Assembly: GCF_000424005.1 (NCBI RefSeq)
Contig: NZ_AUJB01000009.1
Span: 186,001-250,000 of the forward strand
Origin: Pseudobutyrivibrio ruminis CF1b
GTDB taxonomy: Bacteria; Bacillota; Clostridia; Lachnospirales; Lachnospiraceae
DNA length: 64,000 nucleotides
Direction: 5' to 3'
The notes beneath the pieces were generated by a model. It was not told where the DNA came from, made no database searches, and worked only from the letters and a program-made list of their open reading frames with translations. Positions 1 to 64,000 of the stretch are shown one piece after another; within the stretch, counting starts at the first letter, position 1; each line of letters begins with the position of its first letter. Made by a program: the position numbers and the translations under genes.

Positions 1-2
1 AA

Positions 3-290
3 TCTAAGATTCAAAAGCAAAAAGAAAAGGAATTAAAGGAAGCGGTTCAAGAACGAATACTTCTTCTTACAAATGAAGAGATTGATACTATTATGCATGA
101 GAAGTGGTTTGGAGATGTAGAAGAAGAGATGACAAGGCTTATAGTCTTACCGCTGGCTAATGAAATAGAAATTGTAAAAGACCTTTACGACCGATACTCT
201 GATACTTTAGACGATATAGAAAATCAAATTAGTGCTCTTACGCAGCAAATTGAAGATTTTCAGAAAGAGTTGGTGATTGTAAATGAATAG
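3..290 (+). CDS. hsdM: Type I restriction-modification methyltransferase, 3' end (HsdM, partial)
   Basis: The open frame runs in from the left edge and ends 8 nt inside hsdS. Only about 95 C-terminal residues are present. They are helical and charged, with LTNEEIDTIMHEKWFG followed by a RYSDTL segment and a terminal coiled coil (EIENQIS-like). This is the usual C-terminal helical region of HsdM that contacts HsdS. The catalytic NPPF region lies outside the window. Identity rests on this tail plus immediate coupling to hsdS and hsdR. HsdM would methylate adenine at the site chosen by HsdS. Confidence 0.85.
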   Translation, partial: SKIQKQKEKELKEAVQERILLLTNEEIDTIMHEKWFGDVEEEMTRLIVLPLANEIEIVKDLYDRYSDTLDDIENQISALTQQIEDFQKELVIVNE

Positions 291-1572
291 AAAAAACACA
301 CCAAAATTAAGATTTAAAGAGTTTGAAAAAGCTGACCCTTGGGAACAGCGTAAGCTAGGTGAAATATCTAATAAGGTAACTAAGAAAAATCAAGATGCTG
401 TAGTTGATGAGGTATTCACAAATTCTGCAGAGTTTGGAATTATCTCTCAGAGAGACTTTTTTGAAAAAGATATTGCTAATGCCGAAAATATAGATGGATA
501 TTATGTTGTGGAGCCAGATGATTTTGTGTATAACCCTCGTATTTCCGCAACAGCTCCATTTGGACCTATTAAAAGAAACAAGCTGGAAAGAACAGGAGCA
601 ATGTCTCCGCTTTACTATGTATTTAGACCTTATGATATCGATTTAAGCTACTTGGAATGGTACTTTCAGACAACGTGTTGGCATTCATTTATGAGGTTTA
701 ATGGGAACTCTGGTGCCCGTTCTGATAGATTTGCTATCACAGATAAAATCTTTAACGAGATGCCTATATCAATGCCACAAGATATAGTAGAGCAAAAGCT
801 AATTGGAACATTTCTTACAAAGCTTGAATCCCTTATCACCCTTCATCAGCGTAAGTATGAAAAACTAAAAAAGGTAAAAAATGCATATCTTGATGAGATG
901 TTTCCAAAAAATGGAGAAAGATTTCCAAAGCGAAGATTTCCGGGATTTACTGACCCTTGGGAACAGCGTAAGTTTGTTTCAGTCTTTGATGGATTGCAGA
1001 ATAATACCTTATCGAGAGCAGAATTGAACTATGAGAGCGGAACAATAAAGAATGTGCATTACGGTGATGTTCTGATAAAGTTTGGAGACTATATTGATGC
1101 CTCCCAAACTGAGCTGCCGTACATATCCGATGATGCAAAAGCTGATAAGTTTAAGAACTCATTTTTGCAAGATGGGGACATTATAATCGCAGATACAGCA
1201 GAGGATGATACTGTTGGCAAATGTACAGAAATACGGGGCTCCGAAGGAATGAAGCTCCTGTCTGGACTTCATACGATAGCTTGTCGTCCAAAGGAAAAAT
1301 ATGGTCCGATGTTCTTGGGATACTATATCAATTCTCCTGCATATCACAATCAGCTAAAACCGTTGATGCAGGGAATAAAAGTTACTTCAATTTCAAAGTC
1401 AGCTCTTCAAGATACGGATATGATTATTCCGAAATCCATAGATGAGCAGATTAAAATCGGGGAGTATTTTTCAAACCTCGACAACCTTATCACCCTTCAT
1501 CAGCGTGAGCTTGACAAACTTAAAAAACTTAAAGCAGCCTACCTTGATGCGATGTTTGTAGGAGGAAAATAA
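283..1572 (+). CDS. hsdS: Type I restriction specificity subunit, expressed copy (HsdS)
   Basis: This is a 429-residue specificity subunit, normal length for two target-recognition domains. TRD1 covers about residues 20-180 and TRD2 about 225-400. Each begins with the same DPWEQRK sequence and ends with LITLHQR, followed by a lysine-rich helix (YEKLKKVK, ELDKLKKLK), the conserved spacer that sets half-site distance. The gene overlaps hsdM by 8 nt and abuts hsdR, which starts one base after its stop, so the three form an operon. The DNA encoding the WEQRK and LITLHQR junctions recurs in inverted orientation in the silent cassettes at 5.7-7.9 kb. The TRD content of this gene is therefore probably variable by inversion. 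Confidence 0.93.
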   Translation: MNRKNTPKLRFKEFEKADPWEQRKLGEISNKVTKKNQDAVVDEVFTNSAEFGIISQRDFFEKDIANAENIDGYYVVEPDDFVYNPRISATAPFGPIKRNKLERTGAMSPLYYVFRPYDIDLSYLEWYFQTTCWHSFMRFNGNSGARSDRFAITDKIFNEMPISMPQDIVEQKLIGTFLTKLESLITLHQRKYEKLKKVKNAYLDEMFPKNGERFPKRRFPGFTDPWEQRKFVSVFDGLQNNTLSRAELNYESGTIKNVHYGDVLIKFGDYIDASQTELPYISDDAKADKFKNSFLQDGDIIIADTAEDDTVGKCTEIRGSEGMKLLSGLHTIACRPKEKYGPMFLGYYINSPAYHNQLKPLMQGIKVTSISKSALQDTDMIIPKSIDEQIKIGEYFSNLDNLITLHQRELDKLKKLKAAYLDAMFVGGK

Positions 1573-4500
1573 ATGAGCAATGCACCTAAAAATGCGACTG
1601 AAAAAGCATTTCAGGAAAACTTGGTAAATGAGTTACAGAAATATAGCTGGTCAGCTCCTGATGAATTAAATGGAAATCTACATAAGGTTACGGTGGAAAC
1701 TCTAATAGAGAATTGGCGTAGTGAACTGAACAGAATTAATAAAAATGTTCTGGAAGGTGTCCCACTTACAGATAATGAGTTTTCACAAGTGCTCTCACGT
1801 GTAAACCAAATTAACAACAGCTATGAAGCTGCAAAGATATTGGCTGCTGAAAATGGGAAAGGTAAAATTGATGGTATCTGGCGCGATGATAACCCGGAAG
1901 TAACAAAAAAACAAATTACACTTACAATTTATAGAAAAGCACAGGTGCTTGGCGGGGATTCTTCGTATCAAATTGCCAGAGAGGTCACTACAAAAAACAA
2001 TAACCGTTTTGATATTGTTCTTCTTATTTGTGGTCTTCCGGTTATTAATATTGAACAGAAGAGAACTGATAAAACTATAGATGAAGCATTTGGGCAGTTC
2101 AAAAGATATTATCAGGATGGTGAATATACGAATAATTTCATGGCATTTTCGCAAATGATGGTGATATGTACTGAAATTGATACAGAGTATTTTGCTACGC
2201 CCAAATCATTATCCGATTTTAATAGAGCATTTTGTTTTCACTGGACGGATAAAGATAATAATAGAATTACAGATTGGAGACAAATAGCATCAACATTTTT
2301 AAAAATACCAATGGCACATCAGATGGTAGGCGATTATCTAGTTATAAATGAGTCCGAAAAAGAAGATGAAAAATGCCATATGGTAATGCGCCCATATCAA
2401 GTATATGCTCTTCAGGCAGTGGAATTGGCAGCCACAGGCCAAGACGGGAAATGTGGAGGCTTTCCTCATGGCGGTTTTATTTGGCATACAACCGGATCAG
2501 GAAAGACTATAACGAGTTTTAAAACAGCGTTATTTTTATCAAAAAGAGCAGGTTTTGATAAGGTTGTATTCCTCGTTGATAGAAGAGAACTAGATACCAA
2601 TACTTCGACAAGATTTAAAGCTTATTCCGCATATGAGTCTGTGAAAGTGGATGATACAAAACATACTTATCAATTAAAAAAACATCTTATGGCAGGTCAT
2701 AATGGAATAGTAGTTACAACAACTTTTAAGCTGAATGCATTAGTAAAAGATCTTCTTGAAACGTCTGATCATGCACTTAATGAGAAAAAGTTTGTTTTCA
2801 TCATAGATGAAGCCCATAGAACAACGATGGGAGACATGATGGTGACAATTCAAAAATTCTTTAAGAAGAATGGTCTTTTCTTTGGTTTTACCGGAACGCC
2901 TTTATTTGATGAAAATAAAGCTAAGGGAAAGGTAAATGAAAAGAGTGAATTGATCAATACTACTGAAAAGCTATTCGGGCCCAAACTTCATCAATATACT
3001 ATCGATGAAGCAATAAGAGATAGAAACGTTTTGGGATTCCATGTAGATTACATAAATACTGGTGAGTTTAAAAGTTACGAAGATTTACGAGATAAGCTTG
3101 TTGAAGCAATTATAGAGGAAAAGCCAGATGAAGACTTAAGAGATGTAGAGCACAAGGTACAGGCTTTGTCAGAACTTGATGTTGAAAAAGAGAGTAGTAA
3201 GAGGAATGTGTTTGTTTATCAAGATGAGACGCATATCCCTAGAGTTGTTTCAGAAATCTTGAATTCCTGGGAAAAACAATCGCAGCATCGTTTCTTTAAC
3301 GCAATACTTACTACTGGTAAGATAAGTAGGGCGATTGCTTACGCAGAAGAATTTCAGAAACAGCAAAAGCATGTGGATGATCCGATTCATGTGGCTGTGA
3401 CTGTGAGTTTTGGAAATGAAAATGATACTGATAATGAAGCAAGAAAGTTTGCAGAGAGAATTTTTGAGTATTATTATGCATTCACAGGGATTAAATTTGC
3501 TCCAGGAGATTCTAAACATGGGGAATCTCAATATTTTGAAGATTTAGTTTTAAGGACAGCAAGAGGAGGAAGTGGACGAAACGAAAAAAATATTGATTTA
3601 GTAATTGTAGCAGACCAGATGCTAACGGGATATGATTCTAAATATCTTAATACATTATATGTTGATAGAAAACTAGAATTGCAAGGACTTGTACAAGCGT
3701 ACTCTAGAACGAATAGAATATATGGTGAAGCCAAAGAATTTGGAACAATTATTAATTTTATATATCCCCGTATGACTAAAGAAGCGGTCGATGAAGCCTT
3801 AAAACTATATGGAAGCGGAGGAGAGAGTTCTCCGGCTATTGTTGATACATATGATGTTGCGGTAGGAAAACTAAATGCATTACTAAGCGATATGTGTAAT
3901 GAACTGCAAGATCCGGCAGATTGGATAAATATAAAAGATGATGAGGATGCAAAGAAAAGATTTGTAATTTCATATAAGAGGGCAGCAATACAACTAAATG
4001 TTGTTTCTCAGTATTATGAGTATAAATGGAATGATAAAACTTTTGGAATTGATGAGCATACGTGGATGAAGTATACTGGCGCATATAAAAACTTGACGCA
4101 TGAGACACCAGTTGATCCGCCACCTGTTGTAATTCGACCACTTCCAGGTAAAACAAAACTTGTGGGAACACAAGTGATTAATGCCGCTTACATTATAAAT
4201 TTGATTGGAGAAAAAACTACAGTTAGTGGAAACGCAAGAATTGTTGATGATGAATCCTTACGTCTAATCCTAGAGCAGATTCAGGAATTATCGAACTTAG
4301 GAGAGGCAGAACATGCGAAACTTCTTGAGGAATTTGTAGAAGACATAAAAAATGGAAAAGTTGAAGCGTCAAAACCTATAGATGAGTCATACGAATTATG
4401 GAAGAATAATGTATTGAAACATGAAATAGATGATTTTGCTTCTGAATGGGGAGCGGATGCTAATCTGCTATATAATTCCCTTATGTCATATTCAAATCTT

Positions 4501-4656
4501 GAACCTGATGTAGTTCCGAGGATAGATGAGATTATTGATACGGTTGAAATAACAAAAGCGAAAAGAGATGTTGTATCACCTCTTCTACATAATATTGATC
4601 TGACAGAAGAATTACCAAAATGGATGGCAGAAATGAGAAGAAAATATAAGACCTAA
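1573..4656 (+). CDS. hsdR: Type I restriction endonuclease/translocase subunit (HsdR)
   Basis: At 1027 residues it is typical of HsdR. An N-terminal nuclease domain with a PD-(D/E)xK core is visible near residues 147-163 (RFDIV ... NIEQKR). The SF2 motor follows with Walker A TTGSGKT near 305, DEAH (IIDEAHRT) near 411, GFTGTP near 435, and the late helicase motif with DQMLTGYDSKYLN and QAYSRTNR. The C-terminal helical region would dock on the M2S methylase. It follows hsdS directly in the same operon and translocates and cuts unmodified DNA. No frameshift is seen. Confidence 0.95.
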   Translation: MSNAPKNATEKAFQENLVNELQKYSWSAPDELNGNLHKVTVETLIENWRSELNRINKNVLEGVPLTDNEFSQVLSRVNQINNSYEAAKILAAENGKGKIDGIWRDDNPEVTKKQITLTIYRKAQVLGGDSSYQIAREVTTKNNNRFDIVLLICGLPVINIEQKRTDKTIDEAFGQFKRYYQDGEYTNNFMAFSQMMVICTEIDTEYFATPKSLSDFNRAFCFHWTDKDNNRITDWRQIASTFLKIPMAHQMVGDYLVINESEKEDEKCHMVMRPYQVYALQAVELAATGQDGKCGGFPHGGFIWHTTGSGKTITSFKTALFLSKRAGFDKVVFLVDRRELDTNTSTRFKAYSAYESVKVDDTKHTYQLKKHLMAGHNGIVVTTTFKLNALVKDLLETSDHALNEKKFVFIIDEAHRTTMGDMMVTIQKFFKKNGLFFGFTGTPLFDENKAKGKVNEKSELINTTEKLFGPKLHQYTIDEAIRDRNVLGFHVDYINTGEFKSYEDLRDKLVEAIIEEKPDEDLRDVEHKVQALSELDVEKESSKRNVFVYQDETHIPRVVSEILNSWEKQSQHRFFNAILTTGKISRAIAYAEEFQKQQKHVDDPIHVAVTVSFGNENDTDNEARKFAERIFEYYYAFTGIKFAPGDSKHGESQYFEDLVLRTARGGSGRNEKNIDLVIVADQMLTGYDSKYLNTLYVDRKLELQGLVQAYSRTNRIYGEAKEFGTIINFIYPRMTKEAVDEALKLYGSGGESSPAIVDTYDVAVGKLNALLSDMCNELQDPADWINIKDDEDAKKRFVISYKRAAIQLNVVSQYYEYKWNDKTFGIDEHTWMKYTGAYKNLTHETPVDPPPVVIRPLPGKTKLVGTQVINAAYIINLIGEKTTVSGNARIVDDESLRLILEQIQELSNLGEAEHAKLLEEFVEDIKNGKVEASKPIDESYELWKNNVLKHEIDDFASEWGADANLLYNSLMSYSNLEPDVVPRIDEIIDTVEITKAKRDVVSPLLHNIDLTEELPKWMAEMRRKYKT

Positions 4657-4681
4657 CTGATGTTATGTGAGTTTTTTGAAA

Positions 4682-4716
4682 AAGCTTGTAGGTGTAATGA
4701 CCTACAAGCTTTTTAT
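4682..4716. terminator. Bidirectional terminator between hsdR and the recombinase gene
   Basis: A perfect 12-bp stem (AAGCTTGTAGGT with ACCTACAAGCTT) and a 6-nt loop are followed by a T run and preceded by an A run. It can serve both hsdR on the plus strand and the converging recombinase gene on the minus strand. Confidence 0.9.
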
Positions 4717-4746
4717 ATATCCATCATCGGCGCAGAGATATATTGC

Positions 4747-5682
4747 TTATTGGTTTAAATTAGATAATGACCTCATAATGATGTCAATATCGGCGCTCTC
4801 CAGCTCATGAATAATGTGGAGATATGTTTTTTGTGTTGTGGTCATATTTGAATGGCCGAGCCTACGGGCCACACTAGCAATCGAAACACCGGCAAAAAGG
4901 AGTAGCGATGCATGAGTGTGGCGAAGACCATGCACTGAAATTACAGGTATTTCAGCATGCTTACAGTGTCGCGCAAGAAGATCGTTAACAGTAGAGTTGT
5001 ATATTTTACCACAAACAAATATAGGTTCATCTTCTGGCAAAGATTTTATCAAAGAGGCAAACTGCATAACTGTTTGCCAATCTAGAGGAATCTTTCGAAC
5101 AGAAGATTTGTTTTTGGTAGGAAGGAATCCACCGGAGCCTTTGTAATCCCATGTTTTAGATACTGATAGTTGTTGTCTTACCAAATCAAAATCTGCTGGG
5201 GTCAGTGCTATCGCTTCTGAGAAACGCATTCCTGTTTTGGCAATTAAGTATATTAGCCAGTCCATGTTTAACTCGGAAGATAATTCGAGATCATCAATTA
5301 GCTTGTGGAGTTCATATTGATTGAGATATTTTGGCTTTTTTTCGCGAGGGCTTCTTCCTTTAATTATTGCTTTACGGGTAGGATCTCTTTGGATTAGACC
5401 TTCATCCACGGCATCAAGGATCGCACATTTTAAATGGTGATGAAAGTCCATTGTTGTTTGTCTTTCATGCTCGGCAGCATAATCGTTCAGAATTTTTTGA
5501 TATGAAGTTCTATCTAGATCACAAAGACAAAGTGTGGGTGCAAGCTTTAAAAGCCATTGATATGCCATGTTGTATTTGTTCATGGTTATAGGTCTTATGG
5601 CGCCTTCTTTATAAACGGAAATCCATTGTTTATAGTACTCGCTGAACAACATGGTATTGTTGTTGGTTGTCGTTGTATACAT
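4747..5682 (-). CDS. Tyrosine recombinase, probable hsdS cassette invertase
   Basis: This 311-residue protein belongs to the phage-integrase family. A SAM-like core-binding domain occupies about residues 10-95. The catalytic domain shows the signature residues R153 (TGMRFSEA), H251-x2-R254 (HGLRH), H277 (RLGHSN) and nucleophile Y287 (KTYLH). A GGAGG site precedes the ATG. It lies between hsdR and the silent hsdS cassettes, the position known for recombinases that shuffle hsdS by inversion, and its start is only about 35 nt from the repeat ending cassette A. I infer it acts on the short inverted repeats at the TRD boundaries. It could instead serve the mobile element as integrase, but the location and lack of an adjacent attachment site make that less likely. 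Confidence 0.85.
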   Translation of the reverse strand: MYTTTTNNNTMLFSEYYKQWISVYKEGAIRPITMNKYNMAYQWLLKLAPTLCLCDLDRTSYQKILNDYAAEHERQTTMDFHHHLKCAILDAVDEGLIQRDPTRKAIIKGRSPREKKPKYLNQYELHKLIDDLELSSELNMDWLIYLIAKTGMRFSEAIALTPADFDLVRQQLSVSKTWDYKGSGGFLPTKNKSSVRKIPLDWQTVMQFASLIKSLPEDEPIFVCGKIYNSTVNDLLARHCKHAEIPVISVHGLRHTHASLLLFAGVSIASVARRLGHSNMTTTQKTYLHIIHELESADIDIIMRSLSNLNQ

Positions 5683-6215
5683 ATGTAAGTCCTCCTTTTC
5701 TGCTGATAATACATACGCCGATGAAGGGTGATAAGGTTGTCAATATTCTCGAAAAATGCTCCTATTTTTATTTGTTCATCTATTTTAGGAACCGGTAGCT
5801 CCTGCTTATATAATTCTTCCCAAACGATATTTTTTCTACAAACGCTTGCACCTTCAGTTGAAGCTTTTAAGAAGAAATCTTTTGTTTTATCTTGTTTTAC
5901 CCAAGCCTGTATGAACAATGGATCACATTCAATGAGCTCATAGACCTTGTAAGCTGGCGATATTATGCCATGTTCAAAGCGTAAATTCACGTTGCAATTT
6001 CCAAGATGTAAATTTTGGGCTGATAAAATCAAATCATTTTTTTTGACCTTCAAATATCCAATATTTGATGAACCTCTAAAGTGACTGAACAACTCGGAAT
6101 TAAGAAACATTCCATCTATTGCACAAGAAAGTAATGTATCCTCATCTTCAACTGTTGTCTTATCACGAGTCTCATTTATCAAATCTCCTAACTTACGCTG
6201 TTCCCAAGAAGGGTT
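5595..6215 (-). pseudogene. Silent hsdS cassette A (one TRD)
   Basis: A promoterless and startless TRD reservoir. Reading from 6215 leftward it begins PSWEQRKLGDLINETRD, contains one TRD (residues ending KIDEQIKIGAFFENID) and ends with NLITLHRR at the repeat copy 5716-5736. The frame then runs on into the start of the recombinase gene in another frame and is meaningless there. There is no ATG or ribosome site at its head. It belongs to a set of four cassettes on the minus strand, opposite in orientation to the expressed hsdS, which allows exchange by inversion. Confidence 0.8.
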
Positions 6216-6226
6216 TATAGGTGTGA

Positions 6227-7369
6227 CTATCGCTGATGAAGGGTGATAAGGTTATCAAGGTTATTCAAATATGATGAAATCTTTCTTTGTTCTTCTTTCG
6301 ATGAAGGCATTTCGATAGTTACTTCGTCAAAAAATGCTTTTGTATCAACATTCAAAAGTCCATGATTTCTAGCACCTTCAGCACATATCATGGTTATATC
6401 TGAGTACCACTTAAGGGTGTCAAAGAAACACTCCAGGTAATCTGATTCTATGTCATCGGATGTAATCCCAAAGCAAATGTACAAAGTAGATAAACAGCCT
6501 TGTTCATAGGCATTGAGACGTTTTATAGAACCAAAATCATAACCATTTGAATAACTCTTGTTGTATGCAAATTCTCCTTTTTTCAGAAGATAATAATTTG
6601 ACATGTCTTTAGCTGCAACTACCTTATTAAAGAAGTCCCGCTGATCAATCAGACCATATTGCGAAGCAATGGTAAGGGGTAAATCGGATTCTCCAGTTTT
6701 ATTTTTTCTAGTAACTCTTTCACATAATTCACCAAGCTTACGCTGTTCCCAAGAAGGAGTAGAATTATTTGTTTTTTGAAGTGCAAAAGCAATAGGGGTG
6801 TAGTTGTGCTTACACTGATGAAGGGTGATAAGGTTATCGAGCTTTGCAAAATACTCTGAAATCCTAATCTGTTCCTCTCTACTCGGGAAGCAAACTTCAC
6901 CTTTCAAAGCATTTTCATCAGATACCTTCATGTCATTTTTTGCACCCTTATTTACTAATGGGTGCATATAATTGTTCATTCTTGCATCCTGCTCAAAATA
7001 GATTTGAATAAACTCAGAATACACATTATCCAGCGGTTTATAAACTGCATACAAAGTTGATACAATGCCCGGGTTTCCTTTGTTTGTTTTGATTATTCCA
7101 TATGGATTAGATTTAAGCGGAGACTTTGTGTATACAACATCTCCGGTCTCAACAACTCCATACGGTGCAACAGAAACTCCGGCAAATGATCGCCCTTGGA
7201 ATTCTATCTGATTTACTATGCCATAGTCCCCAGATACAGAGAGAACATCCTCTTTTCCATACGTTTCATCTTTGTTCTTTGCTTTTGATACTTCCAAGTA
7301 TTCGTTTAACTTACGCTGTTCCCAAGAGAGATTAGTAGCATGTCTTTTTGAAAATGAGGCGAAATACAT
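6227..7369 (-). pseudogene. Silent hsdS cassettes B1 and B2 (two TRDs in one frame)
   Basis: This 380-residue frame resembles a whole HsdS. B1 begins LSWEQRKLNEYLEVSK and ends AKLDNLITLHQ near 6820. A short linker leads to B2, which begins PSWEQRKLGELCERVTRK and ends NNLDNLITLHQR at the stop. It lacks the normal HsdS amino terminus (KLRFKEF) and the lysine-rich C-terminal spacer helix, and no strong ribosome site is seen, so it is a store of recognition domains rather than an expressed gene. B2 is related to TRD1 of the expressed gene (shared VTRKN and QRDFFNK blocks), so some cassettes are diverged relatives. Confidence 0.8.
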
Positions 7370-7963
7370 TCACCGATGAAGGGTGATAAGGTTGTCCAAC
7401 TGACGTAAATAATATGAAATTTTTTGTTGTTCCTGAATAGAAGGAAGATTTATTTTAATTCCCATAAACTCATCAAAACTGATATTTAATAAACCATCCA
7501 TTCTTGCTCCAGATGAAATAAGCTTTGCAAGTTCTCGATCAGGAATCTTCGTAGAAAAATAGTATTCTATAAAACTAGCATCAGCATCTATCATTCTAAA
7601 ACTATGATAAACCCTTGGTACAAGCGCTTCTTCGTATGATTCAAGTGAAAATACAGTGCCATATTTGGCAAGCTTTGAATTTCCATGATTATATGAAAGC
7701 TCACCTTTATGAAGTAATGTATAGTTCTTTTGTTCTTTACCAGCTATATTTCCAGAAAATCTATCTTCTTGGCTCATCCAACCATTTGCTGCAGAAATAG
7801 TAAGTGTTGGCAAATCCATTCTGCCATCATTTCCCTGAACTCTTTCTGATACCTCGCCAAGCTTACGCTGTTCCCAAGAACAACTTATTTTAAAGTATAT
7901 TTTTGATACTATTTTTAGAGCATATTGGCGTTTTCTGCGTGCCTGCGTAAGTGTTGACGTCAA
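7370..7963 (-). pseudogene. Silent hsdS cassette C (one TRD)
   Basis: The cassette proper begins CSWEQRKLGEVSERVQGN near 7885 and ends RQLDNLITLHR at the stop, next to repeat copy 7371-7391. About 25 residues upstream of WEQRK are unlike HsdS and enter the non-coding TGACGYC repeat region, so the frame start at 7963 is probably fortuitous. It is the outermost of the four silent TRDs. The same two boundary repeats flank it. Confidence 0.75.
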
Positions 7964-8006
7964 AATGACGCCATGAAAGATTAAGGGTGACGCCGAAATG
8001 ACGTCG
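7954..8006 (+). repeat. Phased TGACGYC array, left copy
   Basis: Four direct copies of TGACG(T/C)C start at 7955, 7966, 7988 and 7999, that is at spacings of 11, 22 and 11 bp. All lie on one face of the helix. The same layout is found at 58026-58077. A helically phased direct array suggests binding of several copies of one protein, such as integrase/excisionase arm sites, a partition site or a replication-control site. Confidence 0.75.
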
Positions 8007-8446
8007 CTCTTTCTTTTTGCCTATTTTTCTGTACGCTGGGGTCATAGGGCACTCCCTGTTCCGGATGCCATAGGCAGACGGTCTGCGTAAAGTTAGCCTG
8101 CAACTTTAGGCGTATCCTGTTATTCTTTTTTTCTTGTTTTTCATAATTTCTGTCCGGGGTCGTACATGCCCTATTTTTCAGGGGGTCAAGGTGGTACGGC
8201 ACCGTAATTTTCCCAAATTCATTTTTACAATTTTATAAGGCCTGTTTTTAAAGGCTGTACGGACGCGTACAACCAAGTATTTGTGCGGCTTTGAGCCTGT
8301 TACGGGTGCGTATTTTATGCCGTTTTAAAGCAGGGAGATTATACGGGTGCGTAGTACGGGAGCGTACAGATTTTTGTAAGGATTGTTTCGGATTTGCTTT
8401 CAATATGTCCCACATATAGGTAGAAAGCACGAAAGGAGGTTTTGGG
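8007..8446. promoter_or_regulatory. Non-coding control region with five TACG-N4-CGTA palindromes
   Basis: I see no credible gene in these 440 bases. They hold five copies of the 12-bp palindrome TACG-N4-CGTA at 8195-8206, 8258-8269, 8301-8312, 8342-8353 and 8355-8366; the last two are only 1 bp apart. There is also a perfect GCAGAC-G-GTCTGC palindrome at 8075-8087. The bipartite element motif follows at 8386. The density of identical palindromes ahead of the first element gene suggests an operator cluster, centromere-like site or replication origin. A transfer origin could also be here, but no nick site is recognisable. Confidence 0.6.
8386..8416 (+). promoter_or_regulatory. Element bipartite motif, copy 1
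   Basis: TTTCGGATTTG then, 20 bp from its start, TGTCCCACATA. It ends 30 nt before the ATG of the 8447 gene. The left half differs from consensus only at position 10. Confidence 0.75.
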
Positions 8447-9823
8447 ATGGATTACGCAGTGCTTAAAAAAATAGCAGAGTACTCAGATGTTTATGAAGTG
8501 GCGGCTCTTGGGATTAGCTCTGTAGAAGAAATGAAAACAGCATTAAAAAAGAAAGGGGCTACTGGTGGAACCTTTCAGAGAAGAACGGAGTACCTGACAG
8601 GGCAGCCTGCATATATCTCAATAAACGGAGATGAGTTGTCATATGACTACCAGACTTTGGCAGAGGATCTTCAAACATTGACAGAAAATCTTATTCCAAA
8701 GGGCTATGGGCAGGATTCTGAACAGGAACTGGAAGAAGAGATTGAGATGCTAAAAAGGCAGATTGCTGATTTGACATCTGAGCTGCAGGAGTACTCACAA
8801 AAGATTACGCAGCAGGAAGATTATATTAGCAAGCTTAAGGCAGAGCTTTCAAAGAGGGCTGGGGGATCCTTAAAGACAGAACTGGAAAGAAAAGTACTTG
8901 TGGCAAGCAGCATATCTGTGGGTCCAAAGGTGCATCCATCAGACGAATGTTTCCTTGTGGATCCTGACGAGTTATTGGATGTAGATGCTTGTGTTGCAAG
9001 GTATGGCGGAGAGCTCGATTCTTTCTATGAAGAGATACCGACAGATACCGAAGATGCAGGATTTGAGCCGGGGCATGAGCTGACAGAGAAAAATCATGCA
9101 CTTAGAACAATGAAGACTGTGGGAACAAAGAGGTTCTTTTCAAAGAGAGTCAGGGATAATGCTGAGGTCAAGAAGGTGGAATCAAGAGTAGGGCAGTTAT
9201 TCCCGGCGCATGGGGATGGTAAGAGTGAGCGTCAGAAAGAGAGGGATAAGATTCTCCGCAACAGATTCATTTCCTTAAATAACATTATCAAGTCTGACAG
9301 GCTTACCAATCAGGAAAAGCTCATGATGTATGCCATGAACTCTGAGTACCATAACACGCATATTGAGAGGCTTTTGACATATGCCGGGGCTCATTGTATC
9401 AATGCAGATTTCCTTATTTATATATTGGAAGATCCGGATACCTGCTCAACATATGAAAATACAGTGGCATTCTTAAGCCAGTTCGCAGATGCAAGCGAGT
9501 ATAGAATGAAGCTCAACCTGGCTCGTGAACTTATCGAGGGAAAGTGGTATATCACAGCAGACTATAACGGACGAAAGACAAAGTTTCAGCTTGTACCTAT
9601 TGATGAGATCAATGAACTTCGTAAAGCAGTAGGTCTTCCAATAAGTAAGTATTCTTATAAGGAAGAAGAGGAAGATGATCCTTTCCCTGACGATGTAGAA
9701 GAGGAAGTACCTAAGAAGCCGGATTTTGTTGAAGACATTGCTCCCGGTTCTTATGGCGATATTGATATTCCTGATGATGGATTTGAGATGCCGCCAATGG
9801 ACAATGAGGAATTACCTTTTTAA
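8447..9823 (+). CDS. Unknown element protein with coiled coil and SSB-like acidic tip
   Basis: I do not recognise a family for this 458-residue protein. It starts behind AAAGGAGG. Residues 95-150 form a coiled coil rich in E, L, K and Q. A basic, helical region follows at about 230-330 (KSERQKERDKILRNR, NQEKLMMYAMN). The last 60 residues are strongly acidic and end MDNEELPF. That tip closely resembles the acidic DDDIPF-type tail of bacterial SSB, which recruits replication and repair proteins. As first gene after the palindrome array it may act in replication, partition or single-strand processing during transfer. This is inference; no catalytic motif is seen. Confidence 0.8.
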   Translation: MDYAVLKKIAEYSDVYEVAALGISSVEEMKTALKKKGATGGTFQRRTEYLTGQPAYISINGDELSYDYQTLAEDLQTLTENLIPKGYGQDSEQELEEEIEMLKRQIADLTSELQEYSQKITQQEDYISKLKAELSKRAGGSLKTELERKVLVASSISVGPKVHPSDECFLVDPDELLDVDACVARYGGELDSFYEEIPTDTEDAGFEPGHELTEKNHALRTMKTVGTKRFFSKRVRDNAEVKKVESRVGQLFPAHGDGKSERQKERDKILRNRFISLNNIIKSDRLTNQEKLMMYAMNSEYHNTHIERLLTYAGAHCINADFLIYILEDPDTCSTYENTVAFLSQFADASEYRMKLNLARELIEGKWYITADYNGRKTKFQLVPIDEINELRKAVGLPISKYSYKEEEEDDPFPDDVEEEVPKKPDFVEDIAPGSYGDIDIPDDGFEMPPMDNEELPF

Positions 9824-9835
9824 GGGAGGGATATT

Positions 9836-10147
9836 ATGAGGCTTTTTATGAGTTTGACGGAAGCGGAAGTAAAACAGTTTGATAAAGCATGTGACAAAGC
9901 AGGCATGACAAGATCCCAGTATCTTAAGTGCCTGCTTAATGGCAGGCGTGATATCAGACCGCCAGTATTACAGTACAGGGAAATGATACATGCACTTGAA
10001 AGCATAGAGCGAGATCTAAAGGTTATTGCAATGAAAGATGATCTTTCCGATACAGACAAGCTTCTTATCATGCAAAAACTTTCGGATTTAAAAGAGTTGT
10101 TTTCAGGGAGATTTCATAAGGAGGTTTCGGATGGAAATAAAGGATAA
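9836..10147 (+). CDS. MobC-like relaxosome accessory protein
   Basis: This 103-residue protein matches small mobilisation proteins of the MobC type. It has a predicted ribbon-helix-helix amino terminus (MRLFMSLTEAEVKQFDKACDKAG, then MTRSQYLKCLL) and a helical second half. Such proteins bind near oriT and help the relaxase open the DNA. It starts behind GGGAGG 12 nt after the previous gene and overlaps the next small gene by 17 nt. The relaxase it would serve is at 14098. The family call is by pattern only. Confidence 0.7.
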   Translation: MRLFMSLTEAEVKQFDKACDKAGMTRSQYLKCLLNGRRDIRPPVLQYREMIHALESIERDLKVIAMKDDLSDTDKLLIMQKLSDLKELFSGRFHKEVSDGNKG

Positions 10148-10256
10148 AGAATATACGATGGATGAGGTCGTTGAGCTTGTAAATGCTCAGGAGGAAGACT
10201 TCATTATTAATATCAAGCTGGAGGTGGATGATGGCGACAGTGAAGGAAGTGTATAA
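10131..10256 (+). CDS. Small acidic protein, 41 residues
   Basis: A short gene with a good ribosome site (AAGGAGG) overlaps the end of the mobC-like gene by 17 nt and the start of the RadC-like gene by 29 nt. The product starts MEIKDKEYTMDEVVELVNAQ and has an acidic end (VDDGDSEGSV). No family is recognised. Tight coupling on both sides supports translation. It could be a regulator or adaptor of its neighbours. Confidence 0.6.
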   Translation: MEIKDKEYTMDEVVELVNAQEEDFIINIKLEVDDGDSEGSV

Positions 10257-10797
10257 GAATCAGCTTGATATGGCATCAGTAAGGCTGGTTAAAGATAAAC
10301 CTCTTATGAGTAAAACACCGATTCGTTCCCCGGAGGATGCGGTTAAAGCATTGGGCGAGTATCTGTGTCAGATGGATAGAGAGGTTATCTGCGTAATTAA
10401 CCTTAGAACGGACGGGATTCCTATTAACTGTAGTGTTTGTAGTATGGGTGCAATAGATCAGGCAATAGCTCACCCAAGGGAAATCATGAAAACAGCGATT
10501 CTCTCAAATGCAGTAAATATTGTAATGATGCATAACCATCCAAGTTCTAATCTTAATCCAAGTAAGGAAGATACAATGCTCACAGACAGGATGGTCACAG
10601 TTTGTGAGATCTTAGGGATTCCACTTGTGGATCATATTATTGTTGGAGGCGATAACAGTGAATTTTTCAGCTTTAGAGAGAAGGGTATCCTTCCTATGAA
10701 AGCGATAAAACTTGAAAGTGATTATAACAAACTGGATATGAACACACCGAGTGTTGCAGAAGAGCATGTGACCATGAGGCCAAGACGGCATAGGTGA
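10228..10797 (+). CDS. radC: RadC-like JAB/MPN-domain protein
   Basis: About 189 residues from the paired ATG codons 10228/10231, which sit behind GGAGG; an upstream in-frame extension lacks a ribosome site. The JAMM metal motif is clear: H101-N-H103 followed by PSSN and D114 (HNHPSSNLNPSKED). The N-terminal helix-hairpin-helix region of chromosomal RadC is absent, as is usual for element-borne RadC. The family is common on plasmids and ICEs, where its role is unsettled. A terminator follows directly. Confidence 0.85.
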   Translation: MMATVKEVYKNQLDMASVRLVKDKPLMSKTPIRSPEDAVKALGEYLCQMDREVICVINLRTDGIPINCSVCSMGAIDQAIAHPREIMKTAILSNAVNIVMMHNHPSSNLNPSKEDTMLTDRMVTVCEILGIPLVDHIIVGGDNSEFFSFREKGILPMKAIKLESDYNKLDMNTPSVAEEHVTMRPRRHR

Positions 10798-10801
10798 TAT
10801 T

Positions 10802-10832
10802 TTCCCTGGCAGAGATGTCAGGGATTTTTTTA
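10802..10832 (+). terminator. Rho-independent terminator after the radC-like gene
   Basis: Stem CCCTGGCA/TGTCAGGG (one wobble) with a GAGA loop and a run of seven T. The next element motif begins 7 nt after it, so a new transcription unit starts here. Confidence 0.88.
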
Positions 10833-10838
10833 TTTATG

Positions 10839-10869
10839 TTTCGGATTAGGGCTATGCATGTCCCACTAA
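10839..10869 (+). promoter_or_regulatory. Element bipartite motif, copy 2
   Basis: TTTCGGATTAG and TGTCCCACTAA, starts 20 bp apart, directly after a terminator and 43 nt before the next ATG. Confidence 0.78.
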
Positions 10870-10912
10870 CCTTATGAGAACAATCAAAGGCGCTTAAGAA
10901 GGGAGGTATTTA

Positions 10913-11203
10913 ATGTACAAGTTTGAAAAGAAAATCAAAGCGGCAGAAGAAAATGGTATCAGGTTCTCAGAAGGGCAAAAGACATACATAAGATGTGCTC
11001 GCATCAACGGGATAGATTTGCTTGACCATCTTTATGACAGGTATTCAAGAGATTATCTAAGTCATCCACATGATGAGAAGAGTAGCGAGTATCTTGCGGT
11101 TATCAGCGTGATCCTATCTGTCTCTGAGTACTTTGATGAAAACCTATGCGAGCTTGTTGACCAAATGATTGAGCAAAACAAGGTTTATCCGGTAAGGAAG
11201 TGA
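10913..11203 (+). CDS. Unknown 96-residue element protein
   Basis: First gene of the unit opened by motif copy 2, behind GGGAGG. The product is soluble, mixed-charge and mostly helical, beginning MYKFEKKIKAAEENGIRFSE. No domain is recognised. It ends 4 nt before the ArdC-like gene, so the two are coupled and may work together. DNA composition matches the rest of the element. Confidence 0.75.
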   Translation: MYKFEKKIKAAEENGIRFSEGQKTYIRCARINGIDLLDHLYDRYSRDYLSHPHDEKSSEYLAVISVILSVSEYFDENLCELVDQMIEQNKVYPVRK

Positions 11204-11207
11204 TCAT

Positions 11208-12164
11208 ATGGCAGAAAGACAAACCCGTGAAGAGAAGATGAGTGCTATCCAAAAGAAATTAGAGGATGGCGTCAGGGCAATCTTTACTTCTGAAAAGTAT
11301 CAGGAATATATCTCGGCCATGTCAAAGTTTCCGAGGTATTCCATCAATAACTGCATACTTATCGCAAGTCAGTTACCGGAAGCAAGCCTTGTTTGCGGTT
11401 TCAGAAAATGGCAGACCGAATTTAACAGGACAGTCAATAAAGGGGAGCACGGGATTATGATCTTGGCTCCTATCAAAGGTAAGACTGAGGTTGTAGAAGA
11501 GGTCTTCGATGAGAATAACAAGGCTGTTGTCGATGAGAACGGGAACCAAAAGACAGAGAAGGTAACAAGAGAGTATCAGACTTTCAGACCGGTATATGTT
11601 TTTGATGTTTCACAGACAAGCGGAGATCCGCTGCCTACTCTTGCATCGGAACTAAATGAAACTGTTGATTCTTTTGAGGAAATGAAAAGTGTTCTTATAA
11701 GTATCAGTCCAGTACCGGTGTCATTTGAAACAATAAACGGCGGTGCCAACGGATATTATTCTCCGACTGCAGGAAAGATTGTGATTGATGAACGTCTGCC
11801 GCAGCTTCAGATGCTAAAGACGATGGTTCATGAGATTGCGCATGCAACCCTTGGTCACGGCAGTAAAGAGGATAAGTGGGACAGGCAGACCAAAGAGGTT
11901 CAGGCGGAATCGGTAGCGTATTGGGTAACGCAGATGATAGGGCTCGATACATCTGACTATTCCTTTGGGTATATATCCGGTTGGAGTAAGGATAAGGAAG
12001 TTTCTGAGCTTAAGGAAAGCCTGGATGTAATCAAACAGACAGCGGATAAGCTCTCTTCTTCTATAGAAGAAAAGATTAAGGAACTAAGAAAAGAAAGGGA
12101 GTCTCTTCCTATGGTATCAGAGGAAAAAGAGCCATATATACCGACACCACACAAAAAAAGATAA
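11208..12164 (+). CDS. ArdC-like antirestriction/ssDNA-binding protein with zinc peptidase domain
   Basis: 318 residues. The N-terminal half (residues 1-135) has the ArdC N-terminal pattern: YSINNCILIASQ, a GFRKWQ block, VNKGEHGI, and TFRPVYVFDVSQT. The second half is an M78-like metallopeptidase domain with H208-E-I-A-H212 (MVHEIAH) and a downstream glutamate in QAESVAYWV. ArdC proteins bind single-stranded DNA and protect incoming plasmid DNA from restriction. This is relevant here because a type I system is encoded on the same segment. The charged C-terminal tail is probably a linker. Confidence 0.88.
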   Translation: MAERQTREEKMSAIQKKLEDGVRAIFTSEKYQEYISAMSKFPRYSINNCILIASQLPEASLVCGFRKWQTEFNRTVNKGEHGIMILAPIKGKTEVVEEVFDENNKAVVDENGNQKTEKVTREYQTFRPVYVFDVSQTSGDPLPTLASELNETVDSFEEMKSVLISISPVPVSFETINGGANGYYSPTAGKIVIDERLPQLQMLKTMVHEIAHATLGHGSKEDKWDRQTKEVQAESVAYWVTQMIGLDTSDYSFGYISGWSKDKEVSELKESLDVIKQTADKLSSSIEEKIKELRKERESLPMVSEEKEPYIPTPHKKR

Positions 12165-12180
12165 AAATATTTGTTTTGCA

Positions 12181-12211
12181 TTTCGGATTAGGAAGATACA
12201 TGTCCCACAAA
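12181..12211 (+). promoter_or_regulatory. Element bipartite motif, copy 3
   Basis: TTTCGGATTAG and TGTCCCACAAA, starts 20 bp apart, 17 nt after the ardC-like gene and 48 nt before the ATG of a small gene. No terminator precedes it. Confidence 0.78.
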
Positions 12212-12259
12212 TAGGATGAAAGGAAAAAATCCAGCACACAAAGATAAGGAGGTAGCGAT

Positions 12260-12388
12260 ATGGATTATTCTTTTGGAAATGCTCATGTGGAGGTAGAAAA
12301 GAACTTCACAAAAAATGAGCAGGTAAAGGCGACTGTAAAGGCAGTTGCAGAAAAAATCAAGGAGAAGGAGGAAAAGGACAATGCTTGA
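12260..12388 (+). CDS. Small charged protein, 42 residues
   Basis: This short frame starts behind AAGGAGG and overlaps the next gene by 8 nt. The product begins MDYSFGNAHVEVEKNF and ends in a lysine/glutamate-rich helix (KEKEEKDNA). It is the first gene after motif copy 3. No family is recognised. Its placement and ribosome site make it a likely real small gene; the coupling may set translation of the 12381 gene. Confidence 0.55.
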   Translation: MDYSFGNAHVEVEKNFTKNEQVKATVKAVAEKIKEKEEKDNA

Positions 12389-13397
12389 TTTCGAGTCATT
12401 TCAGCAGTATGTGAAGGACAACATCAAAGATTTTCTGCCTTCCGAGTTTGCGGATGCAGAGGTAAACTTGCAGACCGTAAACAAGAATAACGGAAAGCAG
12501 CTCCACGGCATCACGATTCGCACAGGCGAAAACCCTGTATGCCCTAATATCTACCTGGATCAGTTCTATGAGAACTATAAGGAACAGGGCATGGATATTG
12601 ATGTAGTCATGGAAAGGGTAGCGCAGCTTGAGCTTGAGCACATGAACCCTTCCGAAGACTTTAGCAGCATTGCTGAGAAGTTTAAGGATGTAGAGTTTAT
12701 CAAGTCTCATGTTGTTGTTGCAATCGTAAATGCCGAGAAAAATGCCGAGATGCTCCAGAACACACCTCATAAGCTGACAGAGGATCTGGCCATCATTTAT
12801 AAGGTATATCTTGGTGGCGGCTCAGATGGTATCGGAACTATTACCATCAAGGATGAACATATGAAGCAGTGGGATATTTCGCTGGATGAACTCCATGCAT
12901 GTGCCATGGAGAACAGTAAAACTATCATGCCTGCTAAAGTTCAGGACATGGGAAGTGTGCTTGCCGAGATGATGGGTGGTATGCCGGAAGACATGATGCC
13001 TATGGTTGCGGAAGATAAGATGATGTATGTCATCAGCAATGAACAGAAGGTAAACGGTGCTGCAAGTATTATCTACTCAGATGCACTTGAAAAGCTTTCT
13101 GAAAAGCTTGGTACAGATTTGTACATCTTACCTTCATCGATCCATGAGACAATCGCCATTTCTGCAAACTTCGGTACACCCGAGGAACTTGCACAGATGG
13201 TAAGAGAAGTAAACGCGACTCAGGTTTCTCAGGAAGAGCAGCTTTCTGATCACGTTTATAAGTACGATGCTAAGACAAAGACCCTGTCTTTAGCAGACGT
13301 AGAGGGCTTAAGCCAGGATATCTCAAAGGTATCTGAGGATAAGCAGACCTATGATGCAGCAAATACAGAGGTTTCGAGACCTCGCCACCACAGATAA
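12381..13397 (+). CDS. DUF5688-like element protein
   Basis: 338 residues from the ATG at 12381, chosen because AAGGAGG lies at the right distance; the frame is open a little further upstream. The product begins MLDFESFQQYVKDNI. It has the pattern I associate with DUF5688 proteins of Lachnospiraceae elements: a GITIRTGENPVCPNIYLDQFY block near residue 50, then VAIVNAEKNAEML and a LYILPSSIHE block near the end. The function of the family is not known. It precedes two SpoVG-like genes in one operon, as is common in these elements. Confidence 0.8.
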   Translation: MLDFESFQQYVKDNIKDFLPSEFADAEVNLQTVNKNNGKQLHGITIRTGENPVCPNIYLDQFYENYKEQGMDIDVVMERVAQLELEHMNPSEDFSSIAEKFKDVEFIKSHVVVAIVNAEKNAEMLQNTPHKLTEDLAIIYKVYLGGGSDGIGTITIKDEHMKQWDISLDELHACAMENSKTIMPAKVQDMGSVLAEMMGGMPEDMMPMVAEDKMMYVISNEQKVNGAASIIYSDALEKLSEKLGTDLYILPSSIHETIAISANFGTPEELAQMVREVNATQVSQEEQLSDHVYKYDAKTKTLSLADVEGLSQDISKVSEDKQTYDAANTEVSRPRHHR

Positions 13398-13408
13398 GGA
13401 GTAAGGGT

Positions 13409-13777
13409 ATGGAGATTACAGATATCAGAATGAACCTGCTTGATAATGCAGGCGGTGTAAAAGCCATCGGAAGCTTTTCGCTTGATAATGCATTTGCTGT
13501 CCGTGGTATGAGAGTTATGGAGGATAAGAAAGGCAGAAACTTTGTTGCCTTTCCCTCCAGAGAACGTGCAAACGGTGAGTATGAAGACATTGCTTTCCCT
13601 CTTAGCAAAGAGTTCTATCATGAGATCACCGATGCCATTATGAAAGAGTTTCATCGTAAGCAGGAGGAAGTTGCCCAGAAGGCTCAGGACAAAAGCCACA
13701 ATCAGGATGAGTCCAAAGGTCAGGAGCAGACTCAGGCGGAAGATGCAGCTAAGCCCCATAAGGGACGTGGACGATAA
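13409..13777 (+). CDS. SpoVG-like nucleic-acid-binding protein 1
   Basis: 122 residues. Residues 1-85 have the SpoVG fold pattern: EITDIRMNLLD, then AVRGMRVMEDKKGRNFVAFPSR and DIAFPLSKEFYHEI. A glutamine/lysine-rich tail of about 35 residues follows (KSHNQDESKGQEQTQ). SpoVG proteins bind DNA and RNA and modulate gene expression in Firmicutes. A second copy follows 14 nt downstream, so the pair may have divided tasks. A ribosome site precedes the ATG. Confidence 0.88.
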   Translation: MEITDIRMNLLDNAGGVKAIGSFSLDNAFAVRGMRVMEDKKGRNFVAFPSRERANGEYEDIAFPLSKEFYHEITDAIMKEFHRKQEEVAQKAQDKSHNQDESKGQEQTQAEDAAKPHKGRGR

Positions 13778-13791
13778 GGAGGATCCTTGTT

Positions 13792-14046
13792 ATGCAGATT
13801 TCCGAAGTGAGGCTTAAAAAGAGGGATGGTGATGATAAGTTCCTTGCCAGTGGTTCCATCACCTTTGAAGGAATGTTTGTTGTATCCGGTATCAAGGTTA
13901 TGAGAGCAAAAAGCGGAGACCTTTTTGTGGCATATCCTTCATGGAAGAACTCAGATGGGGAGTACAAGGATGTATGTTTTCCTATGACAAAGGCTCTTCG
14001 AGAGGATATCAACATGCAGGTGCTTTCCAAGTACGAGGAACTTTAA
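13792..14046 (+). CDS. SpoVG-like nucleic-acid-binding protein 2
   Basis: 84 residues with the same SpoVG core (QISEVRLKKRD, VSGIKVMRAKSGDLFVAYPS, DVCFPMTKALREDI) but without the charged tail of copy 1. It starts behind AAGGAGGATC and ends just before a terminator-like hairpin that precedes the relaxase gene. It probably regulates element transcripts, but the sequence does not show a target. Confidence 0.88.
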   Translation: MQISEVRLKKRDGDDKFLASGSITFEGMFVVSGIKVMRAKSGDLFVAYPSWKNSDGEYKDVCFPMTKALREDINMQVLSKYEEL

Positions 14047-14053
14047 GATGTAA

Positions 14054-14087
14054 GCGGGGCTGCCATAATAGGCGGCCCTGTTTTTTT
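14054..14087 (+). terminator. Terminator-like hairpin immediately ahead of the relaxase gene
   Basis: Stem GGGCTGCC/GGCGGCCC (one wobble) with loop ATAATA is followed by seven T. The T run touches the relaxase ribosome site GGAGG (14088-14092). No separate motif copy or promoter is seen between hairpin and gene, so relaxase expression seems to depend on read-through. Confidence 0.8.
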
Positions 14088-14097
14088 GGAGGTATTT

Positions 14098-15954
14098 ATG
14101 GCAAAAGGTATTGTTGCAAAAATCTGGAATATAAAGGATGGCTCAAAGGGAAGAGGCGCCGGAGCACAGATTTCGGATTCCATTGACTACATAACAAATA
14201 GCGAAAAATGTGATGAGACCCTTGGAGGAAGCCAGGCTCAAATAGGAAGAGAACTTACCTATGTCACGAATGATGTTAAGACTTTGGAGGGGCTTTATGT
14301 CGGATGCCGCAATATCTCAGACATTAAGAATGCTACAAATGAAATGATGCAGGTAAAGGAATTTCACGGAAAGCTTGGAGGCAGGGTTGCACTACATGGC
14401 ATTATATCTCTTGACGCAGCAGAGTCGGATAAGAAGAATGCCGGGAAACTCATGATGCTACTAAATGACCTTTTGGAGGAGATATTTTCAAATAATCAGG
14501 CGGTTTATGCAGTGCATACCAATACTGAAAACCTTCATATCCATTTCATATTAAATACTGTTGGGCTTGGGGGAAAGAAGATTCATATGGATAAGTCTTT
14601 TATGAGTAAGGTATTTGATCCGGCTCTTAACAGGCTTGCTGAGAAGTATGGGTTTACGCCAAATGAAGCTTGGGTAAAAGAAAAGCAGATGGATAAGGTT
14701 TCCTTTGGAGAGAGAGTAGTTAAGCTAAGGCAGGCTGTTGATGAGGCGGTAGAGCGGTCTGAGGATTTTGATGAGTTTTTAAAAGACTTAAAAAAGCAGG
14801 GGATTGTGGTTAATTGCGGAAAATATCTAAGTCTTAAGGCAGAGGGGATGACAAGAGGTATTAGAAGCTATCGGCTTGGCTCCTTGTATACGGTTGAGGC
14901 AATCAGAGACAGGATTCTTAATAAGCGAGAGGAACTGATACGAAGCGAAGTCGGAGAGCATATAGGAAGAAAGAAGGACCCTGCATCAGTCTTTGTAAAG
15001 ACATCTCCGCTAAAGAAGTTTAAGGATATGTCAGAGGATGAAAAAAAGGAATGCATTAGGGCTTTAAAACTTGGCAGGAATCCTTGGAGAGAAAGGCAGG
15101 AGTCAAACTGGCAGCTTCAAAGGCTTTCTGATGAGTTTAGGCGCACGGCGGGTGTATATGAGCTTATAAGGGTATATGCGCCAAATACCGGTAATGCTCA
15201 GGATGCCTTGGATAATATTGTAGCCCGTCAGAAGGAAATAGCAGCAGAAAAGAAGGCTGTCAGGGAGAACCTAAAGACCTATCAGCCAATCATAAGGCTC
15301 TACAAGGAGATAAAAAAGTATGCAAGAAAAGCGTACCTATATGAGTTTGCTGCCTGTGATGAGTATTTATCTTCCTACATGGAATATAAAAAGCTCTGTG
15401 AAAGATTAGAAAACGGATATGGAAAGAGCGTTCTTGAAGTATCAGCCTATATTGAAGATCAGGAGAATCAGATACTGTATGCCACGGCACAGTCAAAGGA
15501 GCTTTCTGATGAATATAAAACTATTTTGAGATTCAAGGAAAATGAGCTCAAACAGGGCATTTCAGAATATACATCCCTTTATGATGCAATCGGCTTTTCA
15601 AAGGCAAGGACGAGAGCCATGCAGATGGGTGTATTTGAAAGCAGTATAAGGTTCATAGCTGCGGATGGAGCTGATGGGGCATACATAAGAGTTGTTATCA
15701 CACCAGACATTATTGAAGGGAAACGTACTGAAAAGGCTATTGTTACCGTATTTGATAAATCAGGGAAACAGTTATCTGAGATTTCTTCAAAGGACATGTC
15801 TATAAAAGACTTTAACCGTAGCATCTCAGAACTAAAGGCAGAGTACGGATTATATAAATGCCATTCATTTGATAAGAGGGAGGATGCAGAGAGTTTTGTA
15901 GAAAAGCAGCAGGAAGAAAAAGCGAAAAAAGTAAGACGCCAGGTTTCGGATTAG
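14098..15954 (+). CDS. Relaxase (MobP/VirD2-like), conjugative nickase
   Basis: 618 residues from the ATG at 14098, which has GGAGG six bases upstream; a TTG four codons earlier is less likely. The N-terminal relaxase domain carries the histidine motif H140...H147-I-H149-x3-N153 (HTNTENLHIHFILN) and tyrosines near residue 27 and 60 that could be nucleophiles. A helical C-terminal region follows from about 290. The protein would nick oriT and lead the strand through VirD4. Its stop codon lies inside motif copy 4 (VSD-stop is encoded by the TTTCGGATTAG half), so the downstream promoter-like element is fused to the gene end. Confidence 0.9.
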   Translation: MAKGIVAKIWNIKDGSKGRGAGAQISDSIDYITNSEKCDETLGGSQAQIGRELTYVTNDVKTLEGLYVGCRNISDIKNATNEMMQVKEFHGKLGGRVALHGIISLDAAESDKKNAGKLMMLLNDLLEEIFSNNQAVYAVHTNTENLHIHFILNTVGLGGKKIHMDKSFMSKVFDPALNRLAEKYGFTPNEAWVKEKQMDKVSFGERVVKLRQAVDEAVERSEDFDEFLKDLKKQGIVVNCGKYLSLKAEGMTRGIRSYRLGSLYTVEAIRDRILNKREELIRSEVGEHIGRKKDPASVFVKTSPLKKFKDMSEDEKKECIRALKLGRNPWRERQESNWQLQRLSDEFRRTAGVYELIRVYAPNTGNAQDALDNIVARQKEIAAEKKAVRENLKTYQPIIRLYKEIKKYARKAYLYEFAACDEYLSSYMEYKKLCERLENGYGKSVLEVSAYIEDQENQILYATAQSKELSDEYKTILRFKENELKQGISEYTSLYDAIGFSKARTRAMQMGVFESSIRFIAADGADGAYIRVVITPDIIEGKRTEKAIVTVFDKSGKQLSEISSKDMSIKDFNRSISELKAEYGLYKCHSFDKREDAESFVEKQQEEKAKKVRRQVSD

Positions 15955-15974
15955 ACCAAGGTGTGTCCCACATA
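15944..15974 (+). promoter_or_regulatory. Element bipartite motif, copy 4
   Basis: TTTCGGATTAG and TGTCCCACATA, starts 20 bp apart. The left half contains the relaxase stop codon. The right half ends 9 nt before AAGGAGG of the cpaF-like gene. Confidence 0.78.
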
Positions 15975-15995
15975 AAGGGTAGAAAGGAGGATTTT

Positions 15996-17237
15996 ATGAG
16001 CGAGCTTAGGTATGAACCTAAATCGAAGGCTCCGCTCAAACTTGAATCTGATTTCTACCCTGTTTTTTCGCTCTTTTCTGATAGGGAATTGAATGCGAAG
16101 TTTATGCAGCTAAAGGCAAATATCTGTGATCTTAACCCTGCGCTTGTAACAAAGTGCATTACGGGAACGGAGCAGGATTTCATAATGCTCATGGACAGAG
16201 CAAAGGACTTTATTAGGGAGCGCCTCAGGGGGATTTCCGAGGAAGAGGAAAGGAAGCTCTTAGAAATGTTCCGGCAGTGTGTGTTTGGGTATTATGTCCT
16301 AACTCCGCTTGTAGAAGCAAAGGAAGTATCTGATATCAAGGTACTTGATTATGACCATATCGTAGTAAAGGCAAATGGAAGAAGATATGTGGCAAAGTGC
16401 CAGTTCTTTGACCAGACAGATTATAAAGATTGGTTTTCAAGGATCCTTCGTATTCACAGACTTGGAAAGAGTGAGGAATATGCTCTTTCACACTGCACGG
16501 ACAGAAAAGGGGTAAAGGATTTCTATCTTCGTATTGATGTACAGCTATCCTGTATCACTTCCACAGAGAAGAACAATATTCATATCCGAAAGATGCCGAA
16601 GTCAAAGCTTTCCTGGGATTACCTTATTGAGAATGGAATGCTTGATGAAGAAATGATTGCGTATTTGAAGGACAGAATATGTGCAGGCTACGGATTTTTG
16701 ATATCAGGCAGAGGCGGATCCGGTAAATCCACACTCCTTAACAACATGATTGACTGCATCCCATTTGGGGAGTCAGTGCTTGTATCGCAGGAGTCGGATG
16801 AGTTGTATTCCAATGTACATCCTCAGATTCAGTTTGAGCATACGATGACGGTTCGGAAAAAAGACACAGTAACAGATTTTTCATTGGAGGACGAGCTTCG
16901 GCTTGGTCTATTACAGGACATTGATAATTTCATCATCGGAGAGATCAAAGGCGGTGAGGCATTATATGTATTCACCACAGCCATGAGCACAGGCGCAAGA
17001 TTTTTTGGAACGATTCATGCCAATGATGCGGCAAGTAGTGTAATAAGGCTGGCTCAGTGTGCAAGGTATATTTCGGATTATCCTATGGAGACGCTTTGTG
17101 AGATGCTTACCTGCACGCCCTTTGTGCTTATCCATATGAGCCATTTTTCGATAGATGAAATCCTTGAAGTAAGCGGCTTTGATGAAAAGACAAAGAGACT
17201 ACAGTTTAACGAGATCTTCAGGAAGGAGGACGCATGA
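15996..17237 (+). CDS. CpaF/TadA-type secretion ATPase 1 (VirB11 superfamily)
   Basis: 413 residues from ATG 15996 behind AAGGAGG; the frame is open further upstream only through the motif. An N-terminal domain precedes the RecA-like core with Walker A SGRGGSGKST near residue 240, an Asp box, Walker B-like NFIIGEIKGGEA near 310 and the His box GTIHANDA near 342. Such hexameric ATPases drive Tad pilus assembly or type IV secretion. A prepilin peptidase gene overlaps its stop by 4 nt. A second paralogue is at 46995, so the element has two motors of this class. Confidence 0.9.
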   Translation: MSELRYEPKSKAPLKLESDFYPVFSLFSDRELNAKFMQLKANICDLNPALVTKCITGTEQDFIMLMDRAKDFIRERLRGISEEEERKLLEMFRQCVFGYYVLTPLVEAKEVSDIKVLDYDHIVVKANGRRYVAKCQFFDQTDYKDWFSRILRIHRLGKSEEYALSHCTDRKGVKDFYLRIDVQLSCITSTEKNNIHIRKMPKSKLSWDYLIENGMLDEEMIAYLKDRICAGYGFLISGRGGSGKSTLLNNMIDCIPFGESVLVSQESDELYSNVHPQIQFEHTMTVRKKDTVTDFSLEDELRLGLLQDIDNFIIGEIKGGEALYVFTTAMSTGARFFGTIHANDAASSVIRLAQCARYISDYPMETLCEMLTCTPFVLIHMSHFSIDEILEVSGFDEKTKRLQFNEIFRKEDA

Positions 17238-17722
17238 CTTACTTTTCACTTGCACTTGCAACCATTCCCGTTCTCGTATTCCTGGCAGCCCAGGATTTGA
17301 AGGAACGGATGATTTACAGTTTCCCGGTGCTTTTTTTATCAGGAGCATGGGCAACTCATTCAGTAATTCTCTATAAGGATAACCCCATATTTGTGATAAC
17401 GGCATGGAGTGCGACTATTGCGCTATTTACGGCCTACAAAATCAGTGGCATGTGGGGAGATGGAGACAGTGACATGTGGCTCCTTTTTACGGGCGTCATT
17501 TTAAGCACCTTTGAACTTAAGAACATGCTGCAGTTTGGCTTTGTTGTCTGCATATTACTTGTGGGTGTTCAGGGGATTGCTCTTAAAGCTGGTCTTATAG
17601 AGGCAGCTATCAAAAAGAGAAAGCTTGACAGGCACTCTGATATAGCGGTTGTTCCAGGGTTCGCAATGATTCTTACTATGGTCATTTTATATGGAATCAG
17701 TAGGGAGGTGAGCATTATATGA
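17234..17722 (+). CDS. Prepilin peptidase (TadV/CpaA-like, A24 family)
   Basis: 162 residues, mostly hydrophobic, with about five membrane segments. The two catalytic aspartates of type IV prepilin peptidases are visible: one in AAQDLKERMI near residue 20 and one in the GxGD motif (WGDGDSDMW) near 78. There is no N-methyltransferase domain, as in TadV/CpaA. It would cleave prepilins in the membrane, presumably the pseudopilins at 51140 and 51569. Overlap of 4 nt with both neighbours shows tight translational coupling. Confidence 0.85.
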   Translation: MTYFSLALATIPVLVFLAAQDLKERMIYSFPVLFLSGAWATHSVILYKDNPIFVITAWSATIALFTAYKISGMWGDGDSDMWLLFTGVILSTFELKNMLQFGFVVCILLVGVQGIALKAGLIEAAIKKRKLDRHSDIAVVPGFAMILTMVILYGISREVSII

Positions 17723-19389
17723 ATGATGAGATAGAAATCATAAAAAAGCAGCTTCCTGATATGGCTGGGATTCTAAATGCTATCCCCGGCGAAAGATTTG
17801 AGATTAAAGGAGCCCAGACACTTCTTATTGTTCAGAGGCGTATGGAAGATACAGAGCTTCAAAGGGAGCTGTCCGTGTATACGCACCTATTTTCAAAGGA
17901 GGGCTCGCCGGGCGTAACAGAACTTTCAAACGCAGCAGTTTCTTTTGTAAAGATCAAGACTCTTTGTGAAGCAGGAAAGACTGATTTTGATCAGGTATCA
18001 ATAAGAGAGCTTATAAAGGAATTTCATGCTCAGAAGACCAAGGTTGTAAACATCATCCATTTGTCAAAAGTAAATGCCCTTACAGCAGAGGATTATCAGA
18101 AAGAGGTGATCCAAAAGACGCTTGATAAGTCAGAGAAGTATCTGAAAGCTTTTGAGGATGAGATAAAACGGGCAGAAAAGAAGATCGAAAAAGAGCCTGA
18201 GAGTCTGATAAAGGCAAAAGAAGAGGTTACTCCTTCTGTGGAAGAAGAGGTAAAACCTCTTAAGCCAAAGAGACATGTTTTTTCAGAAATAGTCGAGAAG
18301 CTTGCAGGATTTTTTGAAAATATCCGGCATAAAAGGGAAGTCAAATCCTTCTTAAAAGAGGAAGAGGGAAAAATGGCAGATTCAAGATGTGAAGAGATCC
18401 CTTTTTATGATGGAGCACTTAAGTATACAGAGAGCCATGTATGTAAGGATATCCCGGAGTTTTCAATATTTCTTCGTAAGGGAAATGTTTATTTCGGATA
18501 TACGAGGAATGCTACAGCAGGGGTGTATGACAACAGGGATCAGAGCCTTTTAGAACTTATGAATGTAAGTAAGGACTTTATCCAGTTTCTAACAACAGAC
18601 CTTCTTTCCGGGGAATATATCCTAAAGCCATTTGAAGACAGTGAGAAAAAGGCGATGCAGCTCTACTTCAACTATATCTGCGTGTGCTTTGAAAAGCATA
18701 TAGGTAAGAATCTTTCTGTACAGGAATATCTGCATTTTAAGGATTACTATAACAGGCTAGTGCTTATGATGTTTGATCTTGAAGAGAAGGAAAGAAGCGA
18801 TTACTACAGAGCTCTTGCAGTTGCTGACAGCTATGTCGGTTACATGAAAGGTTATGACCTTACTGTATCAGATGATAAGGAAGACATTATAAGAAACATA
18901 ATAGCAGGGAAAAGCCTTAACTATGTCGGAGACCTGGAGCTTATTCTTGAAAATCATGTTGTATGTGATGAGGCAAGAGAGAAGCTTTTGGAGCTTTCAG
19001 AAAGCATTCGATACTTTCATGGCATGGTTGAGACAGTTGAAGTAGAGACTTCTATTCCAGAGAATCCCGTTGATTTTAAGGGAGCAAAGATAGTGGTTGA
19101 AGTCTTGGATGAAGCTGGAAGACTTTCCGATGAAGCCTTGTTTTCATCGGACAATCTTGAAATTGCAGTCACTGATTACCTCGGAAAAGATGTGCCACTT
19201 AAGAGAATTGGCATTGAAAAGGAAGGGGTAAGAACCTATTTCTTTACAGGAAAGACAGGAGCCATGTCAATCTCGGCTATTACAAGCGATGTAAGGAATG
19301 CCTGGATAGAGGAAGAAAGAACTTATTTTGAAGCAATAGAACAGAAACTAAATCAAACAATGATACGAATTGGAGGATATGCGATATGA
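17719..19389 (+). CDS. Unknown 556-residue cytoplasmic protein of the pilus operon
   Basis: No family is recognised. The protein has no signal peptide or membrane segment. Residues 115-195 are a lysine/glutamate coiled coil (EKYLKAFEDEIKRAEKKIEKEPE) followed by a basic patch, and the C-terminal 100 residues look like a beta-rich domain (AKIVVEVLDEAG, IAVTDYLGKDV). It overlaps the prepilin peptidase gene and the next gene by 4 nt each. It is therefore likely a scaffold or regulator of the CpaF-driven machine, but this is inference from context only. Confidence 0.75.
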   Translation: MNDEIEIIKKQLPDMAGILNAIPGERFEIKGAQTLLIVQRRMEDTELQRELSVYTHLFSKEGSPGVTELSNAAVSFVKIKTLCEAGKTDFDQVSIRELIKEFHAQKTKVVNIIHLSKVNALTAEDYQKEVIQKTLDKSEKYLKAFEDEIKRAEKKIEKEPESLIKAKEEVTPSVEEEVKPLKPKRHVFSEIVEKLAGFFENIRHKREVKSFLKEEEGKMADSRCEEIPFYDGALKYTESHVCKDIPEFSIFLRKGNVYFGYTRNATAGVYDNRDQSLLELMNVSKDFIQFLTTDLLSGEYILKPFEDSEKKAMQLYFNYICVCFEKHIGKNLSVQEYLHFKDYYNRLVLMMFDLEEKERSDYYRALAVADSYVGYMKGYDLTVSDDKEDIIRNIIAGKSLNYVGDLELILENHVVCDEAREKLLELSESIRYFHGMVETVEVETSIPENPVDFKGAKIVVEVLDEAGRLSDEALFSSDNLEIAVTDYLGKDVPLKRIGIEKEGVRTYFFTGKTGAMSISAITSDVRNAWIEEERTYFEAIEQKLNQTMIRIGGYAI

Positions 19390-20354
19390 AGATAGATTCC
19401 GGAATTATAAAAATGCTTATTGTAGTGTTTGCAATCACGATTATAGCAGCATTGATCTTAAGACATGTGATGGAAAAGAAGGGACTTTATGATTCTTCCC
19501 CAGAGGTAGAAACAGCAGTAGAAGAAACATCCGGGAAAATGGTGGATGATGAGGAAACCAAGGAAGCTGATAATGAAAGCAAGGTAGTAAGCGCAGGTAA
19601 TGGCTATGAGAAGATTTCAGCAGATAAGGCAGTCAGTGAAAACACTAGTGTTCAGGTTGAAAAAATCTTAACGGAGGTTGCAGACGATGGGAAGGGGAAC
19701 CAGGAGCTTAAATATACCAGCTACTATATGTCAGATGTAAATCTCACGGCTCTTTCCGATTCAACGGCAGATTATACGCAGTGCATTACAGAAGACGGGT
19801 TTGATGATTCTAAGATAGAAAAGGTTAGTTTTGCAGATGCCTTTGGTTTTAGCTATCAAGGATGTACTGATATGGCAGAGTTTTTTGAACTTGCAAGGAA
19901 GTCATCGGGCTTTGACTATGACATGACAGATGCTTCCTATGACGAAGAAAAGTATGAGCTCATGAAAGAGGAAAGCTATGAATTTAATGGAGATTGCAGC
20001 ATTCTCTATTCCATGCTTGGAGACATGGATTATGACAGATTGATTCAATCCACATGCTATTACAGCCTTTCTGAGCTGGAGGATGGCACCAAGTACCCTA
20101 CGATGTTTACTGCTATTGTGCAGTATGTAAAAGGGGACATTACTTACACAAAGACCGCTTATCTTGGATTCTCATACTACAAGGAAGGTGAGACCGGAGG
20201 ATGTGGCTGCGGATCTGATTCTGATTGCGGCTCTTGTGAAGAAGAAAGCTGCGAAGGGACAGATGGATGCTGTGGTGATACTGATAGCGCTTGTCCTTCA
20301 TGTGGAGGAGTAGGCGGCTGTACAGAAGATTGCACAGGAAATTGCTGTAAGTAA
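19386..20354 (+). CDS. Membrane-anchored protein with a 13-cysteine C-terminal tail
   Basis: 322 residues. A single N-terminal membrane segment (about residues 8-26) is followed by an acidic linker and an extracellular domain. The last 52 residues hold 13 cysteines spaced among Gly, Ser, Asp and Glu (patterns GGCGCG, GDCC-like pairs, CPSC, CCK end). Such a tail could bind metal, form a disulfide knot or crosslink to the next secreted protein, which is also cysteine-rich. The gene sits in the CpaF1 operon, overlapping upstream by 4 nt and followed 11 nt later by the secreted protein gene. No family is recognised. Confidence 0.8.
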   Translation: MKIDSGIIKMLIVVFAITIIAALILRHVMEKKGLYDSSPEVETAVEETSGKMVDDEETKEADNESKVVSAGNGYEKISADKAVSENTSVQVEKILTEVADDGKGNQELKYTSYYMSDVNLTALSDSTADYTQCITEDGFDDSKIEKVSFADAFGFSYQGCTDMAEFFELARKSSGFDYDMTDASYDEEKYELMKEESYEFNGDCSILYSMLGDMDYDRLIQSTCYYSLSELEDGTKYPTMFTAIVQYVKGDITYTKTAYLGFSYYKEGETGGCGCGSDSDCGSCEEESCEGTDGCCGDTDSACPSCGGVGGCTEDCTGNCCK

Positions 20355-20365
20355 GGGAGGGGCTT

Positions 20366-21811
20366 ATGAAGATTATAAGAAAAGCATTGGCAGGGCTTAG
20401 CATACTGCTGACGTTTGTTCTTTTCCCTGCCATGCCTGCATTTGCAGGAAGCTGTCATAACGCTGATTGTGGATGCAGGAATTATGGTATCAATAGCTGT
20501 TATGTCGGTATGACCTGTTGGTATAACGATGGCGATGGATGTTCCGGTCATAGTTGGTATCTTTATGAATCAACATCGGCTACGTGTACGTCAGGGGGAA
20601 GAGTTGTTTATAAATGCTCTATCTGCCCGGGAGAGAGAATCTTTACAACGCCTCCACTCGGACATGATTGGGGGCCTTGGACCTGCGTAAATTCAAGGCA
20701 GCACATGAGAACGTGCAGAAGATGTGGTCTTACCCAGTATGAAAATCATTCTATGTCGAGCTGGCATTCTCACGGTGATGGTAACTATAGCAGGAACTGT
20801 CCGATATGCGGTTATTCACAGTCGAAGGGGTTGTTCTTGTCAGTATCTACAACCGACTGGACTGCAGGAAATGTAACTGTAAATGTAAGCGGCTATGATG
20901 AAGGAGAAGGAAATTCAAGTATTACGCTGTACAGGGTAAATTGCATTACCGGAGCAACAACTACCGTGGGTAGTTACGGTCATGGCGGTGCTCATGGATG
21001 GACGAATGATAGTTTCACACAGACAGATGAAGGAATTTACTACTTCTATGCTATATCTACGGATACACAGGGGCATTCCATTCAGGCAAGCACAGGCAGG
21101 GTTCATCTTGATCACTCTAATCCTGTGATTATAGGTGCTGAGAATACGGAAACAGATTGGACGAACATTGCGCCTGTGATATCAGTAAGGTCAACCGACT
21201 ATTTGTATGGAACAAGTACAGTAGGATCGGGAGTAAGGAGTCTTACAATTTATGATGATACTGGGCATGCAGTTAGAAGTGGAGGAAGTTCTACAGCTTA
21301 TACACTTGAAGAAAAGTATGAAGGCGAGCATATCTGGAAGATAGAGGCTGTTGATAATGTGGGGCATGTGACAGATGTTTATGTTACGACAAGATATGAC
21401 ATCACGCCTCCGGGGATTGACGGAACGGAGATTACCTTTGTGACAAAGGAAGGAAAAGTTATTTCCGGTTACTGCCAGGATAATATCATTGATCAGCATA
21501 TAGATGATGAGATCATAAGAAGTGAACATGGCGCAAACATGAGCAGTGGAATAAAGAGCGTCATCCTGTATAAGGTAACAGGCACGGATGAAGAAGTTAT
21601 CTATTCCGATTCAACTTATCATAGATTTGATTACCCTGACACACATTCATATTTTGATGTGTACTATGACATTAATCTTACGGATGATATGGTGGATTAT
21701 TATATTCTGATCACAGAGGATTTTGCTGGGAATAGGACAAAGAAAAAGCTGACAAGTCAAAGGACTCTGCTTACACTCTTTCATACCTCAATAGATAGAG
21801 GAGCATATTAA
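20366..21811 (+). CDS. Secreted cysteine-rich protein with zinc-ribbon-like and Ig-like regions
   Basis: 481 residues with a clear signal peptide (KIIRKALAGLSILLTFVLF, cleavage likely after AFA). Residues 28-160 contain about 16 cysteines in CxxC pairs (CSIC, CRRC, CPIC) with histidines and tryptophans (GHDWGPW, NHSMSSWHSH), resembling tandem zinc-ribbon-like repeats of Firmicute surface proteins. Residues 165-470 look like beta-sandwich Ig-like domains (SVSTTDWTAGNVTVNVSG; DITPPGIDG). No LPxTG anchor or C-terminal membrane segment is seen. It may be an adhesin or pilus-tip component for mating-pair contact; that role is inferred from its operon. Confidence 0.8.
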   Translation: MKIIRKALAGLSILLTFVLFPAMPAFAGSCHNADCGCRNYGINSCYVGMTCWYNDGDGCSGHSWYLYESTSATCTSGGRVVYKCSICPGERIFTTPPLGHDWGPWTCVNSRQHMRTCRRCGLTQYENHSMSSWHSHGDGNYSRNCPICGYSQSKGLFLSVSTTDWTAGNVTVNVSGYDEGEGNSSITLYRVNCITGATTTVGSYGHGGAHGWTNDSFTQTDEGIYYFYAISTDTQGHSIQASTGRVHLDHSNPVIIGAENTETDWTNIAPVISVRSTDYLYGTSTVGSGVRSLTIYDDTGHAVRSGGSSTAYTLEEKYEGEHIWKIEAVDNVGHVTDVYVTTRYDITPPGIDGTEITFVTKEGKVISGYCQDNIIDQHIDDEIIRSEHGANMSSGIKSVILYKVTGTDEEVIYSDSTYHRFDYPDTHSYFDVYYDINLTDDMVDYYILITEDFAGNRTKKKLTSQRTLLTLFHTSIDRGAY

Positions 21812-21815
21812 AGAC

Positions 21816-21846
21816 AAGGCTTCGGGAGAAATCCCGGAGCTTTTAT
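21816..21846 (+). terminator. Terminator closing the CpaF1 operon
   Basis: Stem GCTTCGGGA/TCCCGGAGC with a GAAA loop and short T run, 8 nt after the secreted protein gene. Confidence 0.82.
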
Positions 21847-22184
21847 GCTGTAAGACCGTAAATATCAATGAGCTTCCAGAAATAGGAACCGCTTCTTTTT
21901 TCTTCTTCCACACTGACATTATGGCGGTTTCTCATCTGGTATTCATCATGCCCCACAATATAAAGAACAACATCATAAAGAGAGGCGATGCAAGTCTGAT
22001 AGTGATAAGGGTCGCTTAAGAGTTCATTCAGAGGGATGAATCCTAATCCGTAGTACTGGATGTGGATATGCTGTGTGCGCTTGCCAGAGGATTTATCCGG
22101 GGCAACCACATATATCGCCTTTACCAGTTCATGCAGAGGAACATATCAAGCCTTAAAACTGCTCTTATTTGCTTTATTTCCTCA
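21843..22184 (-). pseudogene. Remnant of a large serine recombinase C-terminus
   Basis: The minus-strand frame 22109-21843 contains VVAPDKSSGKRTQHIHIQYY and FIPLNELL, the pattern of the C-terminal region of large serine recombinases of gut transposons. Just upstream, in another frame, EEIKQIRAVLRLDM continues toward the histidine kinase end, so a frameshift is likely. No catalytic N-terminal domain is present. I read it as a scar of an older insertion at the left edge of the cargo island. The last 40 residues (EYQMRNRHNVSVEEEKRSG) are not recognised. Confidence 0.5.
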
Positions 22185-23339
22185 TCAAAATACTATTTCA
22201 CTCAAAAAAGACTCCCCCTCCACAGAGGAGAACATTACCTTAAATCCATATCTTCTCGCCACCTGCTTTACAACACGGATTCCAAGACCATGCTCCGGAA
22301 GATATGTACTTTTTATTTTTTCATTCAACGCCTTTATCTTCTGCTCATTAGTGCCTTGCCCATTATCACATATTGTCAGCTTAGCTTTTCCTTTGCCATA
22401 ATCGGATAGGGATACTTTTATTTCGCAGCCTTTCTCATTATGAGCAATAGAATTGATAATGATATTTTCGAGCATACGCCTGACCAGCGTAGAATCTGCC
22501 ATAATGCTGTAATTTTCAAGCTCTTCATCAATCTGCAGCTCAAAAGAATAGTCATCATAGGTATTTATATAATCGCATAATATAGCTCTTAAGAGAGATG
22601 TGAGATTTATCTTTTCATCATTCCACTTACCGGTTCCTGCCTCCAGCTTGTTCTCTGTATTAAGGTTGCCTATCAGGTCTCTGATCTTGAAACACTGTTT
22701 TTCCTCTATGCTCCCTTTTTCCACCGATCCCATAACTATACTTAGCGGAGTCCTTATGTCATGAGATACACCTGCAATCCATTCTGTCCTTGCTTTCTCC
22801 CTGGCCTGAATCCACTTTCGCGTTATCAAAACCGGTAAAAGAAGTAAAATCAGCATATTAGCCATAAATAAAAATGGTCCAACTCTAAACAGACCGTACA
22901 GGGTTTCCATGTTGACCTCGAAGTCATATTTCCAGATACTATTCTTTGGATGTCCGACAACCAGAATCCCATCATCTCTCGTCCAGGTATATGCAGGATA
23001 GCCATTCAGATACCAACGTGTAAAGGAAGCTACCTCTTTTATACTATAAATATCCGGAACATCTGATGGTTTATTATACTCCCACACTATATTCCCGGAA
23101 TCATTTATTATCATGGCAAAAGAAGCTGTTTTATCCAGAAGTTCGTATACTGACTGTTCGACCTGATAATGGTCATCAGCATTTATAATGTGATCCGATA
23201 CTTTTTCTATATGAAATGTATTTAGATATTCATTCTGTTTTTGAACACAGATAAAAAATATTACCACACCATCAAAAATGAGAAGCGATGTCAAAACCAG
23301 CAGCATGGAAAAGAGATATCCTGATATTTTTTTCATCAC
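22185..23339 (-). CDS. Sensor histidine kinase of a lantibiotic-type two-component system
   Basis: 384 residues. Two membrane segments (about 8-30 and 155-175) bracket an extracellular sensor. The H-box is AGVSHDIRTPLSIVMG near residue 195. The ATPase domain has the N-box (NIIINSIAHNEKG), G1 (ICDNGQGTNEQ) and G2 (GLGIRVVKQVARRYG). It overlaps its response regulator gene by 4 nt. Size and layout resemble kinases that control lantibiotic immunity or cell-wall-antibiotic transporters. The ABC genes at 27442-29686 are the likely targets, now separated from it by an insertion. Confidence 0.88.
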   Translation of the reverse strand: MMKKISGYLFSMLLVLTSLLIFDGVVIFFICVQKQNEYLNTFHIEKVSDHIINADDHYQVEQSVYELLDKTASFAMIINDSGNIVWEYNKPSDVPDIYSIKEVASFTRWYLNGYPAYTWTRDDGILVVGHPKNSIWKYDFEVNMETLYGLFRVGPFLFMANMLILLLLPVLITRKWIQAREKARTEWIAGVSHDIRTPLSIVMGSVEKGSIEEKQCFKIRDLIGNLNTENKLEAGTGKWNDEKINLTSLLRAILCDYINTYDDYSFELQIDEELENYSIMADSTLVRRMLENIIINSIAHNEKGCEIKVSLSDYGKGKAKLTICDNGQGTNEQKIKALNEKIKSTYLPEHGLGIRVVKQVARRYGFKVMFSSVEGESFLSEIVF

Positions 23340-24040
23340 TTTCTACCTCGTATATTTAGTCTGTATCCGAGCCCGCGGACAGTCTGCAGATATTCCGGGT
23401 TAGATGGATCTTCTTCCACTTTTTCCCTGAGTCTTCTGACGTGGACTATGAGTGAATTCTCAAGTCCATAACTTCCATCAGGCCAGAGCGTATCCATAAG
23501 AACGTTAATCGATACTATTTTCCCCTGATTATCATATAGTTTGGAAAAAAGCTGAAACTCTTTCGCAGTCAGTTCCGTCTCCCCTTCAGGTCTTATGACA
23601 ATTCCCGATGAAAGATCGACTCTTACTGAGCCAAGCTCAACTATCCTGTTCTCCGTCAGATGATAAGTGCGCCGCAAAACTGCTTTTATCCGCAGCAGCA
23701 GTTCCTCAGGAGTATAGGGCTTTGTCACATAGTCATCAGCTCCAAGCCCCAGTCCTTTCAGCCTGCTTGTTTCCTCGTCCCTTGCCGAAAGAAAAATAAC
23801 AGGAATATTGAATCCACGCTTTGTCCACAGCTCATAAAGCGATAGACCATCTATGTCAGGCATCATTATATCCAGCACGACCATATCCACATTCTCTTTT
23901 TCTATGAGTCCATCTGCTTCTTTTCCGTTTAATGCGCACAATATGTTATTAAACCCATTATCAGATAAGAGTCTTTCATTGATTTCCAAAATATGTTTCT
24001 CATCATCCACCAATAGGATCCTGCAATCTGTCAACACCAT
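23336..24040 (-). CDS. OmpR-family response regulator
   Basis: 234 residues. The receiver domain shows the acidic pair DDEKH, phospho-acceptor Asp in VVLDIMMPDIDG near residue 57, and the Lys of TKPYTPEELL near 107. A winged-helix DNA-binding domain follows (ELTAKEFQLFSKLYD ... VHVRRLREKVE ... VRGLGYRLN). The ATG follows a GAGGG site. It is first gene of the minus-strand kinase operon and probably activates the divergently placed immunity ABC genes. Confidence 0.92.
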   Translation of the reverse strand: MVLTDCRILLVDDEKHILEINERLLSDNGFNNILCALNGKEADGLIEKENVDMVVLDIMMPDIDGLSLYELWTKRGFNIPVIFLSARDEETSRLKGLGLGADDYVTKPYTPEELLLRIKAVLRRTYHLTENRIVELGSVRVDLSSGIVIRPEGETELTAKEFQLFSKLYDNQGKIVSINVLMDTLWPDGSYGLENSLIVHVRRLREKVEEDPSNPEYLQTVRGLGYRLNIRGRK

Positions 24041-24080
24041 ATTATTTCCCTCTTTCCAAAATAAAACTGTAAATGCCTAT

Positions 24081-24117
24081 GCCGTTATGCTATGAGCATA
24101 GTACATAGCATAACGGC
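24081..24117. promoter_or_regulatory. 14-bp inverted repeat between response regulator and XRE gene
   Basis: GCCGTTATGCTATG and its exact complement CATAGCATAACGGC are separated by 9 bp. It lies 33 nt before the XRE-gene start and has no T run on the plus strand, so an operator for the XRE regulator is more likely than a terminator. Confidence 0.55.
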
Positions 24118-24150
24118 TTCTCTTTCGTTGAGCTAGCAAGGAGGGTGAAT

Positions 24151-24951
24151 ATGTCTTTATCCATACAAGAGCGATTAAAAGACCTACGTGTGGAGCGTGG
24201 CTTGACGCTGGGGCAGCTTGCGGAGCAGACCGGGCTTTCCAAGTCTGCGCTGGGCAGTTACGAAACGGAAGACTTCAAGGACATCAGCCACTATGCCCTT
24301 ATCCGGCTGGCGAAGTTTTACGGTGTGACCGCTGATTATCTGCTGGGGCTGTCTGAAATGAAAAATCACCCAAACGCCGATCTTGCAGACCTGCGTTTGA
24401 GTGATGAAATGATTGACCTGCTGAAAAGCGGGAGGATAGACAATACCCTGCTGTGTGAGCTGGCGGCGCACCCGGATTTCCCCCGGCTGATGGCTGACCT
24501 TGAAATCTATGTGAACGGAACGGCACTGAAACAGGCGCAGGGTGCAAACGCCATAGTGGACACGATGAGCGCAACTGTTATAAAAAAGCATAATCCTGGC
24601 ATGAGTGATACGCAGTTAAGACAGCTTATCACCGCCCATATTGATGAGGACGAGTTTTGCCGCTATGTGATACAACGGGACATAAACGGGATTGCCCTTG
24701 CTCTGCGGGAAACACACAAGGACGATTTTTTCAGCGTCCCAGAGGATAACCCGCTAAAAGAAATGCTGGAAACTGCTGGTGAAATCGTCAGCCAGGACAG
24801 CGACACGGAACAAGCGTACTTGGCGTTTATCTGCAAACGGCTCAAGCTGAATTTTAGGAAGCTGTCAGTAGAAGAACGGAAGTGGCTGAAAAAGATTGCG
24901 GAAAAATCCGACTTGCTGAAGAATCCAAAACCGCAGAGAGGACGAAGATAA
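24151..24951 (+). CDS. XRE-family helix-turn-helix regulator
   Basis: 266 residues from ATG 24151, which has AAGGAGG at good distance (a GTG two codons upstream is an alternative). The N-terminal XRE domain is clear: LKDLRVERGLTLGQLAEQTGLSKSALGSYET, ending YGVTADYLLGLSE. The remainder is helical and of unknown role. The gene is visibly richer in GC than its neighbours, as is the MFS gene that converges on it, which marks the two as one imported module. It may regulate the module or its original transposon. Proteins like this are frequent in Tn1549-type elements. Confidence 0.85.
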   Translation: MSLSIQERLKDLRVERGLTLGQLAEQTGLSKSALGSYETEDFKDISHYALIRLAKFYGVTADYLLGLSEMKNHPNADLADLRLSDEMIDLLKSGRIDNTLLCELAAHPDFPRLMADLEIYVNGTALKQAQGANAIVDTMSATVIKKHNPGMSDTQLRQLITAHIDEDEFCRYVIQRDINGIALALRETHKDDFFSVPEDNPLKEMLETAGEIVSQDSDTEQAYLAFICKRLKLNFRKLSVEERKWLKKIAEKSDLLKNPKPQRGRR

Positions 24952-25003
24952 AAAATGCCTGAACGGCGGTTCTGGTTTTTCAGAACCACCATCCAGGCAT
25001 TTT
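24952..25003. terminator. Bidirectional terminator between XRE and MFS genes
   Basis: An outer stem AAAATGCCTG/CAGGCATTTT encloses an inner stem GGCGGTTCTG/CAGAACCACC. A and T runs on either side serve both converging genes. Confidence 0.88.
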
Positions 25004-25031
25004 GTTTAGTAATAGAAAAAGGTGCAGTTGA

Positions 25032-26252
25032 TTATTGCGTATTGTCAATCTCTCTCAAACCGGGTAGTAAAAATACGGCAAGCGCAACGATGATAATGCC
25101 AATTCCGCAAATGACAAACCATTTCTCAACTCCCAGCCGCTCCGCCAGAGGCCCGGAAATGACAAGGCCAAACGGCATGGCGAGGGAAGCGGCGCTTGTC
25201 AGTAGAGAAAAAACTCTCCCCAGATATTCTGGTTTGACCGTTTCTTGAAAAATCGCATTTTGCACACCGTAAAATGGAGCGGAAATTCCCATAACAGTAC
25301 AGCACACAACAAAGACAAGAAATGCGTCTGGCGGCAAAAGCCCGGAGAGCATATTGCTAACGCCCATCAGGAGAACGGAAAGACCGATGGTGTACCGCCG
25401 TTTCTTAAAACCGCCCCAAATGCTCAGAATGACTCCGCCAAGCAGCATACCAACCGCAAAAGCAATTTCAGCGGCAGAGGCATGGGCCGGTGTTCCTTTG
25501 AAGTATGACATACAGATGAGAGGAAAAAGCGTACTGATTGGCATATAAAAGAACATATAAATTACACCAATCCAGAGCAGAGCAAAGAGGCCCCTGTTTT
25601 GCTTTAATACCACATACCCCTCTTTCATATCCTGTAAAAACTGTTGTCTTTTCGTTTCTGGACATAGTTCAGGCGTTGGTATGGACGAAATCGCAACAGT
25701 CACACAGGCAAGGATTGCACCCACAATATCTAACAATATAATTGCATTAAGAGGCCAAACAGCATATAAAAACGCTGCGGCAGCTGGACTGATAATCGCA
25801 CTTACTGCTTGCATGGTCTGCGTGTAACCAGCGCATTTTGTAAGTTCCTCTTTTGGCACAATCATAGGTGTTGCTGCGCTGAATGCTGGAGAATGAAAAG
25901 CAGTTCCCGCACTTCGGATTAACAGGACAACCATAATAGACCATACGGGCAATTCCATGTAAAACGCCACCAGCGCCAGAATACCGCCAGCGGCGGCAAT
26001 TATCAAATCCGCACCAATCATTACGCTTTTACGGCTGTGCCGGTCAACAAAAGCACCTGCAAACGGGCCTAAACAGGCTTGCGGCAAAAATCCAATCAGT
26101 GTTGCCGCCGTCAATATGATTGCAGAATTAGTTTTCGCAACCAAATAAAAGATAATGGCCATTTGCAAAATACCGCTGCTAATAAAGGATATTGCTTGTC
26201 CGGCAAGAAGTGTAAAATAAGTTTTTCTCCATGAATTGTTGTTTTGGGTCAT
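25032..26252 (-). CDS. MFS drug efflux transporter (macrolide-efflux Mef-like)
   Basis: 406 residues from the ATG at 26252, placed 8 nt after AGGAGG; the longer frame upstream lacks support. About 12 membrane segments are visible. The protein has the MFS loop motif GPFAGAFVDRHSRKSVMIGAD near residue 60 and a repeat of it in the second half (FKKRRYTIG). Overall style matches the DHA-type Mef/TetV group of drug pumps. The long leader with a short peptide gene and attenuator (see 26297-26557) supports antibiotic-inducible expression. The substrate cannot be read from sequence; macrolides are one possibility. Confidence 0.82.
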   Translation of the reverse strand: MTQNNNSWRKTYFTLLAGQAISFISSGILQMAIIFYLVAKTNSAIILTAATLIGFLPQACLGPFAGAFVDRHSRKSVMIGADLIIAAAGGILALVAFYMELPVWSIMVVLLIRSAGTAFHSPAFSAATPMIVPKEELTKCAGYTQTMQAVSAIISPAAAAFLYAVWPLNAIILLDIVGAILACVTVAISSIPTPELCPETKRQQFLQDMKEGYVVLKQNRGLFALLWIGVIYMFFYMPISTLFPLICMSYFKGTPAHASAAEIAFAVGMLLGGVILSIWGGFKKRRYTIGLSVLLMGVSNMLSGLLPPDAFLVFVVCCTVMGISAPFYGVQNAIFQETVKPEYLGRVFSLLTSAASLAMPFGLVISGPLAERLGVEKWFVICGIGIIIVALAVFLLPGLREIDNTQ

Positions 26253-26296
26253 AATGCGAACCTCCTTTTTTATTGCATTGTTCCTTTGTTTCTGCA

Positions 26297-26338
26297 ATAA
26301 AAAGCAGGCGTTGTCCCACAGAGAGGGCAGACGCCTGC
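26297..26338 (-). terminator. Attenuator in the leader of the MFS gene
   Basis: Read on the minus strand: GCAGGCG(T) pairs with (A)CGCCTGC and is followed by TTTTTATT, about 45 nt before the MFS start. It stands between promoter and gene, so it must be overcome for expression. Confidence 0.75.
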
Positions 26339-26472
26339 ATAACAACAAAGCACGAAAAAACACCACGATACAGTTCAAAGACTGCTCGTGTCAAACCTAC
26401 GTGTTCCTTTGCATACGCACGCAAAAAAAGCCCACCATCATGTGGAAAGGTACTTCTACTTTTTATTGCTTA

Positions 26473-26493
26473 TTAGCGTACACAAATTAACAC
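26473..26493 (-). CDS. Putative 6-residue leader peptide of the MFS gene
   Basis: GTG-initiated frame encoding MLICVR, 7 nt downstream of AAGGAGG in the MFS transcript leader. Its position between promoter and attenuator suggests ribosome stalling control, as known for other antibiotic resistance genes. No homologous peptide is recognised. Confidence 0.45.
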   Translation of the reverse strand: MLICVR

Positions 26494-26527
26494 ACGTAAG
26501 CCTCCTTCCAATCTCAAACTGTCGCAC

Positions 26528-26557
26528 AGTATAACACACATCCGATAGACTTGTCAA
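26528..26557 (-). promoter_or_regulatory. Strong sigma-70-type promoter of the MFS gene
   Basis: On the minus strand TTGACA (26557-26552) and TATACT (26533-26528) are separated by 18 bp. The leader peptide ribosome site follows about 20 nt later. Confidence 0.8.
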
Positions 26558-26569
26558 CCATTTTTAACC

Positions 26570-27427
26570 TTGTTTTCCATCTTGTTTTTCCATCTCTTAC
26601 GGGCAGTAGCAAAGCCAGGCGAGCCAGTCAACGGTCAAGATGAACGGCGCTTTCAGCGCCGCCGTTGACAGTCTCGCCCGTCTTTGCTAATGGGTAATCA
26701 AGGCGGGAAAGCCATTTTAGGGCTTTCCCGCCCATTTCAATTTTGGGAGAAGAAAGGCCCCAAAATGAACGAGTGCGGCCAAACACTTTTAGGGATTGGC
26801 CACCTTGTCCACCCATCCAGCGGGGCGGCGGGGAACGGTCAAGGCCGGGCGTCAGCCCATTCATTTCAGCCTTGACGGTTTCCTGCCGTCCTGCTACTTT
26901 TCCCGGAGTGTGGCCACACATCTGGTCACGGTGTCCAGAGCTTTGGGACTTTTTGTCCCATAGGCCGGGGGCGGAGGACGAGGGACGGGGGCTTTCATAA
27001 TACGCCCTGTCTGCTGCTGAAATCAGCCCTTTGTTTCCGGCTTACCAGCCCCAAACAAAGCCCTGCTTTCCTGCCGCGTCAAATGCCCTTGCCCTCCCCG
27101 GCGGCAACGGTATTTTCAGGGCAACGCCGACAGAGCGTATAACACACTACACTTTGCTCCGCAAAGTCGTGTGCCAAATGGGGCGCTGCCCCCTTTGGAA
27201 ACCCCCGCAACAAACAGGTGCTATGCACCCAGCCGGGAGCATAGCGCCGTTTGTTGTCAGCAGCCCGTTTCACGGTCTGCGTGTAGTTCCTTGTAAACTG
27301 ACCTAATAATCAGTATACACATATGGCTTTCTTAATGAAATAACCATAGCCCCTGCGTAATGTAATTGTAAGGTAGCTGTCATGTTCAGGTAATCTAACC
27401 TTGCTACGCTATTTCCACAACAAATTT
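26570..27427. other. GC-rich non-coding block with five strong hairpins, transposon remnant
   Basis: I see no credible gene. The block is much richer in GC than its surroundings. Perfect or near-perfect hairpins lie at 26608-26688 (long, interrupted), 26702-26732 (GGCGGGAAAGCC stem), 27148-27173 (CACTTTGC/GCAAAGTCGTG, oriT-like), 27174-27198 (CCAAA..GGGGC/GCCCC..TTTGG) and 27210-27254. The texture resembles non-coding parts of Tn1549-type conjugative transposons. With the XRE and MFS genes it forms the insert splitting the kinase operon from its ABC genes. The last 120 bases are AT-rich and may hold the original promoter of the ABC operon. Confidence 0.55.
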
Positions 27428-27441
27428 TGGAGGTATTAACA

Positions 27442-28161
27442 ATGATAAAATATGTAACCGAAACCTGCGGCCTTTGCAAATCAGGAGGAAAAGGCTACAG
27501 GGTGAAAGATGTGAATTTAGCTGTTCCAAAGGGATGTGTTTATGGTTTTCTTGGTCCGAACGGAGCCGGTAAGACTACCACAATGAAGCTGCTCCTTGGG
27601 CTTATTCAGCCTGACAGCGGAACCATAGAAGTTCTCGGACAAAAAATGTCTCCCAAAACCAGATTTGAAATTAATTCCAGAACCGGAAGTCTCATAGAAA
27701 CCCCTGGATTCTATGGGCATCTCACCGGACAGGAGAATTTAGAGATAATCACAAGGTACAAAAATCTTGGAGTAGATGACATAAAAGAAGCTCTTAACAC
27801 TGTACATCTTTATGACAGGAAGGATGACAAAGTAAAAAATTATTCACTTGGCATGAAACAGCGACTCGGTATTGCTATGGCGCTTATGGGAAAACCTGAG
27901 CTCATCATCCTTGACGAACCAACAAATGGTCTTGATCCTGCCGGTATCAAAGAAATTAGGAATCTGATTCAGAGCATCCCTGAGAGGTATGATTCAACAG
28001 TTATTATTTCAAGCCATCTTCTCTCCGAGGTTGAACAGATGGCAGACTACGTCGGAATTATAAACAAAGGTCAGATGCTCTATCAAGGTCGTTTATCAGA
28101 AATTGAAACCGCTGATACTTCTCTTGAAGAAGTATTTCTCGATATGACAAAAGGAGTGTAA
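27442..28161 (+). CDS. ABC transporter ATPase, lantibiotic-immunity type (LanF-like)
   Basis: 239 residues from ATG 27442 behind GGAGG (an upstream TTG frame is less likely). It has Walker A GPNGAGKTTT near residue 40, Q-loop region GFYGHLTGQENL, signature YSLGMKQRLGIAMAL and Walker B LIILDEPTNGLDP. The pattern SGGKGYRVKDVNL at the start and the C-terminal DTSLEEVFLDMTKG match LanF/bacitracin-type ATPases. With the fused permease downstream it would expel or shield against a membrane-active peptide. The kinase/regulator pair at 22185-24040 is the probable controller. Confidence 0.88.
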   Translation: MIKYVTETCGLCKSGGKGYRVKDVNLAVPKGCVYGFLGPNGAGKTTTMKLLLGLIQPDSGTIEVLGQKMSPKTRFEINSRTGSLIETPGFYGHLTGQENLEIITRYKNLGVDDIKEALNTVHLYDRKDDKVKNYSLGMKQRLGIAMALMGKPELIILDEPTNGLDPAGIKEIRNLIQSIPERYDSTVIISSHLLSEVEQMADYVGIINKGQMLYQGRLSEIETADTSLEEVFLDMTKGV

Positions 28162-28165
28162 TAAA

Positions 28166-29686
28166 ATGAGCATGGCAAAAGAACTTTTTATAGAAACCAA
28201 AAAGCACAGGCGCCGTTTTAATATATTGATATTCGCCTTGGTAATCATGGCAGAAATGCTATTCATATACGGTAATTATCATGGAAAAACTGATCCATCC
28301 GAAGGTTGGATGTTTCTTTTTTATAACATCCCAATCATGAATTGTATGTTTTTTTCGGTTGCAATTGCCGGATTTGCCTCACGATTAATGGATATAGAGC
28401 ATAAGGGAGAAATGCTTAAATGCTTATACACATTTTCAACAAGCAGAAGAATCTTTTTTGCAAAATACCTTTATGGTGCAATAAGCATATTTGTCCTTGT
28501 AATAATGCAATGCGGCTCCATATTAGCATGCTGTAGGATGCTTGGTTTTGACAGCAGTTTCCCAACCAGATACCTTGTAATTCATGGTGTGACCACATTT
28601 ATAATCTGCATGACGCTATTAAGTGTTCAGCTGCCTTTAGCATTCTTTTTTCGGAATCAGGCACTCAGCATCTCTATAGGGATCATGGGAAGTTTCATTA
28701 GCTTTTTCTCCTTATTCCTTCCGGAATCTTTTGTCCAAAAGCTTATCCCATGGGCTGCATTTGTTACATCAGGTTTTACCAGGCTGGACTGGAACCCCGA
28801 CACAAGAGTAAGCCGGTTTTATGTTGAAAATCCGGACTGTTTTCCGGTAATCATCTGCATTTGCTGGATCATCCTTTCTACAGTTCTTACCCTTATACTG
28901 CTCGAAAAGTCCGGGGTAGAAGAGTCTGAAAAAAGGGTTTCATGCAAAAGAAATGATAAAATTATTCTGCATAGACTCCCTGTTGAGTTTCTGAAGCTGA
29001 AGGGTTCACCTGCATGGATTGCCTTCTTCATCGTTCCTTCAATATCAGCAGCGATAGGAACCATAAACTATCTTGCCAATATTAGCATATTGAAAGATGG
29101 GTGGTATTCATTGTGGACTCAGCACACATTGTTTTTATGCTACTTCTTCATGCCGGTGATCATAGGAATTTTTGCAGGATGCATCTGGAGAGTAGAACAC
29201 TGCGGAACAAATATGAATCTTCTAATGACTCATCAAAAACCGGCAATCACAGTACTCGGCAAATATGCGGCAACATGCTTCATTACATCAATTTCACTTA
29301 TCTGGGTTATGGCTTTGTATCTTATATCCGGCTCAATTATACACATGGATGGAAAACTGCCGTCAGGACTGCTTTTATGGTTAGTAATGGGAATTGTAGG
29401 GTCCTGGACTATATGTGCTTTTCAGGTACTTGTTTCACTTGTTATAAAAAACTTTGTCCTTCCTATAATACTGGCATTCCTCGGCGGATTTGCCGGACTT
29501 GCATGCATAGCAAAGGGTATTCCTTACCTCACCCCGTTCTCTTTATTCGATCTTGCTATGAATCAAAGAGAATTGGGTGCGGCAGATGTTAGTTTATTTG
29601 CCTTTTCATCCGTCATATTTATTACAGTTTTTATCATGGCCGCTATTTTATATTTGAGCCATGTCGATGTTAGAACTAACGAATAA
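28166..29686 (+). CDS. ABC permease, apparent fusion of two LanE/LanG-type halves
   Basis: 506 residues with about 12 membrane segments. Two halves have the same plan: residues 1-255 and 275-506 each start with a cytoplasmic K-rich helix, then a W-x-F/L-FYN-type segment, a GFASRLMDIEHKGEM / IFAGCIWRVEHCGTN loop and four to five membrane helices. Immunity transporters usually have separate LanE and LanG permeases of about 250 residues, so this looks like both in one chain. It follows the ATPase gene by 4 nt with AAGGAG ahead. Confidence 0.85.
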   Translation: MSMAKELFIETKKHRRRFNILIFALVIMAEMLFIYGNYHGKTDPSEGWMFLFYNIPIMNCMFFSVAIAGFASRLMDIEHKGEMLKCLYTFSTSRRIFFAKYLYGAISIFVLVIMQCGSILACCRMLGFDSSFPTRYLVIHGVTTFIICMTLLSVQLPLAFFFRNQALSISIGIMGSFISFFSLFLPESFVQKLIPWAAFVTSGFTRLDWNPDTRVSRFYVENPDCFPVIICICWIILSTVLTLILLEKSGVEESEKRVSCKRNDKIILHRLPVEFLKLKGSPAWIAFFIVPSISAAIGTINYLANISILKDGWYSLWTQHTLFLCYFFMPVIIGIFAGCIWRVEHCGTNMNLLMTHQKPAITVLGKYAATCFITSISLIWVMALYLISGSIIHMDGKLPSGLLLWLVMGIVGSWTICAFQVLVSLVIKNFVLPIILAFLGGFAGLACIAKGIPYLTPFSLFDLAMNQRELGAADVSLFAFSSVIFITVFIMAAILYLSHVDVRTNE

Positions 29687-30028
29687 ATCATTAATATAAG
29701 CCTGATCAGAAGTTGCTTGAACTGACAAAGGCTATAGCGATGGCGGAGGGCTTGTTTATATGGAAGCCATAACTGTGATTACGGGAGGCGGGGGTGTTCC
29801 TGAAATGAGACGGCTGATGGAAATGCTGGTGGTCGCAGAGAGGGAGCGGAAGTTTGTGATACATTTTGGGGTGTAAAATGATGTGAGGCAAGGTGCCCGT
29901 GGTTGTCGGTGATGAGCCGGTGGCTGCGGGATTTTTATGTTTAAAAAAATTTTTTGAAAAAACTAATCAAATCAAATGTGTTTTTCGTTTTAATATATAG
30001 AGTGATCACTTAGGAGAACAAGAATTAC
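29687..30028. other. Intergenic stretch with a decayed reading frame and promoter region of the ECF gene
   Basis: A short frame at about 29757-29876 (EAITVITGGGGVPEMRRLME ... RKFVIHF) has no start and looks like the end of a decayed gene. Repeat copy A follows at 29880-29930. The AT-rich bases 29940-30010 probably hold the promoter of the sigma factor gene. Confidence 0.4.
29880..29930 (+). repeat. 51-bp direct repeat flanking the ECF/ABC/VanY cassette, left copy
   Basis: Begins GATGTGAGGCAAGGTGCCCG and matches 34337-34387 at all but four or five positions. The repeat has internal complementarity (TCGG-TGATGA-GCCGG and CCCG/CGGG) and is followed by a T-rich stretch, so each copy may also be a terminator. 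Confidence 0.75.
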
Positions 30029-30547
30029 ATGAAAGACGATTTATTGATAAAGCGGATCCGCGCCGGGGATGAGGACGCTGCGGAGGAACTGGTACGAAAG
30101 TTTTATGCTCAGGTCATGAGATTCTGCAGATGGCAATGCAGTAACAATGATCTGGCTGAGGATCTGACGCAGGAAACATTTCTCAAGGTATTCAAGAGCC
30201 TTGACCAATACAGAAACAGAGGGCACTTTAAGGCATGGCTTTTCTGTGTTGCGAGAAGTGTATGTATTGATGAACTTCGGAAACGACGGATTGAATATGA
30301 ACCGGACATAGATATCAGCGAAATTGGTGACGAATATGACGGTATCAGGCATGTGGAGGATGAGGATGAACTTTACAGGCTACTGTCCGGGTTGCCCGAC
30401 GAACAAAAAGAAGCGATCATCCTTCATTACATGGAAGGCTTCTCTTATCGCGAGATAGGAGAAATCTTGAATATTCCGTATAGAACTGTGCAAAGCAGGG
30501 TGAATCTGGCCATAAAGACCTTGCGTCAGAAGGGAGTAAATAGATGA
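30029..30547 (+). CDS. ECF-type RNA polymerase sigma factor
   Basis: 172 residues. Region 2 is clear (DLAEDLTQETFLKVFKSLDQYRNRGHFKAWLFCVARSVC, split here only for description) and region 4 is the usual HTH (LPDEQKEAIILHYMEGFSYREIGEILNIPY, RTVQSRVNLA). It heads a five- or six-gene operon encoding membrane proteins, an ABC transporter and VanY, and overlaps the next gene by 4 nt. It probably autoregulates this envelope-stress cassette in concert with the following membrane protein. Confidence 0.92.
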   Translation: MKDDLLIKRIRAGDEDAAEELVRKFYAQVMRFCRWQCSNNDLAEDLTQETFLKVFKSLDQYRNRGHFKAWLFCVARSVCIDELRKRRIEYEPDIDISEIGDEYDGIRHVEDEDELYRLLSGLPDEQKEAIILHYMEGFSYREIGEILNIPYRTVQSRVNLAIKTLRQKGVNR

Positions 30548-31296
30548 GAGTAGATCAAATAAAGAAATGCCTTAGTTCATACGAGGGAACAGAGAATACA
30601 CAAAAGATGGAAGAGACCATTGCCGAATGCCGGAGGATTACAAGAGAAAATGCTACTGCATCAAGGCCACGAAGCAGTTTTCTGGATTTTTTATCTGAGG
30701 TTTTACGCATGAATGGGAAGATCATATTGGGCGGACAGATGGTTACATTAGTCATCATATGTTTGATCATTCAGATGGTGAGTGATTATCCAAAACTGAT
30801 CCCTGTTTTTATTCCATTTTTTATCCTTGCCGCACTTCCGGTTTTGTTCCGGGCAGAGATAAACCATATGAGTGAGATAGAACTTGCGACAAGAAATTCA
30901 TATGCGCAGCTGCTTCTTGCCAGACTGATAATCATTGGTGCGGCAGATATCATATGTTTTACAGTGTTGCTGGCTGTAGAAATCTGCTGTTTCCGGTCAG
31001 GGATGGGATTGTTAAACCTGATACTATATGTGTTTGTTCCTTATATGCTATGCGTAACGGCAATGTTAAGGATGATACGAAGCGGAAAGGGGAAGATTAT
31101 CAGTTCAGCTATGGTGGCGCTCACAGCAAGTTTTTTATGGGGCATTACAGCGTTTGCCATACCGGGACTGTATGTGGGTTCAGCGGTAGGCGTATGGATG
31201 ATCTGCTTTATTGTATTTGGAGTCTTTTTTATTCGCGAGATGGAGTATCTTATCTCGTATGTTAAGGAGGGAAAAATATATGGTTTTGTCGCTTGA
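30544..31296 (+). CDS. Membrane protein, probable regulator of the ECF sigma factor
   Basis: 250 residues. A cytoplasmic N-terminal part of about 55 residues (VDQIKKCLSSYEGTENTQKM) is followed by five or six membrane segments in pairs. Its position right after the sigma gene with a 4-nt overlap, and a cytoplasmic head before the membrane part, fit an anti-sigma factor. No zinc-binding HxxxCxxC motif is seen, so this role is inferred. It overlaps the ATPase gene by 17 nt. Confidence 0.75.
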   Translation: MRVDQIKKCLSSYEGTENTQKMEETIAECRRITRENATASRPRSSFLDFLSEVLRMNGKIILGGQMVTLVIICLIIQMVSDYPKLIPVFIPFFILAALPVLFRAEINHMSEIELATRNSYAQLLLARLIIIGAADIICFTVLLAVEICCFRSGMGLLNLILYVFVPYMLCVTAMLRMIRSGKGKIISSAMVALTASFLWGITAFAIPGLYVGSAVGVWMICFIVFGVFFIREMEYLISYVKEGKIYGFVA

Positions 31297-32152
31297 TCGA
31301 CTGACAAAGACATTTGGGAGCAAAATCGCAGTTGACCATTTAAGTGCCACGCTACAGCCTGGAGTTTATGGGCTTTTGGGAGCCAACGGTGCAGGTAAAA
31401 CGACATTGATGCGGATGATCTGCGCGATTTTAGAACCAAGCAGCGGAGAAGTGTTGCTGGATGGGCAGAATGTGTCGGATATGGGGGCTGATTATCGGGA
31501 TCTTTTGGGATATTTGCCGCAGGACTTTGGATACTATCCGAGTTATACAGCGAAAGATTATCTGGAATATATTGCTGTTCTGAAGGGAATTCCAAGACAT
31601 GCAGCAACAGCGAAAATAAAGGAGCTGCTGAATGTGGTGGGACTTTCTGAAGTTTCAAAGAAGAAAATCAGGACTTTTTCTGGGGGAATGAAACAGAGGC
31701 TGGGTATAGCACAGGCGCTGCTTAATGATCCGAAAATACTGATCCTTGATGAACCGACAGCAGGTTTGGATCCAAAGGAAAGGGTGAGATTCCGTAATCT
31801 CTTATCTTCACTTGCAAACGACAGGATCGTTATTCTATCCACACATATTGTCTCTGATGTTGAAGCTATCGCAGACAAAGTTTTTGTGATGAAACAGGGG
31901 AGCTTTGTTTCGCAGGGGAGCATTCGGGAGCTGGTGAAAGAGGCACAGGGACATGTATGGGAGATAGCCGTGAATCCTTCAGAAACGGGAAGATGGGAAG
32001 AGCAAATGACAGTTGCTAACTTAAGGAGAGAGGATGACAAGACAATACTCAGGATAATCAGTGAAAACTCTCCCTCTGAATCCGCAACTTGCGTCCCGGC
32101 AACACTGGAAGACCTGTATTTATACCATTTCCCGACAGAAAGGAGCGAATAA
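31280..32152 (+). CDS. ABC transporter ATPase of the ECF cassette
   Basis: 290 residues from ATG 31280, behind AAGGAGGG. Walker A LLGANGAGKTTLM near residue 40, signature FSGGMKQRLGIAQAL, Walker B ILILDEPTAGLDP and the H-loop STHIVSDVE are all present. A C-terminal extension of about 80 residues follows. It partners the permease gene that begins 3 nt downstream. The family exports peptides or lipids; the substrate is not evident. Confidence 0.9.
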   Translation: MVLSLDRLTKTFGSKIAVDHLSATLQPGVYGLLGANGAGKTTLMRMICAILEPSSGEVLLDGQNVSDMGADYRDLLGYLPQDFGYYPSYTAKDYLEYIAVLKGIPRHAATAKIKELLNVVGLSEVSKKKIRTFSGGMKQRLGIAQALLNDPKILILDEPTAGLDPKERVRFRNLLSSLANDRIVILSTHIVSDVEAIADKVFVMKQGSFVSQGSIRELVKEAQGHVWEIAVNPSETGRWEEQMTVANLRREDDKTILRIISENSPSESATCVPATLEDLYLYHFPTERSE

Positions 32153-32154
32153 AA

Positions 32155-33366
32155 ATGGAAATCTTCCTAGCAGAACATAAAAAACTGTGGAGCAAAAAGT
32201 ATGTAAGGATTAGCGTGCTTTTATGCTTTGTATATATGATCATTTTTGCCGGAATACTTCAATTTCAGTGGTTCACCTTTGGCAGCCCTAAGGATGTTAC
32301 AAGCGCGTTCGGGAACCACTTTGACGGGTATGAGGTAATACGGGAGCGACAGGAATATGCCGAGCAATTCCACGGAGTGCTGACGGATGAAACTTTATCG
32401 GATATGGTATCGGATTACCAGAGTATAGAGAAGAACGGATCATATGATGAAACCAAGAAAACGGATTGGAGCGTAAAGACATCCTGGCTGGAAACCCTAT
32501 TTCCGGAACTGAAACAATCTGACACGTATTTATTAATGTTGAGTTATGTGGATCCAGAAAAACTGACGGACATATATGAGCGGCGGAATAAAGCAATTGA
32601 AGCATTCATGGATGCTTCAGGGATTGAAGGTGATGAGAAAGAATACCTGTTATCTATGAATGAAAAGGTTGAGATTCCGTTTTCATACGTCTGGACGGAA
32701 GGCTGGAGAACCGTTTTGGGGGATTCGCTTCCGGATTTTGGATTGATGATCGCAATCGTGCTAGTCGTCTGTCTGGCGCCGATGTTTTCAGGTGAATGGC
32801 AGACCAAAACCGGAGCAATGATCCTAACGATGAAGCAGGGGTGGAGGAAAGATGCTCTTGCAAAGTTGGCTGTGGGCTTTTCTTTTACGATAGAGATATT
32901 CCTGCTCATTGCTATTCCGAATATCATTGTTCAGATGGTTTATTTGGGGGCATCTGGATGGGATACACCAATTCAGTGTATAAAGATGATCGCGATCGCA
33001 CCGATGAATATGGCTCAAGCAGAGATTTATGAGTACTTGTTTGCTTTATTTGGAACGTTGGGATTTGCTGGGCTGGTAATGCTGATCTCATCACTGTCAA
33101 AAAATGATTTGCTGTCTATCGTCGGCGGATTTGCCTTGTTATTTGTACCGATGGTGATATCTGAGTATCTGCCATATACTCTGCAGCTTATAGTAAGTCT
33201 CATACCGATGGCAGGAAGTTCTGCTGACATATTCAGAATGAATACCCTGAATATATTTGGAAAAGCTGTGTGGTTGCCATATGTCGAGCTTTGGACACCA
33301 TTGATTTTTATGATTGCATGTATCCCTGTCACAGTCTCTCGTTGGGCAAAGATACAAAAAAGCTGA
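32155..33366 (+). CDS. ABC-2 type permease of the ECF cassette
   Basis: 403 residues. One N-terminal membrane segment (about 18-40), a large extracellular domain to about residue 190, then five or six membrane segments. This is the layout of ABC-2 permeases with an inserted outer domain. It starts behind AAAGGAGCG, 3 nt after the ATPase gene, and its end overlaps the vanY-like gene. Confidence 0.85.
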   Translation: MEIFLAEHKKLWSKKYVRISVLLCFVYMIIFAGILQFQWFTFGSPKDVTSAFGNHFDGYEVIRERQEYAEQFHGVLTDETLSDMVSDYQSIEKNGSYDETKKTDWSVKTSWLETLFPELKQSDTYLLMLSYVDPEKLTDIYERRNKAIEAFMDASGIEGDEKEYLLSMNEKVEIPFSYVWTEGWRTVLGDSLPDFGLMIAIVLVVCLAPMFSGEWQTKTGAMILTMKQGWRKDALAKLAVGFSFTIEIFLLIAIPNIIVQMVYLGASGWDTPIQCIKMIAIAPMNMAQAEIYEYLFALFGTLGFAGLVMLISSLSKNDLLSIVGGFALLFVPMVISEYLPYTLQLIVSLIPMAGSSADIFRMNTLNIFGKAVWLPYVELWTPLIFMIACIPVTVSRWAKIQKS

Positions 33367-34088
33367 ACAGCGGCAGAAGACGTAGAAGAAGGAAAAATAG
33401 AAGGATAAGAGCAATCTGGACTGGATTGTTTGTGTTTTTATGCGTTTTTCTGGTCGCACATGTAATACATTGCTATGAAGGAGATTCTCTGGACTATGAT
33501 GGAGATACTGACAGGGATGCGGTTGTTGAGACAGAGGATATTCCGTGGAATCTTATACTGGTAAACAAATGGAATCCGTTACCGGATGATTTCGACATAG
33601 AATTTACACTGTTGTCCAACGGTCAGAGGGTGGATAGCAGGATTTATCCCGATCTGCAGTCAATGTTTGACGATGCCAGGGAAGAAGATGTCTTCCCGGT
33701 TGTAAGAGAAGGCTTCAGAACCCATGAGGAACAAGTAGAGGTTTTTGAAGATAAAGTCGCTGCTTTTATGCGTGAGGGATATCGAAGAAGAAAAGCAGAG
33801 GAAATGGCCGAGCAATGGGTCGCAATTCCGGGAACCAGCGAACATGAATTAGGCCTGGCAGTAGATATCAATGCTGATAAGGAGCGATCAAGTAACGAAG
33901 AGGTTTATAATTGGCTGGCGGAAAATGCTTGGAGATATGGGTTTATCCTCAGGTATCCGCAGGGTAAAGAGGATATTACCGGGATTGATTATGAACCGTG
34001 GCATTACAGGTATGTAGGGAAGGAGGTTGCGAAAGAGATCTATGAGGAAGGGATTACGCTGGAAGAATATGTTGGGAAAAGGTATTAA
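33318..34088 (+). CDS. vanY: VanY-type D-alanyl-D-alanine carboxypeptidase
   Basis: About 256 residues. A basic N-terminal stretch (GRRRRRRKNRR) precedes one membrane segment, then an extracellular LAS peptidase domain. Zinc and catalytic residues are visible: GTSEHELGLAVDIN gives SxHxxGxAxD near residue 175 and EPWHYRYVG supplies the third zinc ligand. The enzyme trims the terminal D-Ala of cell-wall precursors. The start is uncertain: ATG 33318 overlaps the permease gene by 49 nt and has no good ribosome site; a TTG at 33342 is possible. Confidence 0.87.
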   Translation: MYPCHSLSLGKDTKKLNSGRRRRRRKNRRIRAIWTGLFVFLCVFLVAHVIHCYEGDSLDYDGDTDRDAVVETEDIPWNLILVNKWNPLPDDFDIEFTLLSNGQRVDSRIYPDLQSMFDDAREEDVFPVVREGFRTHEEQVEVFEDKVAAFMREGYRRRKAEEMAEQWVAIPGTSEHELGLAVDINADKERSSNEEVYNWLAENAWRYGFILRYPQGKEDITGIDYEPWHYRYVGKEVAKEIYEEGITLEEYVGKRY

Positions 34089-34239
34089 GGAGGAGACCTA
34101 TAAGAATCAGACGGCGGAAGAGGATGAATACTTGGCGGAGAGCTTGGCAGCGGAATTTGACCGGATTTCTTTTTCGGAAGAGGAAAAAGAGAGGATATAT
34201 CTGAGAGTGAAGGGGGCGGTGGAAAGAATAAAAATATAG
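34069..34239 (+). CDS. Small helical acidic protein, 56 residues
   Basis: Overlaps the end of the vanY-like gene by 20 nt. The product (MLGKGIKEETYKNQTAEED...) is charged and helical and ends KGAVERIKI. No family is recognised. The ribosome site is weak. It may be a real last gene of the ECF operon, perhaps a regulator; a terminator follows about 60 nt later. Confidence 0.45.
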   Translation: MLGKGIKEETYKNQTAEEDEYLAESLAAEFDRISFSEEEKERIYLRVKGAVERIKI

Positions 34240-34296
34240 TTCTGTTCGAAGAATTCATAGAGATATTATAGTTGATTATTACGTTTCATAGAAACA

Positions 34297-34335
34297 CAGG
34301 CATTGTCCGTATTTTGGATAATGCTTGTATTATTT
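34297..34335 (+). terminator. Terminator after the ECF/ABC/VanY operon
   Basis: Stem CAGGCATTGTCC/GGATAATGCTTG with a 7-nt loop followed by a T-rich tail. Confidence 0.75.
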
Positions 34336-34336
34336 T

Positions 34337-34387
34337 GATGTGAGGCAAGGTGCCCGTGATTGTCGGTGATGAGCCGATGAATGCGGG
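34337..34387 (+). repeat. 51-bp direct repeat flanking the ECF/ABC/VanY cassette, right copy
   Basis: Nearly identical to 29880-29930, here followed by CTTTTTTG, so it can also act as a terminator. The two copies bracket 4.4 kb carrying the sigma, ABC and vanY genes. Confidence 0.75.
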
Positions 34388-34641
34388 CTTTTTTGCGTCT
34401 TGGTATCGAATTTCTACCAGTCTGTTTCGTTTTGCGAACAGGAGAAATAAGTTCTGTTATTCTGTGTCAAAATAGCAGATTGGAGGATGTTTTATGGATC
34501 TTACGTTTTAAAATTTATCTAATTAGGCAGTAAAACTGGTAAGCTCCAGGAATTGAAAACCCATATGTATAGGCTCCACGGGTACTTACTTTGTTCAAGT
34601 AGGTTAAATCGGAAGATAATGTGAACCTTTGAGGGAATACA
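34388..34641. other. Intergenic stretch without a recognisable gene
   Basis: AT-rich. A short frame near 34529-34620 (KTGKLQELKTHMYRLHG) has no start and is probably the end of a decayed gene. No RNA gene is seen. It is the right edge of the cargo island; the duplicated terminator-motif module begins at 34642. Confidence 0.4.
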
Positions 34642-34680
34642 CCTCGAATCATGAGAAATCATGGTTCGGGGTATTTTTTT
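34642..34680 (+). terminator. Terminator preceding motif copy 5
   Basis: Stem CCTCGAATCATGA/TCATGGTTCGGGG with a GAAA loop and a T7 tail. A nearly identical hairpin precedes motif copy 6 at 45203. Confidence 0.88.
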
Positions 34681-34699
34681 GCAATTTTTTATCTTCCAG

Positions 34700-34730
34700 T
34701 TTCGGATTAGGGCTCTCGGTGTCCCACATA
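34700..34730 (+). promoter_or_regulatory. Element bipartite motif, copy 5
   Basis: TTTCGGATTAG and TGTCCCACATA, starts 20 bp apart, 19 nt after a terminator and 48 nt before the ATG of the small pilin-like gene. Confidence 0.8.
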
Positions 34731-34778
34731 ACTTACGAAGGGCAAGGAAGTCCTACCAAACGAAAGGAGAAAACGGAT

Positions 34779-35000
34779 ATGAGAAAGGTAGTTTCAAAGC
34801 TTGATGAGATGTTGATCGGTATGAAGGTGAGACTTGCGCAGAAGAAGCCTGCTGTAGATCAGATCATCATTATGTTCATCATCATCGCAGTAGCAGCCGG
34901 AATTGCTGGTCTTTTGTACATCTTCGGTACAAAGACTCTGCTTCCAAATTTCCAGAACAAGATCACAACCCTGATCAATCAGTGGTTTGACGGAAAGTAA
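34779..35000 (+). CDS. Small membrane protein, pilin-like (DUF6133-like)
   Basis: 73 residues from ATG 34779 behind AAAGGAG. A charged N-terminal helix (about 22 residues) is followed by one hydrophobic segment (IIIMFIIIAVAAGIAGLLYIF) and a short C-terminal helix. It heads the VirB4 operon. Size and layout resemble VirB2/Flp-type pilins or the DUF6133 proteins of Lachnospiraceae elements. It may be a structural subunit of the mating channel. Confidence 0.7.
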   Translation: MRKVVSKLDEMLIGMKVRLAQKKPAVDQIIIMFIIIAVAAGIAGLLYIFGTKTLLPNFQNKITTLINQWFDGK

Positions 35001-35009
35001 GGAGGAGCT

Positions 35010-36044
35010 ATGACAAAGAAAAAGGAACGGGTGGAGAGAAGCAGGGAGGAAAAAAAGGCGGAAAAAGAGAGAAAGCGCCTGATCAAAGAAGCAAACAGGA
35101 TGCTTATCTCCGCACCGAAAAAATCTGCAAATAGCATGGGATTCCTTAGTTTTGATCCGTCCGGTGCCTTTTGCTTTGACGGCGGCAGATGGGTCAAAGT
35201 CTTTGAAGTGACAGGAAGCATTAAGGATGCAGTAAAGGCTGCACTAAAGGTAAAATCCAGAATCCGTATCACGGAAAGAATTGCCCCTGCAAAAGGAGAA
35301 TCACACACAGCGAGGGCTTTTGTCTCACTTATTGCAGAGGGTGATATTTACGAGCCGGTACGGGAACAGTTTGAAGAAGATGAAGTGATATTACAGGAAA
35401 TGATAGGGGTACGGTCTTTAACCGTAGACGAAGCGATAAAGGTAATTCTTATGCAGCTTGGTGGAGAAAAGAGGTCATTTTCCTATGCATCATTCGTCCG
35501 TGCAAAGCGGGATTTACTAAAGGAGATATCTCCGGAGATTGTGGAAGATAGAGATCATTTCCAGATTGAAGGTTCTTTCGGGATGAGCATGTTTTTCATG
35601 GAATACCCGGATGAGGTTTCCGGGGATACCCTGTCACTTTTAAAAGAACTTGGATGCCCGGTATTTGTGACATTTGATCTTGTTGGGATAAGTGACCTCG
35701 ACAAGGAAGATTATGTAAGAACACTTGAAAAAAGATACTCACGGACTCTAAACCGTGACTCGGTACAGGAATTTTTGAATGTATCAGGACAGCTTACGTT
35801 TCTTTGTGATTCAAAGGATGCAATGGAGATCATAAAAAAGACGGTAGATACCATCTTTGCAAGAGCAGGTTTTCTGATTTCTCCGGTATTCGGAGGACAG
35901 AAAGACAGCTTTTTATCACAGATTTCACTTGGACTTTTGGATTACAAGAACCTAAGGAATGTAGGCGTAGAAACAATGAATGAGATTTTTAGGAGGGAAT
36001 ATGGCGGTAATCAAAACGAAGTACGAGCAGACGAAGATGTATGA
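35010..36044 (+). CDS. VirB4-related protein lacking the ATPase domain
   Basis: 344 residues. After a basic N-terminus, residues 30-330 follow the plan of the N-terminal half of the next gene's VirB4. Compare GSFGMSMFFMEYPDEVSGDTL here with GSYGKVMYIEDYPKALESDI there, and the following 'CPVFVTFDL' with 'CTSYVTVNN'. No Walker A or B motif is present. It overlaps the virB4 gene by 44 nt. It could be a partner that forms mixed complexes with VirB4. It is intact and well translated, so not simply decay. Confidence 0.7.
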   Translation: MTKKKERVERSREEKKAEKERKRLIKEANRMLISAPKKSANSMGFLSFDPSGAFCFDGGRWVKVFEVTGSIKDAVKAALKVKSRIRITERIAPAKGESHTARAFVSLIAEGDIYEPVREQFEEDEVILQEMIGVRSLTVDEAIKVILMQLGGEKRSFSYASFVRAKRDLLKEISPEIVEDRDHFQIEGSFGMSMFFMEYPDEVSGDTLSLLKELGCPVFVTFDLVGISDLDKEDYVRTLEKRYSRTLNRDSVQEFLNVSGQLTFLCDSKDAMEIIKKTVDTIFARAGFLISPVFGGQKDSFLSQISLGLLDYKNLRNVGVETMNEIFRREYGGNQNEVRADEDV

Positions 36045-38493
36045 CACTCCTGTTTGCGCAGAAGTAAATAGCGTTCAGGATATCTTCTCTGTAGAGGCTA
36101 TTGAAGAGAGCGGCATATTTACCCTGCCTGGAGGAAAGTATTCAAAGACATACATGCTAAGTGATATCAACTTTGCAGGTGTGACTGATGAGGAGCAGAA
36201 ATCCATCATTGTCAGTTTTTCAAAGGTATTAAAGGGTATTCCCTGCAGGTTTTCATATAGCATTGCCAATGAACACGTGGATGAGAAGAGCTTTCACGAA
36301 AAGGTTCTTTATAAAAAACGTGGGGATGCGGATGACAGACTTAGAGACTCCTACAATCAGGTAATCAGAGAAAAGCTATCTGATGCCAAGCAGGGGCTAT
36401 ATCAGACTATCTATCTGACGCTTACCATTTCAGCGGATGGAGTGAAAGATGCCAAGGCAACTTTTATGTCTATAGAAGGTGCGATAAGGTCAGCGTTTAT
36501 AGGACTTGGGCTTAACGGTATGCAGGGATCATCTATGAAGTCCCTTTCCATAGATGAAAGAATGCAGCTCATCTATAACTTCATGCATACAGGACTTGAA
36601 AGCGGATATAGGTTCTCCTTTCAGAAAGCGGTATCTATGGGGCAGGATTTTATCAATATCCTGTCTCCGGCCGCAATCGAGTTTGATAATGAGAGCTTTG
36701 TATTAAATGGAAGTTACGGAAAAGTGATGTATATCGAGGATTACCCAAAGGCTTTGGAATCTGACATCATAACTTCTCTTTCCAAGATCAACTGTACCAG
36801 CTATGTAACAGTCAATAATGAACTCCTTGATATTTCAGGCTTTAAGCAGGAGATTTCAAGAAAGTACATGGCAGTGGGTATGAAGATTGAGGGGGAGAAG
36901 CAAAGAAACCGTAACAATAATGACTATCTTGCGGATGCATCTCAGAAGCTTTTAAACGAGAAAGAAAAGCTTGATCAGTTTATGAAGGAACTGGATAGCT
37001 TAGATGACCACTACTTCAATACAACAATTCTTGTGTTGTTTTTAGCTGATTCAAAAGAAGAACTGGTGCAGATCGAGGATAAGCTTAAGAATATTGCTTC
37101 TCTTAAAAGCCTTACGCTTAAGAGCTGCTTTGCAATGCAAAAGGAGGCGCTTAACTCTGCACTTATATATGGAATACAGGAGTTTAAGAGAGTAGTGAAT
37201 CTGTCATCAAGCTGCCTTGCGATGTTCATGCCTTTTAAGACTCAGGAGCTTAATGATGAGAACGGCGTATATTACGGCATCAACCAGCTTTCACAGAATG
37301 CAATCTTTGCAGATAAGAAGAAGCTGAAAAACCATAATGGCATGATTCTTGGACAGTCCGGCTCAGGTAAGAGCGTGTTTTCCAAGAGTGAGATGATATC
37401 GATGTATCTTAACAATCCCACAGACCAGATCTTAATTGTGGATCCGCAGTCGGAATACGGACCTGTTGTTATGAGGATGCATGGTACAGTTATCTGCTTT
37501 GACTCAAAGAAGGAGTTTTACCTTAACCCGATGGATGTGGATTTTGATGGAGTGGACTATGCCGGTCTTCGGGAGATTATTTCGGAAAAGGCAGACTTTA
37601 TTTTAACGCTGATATCCTCACTTCTTAAAAGAGATATGGAAGCAGAGGAGCAGGGCGTTGTTGATAGAGTCATTGATAAGGTCTACTCGGCAAATTATAG
37701 CATGAGAAAACGCCTTAACGGGGAGACAGAAAAAGCAGCCGAATATGAAGTGCCGGAGTTTATGAAGGAAGAGATCACAGAGGTAAGTCTTTCAGAGGAT
37801 TTATCCAAGGAAGAGCAGGTAAGAGCCTATTCACCGACACTGCAGGATGTATATCAGGGGCTTTTGGATGAAGGAACAGACCTTGCAGACCATTTGGCGG
37901 CAGCAATGGAGATTTTTGTAAACGGGTCACTGAATCTGTTTAACCACAGGACAAATGTAGATCTTAGTAACAGGTTGATTGCATTTGATATAGCAGGGCT
38001 CAAGGACAATCTTCGTATCACCAGCATGCTCATCATGATGGAAACATTAAGGGGCAAGATCAAGGTAAATGCCAAGGTCGGCAGGTGGACACATCTTTAT
38101 ATTGATGAGTTTCATGAGCTTTTGGCAGTTGACCAGGTAGCAAACTTTATTTTGAAGCTCTGGAAAGAGATTCGAAAGATGAGCGGTATCTTAAATGGCA
38201 TAACTCAGAACATGTCTGATCTTTTGAATGATGAGAATGCCGGAAAGATTTCAGCGATTCTTTCAAATACGGAGTATTTTGCACTTTTATCACAGTCATC
38301 CGTGGATAAGAAAAAGCTTATGGAGTTCTTGCCGAGTATATCTCCTGCCATGTTCAATTTTGTTGACAATGCAGAGAGCGGAACAGGGCTTCTTAAGATG
38401 GGAAGCGTAACAGTTCCCTTTGATATGAGGATGAGCAAGGAATCAGAAATTTATGAAATCGTAAACACAGACGGAGGTGGCTATGGGGTTTAA
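36001..38493 (+). CDS. virB4: VirB4-type conjugation ATPase
   Basis: 830 residues from ATG 36001 behind AGGAGGG; an ATG seven codons upstream lacks a site. The N-terminal half is the VirB4 membrane-associated domain. The motor domain has Walker A LGQSGSGKSVFSKSEM near residue 452, Walker B-like THLYIDEFHELLA near 700 and ITQNMSDLLNDE. It energises substrate transfer and pilus biogenesis in the type IV secretion system. It overlaps genes on both sides, so it belongs to one translational unit with its N-terminal paralogue and the cell-wall hydrolase. Confidence 0.94.
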   Translation: MAVIKTKYEQTKMYDTPVCAEVNSVQDIFSVEAIEESGIFTLPGGKYSKTYMLSDINFAGVTDEEQKSIIVSFSKVLKGIPCRFSYSIANEHVDEKSFHEKVLYKKRGDADDRLRDSYNQVIREKLSDAKQGLYQTIYLTLTISADGVKDAKATFMSIEGAIRSAFIGLGLNGMQGSSMKSLSIDERMQLIYNFMHTGLESGYRFSFQKAVSMGQDFINILSPAAIEFDNESFVLNGSYGKVMYIEDYPKALESDIITSLSKINCTSYVTVNNELLDISGFKQEISRKYMAVGMKIEGEKQRNRNNNDYLADASQKLLNEKEKLDQFMKELDSLDDHYFNTTILVLFLADSKEELVQIEDKLKNIASLKSLTLKSCFAMQKEALNSALIYGIQEFKRVVNLSSSCLAMFMPFKTQELNDENGVYYGINQLSQNAIFADKKKLKNHNGMILGQSGSGKSVFSKSEMISMYLNNPTDQILIVDPQSEYGPVVMRMHGTVICFDSKKEFYLNPMDVDFDGVDYAGLREIISEKADFILTLISSLLKRDMEAEEQGVVDRVIDKVYSANYSMRKRLNGETEKAAEYEVPEFMKEEITEVSLSEDLSKEEQVRAYSPTLQDVYQGLLDEGTDLADHLAAAMEIFVNGSLNLFNHRTNVDLSNRLIAFDIAGLKDNLRITSMLIMMETLRGKIKVNAKVGRWTHLYIDEFHELLAVDQVANFILKLWKEIRKMSGILNGITQNMSDLLNDENAGKISAILSNTEYFALLSQSSVDKKKLMEFLPSISPAMFNFVDNAESGTGLLKMGSVTVPFDMRMSKESEIYEIVNTDGGGYGV

Positions 38494-39721
38494 AGAGGAA
38501 GGAGCACGGTTTACAAGTGATGTGAAATTCAAAGACTATGCCCTTAACTTTGCCGCAGGTGAAGCCTCCAGGTTTTCTAAAGGAGATGGGGAGGATGCAT
38601 CTGCAAAAGTGGATCTTACACTAAGCGGAGTAGCCTCCCTTTCTGCAAATAAGCATAACGCAAAAGCGAAGGAAATGAAGAAGTTCCTTAAATTAAAGCA
38701 GAAGGAGGCTTTTATAGATGAGAAGAAAGCGAAAGGAACGGACGTTAATAGGAAAGAAGCCAAAGTTGAGAGCCCGCCCCAAAAGACTATCGGGGCAGAG
38801 GCATCAGCACAGACTCCTTCGAAGCCAGAGAAGGGTACAGAAAAAGCCGATGCAGGAAAGTCTGTATCGAAAGATGTTTCAAAGAAGTCAGTATCCAAGG
38901 AGAAAAGAGCGGCAGCAAATAAAACAGCCGTAGCCAAGATGCTTAGGGCAAAAGGCATGATAGGAAATGACCTCGGCTCTGATAAAGCAACAGGGGATGC
39001 ACTTAAGGACGGAAATACCGGGGCAGTCAGAGTAGTGACAGAGATTCTTAATCCTGCTACGTACTTAAAGGGGCTTTTTGCCAAGATAGCAGCCCTTATT
39101 GCACCGCATGTAATGGTTGTTTTGATGTTTCTTATCGTATTTATGATCCTTGTATCTTTGGTGGTTGGCATGTTTACTTCCATAAACAGCGTAAGTACCA
39201 CAGTTACAGGATTTGTATCAAGGTTTTCAGGACGAGGAAGGATTCTTTCAGAAGAAAGCCTTACAGATGAAGAAATAGACGCTATTGTGGATGATTCAGG
39301 AGCTACAGGGAGACAAGAGGAAGTTATCAGGTTTGCTCTTTCAAGAGTTGGATATCCGTATTCTCAGGCAAACAGAGCAAGCGGCTATGCATATGACTGT
39401 TCATCCCTTGCTTACTATAGCTGGCAGGCAGGCGGCGTGGACATAAGTTATGGAGGCGGATATCCTCCGACTGCTGCGGCTGAGGCAAGTAAGCTATACA
39501 GCAAAGGAGAGGTCGTAAATTCCACAAGGCTTGATGTAAGAGATATGGAGCCGGGAGATTTGATCTTTTATGGAGGACATGACAACGGAAGGTTTCTTGG
39601 CATATACCATGTGGCAGTTTATGTAGGAAACGGCGAAGTGGTGGAAGCCCTAAATGAAGACCACGGCGTTGTATATCAGACACTTAGAACAAAAAACGTG
39701 ATTTTAGTATTAAGACCATAA
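38483..39721 (+). CDS. Membrane-anchored NlpC/P60 cell-wall hydrolase (VirB1/CwlT-like)
   Basis: 412 residues from ATG 38483, close behind GGAGG. The first 200 residues are charged, alanine/lysine-rich and low-complexity. A membrane segment lies at about 206-230. The C-terminal NlpC/P60 domain has the catalytic Cys of YDCSSLAYYSW near residue 306 and the His of YHVAVYVG near 375, plus EPGDLIFYGG. It would open the peptidoglycan for the mating channel. It overlaps virB4 by 11 nt. No second muramidase domain is present, unlike Tn916 CwlT. Confidence 0.9.
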   Translation: MGFKEEGARFTSDVKFKDYALNFAAGEASRFSKGDGEDASAKVDLTLSGVASLSANKHNAKAKEMKKFLKLKQKEAFIDEKKAKGTDVNRKEAKVESPPQKTIGAEASAQTPSKPEKGTEKADAGKSVSKDVSKKSVSKEKRAAANKTAVAKMLRAKGMIGNDLGSDKATGDALKDGNTGAVRVVTEILNPATYLKGLFAKIAALIAPHVMVVLMFLIVFMILVSLVVGMFTSINSVSTTVTGFVSRFSGRGRILSEESLTDEEIDAIVDDSGATGRQEEVIRFALSRVGYPYSQANRASGYAYDCSSLAYYSWQAGGVDISYGGGYPPTAAAEASKLYSKGEVVNSTRLDVRDMEPGDLIFYGGHDNGRFLGIYHVAVYVGNGEVVEALNEDHGVVYQTLRTKNVILVLRP

Positions 39722-39734
39722 GGAGGAATGTGAA

Positions 39735-41183
39735 ATGGCAGATGAAATTGCTCAGGTTGTAGATCTTGAATATAAGGGGATTTATTACCTTTTGAAAGGA
39801 ACAAAGGCGATGATTGCAGCTATGGTAAGCGGCGTTAAGTCCTTGCATGAGTGGAATCACCAGAAATGGCTTAATAAGCCCGGAAGCTGCTCCTGGCAGA
39901 AGATTCAGGAAGCAAGTGAAGGGATGGCTCCTATTTTGGAGTTTCCCAAGGAAATGTTCGAGCCAACAATCAATATTACAAATGATCCTGATGTAAAGGG
40001 AGAAGGCTTTATCAGCCCGTTTGAATATTATTGTCAGAAGAATAATCTCAGATACTGTATCATGCCGGATCTTAATCCAAATGATGATTACGTTCCTGTT
40101 GCCGTGCTTGCACAGGACTTCGGAATCCATGATGAACAGATCAAGTCTTACATGAGAAAGCGTGTTGCAAGTGAGGAAGCACAGGATAAGTCATATGATG
40201 AGAAAATCGCTGATGCGAAGGAAAGACTTGCAAATGCTGAGACCCAGGAAGAAAAGGACGAGATTCAGAAAGAGATTGAAGCACTTGAACAGGGTAAATC
40301 GCAGAACAGTGAGCTTTTGGCAGAGTCCAAGGAAAAGATGGATAGAAACAATGTCCTTGATTTTGCGGAGTATCTTAAGCAGGCGGAAGGCACAGAGTTT
40401 TTGGATAATCCTGAACTTGCAATGTTGCAGGCTCAGACATGTGGAGTTGTAAGAGAGTTTATGCCCGAAGATTGCATGTATCCTATCCGTGATTCAGGGC
40501 TTGTTCCAGAGTCGAAAGAGCTCTATTACAGTCAAAAGACCGGGGATGACACCCTTATCACAGTAAAGAGAAGCTTTGAAGTGGATGATAAGGGCATGGT
40601 CTTTTCTGTCTATGAAGTCTCAGACCCTGTAACGGGAGCAAAGTTCGAGCCTGTATCAGACAGAGGCCTTACGATGGAGGCATGGAATGAAAAACTGCCT
40701 GAAATCCTTAAAAATGCAGGTATGATGAAAGATCAGCCTATGACGGTTATGAGAAGTGAAGAAAACCTTCATGACTATATTCTTGGGTTTGATACAAATT
40801 TTACCAGTGCCCAGGAAGGTGGGCATGAAATTTCAGGCGAAGCACAGATCATGATCGACCAGGCAAGAAATGATGCGGCTCAGCGTGAGGCATATGCAAG
40901 AAGCTTTTATTCTACTGTCACGGTTCCATCGGAATCTATCATGCCAAGTGAAAACAGGATTTTGTCTTTAGAGCTGGATGATGGTCTTGTGGAAGGAGTG
41001 TCTCTTGTAGGCATCGATTCTGATAGTGCAAAGATTTCAATCCGCTCTGACGAGAAGTATTCCTTTATCGGCGCTGATGGAAAGGAAAAGACTCTCACTG
41101 GAGATGAAATCCTTAAGGCACTTGAAGGAAAAGCAAAGTCAGAAAGCGCTGCAAAGGCTATTACCAAGGCTGCTGCAAGATAA
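39735..41183 (+). CDS. Large accessory protein of the transfer operon (PcfB/DUF3801-like start)
   Basis: 482 residues, no signal peptide. The N-terminal 100 residues (VDLEYKGIYYLLKGTKAMIAAMV) weakly recall PcfB/DUF3801 relaxosome adaptors, which sit next to virD4 genes. A coiled coil follows at about 148-205 (DEKIADAKERLANAETQEEKDE). The C-terminal part looks beta-rich. Similar genes precede the coupling protein gene in related elements. The precise function is not known; docking of the relaxosome at VirD4 is the most reasonable guess. Confidence 0.65.
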   Translation: MADEIAQVVDLEYKGIYYLLKGTKAMIAAMVSGVKSLHEWNHQKWLNKPGSCSWQKIQEASEGMAPILEFPKEMFEPTINITNDPDVKGEGFISPFEYYCQKNNLRYCIMPDLNPNDDYVPVAVLAQDFGIHDEQIKSYMRKRVASEEAQDKSYDEKIADAKERLANAETQEEKDEIQKEIEALEQGKSQNSELLAESKEKMDRNNVLDFAEYLKQAEGTEFLDNPELAMLQAQTCGVVREFMPEDCMYPIRDSGLVPESKELYYSQKTGDDTLITVKRSFEVDDKGMVFSVYEVSDPVTGAKFEPVSDRGLTMEAWNEKLPEILKNAGMMKDQPMTVMRSEENLHDYILGFDTNFTSAQEGGHEISGEAQIMIDQARNDAAQREAYARSFYSTVTVPSESIMPSENRILSLELDDGLVEGVSLVGIDSDSAKISIRSDEKYSFIGADGKEKTLTGDEILKALEGKAKSESAAKAITKAAAR

Positions 41184-41193
41184 GGAGGGGGCT

Positions 41194-41259
41194 ATGATCA
41201 CACTAAGTATCTTGGGGTTTCTTCTTATAGCAAGTGCCATGAATCAGGCTTACGAATAG
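41194..41259 (+). CDS. 21-residue single-span membrane peptide
   Basis: A very short gene with a strong AAGGAGGGGG site lies in the 87-nt gap between the accessory gene and virD4. The product starts MITLSILGFLLIASAM and is one hydrophobic helix with a short polar end (NQAYE). It could help assemble VirD4, or act as a translational coupler. A chance frame is possible, but the ribosome site is as strong as those of its neighbours. Confidence 0.5.
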   Translation: MITLSILGFLLIASAMNQAYE

Positions 41260-41270
41260 GAGGCAGGTCT

Positions 41271-43622
41271 ATGAGCGATTTGTTTGTAAGAGAAAGACCG
41301 GTAAAAAAGCATACAAGGAGCGTTAAAGAGACGCTTATCATATATGCGATTGGTGTTTTTGTTTGTGTATATCTTGGCTTTCTTTTGGGAGCTGTGTGGA
41401 TGGACGGGAATAATCTTAATGAGTTCATGAACAATTTTCAGTCCTTCATTATAGAGCAGCACCATTTTATAGTAGGAGTCACACCAGCAACACCGAAAAT
41501 TGTATTGACCTTTGTGATTGGATGGTCTATGGCATTTATCATAATTTTTACGAAGATAGAGCATCCATTTGCCGGAGAAGAATTTGGTAAAGCCAAGTGG
41601 GGAGATGCCAAGGAATTTACAAAGCTCTTTGCAAACCATGATGAGAGCAACGTTGTTGATGTTGTTACGGGGGATGTTCATCTTGATCATCCCCTTCGTG
41701 TAAATACGGCAAATTACTGGATTGCAGAGGGGGTATATCTTTCGATTCATAATGAGAGGACTTCAAACTTAAATATGCTTGTAGTAGGACCTCCAGGATC
41801 CGGTAAATCATTCAGGCTTGCACGTCCGATGTTATCCCAGCTTTGCGGAAATTTTCTTGTGACAGATCCCAAAGGAGAACTTTTTAAGCAGACAGGACAA
41901 TATTTTGAGGACAACGGCTATGAAGTCATGGTCATGAACGTAGAATCTGAAGATGGCATGCCTATGAGTATCCACTTTAACCCGTTTGAATACATCAGAA
42001 ACGAGTCTGATATCATGAGCATTGCTGGAATCCTTATGAAAGCAACAACTCCTGCAGAGGAAAGTGGAGGAAATGATCAGTTCTTCGAGCAATCGGCAGA
42101 AGTGCTTCTTACGAGTATCATTTATCTGATTCATTACTATTATCCGAAGGAAGATCAGAACTGGAAGACCTTTGTAAAGCTTCTTGATGCGACCTGCGTA
42201 TATACAAATAAGGATGGCTCCATTGATAACAGGGAAGGCGGCATTCTTGATATCGCAAAGAAAGCACAGAGTAACTGGAAAGAGGAAAGACATATGGAGT
42301 CGGACTTCCCCGGCTATGTTGCAATCGAAAAGTATTATAACGGAGCAGCAGAGACTACAAGCTCTATTGTGGCATCTTTGGATGCACATTGCAGATATAT
42401 GAAGCTTGAATGTGTTATAGACCTGTTATCTGAGGATGAGATACAGATTGCAAAGAGTTTTGGGTATTCAAAGCCATGCAAGGAAGCATCTACAGGAAAG
42501 AGAATACTTTTTATCGTAACAAGTGAAGATAAGAGGTATTATGACTGGATCCCTTCAATGGTATATTCGTTATTCTTTGATGAACTTTACCATCTGACAG
42601 CCATTGATCCAAGCCTCCATGAAACATTGCCTCAGCATTTGACGTTTCTTATGGATGAGTTTGCAAATGTCACATTGCCGGATTCCTTTGTAGAAAAGCT
42701 TTCCACCATGCGTAGCCGTAACATGAGTGCGGTCATTATTGTGCAGAACCTGATTCAGCTTAAGAGGAAGTTCCCAAAGTTTGATATGGATAAAGACCTT
42801 ATCGGTAACTGTTCCATCATAGATATACTTGGAGCTCCGGATATGGATTCATGTGAATATCTATCAAAACACTTTGGTACGCAGACCATTCATAAGGCAA
42901 GTGAGTCTGATGCTAAGGATTATAAGGGGCAGAGTTCCAGATCAGAGGATGTCATGCAAAAGAGTCTTTTATCAGCAGAAGATATCTTTGCTATGAAGAA
43001 AGACGGGGAGTGTGCCATTGTAGTAAAGGGCGCCGATCCCTTATATCAGACCAAGTGCCGTATGGAGAGAACGGATTTTGTAAAGCTTCTATGCCGAAAG
43101 CACAATCCATATGATCCCAAGAAGCGTCAGGAGATCAGAAAAGAGAAGCGGGCAGACTTATCACCGGTATTCTTTTCAGGAGAAAGAGCAAAGGCGGAGG
43201 CTAAGAAGTTACTGGCCCAGGGAGAAGAGATTATCCACATCACAGTAGATGAGGCAATCGCGTATCATCAGGCTATTAATATGCAGGTAAAGCCTGAAAA
43301 CATTGTGCTTTCTGCAAATGAAAGAAAGATGCTTCAAAAGAATGCGGAAAAGTATCACGAGAAACATGCCATGATGAAAAAAATCACCTTGGATGAGTTT
43401 CGGAAAAACGCTGACGGAAGTGATTGTGAAGAGTCCGTATATCGTGAACGCTGCAGAGTGGTTAGAAGTCTTATCAATGATGGCTTTTCTAACATCCATG
43501 TCCGGTTTTTAAAGCCCTTGGTTTTAGCAGGATATAGCTTTGAAGAGATTAAAGAGCTTTTCAATCAGCACTCGGATACAGAGGAAATAAGAGATTTCAT
43601 CAAACAGATGGGGATTGCTTAA
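41271..43622 (+). CDS. virD4: VirD4/TraG-type coupling protein
   Basis: 783 residues. Two N-terminal membrane segments (about 25-48 and 70-95) precede the motor. Walker A is VVGPPGSGKSFRLA near residue 172, followed by TDPKGELF, and Walker B is LTFLMDEFANV near 462 with the later IIVQNLIQL motif. A C-terminal extension of about 170 residues contains repeated helical segments. It receives the relaxase-DNA complex and pumps it through the channel. It is last gene of the unit begun at motif copy 5. Confidence 0.94.
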   Translation: MSDLFVRERPVKKHTRSVKETLIIYAIGVFVCVYLGFLLGAVWMDGNNLNEFMNNFQSFIIEQHHFIVGVTPATPKIVLTFVIGWSMAFIIIFTKIEHPFAGEEFGKAKWGDAKEFTKLFANHDESNVVDVVTGDVHLDHPLRVNTANYWIAEGVYLSIHNERTSNLNMLVVGPPGSGKSFRLARPMLSQLCGNFLVTDPKGELFKQTGQYFEDNGYEVMVMNVESEDGMPMSIHFNPFEYIRNESDIMSIAGILMKATTPAEESGGNDQFFEQSAEVLLTSIIYLIHYYYPKEDQNWKTFVKLLDATCVYTNKDGSIDNREGGILDIAKKAQSNWKEERHMESDFPGYVAIEKYYNGAAETTSSIVASLDAHCRYMKLECVIDLLSEDEIQIAKSFGYSKPCKEASTGKRILFIVTSEDKRYYDWIPSMVYSLFFDELYHLTAIDPSLHETLPQHLTFLMDEFANVTLPDSFVEKLSTMRSRNMSAVIIVQNLIQLKRKFPKFDMDKDLIGNCSIIDILGAPDMDSCEYLSKHFGTQTIHKASESDAKDYKGQSSRSEDVMQKSLLSAEDIFAMKKDGECAIVVKGADPLYQTKCRMERTDFVKLLCRKHNPYDPKKRQEIRKEKRADLSPVFFSGERAKAEAKKLLAQGEEIIHITVDEAIAYHQAINMQVKPENIVLSANERKMLQKNAEKYHEKHAMMKKITLDEFRKNADGSDCEESVYRERCRVVRSLINDGFSNIHVRFLKPLVLAGYSFEEIKELFNQHSDTEEIRDFIKQMGIA

Positions 43623-43664
43623 GGTAGTGTTGCTATTCACAGTTAAATATGGATAGAAAATAAT

Positions 43665-43691
43665 GCTCACAGCAATGTGGGCTTTATTTTT
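43665..43691 (+). terminator. Terminator after virD4
   Basis: Stem GCTCACA/TGTGGGC with a GCAA loop and a T-rich tail, about 40 nt after the virD4 stop. It separates the transfer operon from the resistance cargo. Confidence 0.8.
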
Positions 43692-43768
43692 GCAGAGGGA
43701 ACAATTAGAATTGTTTTATTAAACAAATCGACGTTTGTAGGACAGGCACAACGAATGGGAGGATAACT

Positions 43769-44332
43769 ATGGATGCTAGAGAGTATTTGGAAATATTGCA
43801 TGTTGCGGAAAGGCTAAAAGATACCCCAAGACATTGCACAACAACAAAACGCAGGACAGAAAGCGTAGCTGAACATAGTTGGCGTATTTCGCTTATGGCT
43901 TTTTTGTTAAGACACGAATTTAAAGATATAGATATAGATAAGGTAGTTGATATGTGCCTTATACATGATCTTGGCGAGTGCTTTACAGGCGATATTCCAA
44001 CTTTTGTAAAGACTGACTCTGATAGAGAAGTTGAAGATTCATTATTAAATCAGTGGGTAAAAACGCTTCCTGCAGAATTATCTGAAGACATAGCGGCACT
44101 TTATAAAGAAATGGATGCACAAGAAACTAAGGAAGCTAAGCTTTATAAATCACTAGATAAACTAGAAGCCTTGATTCAGCATAATGAATCGCCACTTGAT
44201 ACTTGGTCTGAAAATGAGTTTGAACTCAACAAGACCTACGCATTTGATACAGTAGCGTTTTCCTCTTGGCTTACAGAATTGCGAGAGGTAATTTTAGAAG
44301 ACACTATGAAAAAGATAGAATCGGGGAGTTAA
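43769..44332 (+). CDS. HD-domain hydrolase (YfbR-like)
   Basis: 187 residues. The HD metal motif is spread over VAEHSWRISLMAF (first His), CLIHDLGECFTGD (HD) and the later LDKLEAL Asp. The pattern matches HD-domain nucleotidases of the YfbR/YqeK-like group, often found beside resistance genes on mobile elements. It starts behind GGGAGG and is followed by the cat gene after 29 nt. Likely activity is dephosphorylation of a nucleotide; the substrate is unknown. Confidence 0.82.
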   Translation: MDAREYLEILHVAERLKDTPRHCTTTKRRTESVAEHSWRISLMAFLLRHEFKDIDIDKVVDMCLIHDLGECFTGDIPTFVKTDSDREVEDSLLNQWVKTLPAELSEDIAALYKEMDAQETKEAKLYKSLDKLEALIQHNESPLDTWSENEFELNKTYAFDTVAFSSWLTELREVILEDTMKKIESGS

Positions 44333-44361
44333 ACAACTTCAAGTTTGTAGGGGTAATAAAA

Positions 44362-45012
44362 ATGAACTATAAGATAATTGATAAAGAAAAATACTATAGA
44401 AAAGGAGTGTTTCGCCACTTCTCGGAAGACTGTAAATGTTCGACTTCAATGACTGCAAGAATTGACGTTACGTATCTCGTTGAGTATTCCAAAAGAAATG
44501 GGACAAAGTTTTATATAAATTTCCTTTATATTCTATCAAAAGTTTTGAACTCACGTGAAGATTACAGAATGGGGTATCTTTGGCAGACAGATGAGCTGAT
44601 TTGCTATGACGTAATAAATCCTACGCAGTATGTTTTTCATGAAGATACGGAAACCTGTACGCCGGTATATACAGAGTATTTTGAGGAATATAAAAAGTTT
44701 TACACTGGTGCTTTAAATGATGTTGAGGAAGCGAAGAAGACTCGTGAATATGGTTTAGACATGGCAAATCATCCAAACTGGTTTGATGCATCTTATATAT
44801 CATGGCTTTCATATGACTCGCTTAATATTGAATTGCCTGATGGACATTTATTCTTTGCTCCTATTATCAATTGGGGGAAATACAGAGAGGAAAACGGTAG
44901 ACTTGTTATGCCTGTAACTGTTCGACTTAATCACGCAATTGCAGATGGATATTTGGTTGCTAATGTATTTCGTCTTTTGGAGAAGGAAATCAATTCTTTT
45001 GTTGAGTCATAA
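44362..45012 (+). CDS. cat: Chloramphenicol acetyltransferase, CatA-type
   Basis: 216 residues, the normal length for type A CAT. The active-site segment is RLNHAIADGYLV with catalytic His191; the residue before it is Asn rather than the frequent His. Other family blocks are visible (YINFLYILSKVLN, WTDELICYDV-like, and SWLSYDSLNIELPDG). It acetylates chloramphenicol in the cytoplasm. The ribosome site is modest (TAGGGGT). No attenuator leader is seen. Some CAT homologues of gut bacteria do not confer resistance, so activity is not certain. Confidence 0.85.
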   Translation: MNYKIIDKEKYYRKGVFRHFSEDCKCSTSMTARIDVTYLVEYSKRNGTKFYINFLYILSKVLNSREDYRMGYLWQTDELICYDVINPTQYVFHEDTETCTPVYTEYFEEYKKFYTGALNDVEEAKKTREYGLDMANHPNWFDASYISWLSYDSLNIELPDGHLFFAPIINWGKYREENGRLVMPVTVRLNHAIADGYLVANVFRLLEKEINSFVES

Positions 45013-45202
45013 TCGCATAAATTCATGATATCCTGATGAAGAAAAACAGTAGGATAAGACCATTCGCGTAGGCTTAAGTTCAAAGATTCCAGTATAAATC
45101 TATCCATCCCCGGGAGTCGGGCAGGGGCTGGGGTCGGAATGGTACCATAATAAAAAACTTAAAAAATCCGCTATCAAAAGGCTTCATACAAAAACTTATA
45201 AA
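45013..45202. other. Intergenic stretch after cat, no gene seen
   Basis: These bases hold no credible frame or RNA gene. The duplicated terminator-motif module begins right after them. Confidence 0.5.
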
Positions 45203-45240
45203 CCTCGAATCGTGAAAAATCACGGTTCGGGGTATTTTTT
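45203..45240 (+). terminator. Terminator preceding motif copy 6
   Basis: Stem CCTCGAATCGTGA/TCACGGTTCGGGG with a T-rich tail. It has the same sequence plan as 34642-34680 with a compensating change (AT to GC) in the stem. Confidence 0.88.
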
Positions 45241-45260
45241 TGCAAATTTTTAAAATCCTG

Positions 45261-45291
45261 TTTCGGATTAGCAAGGCTCATGTCCCACATA
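45261..45291 (+). promoter_or_regulatory. Element bipartite motif, copy 6
   Basis: TTTCGGATTAG and TGTCCCACATA, starts 20 bp apart, 50 nt before the ATG of the Maff2-like gene. The whole 5' region is a near-duplicate of that at copy 5. Confidence 0.8.
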
Positions 45292-45341
45292 ACTTACGAA
45301 GGGCGAAGGATGTCCTACCAAAACGAAAGGAGAAAACGGAT

Positions 45342-45551
45342 ATGGGCTATACACATGCAATCGACTCACTTAAAGGAGTCCTCATCACACTGGGTACCTC
45401 GATCGGCGCAGTTATGCTGGTTTACGGCGGCATCAAGTTTGCAATGGCTTTTCGTCAGATGGATCAGCAGGGCGAGCACCAGGCAGTTTACTCGGTGGTA
45501 GCAGGCGGCGTGCTTCTTGGGCTTGGAGCACTCGTGGCAGTTTTAACTTAA
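45342..45551 (+). CDS. Maff2-like small pilin (VirB2-like)
   Basis: 69 residues from ATG 45342. Two hydrophobic helices (about 8-30 and 48-68) are joined by a short polar loop (RQMDQQGEHQ). This is the layout of VirB2/TrbC-type pilins and of the Maff2 family found at the same place in Lachnospiraceae elements. It heads the second transfer/pilus operon. Confidence 0.75.
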   Translation: MGYTHAIDSLKGVLITLGTSIGAVMLVYGGIKFAMAFRQMDQQGEHQAVYSVVAGGVLLGLGALVAVLT

Positions 45552-45566
45552 AAAGGGAGGTTTGTG

Positions 45567-46442
45567 ATGGAAACAGTTGTAAAAGCACTCTATAACGCTT
45601 CCTTCACTATCTGGAACACCCTGATGGGTCTTGCCATGACGCTATTTTCCACAAGTCCGACGAGTGCGGCAGGTGGCTCACCTTACGGAACGGTGCATTC
45701 GCTTTATAACAGCATCTCAGCAGCTACCATTCCCATAGCCACCTGCTTTTTCGTTATAGCGATTTATAAATCGGTGGTAACTTCTCCGCCGGAACAGCAG
45801 GCGCAGCGGTTTTTAATGGATGCGGTCAGATACTGCATCATCTTGTTTGTTGCAGCGCATCTGTGGGAAATCCTTGGCTACATCATAGAGTTTTCAGATG
45901 GAATTACATCAAGTCTTGGAACGGCAAGCGGCTACACCCTTTCGATGGGAGGAGATTTGGAGAGGATAATACATGACTCATTAGAGCTTCCGGAGTTTGA
46001 ACTGTCGGGAGAGTGGATAGGAAAACTCTTTGAAGCGCTTGGCTGCGCAGCACTTCTACTTATCGGCGGAGTAGTCCTTGTACTTGTGATGGTTGCCAGT
46101 TGCCTTTCCATTATCAGTTCTGCATTTCAGAGAATCTTAAAGCCACTTATCATCATGCCTTTTGCAGGGATAGCGGTAGCAATGGGAGCAGGTGGTCATG
46201 AGATTGGAAGAAGCATGCTTCAGTTTTTAAAGACCTTCTTTGGCTTTTGCATCTCTGGAGCAATGATGGTTGTCATCATAAAGACAGGCTGCACCTTATG
46301 TACAGACCTTGTAAGTGCAGGGCTTTCCGGTGGAAGTGATATTGAAAACTGCATCATGATGACAGTTCAGGCATCGATTACACCGATTGTGATCGCAGGC
46401 CTTGTAAGAGGAACAGATTCGATCATAGCAAGGATGCTGTAG
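45567..46442 (+). CDS. VirB6/TrbL-like polytopic membrane protein
   Basis: 291 residues from ATG 45567 (preceded by GTG), behind GGGAGG. About six membrane segments, with a glycine/alanine-rich region AGIAVAMGAGGHEIGRSM. It has the size, topology and position of the VirB6-like channel protein in Gram-positive type IV systems. It follows the small pilin gene by 15 nt. Confidence 0.8.
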   Translation: METVVKALYNASFTIWNTLMGLAMTLFSTSPTSAAGGSPYGTVHSLYNSISAATIPIATCFFVIAIYKSVVTSPPEQQAQRFLMDAVRYCIILFVAAHLWEILGYIIEFSDGITSSLGTASGYTLSMGGDLERIIHDSLELPEFELSGEWIGKLFEALGCAALLLIGGVVLVLVMVASCLSIISSAFQRILKPLIIMPFAGIAVAMGAGGHEIGRSMLQFLKTFFGFCISGAMMVVIIKTGCTLCTDLVSAGLSGGSDIENCIMMTVQASITPIVIAGLVRGTDSIIARML

Positions 46443-46453
46443 GAGGTTTAGTT

Positions 46454-47011
46454 ATGGCACAGATGGAAAGAAACGTAAATTTAGAGGAAATAGACTCAGA
46501 TGCGCTCTTTGGGATTGATGCATTAAAAGGTCAAAGCATCTTGCAGAAGATCATCTTCTTTACCTGCCTTGGAGCGGGGATTGTAGCAAATGTATGTATG
46601 CCGATGTTTCTTGGAACGCCAAGAGCGGTATGTATTTTCATATTTCTTGGGCTTATCCTTATCGGCATTGCTTTTGGATGTAATTACACTCAGGACATGA
46701 CATACGGAAAGTACATGTACTGCTACTTTTTTAAGCCGGTAAAGACCCTGCGGTATGAATCCACAGAAGATATCGGGCGCATCAAGAAAAAGGCAGAAGA
46801 GCTAAAAAAGGAAGAGGAGCTGCTTCTTAGGAAGGAAAGGGAGGCAGATCCGAAAGCACAAAGAAAGCTCCTTGTTAAGCTCCTTGCATTTGTTCTTGTC
46901 TTGGTAATAGCAGTCGTATCAGCACTTATCTATGTAAAAGCTGTGCGTCCTGTAAGTTATCACCATGAAGTAATAGAGGAAACGGAGGTAGAAAGTGAAC
47001 AGGGAAACTGA
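46454..47011 (+). CDS. PrgI/VirB3-like membrane protein
   Basis: 185 residues. Two closely spaced membrane segments (about 32-54 and 57-75) follow a polar start, then a charged helix (KKKAEELKKEEELLLRKERE) and a third segment near 138-158. PrgI-like proteins have the first two; the third and the acidic end are extra. Its place between the VirB6-like and CpaF genes fits. It overlaps the next gene by 17 nt. Confidence 0.65.
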   Translation: MAQMERNVNLEEIDSDALFGIDALKGQSILQKIIFFTCLGAGIVANVCMPMFLGTPRAVCIFIFLGLILIGIAFGCNYTQDMTYGKYMYCYFFKPVKTLRYESTEDIGRIKKKAEELKKEEELLLRKEREADPKAQRKLLVKLLAFVLVLVIAVVSALIYVKAVRPVSYHHEVIEETEVESEQGN

Positions 47012-48245
47012 ACTTAGAACCCTTGCCCTAACCCTTGTAGAAGAGTTCTACGAGAACCAGGGGCAGGGAGTCTTAAATAACTTAAACAAAAGAACATACG
47101 GAAACCTTTCATCCGATAAGGATAAGGTTTTACAAAGCATCAGGGAGAGCCTTTCTGATTTTCAGGATGAAAACGGAAATGAGATGACAGAGGAAGATAA
47201 AGATCTGGTACTTTCCTTTGTAAATAAGGAGATCTGGGGATACGGGCTTATTGATGAGCTTATCCATGATAAGACTATCTCAGATATTAAGATCCATGAT
47301 GCGAACCATATCAGAATCAAGCGTGAAGGAAAAAGGGAGAGTAGCGCCATTACTTTTCCGTCAGAGGAAAGCTATGAGAGGTTTGTAACAAGACTTTTAG
47401 AGAGAAACAAGGTAAATCTTGGTACGGCTAATGCTATCCAGACCTTTACCGATGCAGATCAGGATGATTTTATCCTGCGTCTTGCAGTCATAAGCGGTCT
47501 TTTGATCGTAGGCGGAAGTCCATGTGTGGTCATAAGAAAGATTCCGAAGGATAAGTATTCTCTTAAAGAACTTGATGAGATGGGAATGTTTTCAGACCAG
47601 GTGGCAAAGAGCATGTCGGAGGAAGAAATCACGGACTTTTATATCTCAGAGGATAAGTCAGAGTTTGATATCCTCTTACACCGCATGATCAGGGGCAGAG
47701 GCATCCTTTTTACAGGGAAGGGTGCATCAGGTAAGACAACTCTTATGAATGCCTGTCTTGAAAAGATCCCTGAAACAGATTCTGTCATGATCTGTCAGGA
47801 GAATGCAGAGCTTTTTGACCTTAATCACCCAGACCTTATCGCTGCACATGTCATGGTAAATGGCGGAGATAGTAAGGTTAGCTATAACCTTGGAGACCTT
47901 ACAAGAGTAGCACTTCTTGTAGACCTTGACAGGGTAATCGTTGGAGAGGTTAAGGAAGGATCGGAAGCTGCCGGACTTTCCAAAGCTTCTATGACAGGGC
48001 ATAAGTGCTGGACATCTGTACACGGCGAAAGCTGTGAGATGGCAGTAGAGAAGATGGCAGATTATATCTCTCAGGCAACAGGCTATGGAAACAGGGAAGC
48101 ATTAAAGCAGCTTCTTGGTTTTGAGTATGTGGTACATCTAAGAAATTTCCGTGTGGATGAGATCGTAAGGATCATGGACTTTGACCATGAAAAAGGAAAG
48201 CTCGTACTTGAAAAGGTTTATCCCTTTACGAAGGAGGCAGTATGA
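46995..48245 (+). CDS. CpaF/TadA-type secretion ATPase 2 (VirB11 superfamily)
   Basis: 416 residues starting at GTG 46995, which has GGAGG upstream. Walker A is FTGKGASGKTTLMN near residue 240, Walker B-like RVIVGEVKEGSEA near 315 and a His box TSVHGES near 340. It is clearly related to the ATPase at 15996 but diverged. It lies in an operon with tadB and tadC homologues, so it probably powers the Tad-like pilus, while copy 1 is next to the prepilin peptidase. Confidence 0.9.
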   Translation: MNRETELRTLALTLVEEFYENQGQGVLNNLNKRTYGNLSSDKDKVLQSIRESLSDFQDENGNEMTEEDKDLVLSFVNKEIWGYGLIDELIHDKTISDIKIHDANHIRIKREGKRESSAITFPSEESYERFVTRLLERNKVNLGTANAIQTFTDADQDDFILRLAVISGLLIVGGSPCVVIRKIPKDKYSLKELDEMGMFSDQVAKSMSEEEITDFYISEDKSEFDILLHRMIRGRGILFTGKGASGKTTLMNACLEKIPETDSVMICQENAELFDLNHPDLIAAHVMVNGGDSKVSYNLGDLTRVALLVDLDRVIVGEVKEGSEAAGLSKASMTGHKCWTSVHGESCEMAVEKMADYISQATGYGNREALKQLLGFEYVVHLRNFRVDEIVRIMDFDHEKGKLVLEKVYPFTKEAV

Positions 48246-49360
48246 AAAACATAGTAGCGGCAGTACTTGCAAGCGTGTTCTCTCTTTCCTTAACGGGCTG
48301 CAGCGTGTTTCAGACTTTAGAGGGACAGACTGAGGATAAGCCAAATGAGTACTCAAATGTCTATGAGCTAAGTAGCGGCAAAGCTTATGTCTGGGAGCAT
48401 GAGGGAGAAACAGATATCAGAAATGATTTATCTCAGGACAGGGTAGGAGATCCGGTATTCTTTGCTTGCCCCTTAGGTGATATCAACTTTAAGGGAGATG
48501 AACTGTCAGATATCGACCAGTATCCAAGAAGTATCTGGATCCCGTCAGATATAGATGATCAGATCCCAACTGTAACCAGTAAGAATGCTCTTATCTATAT
48601 TTCAGATACTACAGTTCCGGAGGAGATCATCTTTGAAAGGTTTGCTGATTACGGGTATTCCATCGGAGTATCAAACATGGAAGCTGACGGAGGCGGACAC
48701 TATTTCATAACTTATGCAGAGACCGATGAGGATGATTACAAATACTACGTGGATATGAAATCAGAAGCAGCTCAGGTAACAGAGTTTGATACTATAGCAA
48801 GACTTTACCTTGATAAGGTGGGCGGCATGGAAGTAAATGAGGAAACCGTATCAGATGGCGGAACCGTAATGAATCTTGAAAAAGATAAATCTTATATCTG
48901 CGAGTTTTACACAGGCACCTTTTATCAGGACTTTAAGTTAAAAGCCAACATCCATAGCTTTGGAAAGCTTGAGCGGTTTGTCTGTCATGATTATGAGTTC
49001 TTACATGCCAACTGTATAAAGATTGAGATTCCGGAGTGGTTTAAGTCAGGGTACTACTTCGTGCAGGGCGTAGGACTCTTTCGATATGTAGCGGATGAAG
49101 ACCTTTTAGCTTATAACGGGAAGGCGTATGATCCGGGCATTAACTGGAATGATCCTATAAAGCAGTATGACGAGTACGGAGTCTGTATCTTTGATCCAAG
49201 CCTTGACATTGATTATGAAGATATAGAAGAAAATTCCGATCCGGGGCTTGATGAGTCAGAGATTGTGATAGGGGCAAGTCCTGAAGAAGAGGAAGAAACA
49301 GAAGGGAGTGAGATAGATGAATCCAGTGAGGGTAGCACTTTGGATAGTGATAGCAATTAG
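48242..49360 (+). CDS. Lipoprotein of the Tad-like operon
   Basis: 372 residues with a lipoprotein signal peptide (lipobox LTGC at about residues 17-20). The exported part is acidic and aromatic, probably beta-rich, and ends in a glutamate/serine tail (EEEEETEGSEIDESSEG). It overlaps cpaF by 4 nt and tadB by 44 nt. It could anchor the pilus base in the outer membrane face or contact the recipient. No family is recognised. Confidence 0.8.
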   Translation: MKNIVAAVLASVFSLSLTGCSVFQTLEGQTEDKPNEYSNVYELSSGKAYVWEHEGETDIRNDLSQDRVGDPVFFACPLGDINFKGDELSDIDQYPRSIWIPSDIDDQIPTVTSKNALIYISDTTVPEEIIFERFADYGYSIGVSNMEADGGGHYFITYAETDEDDYKYYVDMKSEAAQVTEFDTIARLYLDKVGGMEVNEETVSDGGTVMNLEKDKSYICEFYTGTFYQDFKLKANIHSFGKLERFVCHDYEFLHANCIKIEIPEWFKSGYYFVQGVGLFRYVADEDLLAYNGKAYDPGINWNDPIKQYDEYGVCIFDPSLDIDYEDIEENSDPGLDESEIVIGASPEEEEETEGSEIDESSEGSTLDSDSN

Positions 49361-50264
49361 CATATTTATCGTAAGCCTCATTATCCATAAGGAGTTTTTA
49401 AAGCGCAGCATCTTTCAGGAAATCTACGGAAAGTATAAAGGAAACCTTGAAAAGAAGGTAAAGGAAGAGAACTGGTTTGTATCAAAGTATGGAGTGATCG
49501 AAAACAGGAGCTTTCTTTATAAAATCGACAGGCTGATTACCATGAGCGGACTAAAAAAGACATTTCCGCACCTGTCAGGTGAAGTCTTTATAGGGATACT
49601 GTTCATAAGCCTTATTACTACAGCGATTTTGGTATCTAACCTTGCAGGTAACGTGTTCCTTGGACTTTTTGTTGCTCTTGCAGTGGTTACGGCAGAGTTT
49701 TTGGTGGTGATCTTTTTATCGGGAAGAACCTACAACCAGATCGAAGAGGATACGAGCCTTTTTATTTCAATCCTAAGTAACCATGCAAAGGGTAGCTCAG
49801 ATATCGTAACCATTATGACAAGAACCCTGCCAAGTATGGACGGTCCCATAAGAGAGCTTATAAAAAAGTTCCTTCTTGATGCAGAAAAGACCGGGGATAT
49901 CGACATTGCCTTTGATGTAATGAAGGAATCTGTGGATAACAGGACATTTCAGACCATCATTGTAAACCTAAAGAACTGTATGCACTACCAGGCAAATTAT
50001 GAAGAGGTATTGCAGCAGATGATGAATCAGGTAGCGGAAGCCATGAGCGCAAGGGAAGAGAGGAAGAACATCCTCTTTTCCATGAAGATCACTCTTGTGT
50101 CTATATCCATCATGAGCGTCATAATTGTTGCTCTTATCGGAAAGGGTATCGGAGTAGATGTAAAAGCGATACTTACAGGAAACATGGCAGGCCAGTTCAT
50201 TTTGTTTATCACAGGTCTTTTGTATCTGTTTGTAACCACAAAGCTCTTCGGAGTGGATAAGTAA
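49317..50264 (+). CDS. tadB: TadB-like pilus assembly membrane protein (T2SF family)
   Basis: 315 residues. N-terminal membrane segment, a paired segment near 90-130, a cytoplasmic helical domain at about 140-265 with the type II secretion F pattern (FISILSNHAKGSSDIVTIMTRTL), and two C-terminal segments. It is the inner-membrane platform that works with CpaF and TadC. The start overlaps the lipoprotein gene. Confidence 0.85.
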   Translation: MNPVRVALWIVIAISIFIVSLIIHKEFLKRSIFQEIYGKYKGNLEKKVKEENWFVSKYGVIENRSFLYKIDRLITMSGLKKTFPHLSGEVFIGILFISLITTAILVSNLAGNVFLGLFVALAVVTAEFLVVIFLSGRTYNQIEEDTSLFISILSNHAKGSSDIVTIMTRTLPSMDGPIRELIKKFLLDAEKTGDIDIAFDVMKESVDNRTFQTIIVNLKNCMHYQANYEEVLQQMMNQVAEAMSAREERKNILFSMKITLVSISIMSVIIVALIGKGIGVDVKAILTGNMAGQFILFITGLLYLFVTTKLFGVDK

Positions 50265-50274
50265 GGAGGAGAAG

Positions 50275-51126
50275 ATGATAGTAGGACTTTTATTATTTTT
50301 GATCTTTGCACTTGTCTTTACTACGATACAGACCCTTCTTCTTAGAAAAGAGGGAAAAGAGGGATCAGATAGTAAGACCTATGCAAAAGAGCAGCTTGAA
50401 AATCTAAAAGAAAGGCGGACGCTTAAGGAATTTGTCCTCAGAAAACAGATAAAGCTTAAAAAGTACGGGGCAGATATTTTTGTAAGAGATGGAATCCTGG
50501 TATCCCAGTGGTATCTGTATAAAGCGCTTTTTGCTTCTGTAGCGGGAGTGATCACTTTTGTACTATCTGTAAAGGTTTTTCATGCGGACGCAGGGTACAT
50601 TATTACAGCAGCAGTTACGGCATTTGCCTGGTTTTTCCTTGATCTGTATCTGTCTATGGAAAATAAGCAGAGTAATGAAGCCATGATGCCGGATATCTGC
50701 GAGATGAGTAGGTCGGTCCTTTACGGAAAGCGTGGTGGTCAGTACATCATTGATGCCATAAAGGATGCCTGCATAGTTGTTGAGAACAAGCGCCTTAAGA
50801 TGGGAATGATAAAGCTAAGAAGTAATCTCGATGCAGGACGCAGTCTTGAGGAATCCTTAAACGAGTTTGAGATGAGCTTTACAACACCTGAGATTGCAAG
50901 CTTTTGTACAGTTATTAAGTCTCTGCAGACAACAGGACATGTGGAGGAAGCTCTTAAGACTCTGGAAAATAACATCGAGCGTGGTCAGGCTGGTGTAAAT
51001 AAACGAAAGTGCATCGTCCTTGAAAATAAAACGATGGTGTATGTGTTACTTATAGCGTTTGATCTTCTGATCATGATTTTATACTGCATCATCATGAAGC
51101 TACTTGATATGCAGATCGCATTTTAG
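50275..51126 (+). CDS. tadC: TadC-like pilus assembly membrane protein (T2SF family)
   Basis: 283 residues with the same T2SF domain plan as TadB: paired membrane segments near 80-125, a cytoplasmic domain with PDICEMSRSVLYGKRGGQYI, and a C-terminal segment. It starts behind GGAGGAG 10 nt after tadB and would complete the platform with TadB. Confidence 0.85.
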   Translation: MIVGLLLFLIFALVFTTIQTLLLRKEGKEGSDSKTYAKEQLENLKERRTLKEFVLRKQIKLKKYGADIFVRDGILVSQWYLYKALFASVAGVITFVLSVKVFHADAGYIITAAVTAFAWFFLDLYLSMENKQSNEAMMPDICEMSRSVLYGKRGGQYIIDAIKDACIVVENKRLKMGMIKLRSNLDAGRSLEESLNEFEMSFTTPEIASFCTVIKSLQTTGHVEEALKTLENNIERGQAGVNKRKCIVLENKTMVYVLLIAFDLLIMILYCIIMKLLDMQIAF

Positions 51127-51139
51127 GAAGGGAGGCCCT

Positions 51140-51559
51140 ATGAGAAATCTTTTATTAAAGAAGAAAAAGGCATCAGTTATTGAAAACGTGCTTGTAAGTC
51201 TTATCAGTATCGTTATGGTCTGTGCCTTTCTTGTGATCGTTTTTGGAGCCTTTTCTTCTATTAATGATAAGTGGTCTATGAGGCAGGCAGCAAGAGAGAC
51301 GCTTCTTATCATGGAAACGGAAGGGTATCTAAAGCCGGAGGATGAACAGGCACTCATACATGAGCTTGAAGGTTATGGGTTATACAATATTAGTCTTTCC
51401 GGCACCACAACCAGAGAAGTTGACTATGGAGAGAGGATATATCTTAAGATCACGGGAACCTATGATGACAATATTCTCGCTTTTGCTGGAGGTATCTCAA
51501 AGGTAGCCCACCACCCGACAACCATAACCATCCATAGGCAGACCACGGCAAAGCAGTAA
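51140..51559 (+). CDS. TadE/DUF4320-like pseudopilin 1
   Basis: 139 residues from ATG 51140 behind GGGAGG. A basic start (RNLLLKKKKASVIENV) leads into one hydrophobic helix, the plan of TadE-like pseudopilins; a glutamate (IEN) lies at the expected position. The rest is a small beta-rich domain. It is a candidate substrate of the prepilin peptidase at 17234. Confidence 0.7.
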   Translation: MRNLLLKKKKASVIENVLVSLISIVMVCAFLVIVFGAFSSINDKWSMRQAARETLLIMETEGYLKPEDEQALIHELEGYGLYNISLSGTTTREVDYGERIYLKITGTYDDNILAFAGGISKVAHHPTTITIHRQTTAKQ

Positions 51560-51568
51560 GGAGGGCGT

Positions 51569-52144
51569 ATGAAAAAGAAGAAAGCAACCGGGGCAATCGG
51601 ATATGTGATGCTCTTTACAATGGCTATCATTATGGTAATCATTACGCTCTTTATGCTTGCAAGCAGCAAATTACAGACCATTCAGCACGATGTGGATGAT
51701 GCTTTGGCAGATAGTGTCCTTGCAGCTCTTGTTGCAGATGATATCTATTACTTTGAGACCTGGGAAGGGACAGGAACGGCGGTAGTAAGATTCAGGGATC
51801 TTGATGAAAGCTATAGGCTTTACAGGGACTGCATGAAGGATGCCATTGAATCAAAGAACGACTTTTACGGAAATATCCGCTATCCCACATTTATCTGTTA
51901 TGAAGTGGAAGACGGGGAAGTTACCATCACAACCTTTAATGAGTCAGGCGGAAGGAGTGAGAGTCATGGGGCACTTGGAGATGTAAAAACCCCGACAGGC
52001 GAAACAGTAAAAGAAACAAGCGCCTATGGGAAGGTCACATTTGACTTACAGAGCCTTATCGGAGGCGAGCCCATAGGAAAGAGCAGAGATTTGTATTGTA
52101 CTTTGGAAATAAACAGTGAAGAAAGTTACGAGGAGGCAAAATAA
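51569..52144 (+). CDS. Pseudopilin-like protein 2
   Basis: 191 residues. N-terminal MKKKKATGAIGYVMLFTMAI is basic then hydrophobic, as in TadE/TadF-like pseudopilins, followed by an exported domain (DDALADSVLAALVADD...). It has no recognised family beyond this plan. It overlaps the cpaB-like gene by one base. Confidence 0.65.
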   Translation: MKKKKATGAIGYVMLFTMAIIMVIITLFMLASSKLQTIQHDVDDALADSVLAALVADDIYYFETWEGTGTAVVRFRDLDESYRLYRDCMKDAIESKNDFYGNIRYPTFICYEVEDGEVTITTFNESGGRSESHGALGDVKTPTGETVKETSAYGKVTFDLQSLIGGEPIGKSRDLYCTLEINSEESYEEAK

Positions 52145-52854
52145 TGTTTGAGAAAAAGGTTAATGTAAAGGAAACCCCTAAGCAGGGGAAAAAGGAAAAG
52201 AAAGAAAAAAAGCAGGTAAAGGCACCGGGAGTTGTAAAGATAGTACTTGTGCCGCTTCTTATTACGGCGATCTTAGTTGCAGCCATCTATCTTGTGATGG
52301 ATAAGATGACAGAGCGTGAGACCCTTCTTAAGAATGTGGTTGTAGCCAGCCAGGATATCAGGGTAAACGCCTATATCACACCGGATGAAGTTGATCAGTA
52401 TTTTGATGTGATCCAGGTAGACGGGAATGCAGTAGCAGAGAATGCCTATACGTCTCTTAAGGATTTAAAAGAAAAAGGATTTTATACCAATATCCCGATC
52501 GGAAGCGGTCAGATCCTTTACTCCGGTAATATCAAGCCCACAGATGCAAGGCTTGATAAATATAAGTCCGGATATGAGATTACCAGTATCGCAGTATCGA
52601 ACTTCGATAAGGGCGTAAACGGAAAGCTAAGAGAGGGAGCAATCATTGATGTATATGCAGTTGACCCTGCAACAGATGAACTCACTCTATATGTGGAAGA
52701 TGTATACGTGGCAGGAGCATTTGATTCCTCCGGCAATGAGCTTACCACAGAGGAAGGTGTAGCCCAGAGCTTTACAGTCTATGTAAAGGCAGCCGAGATT
52801 GAGAACATGAACCGTGCAATCAACTATGGCGAAATCCACATTTATCAGAAATAA
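52144..52854 (+). CDS. cpaB: CpaB/RcpC-like pilus assembly protein (SAF domain)
   Basis: 236 residues. A lysine-rich cytoplasmic start is followed by one membrane segment (about 33-53) and an exported region with a SAF-like domain (VVVASQDIRVNAYITPDEV; NIPIGSGQILYSGNI) and a second conserved part (GKLREGAIIDVYAVD). CpaB proteins are typical of Tad loci. It is last gene of the operon and a terminator follows. Confidence 0.82.
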   Translation: MFEKKVNVKETPKQGKKEKKEKKQVKAPGVVKIVLVPLLITAILVAAIYLVMDKMTERETLLKNVVVASQDIRVNAYITPDEVDQYFDVIQVDGNAVAENAYTSLKDLKEKGFYTNIPIGSGQILYSGNIKPTDARLDKYKSGYEITSIAVSNFDKGVNGKLREGAIIDVYAVDPATDELTLYVEDVYVAGAFDSSGNELTTEEGVAQSFTVYVKAAEIENMNRAINYGEIHIYQK

Positions 52855-52865
52855 CCTATGCGAAA

Positions 52866-52890
52866 GGGCTCCGGAAACGGGGCTCTTTTA
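52866..52890 (+). terminator. Terminator after the Tad-like operon
   Basis: Stem GGGCTCCG/CGGGGCTC (wobbles) with a GAAA loop and T run, 12 nt after cpaB. Confidence 0.78.
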
Positions 52891-53052
52891 ATGTTAAATA
52901 GGGTAACGTTTGTTATAATAAAGGGTAGAAATAATGTCGATATATAATTATTAGGATTTATGCAGTTGAATTGAGTTTTTTGGACAAAAATGTGTTTGAG
53001 TCCGTTTTATAGTACAGGAAATATGGCATATTGAATATGGGAGGTTGTATCT

Positions 53053-53343
53053 ATGGAAATCTTTCATATGGATAATGATAATACACACTTGTTTTTTCGC
53101 TTTGGATACAAGGTTTCACCTGAGGATGAATTCTCTCAGATAAGGGAGTTCCTTATAGGGAGAGGCGTTGAAATAGGTAAGGCCGAAATGATGCCTTATT
53201 GCGATGTATATAAGTGCAAAGTGAATGAGTTGGAATTTAATCTAATCACGGATTTGAATTATGGGTGCTCTATTTGTGCGGATGAAGGCTGCATAAAAGA
53301 TCTGGAGGAGATGTTACAAGATGGAGATAGCTACAAGCAATGA
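53053..53343 (+). CDS. Unknown 96-residue protein, partner of the nuclease-like gene
   Basis: The product begins MEIFHMDNDNTHLFFRFGYK and has a C-terminal pair of cysteines (CSICADEGCIKD). It starts behind GGGAGG and overlaps the next gene by 23 nt. No domain is recognised. Tight coupling suggests it acts with the PD-(D/E)xK-like protein. The preceding 200 bases hold an AT-rich promoter region (TATAAT at 52914) and no element motif, so this unit is controlled differently. Confidence 0.7.
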   Translation: MEIFHMDNDNTHLFFRFGYKVSPEDEFSQIREFLIGRGVEIGKAEMMPYCDVYKCKVNELEFNLITDLNYGCSICADEGCIKDLEEMLQDGDSYKQ

Positions 53344-54031
53344 TTACATCACTTTTGATGAATTTATAAGCAGATTATTTGAACTTAGAGCAGAGTGTAA
53401 TCATGAACATTACTTATGTGAAATATTTATTCCATTTTTAAAGTCTTGCAGCATAGATGGAGTAAAGATAGTCCCAGTTTTTGATGACCGAGCAACAGGA
53501 CCCAAGACAGAGGCTACGACACCAACAAAAGAGCGTATGGCAACGATATGCGCAAAGAAGGATGATGGGAACTATGTTGTTCCGGACTATATTTATGTTC
53601 CATTGGAATATAGTTTTAATAATCCTATGAATCCTTATCTTATGGTAGAAACGAAGAAGCCGGCTATCTTAGATGATGGAATCCATTATCGGGATCTAAG
53701 TGACTATATTAGTGAAAATGAGAGCGAGATTCGAGCTGAGATAAACGCATTTGACAGAGGATATGTTTTATTTACAGATGGGCTGACCTGGATGTTTTTG
53801 ACAATAGTTGATGATCAGATTGTAGAAAGCCCAAAGTATGAGACAATTCGACTGATAGATAAATATGAAAAATACCATAAGACAAACAGAGTAAAAGCGA
53901 AGCACCAAGATAAACATGTTGATCTCAGTTATATAGGACTTGGTAGATTTGACGTAGAAATAGAGCCGAAGGAATGGGATAGGTTGAAGGAACAAATTAG
54001 AAAAATGCTTACAGAGCTTAAGGGAGAATGA
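53321..54031 (+). CDS. PD-(D/E)xK nuclease-like protein (HsdR N-terminal type)
   Basis: 236 residues. The pattern VVPDYIYVPLEY ... PYLMVETKKPAI (residues 85-115) gives PD and ExK motifs of the nuclease fold seen at the start of HsdR and related restriction proteins, with a following FDRGYVLFTDGLTWMFL block typical of that domain. No helicase follows, so it is a stand-alone nuclease domain. It starts behind GGAGGAG and could be a small defence or anti-competitor system with the gene before it. Confidence 0.65.
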   Translation: MEIATSNDYITFDEFISRLFELRAECNHEHYLCEIFIPFLKSCSIDGVKIVPVFDDRATGPKTEATTPTKERMATICAKKDDGNYVVPDYIYVPLEYSFNNPMNPYLMVETKKPAILDDGIHYRDLSDYISENESEIRAEINAFDRGYVLFTDGLTWMFLTIVDDQIVESPKYETIRLIDKYEKYHKTNRVKAKHQDKHVDLSYIGLGRFDVEIEPKEWDRLKEQIRKMLTELKGE

Positions 54032-54252
54032 TGAATATGTCTATAGATAAGTTTTGGATAGCATATGAATATGACCGCGAGAAAATGACTGCAGAGCGTG
54101 TTTATAGGTATGATCATGGGCTTATGGAGCGAAAGAAAATTGATGGAACATGGTTTGAAGAAAGGGAAGCACTCTGTATCTTTTGTGGTGAAGATTGGGA
54201 TTACGAGGATATTACTGAAGAAGAGGCAAATAAGATAACCGTCAAGTTTTAA
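54028..54252 (+). CDS. Unknown 74-residue acidic protein
   Basis: Overlaps the nuclease-like gene by 4 nt. The product is aromatic and acidic (DKFWIAYEYDREKM, FCGEDWDYEDITEEE). No family is recognised. Two further ATG codons within 10 bases are possible starts. Confidence 0.6.
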   Translation: MMNMSIDKFWIAYEYDREKMTAERVYRYDHGLMERKKIDGTWFEEREALCIFCGEDWDYEDITEEEANKITVKF

Positions 54253-54263
54253 AGGTATTTGTT

Positions 54264-54494
54264 ATGGCAAAAATGAAAGCAGGGGATACAGCCTTTATTG
54301 TGGAATCGAATAGAATTGTACGAGAGGTAGAGATAAAAAGCTTTGCCGGTGGTATGTATCTCATAAAGTTTAAGGATTCCGGAGGCGGAATAAAAGTTAA
54401 GGAACATCGCTTGTTTGCAACAAGGGAGGATGCAGAGTCATCTATACAAACAAAGCAAAAAGGAAGGACAAAATCACCATATGATTATATGTAG
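54264..54494 (+). CDS. Unknown 76-residue basic protein
   Basis: The product begins MAKMKAGDTAFIVESNR and has a beta-rich core (GGMYLIKFKDSGGGIKVKEH). Small proteins of this style occur on many gut elements. The spacing of 11 nt after the previous gene supports co-transcription, although the ribosome site is weak. Confidence 0.55.
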   Translation: MAKMKAGDTAFIVESNRIVREVEIKSFAGGMYLIKFKDSGGGIKVKEHRLFATREDAESSIQTKQKGRTKSPYDYM

Positions 54495-54524
54495 ATAAAA
54501 CAAAAAAGAGAGGGTATTTTCAAA

Positions 54525-56501
54525 TTGGGTAAGGTTATGAAGAAGTACACAAATTTCAAGGATTTCATGTACGACAATTACTATAATGAAATCTGGGCAG
54601 CTCTTAATCCGCATATTATTCGGCAAAAGAGCAGTTTTGAGAGTGATCAGATTTACGATATCAATTATGCTGAGTTATCAGATTTTAAGGTATCCGGGGT
54701 TACATTTAAGGATCTGGGAGAAGACAAGCTTGAAATCCGCACATCTATAGATGCGGTTGTTGAGGTTCGTGGAAGGACCCGTTACGGTTACGAGACGGAT
54801 TCTGCCAATCGAACTTATAATGTGTTTTTTGAAGCACTGCTACGGAACGGCCTTCATGATGTATCAATCACAAAGGTAGATGATTATGAAGAAAACAGGT
54901 TTGATAAGAATAGAAGCTTAAGTCAGAGCCTCGTACCATATATGTATGAAGAGGATGTTGATAAGCACGCCGAGGACTTCCTTCGGAGAAATTATGGGAA
55001 AGCATTGCTCCAACCTATGAGGATAGACCCCTTCGAGGTTGTTGAAGCGATGGGTATGAAAATGTATTATGCGCCTCTTGGAGATAAGGTTTTTGGTAAG
55101 ACTTACTTCGGAGAGGAAACGGTCACAGTTTACGATGATCTGGTAAATAAGAACGAGCTTCAAATAGTTGCTACTCCCGGAACCATGCTCATAAATCCCG
55201 ATGTTTTCTTTATGAGAAACATAGGAACCGCATTTAACACTATCATTCATGAGTGCGTTCACTGGGACAGGCATAGAAGAGCATTTGAACTGCAAAGTGT
55301 TCTTGAAGGTGGAGCTAATCACATTTCTTGTGAAATGGTTGAGGGTGATTATAACGGAATTGGACCCGAAGAATCAGCCCTAAAATGGATGGAATGGCAG
55401 GCTAATCAGCTAGCACCAAGAATACTTATGCCGGAAAAGACTACAAGGTGGATATTTAATAAGTATTTGCAGGATATTCACACGACACATCCCAACTGGC
55501 GTTATGCTGAGGTTTTGCAGAACACTGTTGGAAGTGTTGCGAATTATTTTTCGGTATCATTACTTTCTGCAAAATTACGTCTTTTTGAACTTGGATTTGA
55601 AGAGGTTGAAGGTACTTTTGTATATTGTGATGGAATGATGTTACCGCCCTATGCGTTCAGAAAAGGGACATTGGATAAACAACATAGCTTTGTGGTTGAT
55701 GAACAGAACCTGTTAATGAGCATCGCTACTAATGCTAAATTATTGGAGTTATATCTTCATGGAGTTGTTGTATATGCAAATTGTACACTTGCATGGAATG
55801 ATCCTAAATATGTTGAATTAAACGAAAACGGGAAGTACATTTTGACGGAGTATGGTCTTGAGCATGTTGATGAGTGCTGCTTCCTGTTTAGACGAGACTA
55901 TAATGCAAGTGACCAGTATAAAGACACATTCTACCGCAGATGCTTCCTTTGCAGGGAAGTGGATGCCGATGAATATGTACCTGTAAAATATGATCCAGAC
56001 CATAAGATAAATCAGTCCAAGGAGCAGATGCAGAACGAGATTGATAAGATTATGGCTCAGATAAATGATGAAATGCAGGATGTCCGTAGTGGAATGAAAG
56101 CAGGGTTCGCTGGCGCACTGGATTTCTATATGACCGACAATAACATTACGGCAGAAGAATTGTCGGGAAGATGCGGAGTAAGTACAGTAAGCATAAGCAA
56201 TTATCGAAACGGTATTGATCCCAGTATCGAAAAAGGTACAGCATTAGCTTTATGTAAGGGACTTTACCTTCAGGAGCATCAGGCAATCTATTTCCTAAAT
56301 GCAGCAGGTTACAATATTGAAGCGTTAGCTGTATCAAATGTGTTTATCAGAATCCTTATTACAGATCACATGGATGATACGTGGGAACAGTGGGTTGAAA
56401 AGCTGATAATGGCAAAGGTTACTAATGATTGGATTCCAAATAAGAATCCGGTTGTGAAGATGGTAAAGGAGAGAATGGAAAAAAACAAAAAAATTTCATG
56501 A
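54525..56501 (+). CDS. Large ImmA/IrrE-type metalloprotein with C-terminal XRE domain
   Basis: 658 residues; the start at 54525 is a TTG, and an ATG at 54537 may be better. An N-terminal domain of about 170 residues is not recognised. The central M78-type peptidase motif is HECVHWD (H242, E243, H246) with EWQANQLAPRILMP as the downstream zinc-ligand segment. Near residues 528-590 a helix-turn-helix is visible (LSGRCGVSTVSISNYRNG). ImmA/IrrE peptidases cleave repressors of mobile elements; here protease and DNA-binding parts are on one chain. It may control element excision or a defence response. Large size is unusual for the family. Confidence 0.8.
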   Translation: MGKVMKKYTNFKDFMYDNYYNEIWAALNPHIIRQKSSFESDQIYDINYAELSDFKVSGVTFKDLGEDKLEIRTSIDAVVEVRGRTRYGYETDSANRTYNVFFEALLRNGLHDVSITKVDDYEENRFDKNRSLSQSLVPYMYEEDVDKHAEDFLRRNYGKALLQPMRIDPFEVVEAMGMKMYYAPLGDKVFGKTYFGEETVTVYDDLVNKNELQIVATPGTMLINPDVFFMRNIGTAFNTIIHECVHWDRHRRAFELQSVLEGGANHISCEMVEGDYNGIGPEESALKWMEWQANQLAPRILMPEKTTRWIFNKYLQDIHTTHPNWRYAEVLQNTVGSVANYFSVSLLSAKLRLFELGFEEVEGTFVYCDGMMLPPYAFRKGTLDKQHSFVVDEQNLLMSIATNAKLLELYLHGVVVYANCTLAWNDPKYVELNENGKYILTEYGLEHVDECCFLFRRDYNASDQYKDTFYRRCFLCREVDADEYVPVKYDPDHKINQSKEQMQNEIDKIMAQINDEMQDVRSGMKAGFAGALDFYMTDNNITAEELSGRCGVSTVSISNYRNGIDPSIEKGTALALCKGLYLQEHQAIYFLNAAGYNIEALAVSNVFIRILITDHMDDTWEQWVEKLIMAKVTNDWIPNKNPVVKMVKERMEKNKKIS

Positions 56502-56505
56502 AAAT

Positions 56506-56524
56506 CATTAAGTGGGACTTAATG
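56506..56524. repeat. Palindrome CATTAAGTGGGACTTAATG
   Basis: Two 8-bp arms around GGG lie just after the ImmA-like gene. A related palindrome (CATTAAATACCACTTAATG, two arm mismatches) lies at 56605-56623, with a terminator between them. They may be operator sites. Confidence 0.6.
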
Positions 56525-56543
56525 GATAGAATAGGCAATTAGC

Positions 56544-56594
56544 GAGCCTTCACAGTTTTCTGTTTTAGAAGAGAGCTGGGAAGGCTCTTTTTTT
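56544..56594 (+). terminator. Terminator after the ImmA-like gene
   Basis: Stem GAGCCTTC/GAAGGCTC, containing a smaller ACAG/CTGT hairpin, followed by seven T. Confidence 0.8.
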
Positions 56595-56604
56595 GTGCGT
56601 CAAA

Positions 56605-56623
56605 CATTAAATACCACTTAATG
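56605..56623. repeat. Palindrome CATTAAATACCACTTAATG, second copy
   Basis: Related to the copy at 56506-56524; the right arm is identical and the left arm differs at two positions. Confidence 0.55.
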
Positions 56624-56696
56624 TTAATGCGTTTTTATAGCGCTTATACTGAGCGTAGCTCAGCAAGAACAAGGCTGAGAAATACCATTTCATAGT

Positions 56697-56834
56697 GACG
56701 TCACGAAAGGGTATGGACATAAATCTCAAAAGGTCAGAATGAAGAATTTTGACTGAAAGAGATGGTTCATAACCATAGATTCGTGCGTCGCTTTTTTTTG
56801 CAAGTCTCGGGAACCACATGTCCATATCCTTTCG
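56697..56834 (+). ncRNA. Structured leader or small RNA with competing terminator and long stem
   Basis: Two stems exclude each other. Stem 1 pairs GACGTCACGAA (56697-56707) with TTCGTGCGTC (56780-56789) and is followed by T8, so it looks like a terminator. Stem 2 pairs CGAAAGGGTATGGACAT (56704-56720) with its near-complement at 56818-56834. Inside stem 1 are ATCTC/GAGAT enclosing GTCA/TGAC, and GGTT-CAT-AACC, giving a branched fold. This is the architecture of a riboswitch-like attenuator or an antisense-controlled leader ahead of the 56960 gene. No known class is recognised. The opposite strand cannot be excluded. Confidence 0.4.
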
Positions 56835-56856
56835 GACACATCGAAAGGAGCAGAAC

Positions 56857-56958
56857 ATGAACAGAAAAAAACAAAGTTCCCAATTTACCTCAGAAAAGTT
56901 TTTCCGGAGTTCCGGATTAGGGCAAATCGTGCCCCACGACCAAGTAGGAGGTAAATAA
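56857..56958 (+). CDS. Possible 33-residue upstream peptide across motif copy 7
   Basis: ATG 56857 follows AAAGGAG at 6 nt, and the frame runs through motif copy 7 to a stop 1 nt before the next ATG. The product begins MNRKKQSSQFTSEKFF. Close spacing suggests translational coupling with the next gene. If motif 7 is a promoter, transcripts starting there would lack it. Low confidence. Confidence 0.3.
   Translation: MNRKKQSSQFTSEKFFRSSGLGQIVPHDQVGGK
56910..56940 (+). promoter_or_regulatory. Element bipartite motif, copy 7 (divergent)
   Basis: TTCCGGATTAG and TGCCCCACGAC, starts again exactly 20 bp apart, with several substitutions. It ends only 4 nt before the TAGGAGG of the 56960 gene, tighter than any other copy. 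Confidence 0.65.
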
Positions 56959-56959
56959 T

Positions 56960-57988
56960 ATGAGAAAACAGTTTATTTTCGATCCACAGAAGGAGACTGC
57001 CACAGCATATCTTACAAGGATGTCTCCAATCTTAGGCGCTTTAAGAAATGACGGCGCTTCCGTTGCAAATCAGCAACTGGTATCTTCCATTGGCTCAGAG
57101 GAGCAGAAAGAAATCGAAAACGAAATGTGCAAAGCATTTGAAAAGACTATTTGCACTGAAACAAGACGTGTTATCAAAATGACACCCGGTAAACTGGATG
57201 ATTATGAGGATGATTATAAGAATGAGCTCAGAATAGATATCCTCAAAGAAATCCACAAGTTCAATAATCCTGCATACTTAGAGGGCACTCAGACATATTC
57301 TATTGACGCTTTTGTCAGGGCAAGAACCCGCGGCGTGACCAAAAAGATTATTGGAATGAAGCGTGAACGTAAGGAATATCAGATGAAGAGGGAAAGTCAT
57401 GTGAAAAAGATTATGGCAGCTCTTCATATGGAAAATGGAAGTACTGTATTCAAGGTGGAAGACATTTTCAAGAACCAGCACTTGGCGAATGATTCTATGG
57501 AGCTTTCTATGGATCAGATTTGGGATGTAATGGCTGCTATGGAAGATGCTTCATACCTTGAAGACTTAACGGATTATGAAGCAAATTATAAAGAGAAGAA
57601 GTTCGACTCGGTTGAGCAACAGGAGATTATTAAGGAATTTATGAAAGACATGTCAGCTTACCCTGAGTATGAGATGTATATTTACCGCCAGTCACTTCGC
57701 CTTAGGCTGGATGAAACCACAAACAAAGAGATTGCCTGCGATAGGAGATTGATCGATATGTGCAAGGCGGCACCTGAGGCTTGTGACAAAGTTATCTACG
57801 AGAGAATTGTCATTGAAAGGCCTAAGAGCGGGATTGCTCCTAATTCTGAGTTTGAAGAATATGTTTCTACAAAATATATAGAAACCACCTACAGGAGAAT
57901 AGACAGGAATATCAGAAGTGCTTTTGTAAAAAAGAGCCTTGATGAAACAGATATGCTGGCAATTCTTAATCATTTAATCAATATGTAA
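56960..57988 (+). CDS. Possible divergent sigma-70-like factor of the element
   Basis: 342 residues starting behind TAGGAGG. No certain family. Residues 80-125 (ELRIDILKEIHKFNNP ... YSIDAFVRARTRGVTKKI) resemble sigma region 2 (helix with xFD..., then FSTYA-x-RIRxAI). A helical region-3-like segment follows. The part from 235 has YIYRQSLRLRLDETTNKEIA then, after an insertion, YIETTYRRIDRNIRSAF, which recalls a split region 4. It is the last element gene and has its own degenerate motif copy, as an autoregulated factor might. The alternative is a DNA-binding or replication protein of a new family. Confidence 0.55.
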   Translation: MRKQFIFDPQKETATAYLTRMSPILGALRNDGASVANQQLVSSIGSEEQKEIENEMCKAFEKTICTETRRVIKMTPGKLDDYEDDYKNELRIDILKEIHKFNNPAYLEGTQTYSIDAFVRARTRGVTKKIIGMKRERKEYQMKRESHVKKIMAALHMENGSTVFKVEDIFKNQHLANDSMELSMDQIWDVMAAMEDASYLEDLTDYEANYKEKKFDSVEQQEIIKEFMKDMSAYPEYEMYIYRQSLRLRLDETTNKEIACDRRLIDMCKAAPEACDKVIYERIVIERPKSGIAPNSEFEEYVSTKYIETTYRRIDRNIRSAFVKKSLDETDMLAILNHLINM

Positions 57989-57998
57989 TGGTACAGGA

Positions 57999-58027
57999 AG
58001 CCTCGACTTAAACGGTCGGGGCTTTTT
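57999..58027 (+). terminator. Terminator at the right end of the element
   Basis: Stem AGCCTCGAC/GTCGGGGCT with loop TTAAACG and T5. Its T run merges with the first TTGACGCC of the phased array. Confidence 0.88.
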
Positions 58028-58077
58028 GACGCCAAAACGACGTCACAATGATAAGAAACCTGACGTCAGATTGACGC
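58026..58077 (+). repeat. Phased TGACGYC array, right copy
   Basis: Four sites start at 58027, 58038 (first base C), 58061 and 58072, with spacings of 11, 23 and 11 bp. Layout and orientation match the left array at 7954. It lies between the last element gene and the host pilin fragment. Confidence 0.72.
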
Positions 58078-58162
58078 TTTGGCCCTATTTTAAGGACTGT
58101 AAACACACTGTGGATGTCGTCAAAGGCATTGATATTACTGGCTTTAAGTCCCCTCGCCACAA
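58078..58162. other. Probable right junction of the element with the chromosome
   Basis: No gene is seen. The host pilin frame is open only from 58148, after a stop at 58145, so the junction probably lies between about 58078 and 58162. A core attachment sequence cannot be named because the other junction is not in the window. Confidence 0.45.
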
Positions 58163-58267
58163 ATGTTCGTTGTTTTAATCGGAATAGTCCTTATCTTCAA
58201 GGACAATCTTAATGATTTGGTAGAGAGCCTGTTCAAGACAATCAATTCTCAGGCTAAGAGAATTTAA
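58163..58267 (+). pseudogene. flp: Host Flp-type pilin, 3' fragment cut off by the insertion
   Basis: The 34-residue frame MFVVLIGIVLIFKDNLNDLV followed by ESLFKTINSQAKRI matches the C-terminal half of short Flp-type pilins of Firmicutes, with the end of the hydrophobic helix and the FKTIN-x-xAK tail. The N-terminal processing site (G, then VxE helix) is missing; upstream sequence is element-like and contains a stop. Its stop overlaps the start of the DUF5702 gene, so it was part of this tad operon. The 5' half is presumably left of the window. Confidence 0.65.
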
Positions 58268-59766
58268 TGGCTAAAGGGTCCGTGTCTGTATTTTTCACTT
58301 TTATTCTGGTTTCTGTTATGTGTCTGGTATTTACAATGAGTGAATGTATCAGGCTATACGAAATGCAGAGTTTTGCGCAGGAATATACAGATATGGCGGC
58401 GGAAAGTTCATTTTCAGAATACAATCCATATCTTTGGGCAAATTATAAAATGCTGGCTGTAGATATGGGTTATGGCGAGAATCTGGCAGGCCCCGGAATG
58501 ATGGAGCAGAGAACATTGGATTTTTGTAAATGTAATTCTGATGTGGAAAGTGGATTTAGTTTTGCCAGAATGGCGGCAGAAAACTGTTCAGTGAAAAAAT
58601 ACGCTGTACTCACTGATAAGGATGGCGCAGGTGTTGTTGGCCTTGGCGTCAGTGCAGCTGAGTATGGCATGACAAGTCAGATTATCGATGGAATACAGGA
58701 CCATATAGACAGTGTTAATGGTATCGAAAAAATCCCTGTGGAAATAAAAATAGAAAGCGGGAAAAAATCTCTTAATAACGCCCAAGCTGAACTGGCTGAA
58801 AAAAGAAGAGCCGCAGCCGAAGATGATAATCCCGATACCAATCCTGATGATTATCAGGAACCTGCAAAGATGGAAGATGACCCATTAGATGCCTTTGATG
58901 TTTTGAAGGAATCATTTTCTAAAGGTGTGCTTGCCACAGTGACAAATGCAGAGACACTCTCAGATAAAAGCACACAGTTAGAGAATTTACCTTCTCATCG
59001 TCAGTTGTCGAAGGGAAACATGGATGTTGAAGAAGGCGAAGGCATAATAGATAAGGCGTTGTTTATAGATTATCTGATGACCAATTATAGCTATTTTGGA
59101 AATGACCTAAAGCATGATGGCTTGAAATATGAGGTGGAATATCTTCTTTCAGGAAAGGAGACAGATCCTCAGTGTCTGGCATCGGTTGTGGAGCAAATTC
59201 TTCTTGTGAGAGAAGCTGCTAATTACGCCACAATTATGCAAACACCAGCATTGAAGACTCAGGCAACAGCAGCGGCTGAAGCAATGGCAGGATTTACCAT
59301 GAATCCGGCAATTATTGAAGCAGTCAAATATGCGGTGATTGGCGCATGGGCGTATGCCGAAGCAACCCTGGATGTTCGTTTGTTACTGGCTGGTGGAAAG
59401 ATTGCCCCAATTAAAAATCTGGATCAGTGGACTTCAGATGTCTGGCATTTATCCAATGTGGGTAATGTAAATTTCAAGGCCATGGACTGCGGAAGCGGAA
59501 CGGGCTATAAGGAATATCTTATTGGATTTCTAGCCCTTAGAAGTAATGAAAAACTGGCAATGAGAGCTTTGGATGTTATGGAGAATGCTCTTAATTCCAC
59601 TGATGATTACAAGAATGTAAAGGTGGACAACATGGTTTGGGCTGCAGATATTGAGCTTACATATTCTGCAGAGGAAATGTTTTTATCTCTTTTTGCAGGA
59701 GGCAATGTGAAAAGAGGAGACGTGGGACACTACTATTTTGTTAGAAATAAAATTATGTCTTACTAA
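58267..59766 (+). CDS. Host Tad-locus surface protein (DUF5702-like)
   Basis: 499 residues. A TadE-like N-terminus (KGSVSVFFTFILVSVMCLVF) is a membrane/pseudopilin helix, followed by a large exported, acidic domain. It has the pattern of DUF5702 proteins of Lachnospiraceae tad loci: the SFSEYNPYLWANYKMLAVDMGYG block near residue 45, and ...MDCGSGTGYKEYL near 410. It starts at the stop of the truncated pilin. Without a promoter upstream, transcription may now depend on element read-through. Confidence 0.8.
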   Translation: MAKGSVSVFFTFILVSVMCLVFTMSECIRLYEMQSFAQEYTDMAAESSFSEYNPYLWANYKMLAVDMGYGENLAGPGMMEQRTLDFCKCNSDVESGFSFARMAAENCSVKKYAVLTDKDGAGVVGLGVSAAEYGMTSQIIDGIQDHIDSVNGIEKIPVEIKIESGKKSLNNAQAELAEKRRAAAEDDNPDTNPDDYQEPAKMEDDPLDAFDVLKESFSKGVLATVTNAETLSDKSTQLENLPSHRQLSKGNMDVEEGEGIIDKALFIDYLMTNYSYFGNDLKHDGLKYEVEYLLSGKETDPQCLASVVEQILLVREAANYATIMQTPALKTQATAAAEAMAGFTMNPAIIEAVKYAVIGAWAYAEATLDVRLLLAGGKIAPIKNLDQWTSDVWHLSNVGNVNFKAMDCGSGTGYKEYLIGFLALRSNEKLAMRALDVMENALNSTDDYKNVKVDNMVWAADIELTYSAEEMFLSLFAGGNVKRGDVGHYYFVRNKIMSY

Positions 59767-59790
59767 CTTTTTGAAAGGAGGTGTAAATAG

Positions 59791-60729
59791 GTGTCTCTAA
59801 GTAACTATAAATCTTTCTTGAATATTAAACCCAGTATTCAAGGTCAACCTTTTTCCCATGATACTAAAAGCGCTATGCACCAGCGCAACAATAAAGAGAT
59901 GCCTTTTTATGCCTCCTTTAAAAAGGCCAGTTACACCATAGAGGCGGCGGTGGTTTTGCCATTGTTCATCACCCTTATGGTTTTTGGAATGTTTATTTTC
60001 AGAATGCTACAGGTTCAGTCAGGGGTGCAGCAGTCCCTGGATACAGCAAGCAGAAGAATGGCAGTCACTCTGGGAAATATGGCAAACGAAGGTGAGTCTG
60101 ATAATGATATAGACCCAGCTACTCAGGAGCCAACATTAACGGGAGAACTGTCGGAAGCAGGCCTTTTGATTGCCACCATTACAATGGCTGGTTATGAGGT
60201 AGTAGAACATAAGGTGCCCATAGAATATATAGATGGAGGGGCGGCTGGATTTGATTTCAGTGATTCCTCTGTCGAGGGCAACTACATAGATTTGAAGGTG
60301 AGCTATGATCTCACGTTCCCAATAGGATTGCTTGGAAATTACACATATGAGATTACCCAAAGGTCCCGATGCAGGAAATGGGTAGGTTATGACAAGGCCG
60401 AGTTTTCACTTGATGCAAGGTATGTGTATATAACCGACAAGGGAGAGGCCTATCACAGAAACTATATGTGCACATATTTAAATCCTTCAGTACATAAATT
60501 ATCTGCTGAAGATATAAAAACAGCACGAAATAAAAGTGGCGGAATATATTATCAATGCCACAAATGTAAAGATACCAAGCCTGGAGGTTTTTTGTATGTG
60601 ACTGACTATGGAGCCGCCTGGCATAGCGATATAAATTGCAAAGAAATAAAACATAACATTCGAAAAGTTTTATATGAGGAAGTAAAAAATAGCATGAGAC
60701 CCTGCAGTAAATGCACGGGAGAAAAGTAG
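59791..60729 (+). CDS. tadE: Host TadE-like pseudopilin with C-terminal cysteine pairs
   Basis: 312 residues from GTG 59791 behind AAGGAGG; the long polar start may be mis-assigned. The helix begins ASYTIEAAVVLPLFITLMVF near residue 47 with the conserved glutamate. The C-terminal part contains CxxC pairs (CHKC and CSKC), each following a DKGEAYH or DYGAAWH segment, suggesting metal binding or disulfides. It is a minor subunit of the host Tad pilus. Confidence 0.8.
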   Translation: MSLSNYKSFLNIKPSIQGQPFSHDTKSAMHQRNNKEMPFYASFKKASYTIEAAVVLPLFITLMVFGMFIFRMLQVQSGVQQSLDTASRRMAVTLGNMANEGESDNDIDPATQEPTLTGELSEAGLLIATITMAGYEVVEHKVPIEYIDGGAAGFDFSDSSVEGNYIDLKVSYDLTFPIGLLGNYTYEITQRSRCRKWVGYDKAEFSLDARYVYITDKGEAYHRNYMCTYLNPSVHKLSAEDIKTARNKSGGIYYQCHKCKDTKPGGFLYVTDYGAAWHSDINCKEIKHNIRKVLYEEVKNSMRPCSKCTGEK

Positions 60730-60738
60730 AGGAAAGAT

Positions 60739-61182
60739 ATGGAAGTATTTGGATTGGTTTGTATGTATTGTATGACAGCCTTTGATGACTTGAAGGACAG
60801 ACAGATAAAGGTAAGAGATATTCTGATATTTGGCATAGTTGGAATAATTATCAATCTTGTATATAGGCCCCACGATTTAATTAGTGTTGTTGGCGGTGTG
60901 ATAGTTGGATTGCTGGTTTACCTGTTTAGTTTTTTATCAAAAGAGCAAATCGGCAAGGGCGACGCACTTTTGATTATCGTCACAGGATTATATCTGGGAT
61001 TCACAGATACATTGGTGGTCTTATGGGTAAGCACTGTTTTGGCTGCCATTGTCGGCACCATTCACGTAAAAAGACATCGTGTTGAGATTGATTCGGAATT
61101 GCCCTTTGTACCTTTTTTGCTAGTTGGATATTTACTACTTTTTACAGCTACTAATGTGGGAGGAATCGTGGCATGCGTTTAA
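60739..61182 (+). CDS. tadV: Host prepilin peptidase (TadV-like)
   Basis: 147 residues, four to five membrane segments, with the catalytic aspartates in TAFDDLKDRQIKVRD (residue about 13) and GKGD (IGKGDALL near 74). It is distinct from the element-borne peptidase at 17234 and would process host pilins. It overlaps the next gene by 10 nt. Confidence 0.87.
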   Translation: MEVFGLVCMYCMTAFDDLKDRQIKVRDILIFGIVGIIINLVYRPHDLISVVGGVIVGLLVYLFSFLSKEQIGKGDALLIIVTGLYLGFTDTLVVLWVSTVLAAIVGTIHVKRHRVEIDSELPFVPFLLVGYLLLFTATNVGGIVACV

Positions 61183-61379
61183 AGGGAAGTTACACAGTGG
61201 AAGCTGCCTACGTATTCAGTTTTTGTATTTTGATTGTAGGCATGGCAATCTGCATAGCATTTGATTTGTTTTATGAAGCCCTGGATTATGTGAGCTACCA
61301 GCCGGATGCATTTGATGCAGTTGGTCTCTTTAGAAAAAAGGAAGGAGTTGTTGGCGTGATACATGCCATATTTAATTAG
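61173..61379 (+). CDS. Host small TadE-like pseudopilin
   Basis: 68 residues beginning MRLKGSYTVEAAYVFSFCIL, the typical prepilin cleavage region with the conserved glutamate, followed by a short exported part. It is coupled to the peptidase gene by a 10-nt overlap. Confidence 0.75.
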   Translation: MRLKGSYTVEAAYVFSFCILIVGMAICIAFDLFYEALDYVSYQPDAFDAVGLFRKKEGVVGVIHAIFN

Positions 61380-61386
61380 GTAGATT

Positions 61387-62508
61387 ATGGAAATTAATTA
61401 TAAACGACAGCATAACGACAGCTTTATGGTTCTGGAAGTTGCAGAAGCTTCTTCCGGATATGAAGAGCGAATGATAGAAGAAAATGATATATCAGCTTTG
61501 CTTAAGTATACAAAGGTAAAGATGAATGGAGTGCAGCAGTACAACTACAACATAAGCAGGAAAGAAAATCTGGAGGATTTTATTGAGGCTAGAGATTTGA
61601 CTCTGGATGTATTCAGAAGATTGATTTTAAATATTCAACTTGCCTATGAAGAGATAGCAAGATATTTAATTGATGAAAATCATATTTTTCTTAGTAAGGA
61701 GACGGTTTTTCTTGAGAAATCAAACGATAGTTTCAAGGTGAGTCTCTGCTACTATCCTGAGGATATGGGCGGTGTACAGCAGCAGTTCAGGCAGCTGATG
61801 GAATATTTTTTAAAGCTGGTTCCCAAGGACAATCGAAAGTTGGCAGAGCAGATATATAATGCCTATGATTTATGCCTAAAGGAAGATTTTACCTTCCAGG
61901 AAATACTGGATAGTCTTCAGGAGGAACCAGAGCAGGAAACATATGTGGAAAAGGTGGATCCTTACGCCATGGAATCTACTGAGGAAATGGAGTTCTATCA
62001 GGATGAATATATCCCACAGGCAGATAGTATTGCAGAAATGTATGATGTGCATGAGCCGGTGAATTCAGGCAGATTTAGCAACTTGTTTGATTCAGTAAAA
62101 TCATTTTTAAATATGCGAATTCAGTTTAAGGATGAGGAAGAATCTTCATTTGAGGATTTCATAGTGGACCCTGATTACGAGTTTGAGGAAAAGACTGTAT
62201 TACTGACAGATGTAAAGCCCACAGGCAAGCTTGTTTATGATGGTCAGAAGCAGGAGGATGATTTTCTTGTAAACAAAGATGTTTTCAGAATTGGCACAGG
62301 AAGAAATAATGATGCAGTTTTAAAAGAACGAACTGTTAGCAGCAGTCACGCGAAGATTACCAGACAAGGTGATGACTATTATATTTCCGACTTGAATTCC
62401 ACAAATCAGACATACCTGAATAATGAGCCATTAGTGTACAAAATCCCTAGAAAACTGAAGATAATGGACAAAATTTCCTTTGCCAACGTAAATTATATTT
62501 TTCAATAA
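61387..62508 (+). CDS. Host FHA-domain protein of the Tad locus (DUF6382-like N-terminus)
   Basis: 373 residues. The N-terminal 190 residues are soluble and match the pattern of DUF6382 (YEERMIEENDISALLKYTKVKMNG). A linker follows with acidic residues. The C-terminal FHA domain (about 295-373) shows FRIGTGRNNDAVL, VSSSHAKI and DLNSTNQTYLNN, a phosphothreonine-binding fold. It probably links pilus function to Ser/Thr kinase signalling. Confidence 0.85.
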   Translation: MEINYKRQHNDSFMVLEVAEASSGYEERMIEENDISALLKYTKVKMNGVQQYNYNISRKENLEDFIEARDLTLDVFRRLILNIQLAYEEIARYLIDENHIFLSKETVFLEKSNDSFKVSLCYYPEDMGGVQQQFRQLMEYFLKLVPKDNRKLAEQIYNAYDLCLKEDFTFQEILDSLQEEPEQETYVEKVDPYAMESTEEMEFYQDEYIPQADSIAEMYDVHEPVNSGRFSNLFDSVKSFLNMRIQFKDEEESSFEDFIVDPDYEFEEKTVLLTDVKPTGKLVYDGQKQEDDFLVNKDVFRIGTGRNNDAVLKERTVSSSHAKITRQGDDYYISDLNSTNQTYLNNEPLVYKIPRKLKIMDKISFANVNYIFQ

Positions 62509-62527
62509 AGCGAAGTTCATCAAAACA

Positions 62528-62556
62528 TTGAGAAACTAGCCTTTTTCTGTTAAAAT
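62528..62556 (+). promoter_or_regulatory. Sigma-70-type promoter of secA
   Basis: TTGAGA and TAAAAT are separated by 17 bp, 61 nt before the secA start. Confidence 0.72.
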
Positions 62557-62616
62557 AGATGCAGTTTGTGGGATTTTGTAACTGTTAAAATCCCTTAGGT
62601 TAGGAGATTAGATGTA

Positions 62617-64000
62617 ATGAATATTATTGACAAGGTATTTGGAACACATTCGGAGCGAGAGCTTAAGAGAATTAAGCCTATCGTTGATAAGATAGAATCG
62701 TATAAGGATGCTATGGGGGCTCTTACAGATGAGGAGCTTCGTGGAAAGACAGCTGAGTTTAAAGAGAGACTTGCAAATGGAGAGACATTAGACGACCTTC
62801 TTCCAGAAGCATATGCTACTGTTCGTGAGGCAGGTAAGCGTGCCCTTGGCATGGAGCACTTTAGAGTTCAGCTTATTGGTGGTATTATCCTCCATCAGGG
62901 TCGTATCGCAGAGATGCGTACTGGTGAAGGTAAGACTCTTGTATCTACACTTCCAGCATATTTGAATGCTTTGGAGGGCAAGGGCGTACACATCGTTACT
63001 GTAAATGATTACTTAGCAAAGCGTGACGCTGAGTGGATGGGTGAGGTTCACCGTTTCCTTGGTCTTACAGTAGGTGTGGTTTTAAATGACATGACAAAGG
63101 AGGAGCGTCAGGAAGCTTACAATTGTGATATCACATACATCACAAACAACGAGCTTGGTTTTGATTACCTCCGTGACAATATGTGTGTATATGAGAAGGA
63201 TCTTGTTCAGAGAGGCCTTCACTACTGTATCATCGATGAGGTTGACTCAGTTCTTATCGATGAGGCACGTACACCACTTATTATTTCTGGTCAGTCAGGA
63301 AAGTCTACAAAGCTTTATGAGCTTTGTGATGTTCTCGCTCGTCAGCTTAAGCGTGGTGAGGATCTTCCAGAATTCTCTAAGATGGACGCTATCATGGGCG
63401 TTGAGAGAAATGAGACTGGTGATTTCATCGTAGACGAGAAGGACAAGGTTGTTAACCTTACTGCACAGGGTGTCGAGAAGGTTGAGCAGTTCTTCCATAT
63501 CGAGAACCTTGCAGATCCAGAGAATCTTGAAATCCAGCACAACATCATCCTTGCACTTCGTGCACACAACCTTATGTTTAAGGATCAGGATTATGTAGTT
63601 GCAGACAATCAGGTTATGATTGTTGATTCATTTACAGGACGTATCATGCCAGGTCGTCGTTACTCAGATGGTTTACATCAGGCTATCGAGGCTAAGGAGC
63701 ATGTTGAAGTTAAGCGTGAGTCTATGACTCTTGCAAGCATCACATTCCAGAACTTCTTCAATAAGTATGATAAGAAGGCTGGTATGACTGGTACAGCTCT
63801 TACAGAGGAGCAGGAGTTCCGTGATATTTACGGAATGGACGTTGTAGAGGTTCCTACAAACCGTCCTATCCAGCGTATCGATCACGATGATGCTGTATAT
63901 AAGACAAAGAAAGAAAAGTATAAGGCCGTTGTAGAAGAGGTTAAGAAGGCTCATGAAAAGGGTCAGCCTGTTCTTGTAGGTACTATTGATATTGATATTT
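62617..64000 (+). CDS. secA: Preprotein translocase ATPase SecA, 5' part (runs off the window)
   Basis: 461 codons are present, beginning [18 protein letters not shown] after TAGGAGA. Walker A is [17 protein letters not shown] near residue 103, Walker B is [18 protein letters not shown] near 207, and the preprotein-binding region and NYFNK-like [18 protein letters not shown] follow. SecA drives protein export through SecYEG. It is a chromosomal housekeeping gene, so it fixes the right side of the window as host DNA. Confidence 0.96.

Follow-up and report, generated by a model that had tools for sequence, protein, structure and literature searches.

The Bacillus subtilis plasmid pBS32 encodes the sigma factor SigN (ZpdN), which reads promoters on that plasmid, one of its own among them, and has a regulon located predominantly there (PMC6751061). 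SigN is experimentally proved, is controlled by LexA, and has been linked to cell death and to hyper-replication of the plasmid (PMC6751061). Sigma-like genes are also known by sequence from the conjugative transposons of Clostridioides difficile, often as accessory genes, and the promoter consensus of their products was said to remain unidentified (PMC3158075, PMC7438776). In hitch-hiking islands driven by AcaCD/SetCD (such as SGI1 and the MGIs), promoters answer to the master regulator of the helper, a transcriptional activator belonging to a single helper family (PMC4207636, PMC5704250).

The window considered here (the whole stretch of DNA that was analysed, 64,000 nucleotides of Pseudobutyrivibrio ruminis CF1b) encodes a relaxase, a VirB4-like ATPase and a coupling protein, the combination that marks an integrative and conjugative element. 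A recombinase gene (4747-5682) sits among hsdS genes. Seven bipartite sites in this window (Table 1) are very probably promoters of the conjugative element, read by RNA polymerase that carries a sigma factor encoded by the element itself. A pairing of such promoters with a sigma-type reader from a conjugative element was not found in the open-access literature searched.

Table 1. Predicted promoters and associated features of the element (positions within the window).
Feature	Position	Strand	Promoter parts	Predicted +1	Context
Promoter 1	8386..8423	+	-35 block TTTCGGATTTG 8386-8396; -10 CACATA 8411-8416	G 8423	Precedes orf458, NikA-like and RadC genes (ATG 8447); operon extent predicted
Promoter 2	10839..10876	+	-10 CACTAA 10864-10869	G 10876	Precedes orf96 and ArdC-like genes (ATG 10913)
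Promoter 3	12181..12218	+	-10 CACAAA 12206-12211	G 12218	Precedes small ORF (ATG 12260), DUF5688, two SpoVG-like genes, relaxase
Promoter 4	15944..15981	+	-10 CACATA 15969-15974	A 15981	Precedes VirB11-like ATPase gene (ATG 15996); overlaps 3' end of relaxase gene
Promoter 5	34700..34737	+	-10 CACATA 34725-34730	G 34737	Precedes genes including VirB4-like, NlpC/P60 and coupling protein (ATG 34779)
Promoter 6	45261..45298	+	-10 CACATA 45286-45291	G 45298	Precedes second, Tad-like gene group (ATG 45342)
Promoter 7	56910..56947	+	-10 CACGAC 56935-56940	G 56947	Weakest match; precedes sigma-like gene (ATG 56960)
Putative anti-Shine-Dalgarno stretch	56883..56891	+			AUUUACCUC; upstream of promoter 7; fold z -3.45
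Cryptic sigma-70-type factor (predicted)	56960..57988	+			342 aa; candidate reader of promoters 1-7

All seven copies named in a preliminary description of this DNA are present, on one strand only, with the two halves offset by 20 bp in every copy and a purine directly 5' of the right half in 7/7. Of the motif as first described, the constant frame holds, while the strings are not literally identical: scored against 22 fixed bases, the copies at 15944, 34700 and 45261 have no mismatch, those at 8386 and 12181 one each, that at 10839 two, and that at 56910 five, so that the last escapes a 3-mismatch search. The chance expectation for the motif was 0.00 (100 shuffles). The sites shortly precede the start codons of operons, the right half ending 19-50 nt before the ATG. 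Hairpin-like sequence and T-runs, a putative terminator in each case, lie before copies 10839, 34700 and 45261. When a shorter core was searched with at most two mismatches through the genome (3.27 Mb, 16 contigs), as the preliminary description had proposed, eight matches were returned, these being the seven sites and one 2-mismatch match on another contig.

Relatives of the element, to which the same description had pointed, extend this picture. Among 13 element copies (that of the window included), sites mark the same operon starts, with five sequences, each specific to one type. The virB11 gene is preceded by a type-specific site in 13/13 copies, and the g45240 gene in all 12 whose contigs reach it; in six copies, which belong to types A, B and D, a site of the copy's own type precedes the sigma gene. 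Each D element has an eighth site with one mismatch (L040:2832, for example) that precedes no mapped gene; these were counted in the frame and +7 analyses but stand outside the tally of 74 sites. The sequences of the halves vary between types, whereas the frame is constant. The A, B and C patterns have no match in elements of other types save two A-like matches in type B, and the D pattern has two stray 2-mismatch matches in other-type elements (L044 and L110). A sigma homologue is present in the genomes of 11/13 element copies, and these homologues are the most diverged of the proteins compared, with 21.5% identity between types against 30-75% for the others, the sigma proteins being compared at full length (L063 by its longer open part only) and the others by best local matches, which raises the identities of the latter. 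On the best explanation, diverged pairs of sigma factor and promoter occupy matching places in the related elements.

The most fitting reading of the seven sites is as -35/-10 promoters whose geometry is ordinary and whose sequence is unusual. The left half would serve as the -35 region and, about 16 bp further downstream, the final six bases of the right half as the -10 hexamer, with transcription starting 7 nt past the hexamer; the sequences have blocks within the usual spacing of about 16-18 bp and a purine within the usual start interval of 6-8 nt past the -10. So placed, the -10 would let copies 15944 and 56910 start just before the ribosome site, and the non-standard geometry once considered for them finds no support. 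A purine is found at +7 after the right half in 51/51 distinct sites (maximum 46 in 20,000 shuffles), and a pyrimidine-purine step at +6/+7 in 48 of these 51 (maximum 24 in 20,000 shuffles). Two D matches inside coding sequence, which have a purine at both positions, were left out of the +6/+7 count; with them added the figures are 53/53 and 48/53. Type B, being degenerate, was left out of the sigma-A, frame and +7 analyses, as were four type-E regex matches (four mismatches, judged to be chance; purine at +7 in 2/4).

Promoters of the housekeeping type are rarer at the sites than expected. A TTGACA/TATAAT-like pair with at most three mismatches of 12 occurs at 1/70 sites where 15.7 would be expected, an expectation drawn from first-order Markov resampling rather than exact shuffles, and the best such pair at the window's seven sites has 4-6 mismatches of 12. 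This bears on the possibility of an operator, raised in the preliminary description, in which case an activator or repressor encoded by the element would control ordinary sigma-A promoters. That the sites are conserved, asymmetric and bipartite and stand before operons would suit such a role, and other element proteins without assigned function, such as orf458, have likewise diverged between types; the scarcity of sigma-A-like pairs and the start-site-like purine fixed 7 nt past the right half nevertheless make this reading quite unlikely. An RNA-level element, also considered at the outset, could act in the leaders by antitermination or translational control and would fit both the short distance from site to ATG and the apparent position of some sites after terminators. 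Rfam searches of the window and of eight loci gave no match, the halves vary between types within a constant frame, sigma-A-like promoters that could produce a leader of this kind are few in the 60 bp upstream, and the sites also occur in tandem arrays, so that this explanation appears very improbable. The promoter reading, on the other hand, draws computed support from the spacing, the purine, the homologous sites in relatives and the sigma-like gene behind one copy.

The reader of the sites is likely the product of that gene, behind copy 7. The protein has no Pfam match at cut-off and none to a Pfam sigma model, NCBIfam gave no match, and a sequence search of the PDB returned nothing useful; a match to Phage_TAC_13 (E 0.0011) fell below the cut-off and was taken as chance. 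PHROG sigma models match weakly, one family member each (E 0.006 and 0.051), and profile alignment with hhalign is collinear with three host sigma factors, one comparison reaching E 5e-5 and a probability of 67.5%. Foldseek comparison of the predicted structure of one divergent member placed sigma-factor or sigma-bearing polymerase entries in the top 12 of 67 matches, and that of a second member (20% identical) in the top 18 of 113, none of the matches of either member having E <= 0.001. All 50 rows listed by VIA, which is a second look at the Foldseek matches only, are such entries. For many structure entries the matched chain is named as sigma; others were judged by title and chain letter, RPSB and RPSD in titles being presumably sigma-B and sigma-D. 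In the predicted models the helical domains of a sigma factor follow one another as regions 1.2/2/3 and then region 4. No relative of g51569 was found in the viral_contigs searched.

The window also holds a clear sigma factor of the ECF type in its cargo region (30029-30547), between the first and the last of the seven sites, and this protein could in principle read them. It is extremely unlikely to do so, as its gene has a match in the window only among the 13 copies (one of the other 12, the G481 element, shares all seven sites), and no motif copy precedes it.

With the sigma-like protein encoded at 56960-57988 as reader, we infer that RNA polymerase binds the sites and starts transcription at the predicted positions, that all transfer operons would be switched on together while host promoters are ignored, and that transfer would depend on the sigma factor. 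The sigma gene appears to lie behind one of its own promoters, and activation should therefore be self-reinforcing. The stretch AUUUACCUC would pair with the ribosome site of the sigma gene (56948-56956) in read-through transcripts only; the L130 leader, the fourth folded, has a predicted terminator-like hairpin with the ribosome site outside it.

The motif was first thought private to the element, and in this respect the promoter reading has to be widened: G005, G374 and G250 have A-type sites apart from any such element, and G014 has weaker ones. A core search of 145 genomes with two mismatches matched 36, its own included, mostly as scattered single matches. Because a backwards control pattern matched at least as many genomes, only the exact G005 match and the G014 pair were followed further. 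In other mobile elements two to six such sites, often differing in type, form tandem arrays before integrase or orf458-like genes. The arrays were examined in 19 of 20 contig regions (L166 left out), four regions with one lone match (L141, L142, L143 and L146) were set apart, and the D pattern used was widened after the arrays had been seen. Their sequences suggest hitch-hikers that are switched on by the sigma factors of several helper elements. On balance it seems probable that the conjugative elements of Lachnospiraceae have diverged into several sigma/promoter dialects and that unrelated hitch-hikers carry multi-dialect arrays as a multi-key satellite switch, by which activation of any one of several helpers would lead to excision or mobilisation of the hitch-hiker.

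These results offer a testable answer to the role of an element-encoded sigma factor in Lachnospiraceae conjugative elements, namely directing the element's own transfer operons from promoters unlike the housekeeping ones of the host, and tie a protein family beyond Pfam to a likely function. The sites may also serve as a search key that flags hitch-hiking elements and predicts which conjugative elements can wake them. The likeness to SigN lies in a mobile-element sigma factor that reads promoters of that element, its own included; here, in contrast, the regulon is predicted to comprise the conjugation machinery, the protein lies beyond Pfam, and there are several diverged sigma/promoter pairs. 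The C. difficile transposons similarly encode sigma-like proteins on conjugative elements, whereas here the promoters are paired with a candidate reader. Like SGI1 and the MGIs, the hitch-hikers would have promoters that answer to a helper's regulator; unlike them, they line up sites belonging to several sigma types upstream of a single integrase or orf458-like gene.

The half-sites TTTCGGATTAG and TGTCCCACATA recur on the forward strand at all seven places named in the preliminary description, always at the fixed offset of 20 bp, but the fixed bases are not uniform: three copies match all 22 exactly, three carry one or two mismatches and the copy at 56910 carries five. Shuffling the window 100 times yielded no pair, and the genome-wide search that had been proposed, made with a shorter core, returned the seven places and a single further match with two mismatches.

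Positions of the features discussed (window coordinates unless a locus is named)
Feature	Position	Remark
Site 1 (+)	8386	before orf458/NikA-like/RadC
Site 2 (+)	10839	before orf96/ArdC-like
Site 3 (+)	12181	before DUF5688-SpoVG-relaxase group
Site 4 (+)	15944	before VirB11-like ATPase
Site 5 (+)	34700	before VirB4-NlpC/P60-coupling-protein group
Site 6 (+)	45261	before second Tad-like group
Site 7 (+)	56910	before unannotated 342-aa gene (proposed sigma gene)
Predicted start, site 4	15981	
Predicted start, site 7	56947	
Predicted sigma leader hairpin	56883-56956	
Complement of sigma ribosome site	56883-56891	
Type-C sigma leaders	L060:13225-13345; L058:15740-15866	fold z -5.4; -3.1
Sigma gene, type-B element	L054:15796-16857	full
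Sigma gene pieces, type-B element	L054:19501-20191	from two others
Recombinase/hsdS stretch	4747-7963	
SpoVG-like pair	13409-14046	
ECF sigma factor	30029-30547	
Chloramphenicol acetyltransferase-like gene	44266-45012	
DUF5702, TadE-like, A24 peptidase, FHA genes	58267-62508	downstream of sigma gene
Array loci	L038:630-860; L039:6170-6440; L140, L144, L145, L148-L156, L158, L160	
Recombinase row	L170:4512-8802	behind C+D-site array

Several other genes of the window deserve mention. A tyrosine recombinase neighbours several hsdS (specificity) fragments on the strand opposite the main hsd genes; the stretch resembles a type I restriction locus capable of switching. In the cargo region, ABC-transporter and VanY-like genes accompany an ECF sigma factor that is unmatched in the other element copies. 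Two tandem SpoVG-like genes are matched as a pair in all three relatives mapped there, and a chloramphenicol acetyltransferase-like gene sits between two transfer gene groups, adjoining an HD-domain gene.

A search with the window gene orf458 matched 10 of 397 family genomes (the own genome included, several weakly), and g51569, another window gene, found 15 loci when used to scan GTDB contigs, 14 titled Lachnospiraceae or genera or species taken as members and one just "bacterium". In the comparison of related Lachnospiraceae elements suggested earlier, 13 comparable element copies sort into five types, and every type has a distinct site version at the same operon starts. Type A (window, G481) has TTTCGGATTAG-N9-TGTCCCACATA at seven sites each; type B (G480), a degenerate A-like form at four sites by pattern and a further two by eye; type C (G418, G483, G485), TTTAGTAATGAG-N7-CCAACCCAAATG at five each; type D (G186, G486, G487), CTGCAGATT-N14-CCTATATG at seven each; and type E (G488, G490, G492, G279), TTCTGCAATCAG-N13-CAAGTA, with small differences among the four, at six, five, six and three. 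The total over the 13 copies is 74 sites; virB11 is preceded by one in 13/13, and the homologue of window gene g45240 in 12/12 with contig coverage.

When types A, C, D and E are anchored on the hexamer that closes the right half (CACATA, CAAATG, TATATG and CAAGTA, respectively), a common frame emerges, with GATT, TAAT or CAAT 16 bp before the hexamer. A purine stands exactly seven bases after it in 51/51 distinct sites and a pyrimidine just before that purine in 48/51. Two D-pattern matches inside coding sequence are excluded from these counts (53/53 and 48/53 when included), and 20,000 shuffles of each 24-base downstream stretch reached maxima of 46 and 24. Judged by sequence, a purine at +7 with a preceding pyrimidine is the usual position and sequence of a transcription start. 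The starts so predicted for the two tight copies precede the ATG by 15 nt (the fourth) and 13 nt (the seventh), and the non-standard promoter geometry considered earlier for them is therefore unneeded. Sigma-A-like hexamer pairs with at most three mismatches are rarer than expected, at 1/70 sites versus 15.7 in resampled sequence. Because elements of one type are closely related, the sites do not count as independent.

The predicted private promoter of the window's sigma gene sits within a predicted leader hairpin. In read-through RNA the sigma ribosome site would fold against an upstream complement (fold z -3.45), which RNA beginning at the predicted start would lack; two type-C leaders are likewise predicted to hide the ribosome site in a hairpin. 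In the window, the private promoter's own transcript would thus release the ribosome site. If this is real, leaky upstream transcription would be silent and, in the window, sigma protein would come solely from private-promoter RNA. A DUF5702-like gene also lies downstream of the sigma gene in G481 and, by eye, in G389. The type-B element carries, about 3 kb beyond its full sigma gene, pieces of two others, one of them 94.5% identical to the window's sigma across 73 aa, which reads as traces of sigma gene turnover.

Sites of this kind also occur in other mobile elements. G005, a genome of the same genus, has one exact A site, not before a transfer operon but last in a series C, C, C, A that precedes an integrase gene, and G014 has a similar series ahead of an integrase; both integrase genes adjoin GDSL-lipase and MBOAT genes (from Pfam matches in G005 and by inspection in G014), and neither genome has a sigma homologue. 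The C-type pattern matched 16 of 299 family genomes, four with a lone one-mismatch match that looks like chance. Ten of the 19 C-site regions examined have a same-strand site of another type (A, D or E) at most 300 bp away, the D pattern having been widened after the arrays had been seen; on the opposite strand the count is 0/19 (resampled sequence, 0.0). Fifteen of these regions, with G005 and G014, make 17 loci, of which 16 have at least two sites and 14 at least two types, one of the latter (L148) depending on a marginal E match and several loci being near-copies of each other. The arrays are tandem, comprise two to six sites that often belong to several types, and stand ahead of integrase or orf458-like genes; the purine at +7 is kept in 53/56 distinct sites. 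Their C sites vary in sub-form, which may reflect sigma types absent from this comparison. The genes behind the arrays examined are tyrosine recombinases or, by eye, orf458-like genes; L175 additionally has a MobA/MobL relaxase. Window proteins found no window-type transfer machinery, bar distant L176 ATPase matches, in the 15 stretches searched (up to 20 kb each; the wider surroundings of the array loci L147, L148 and L156 and of G279:C36 fell outside this search). Most simply, the arrays would let hitch-hiking elements respond to sigma factors supplied by several helper elements. The L170 array is followed by a row of tyrosine recombinases in a Tn554-like arrangement; Pfam identifies two of them as full, and a third piece is recognised by eye.

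The open-access literature searched offered no sigma factor of a conjugative element matched to the promoters of its transfer operons, no split into several promoter dialects and no multi-dialect arrays in hitch-hikers. Sigma-like genes are known in C. difficile conjugative transposons, their promoter consensus being described there as still to be found (PMC3158075, PMC7438776). SigN of pBS32 is a plasmid-encoded, self-activating sigma factor whose regulon is mostly confined to the plasmid (PMC6751061), and with AcaCD and SetCD the helper's activator triggers islands (PMC4207636, PMC5704250).
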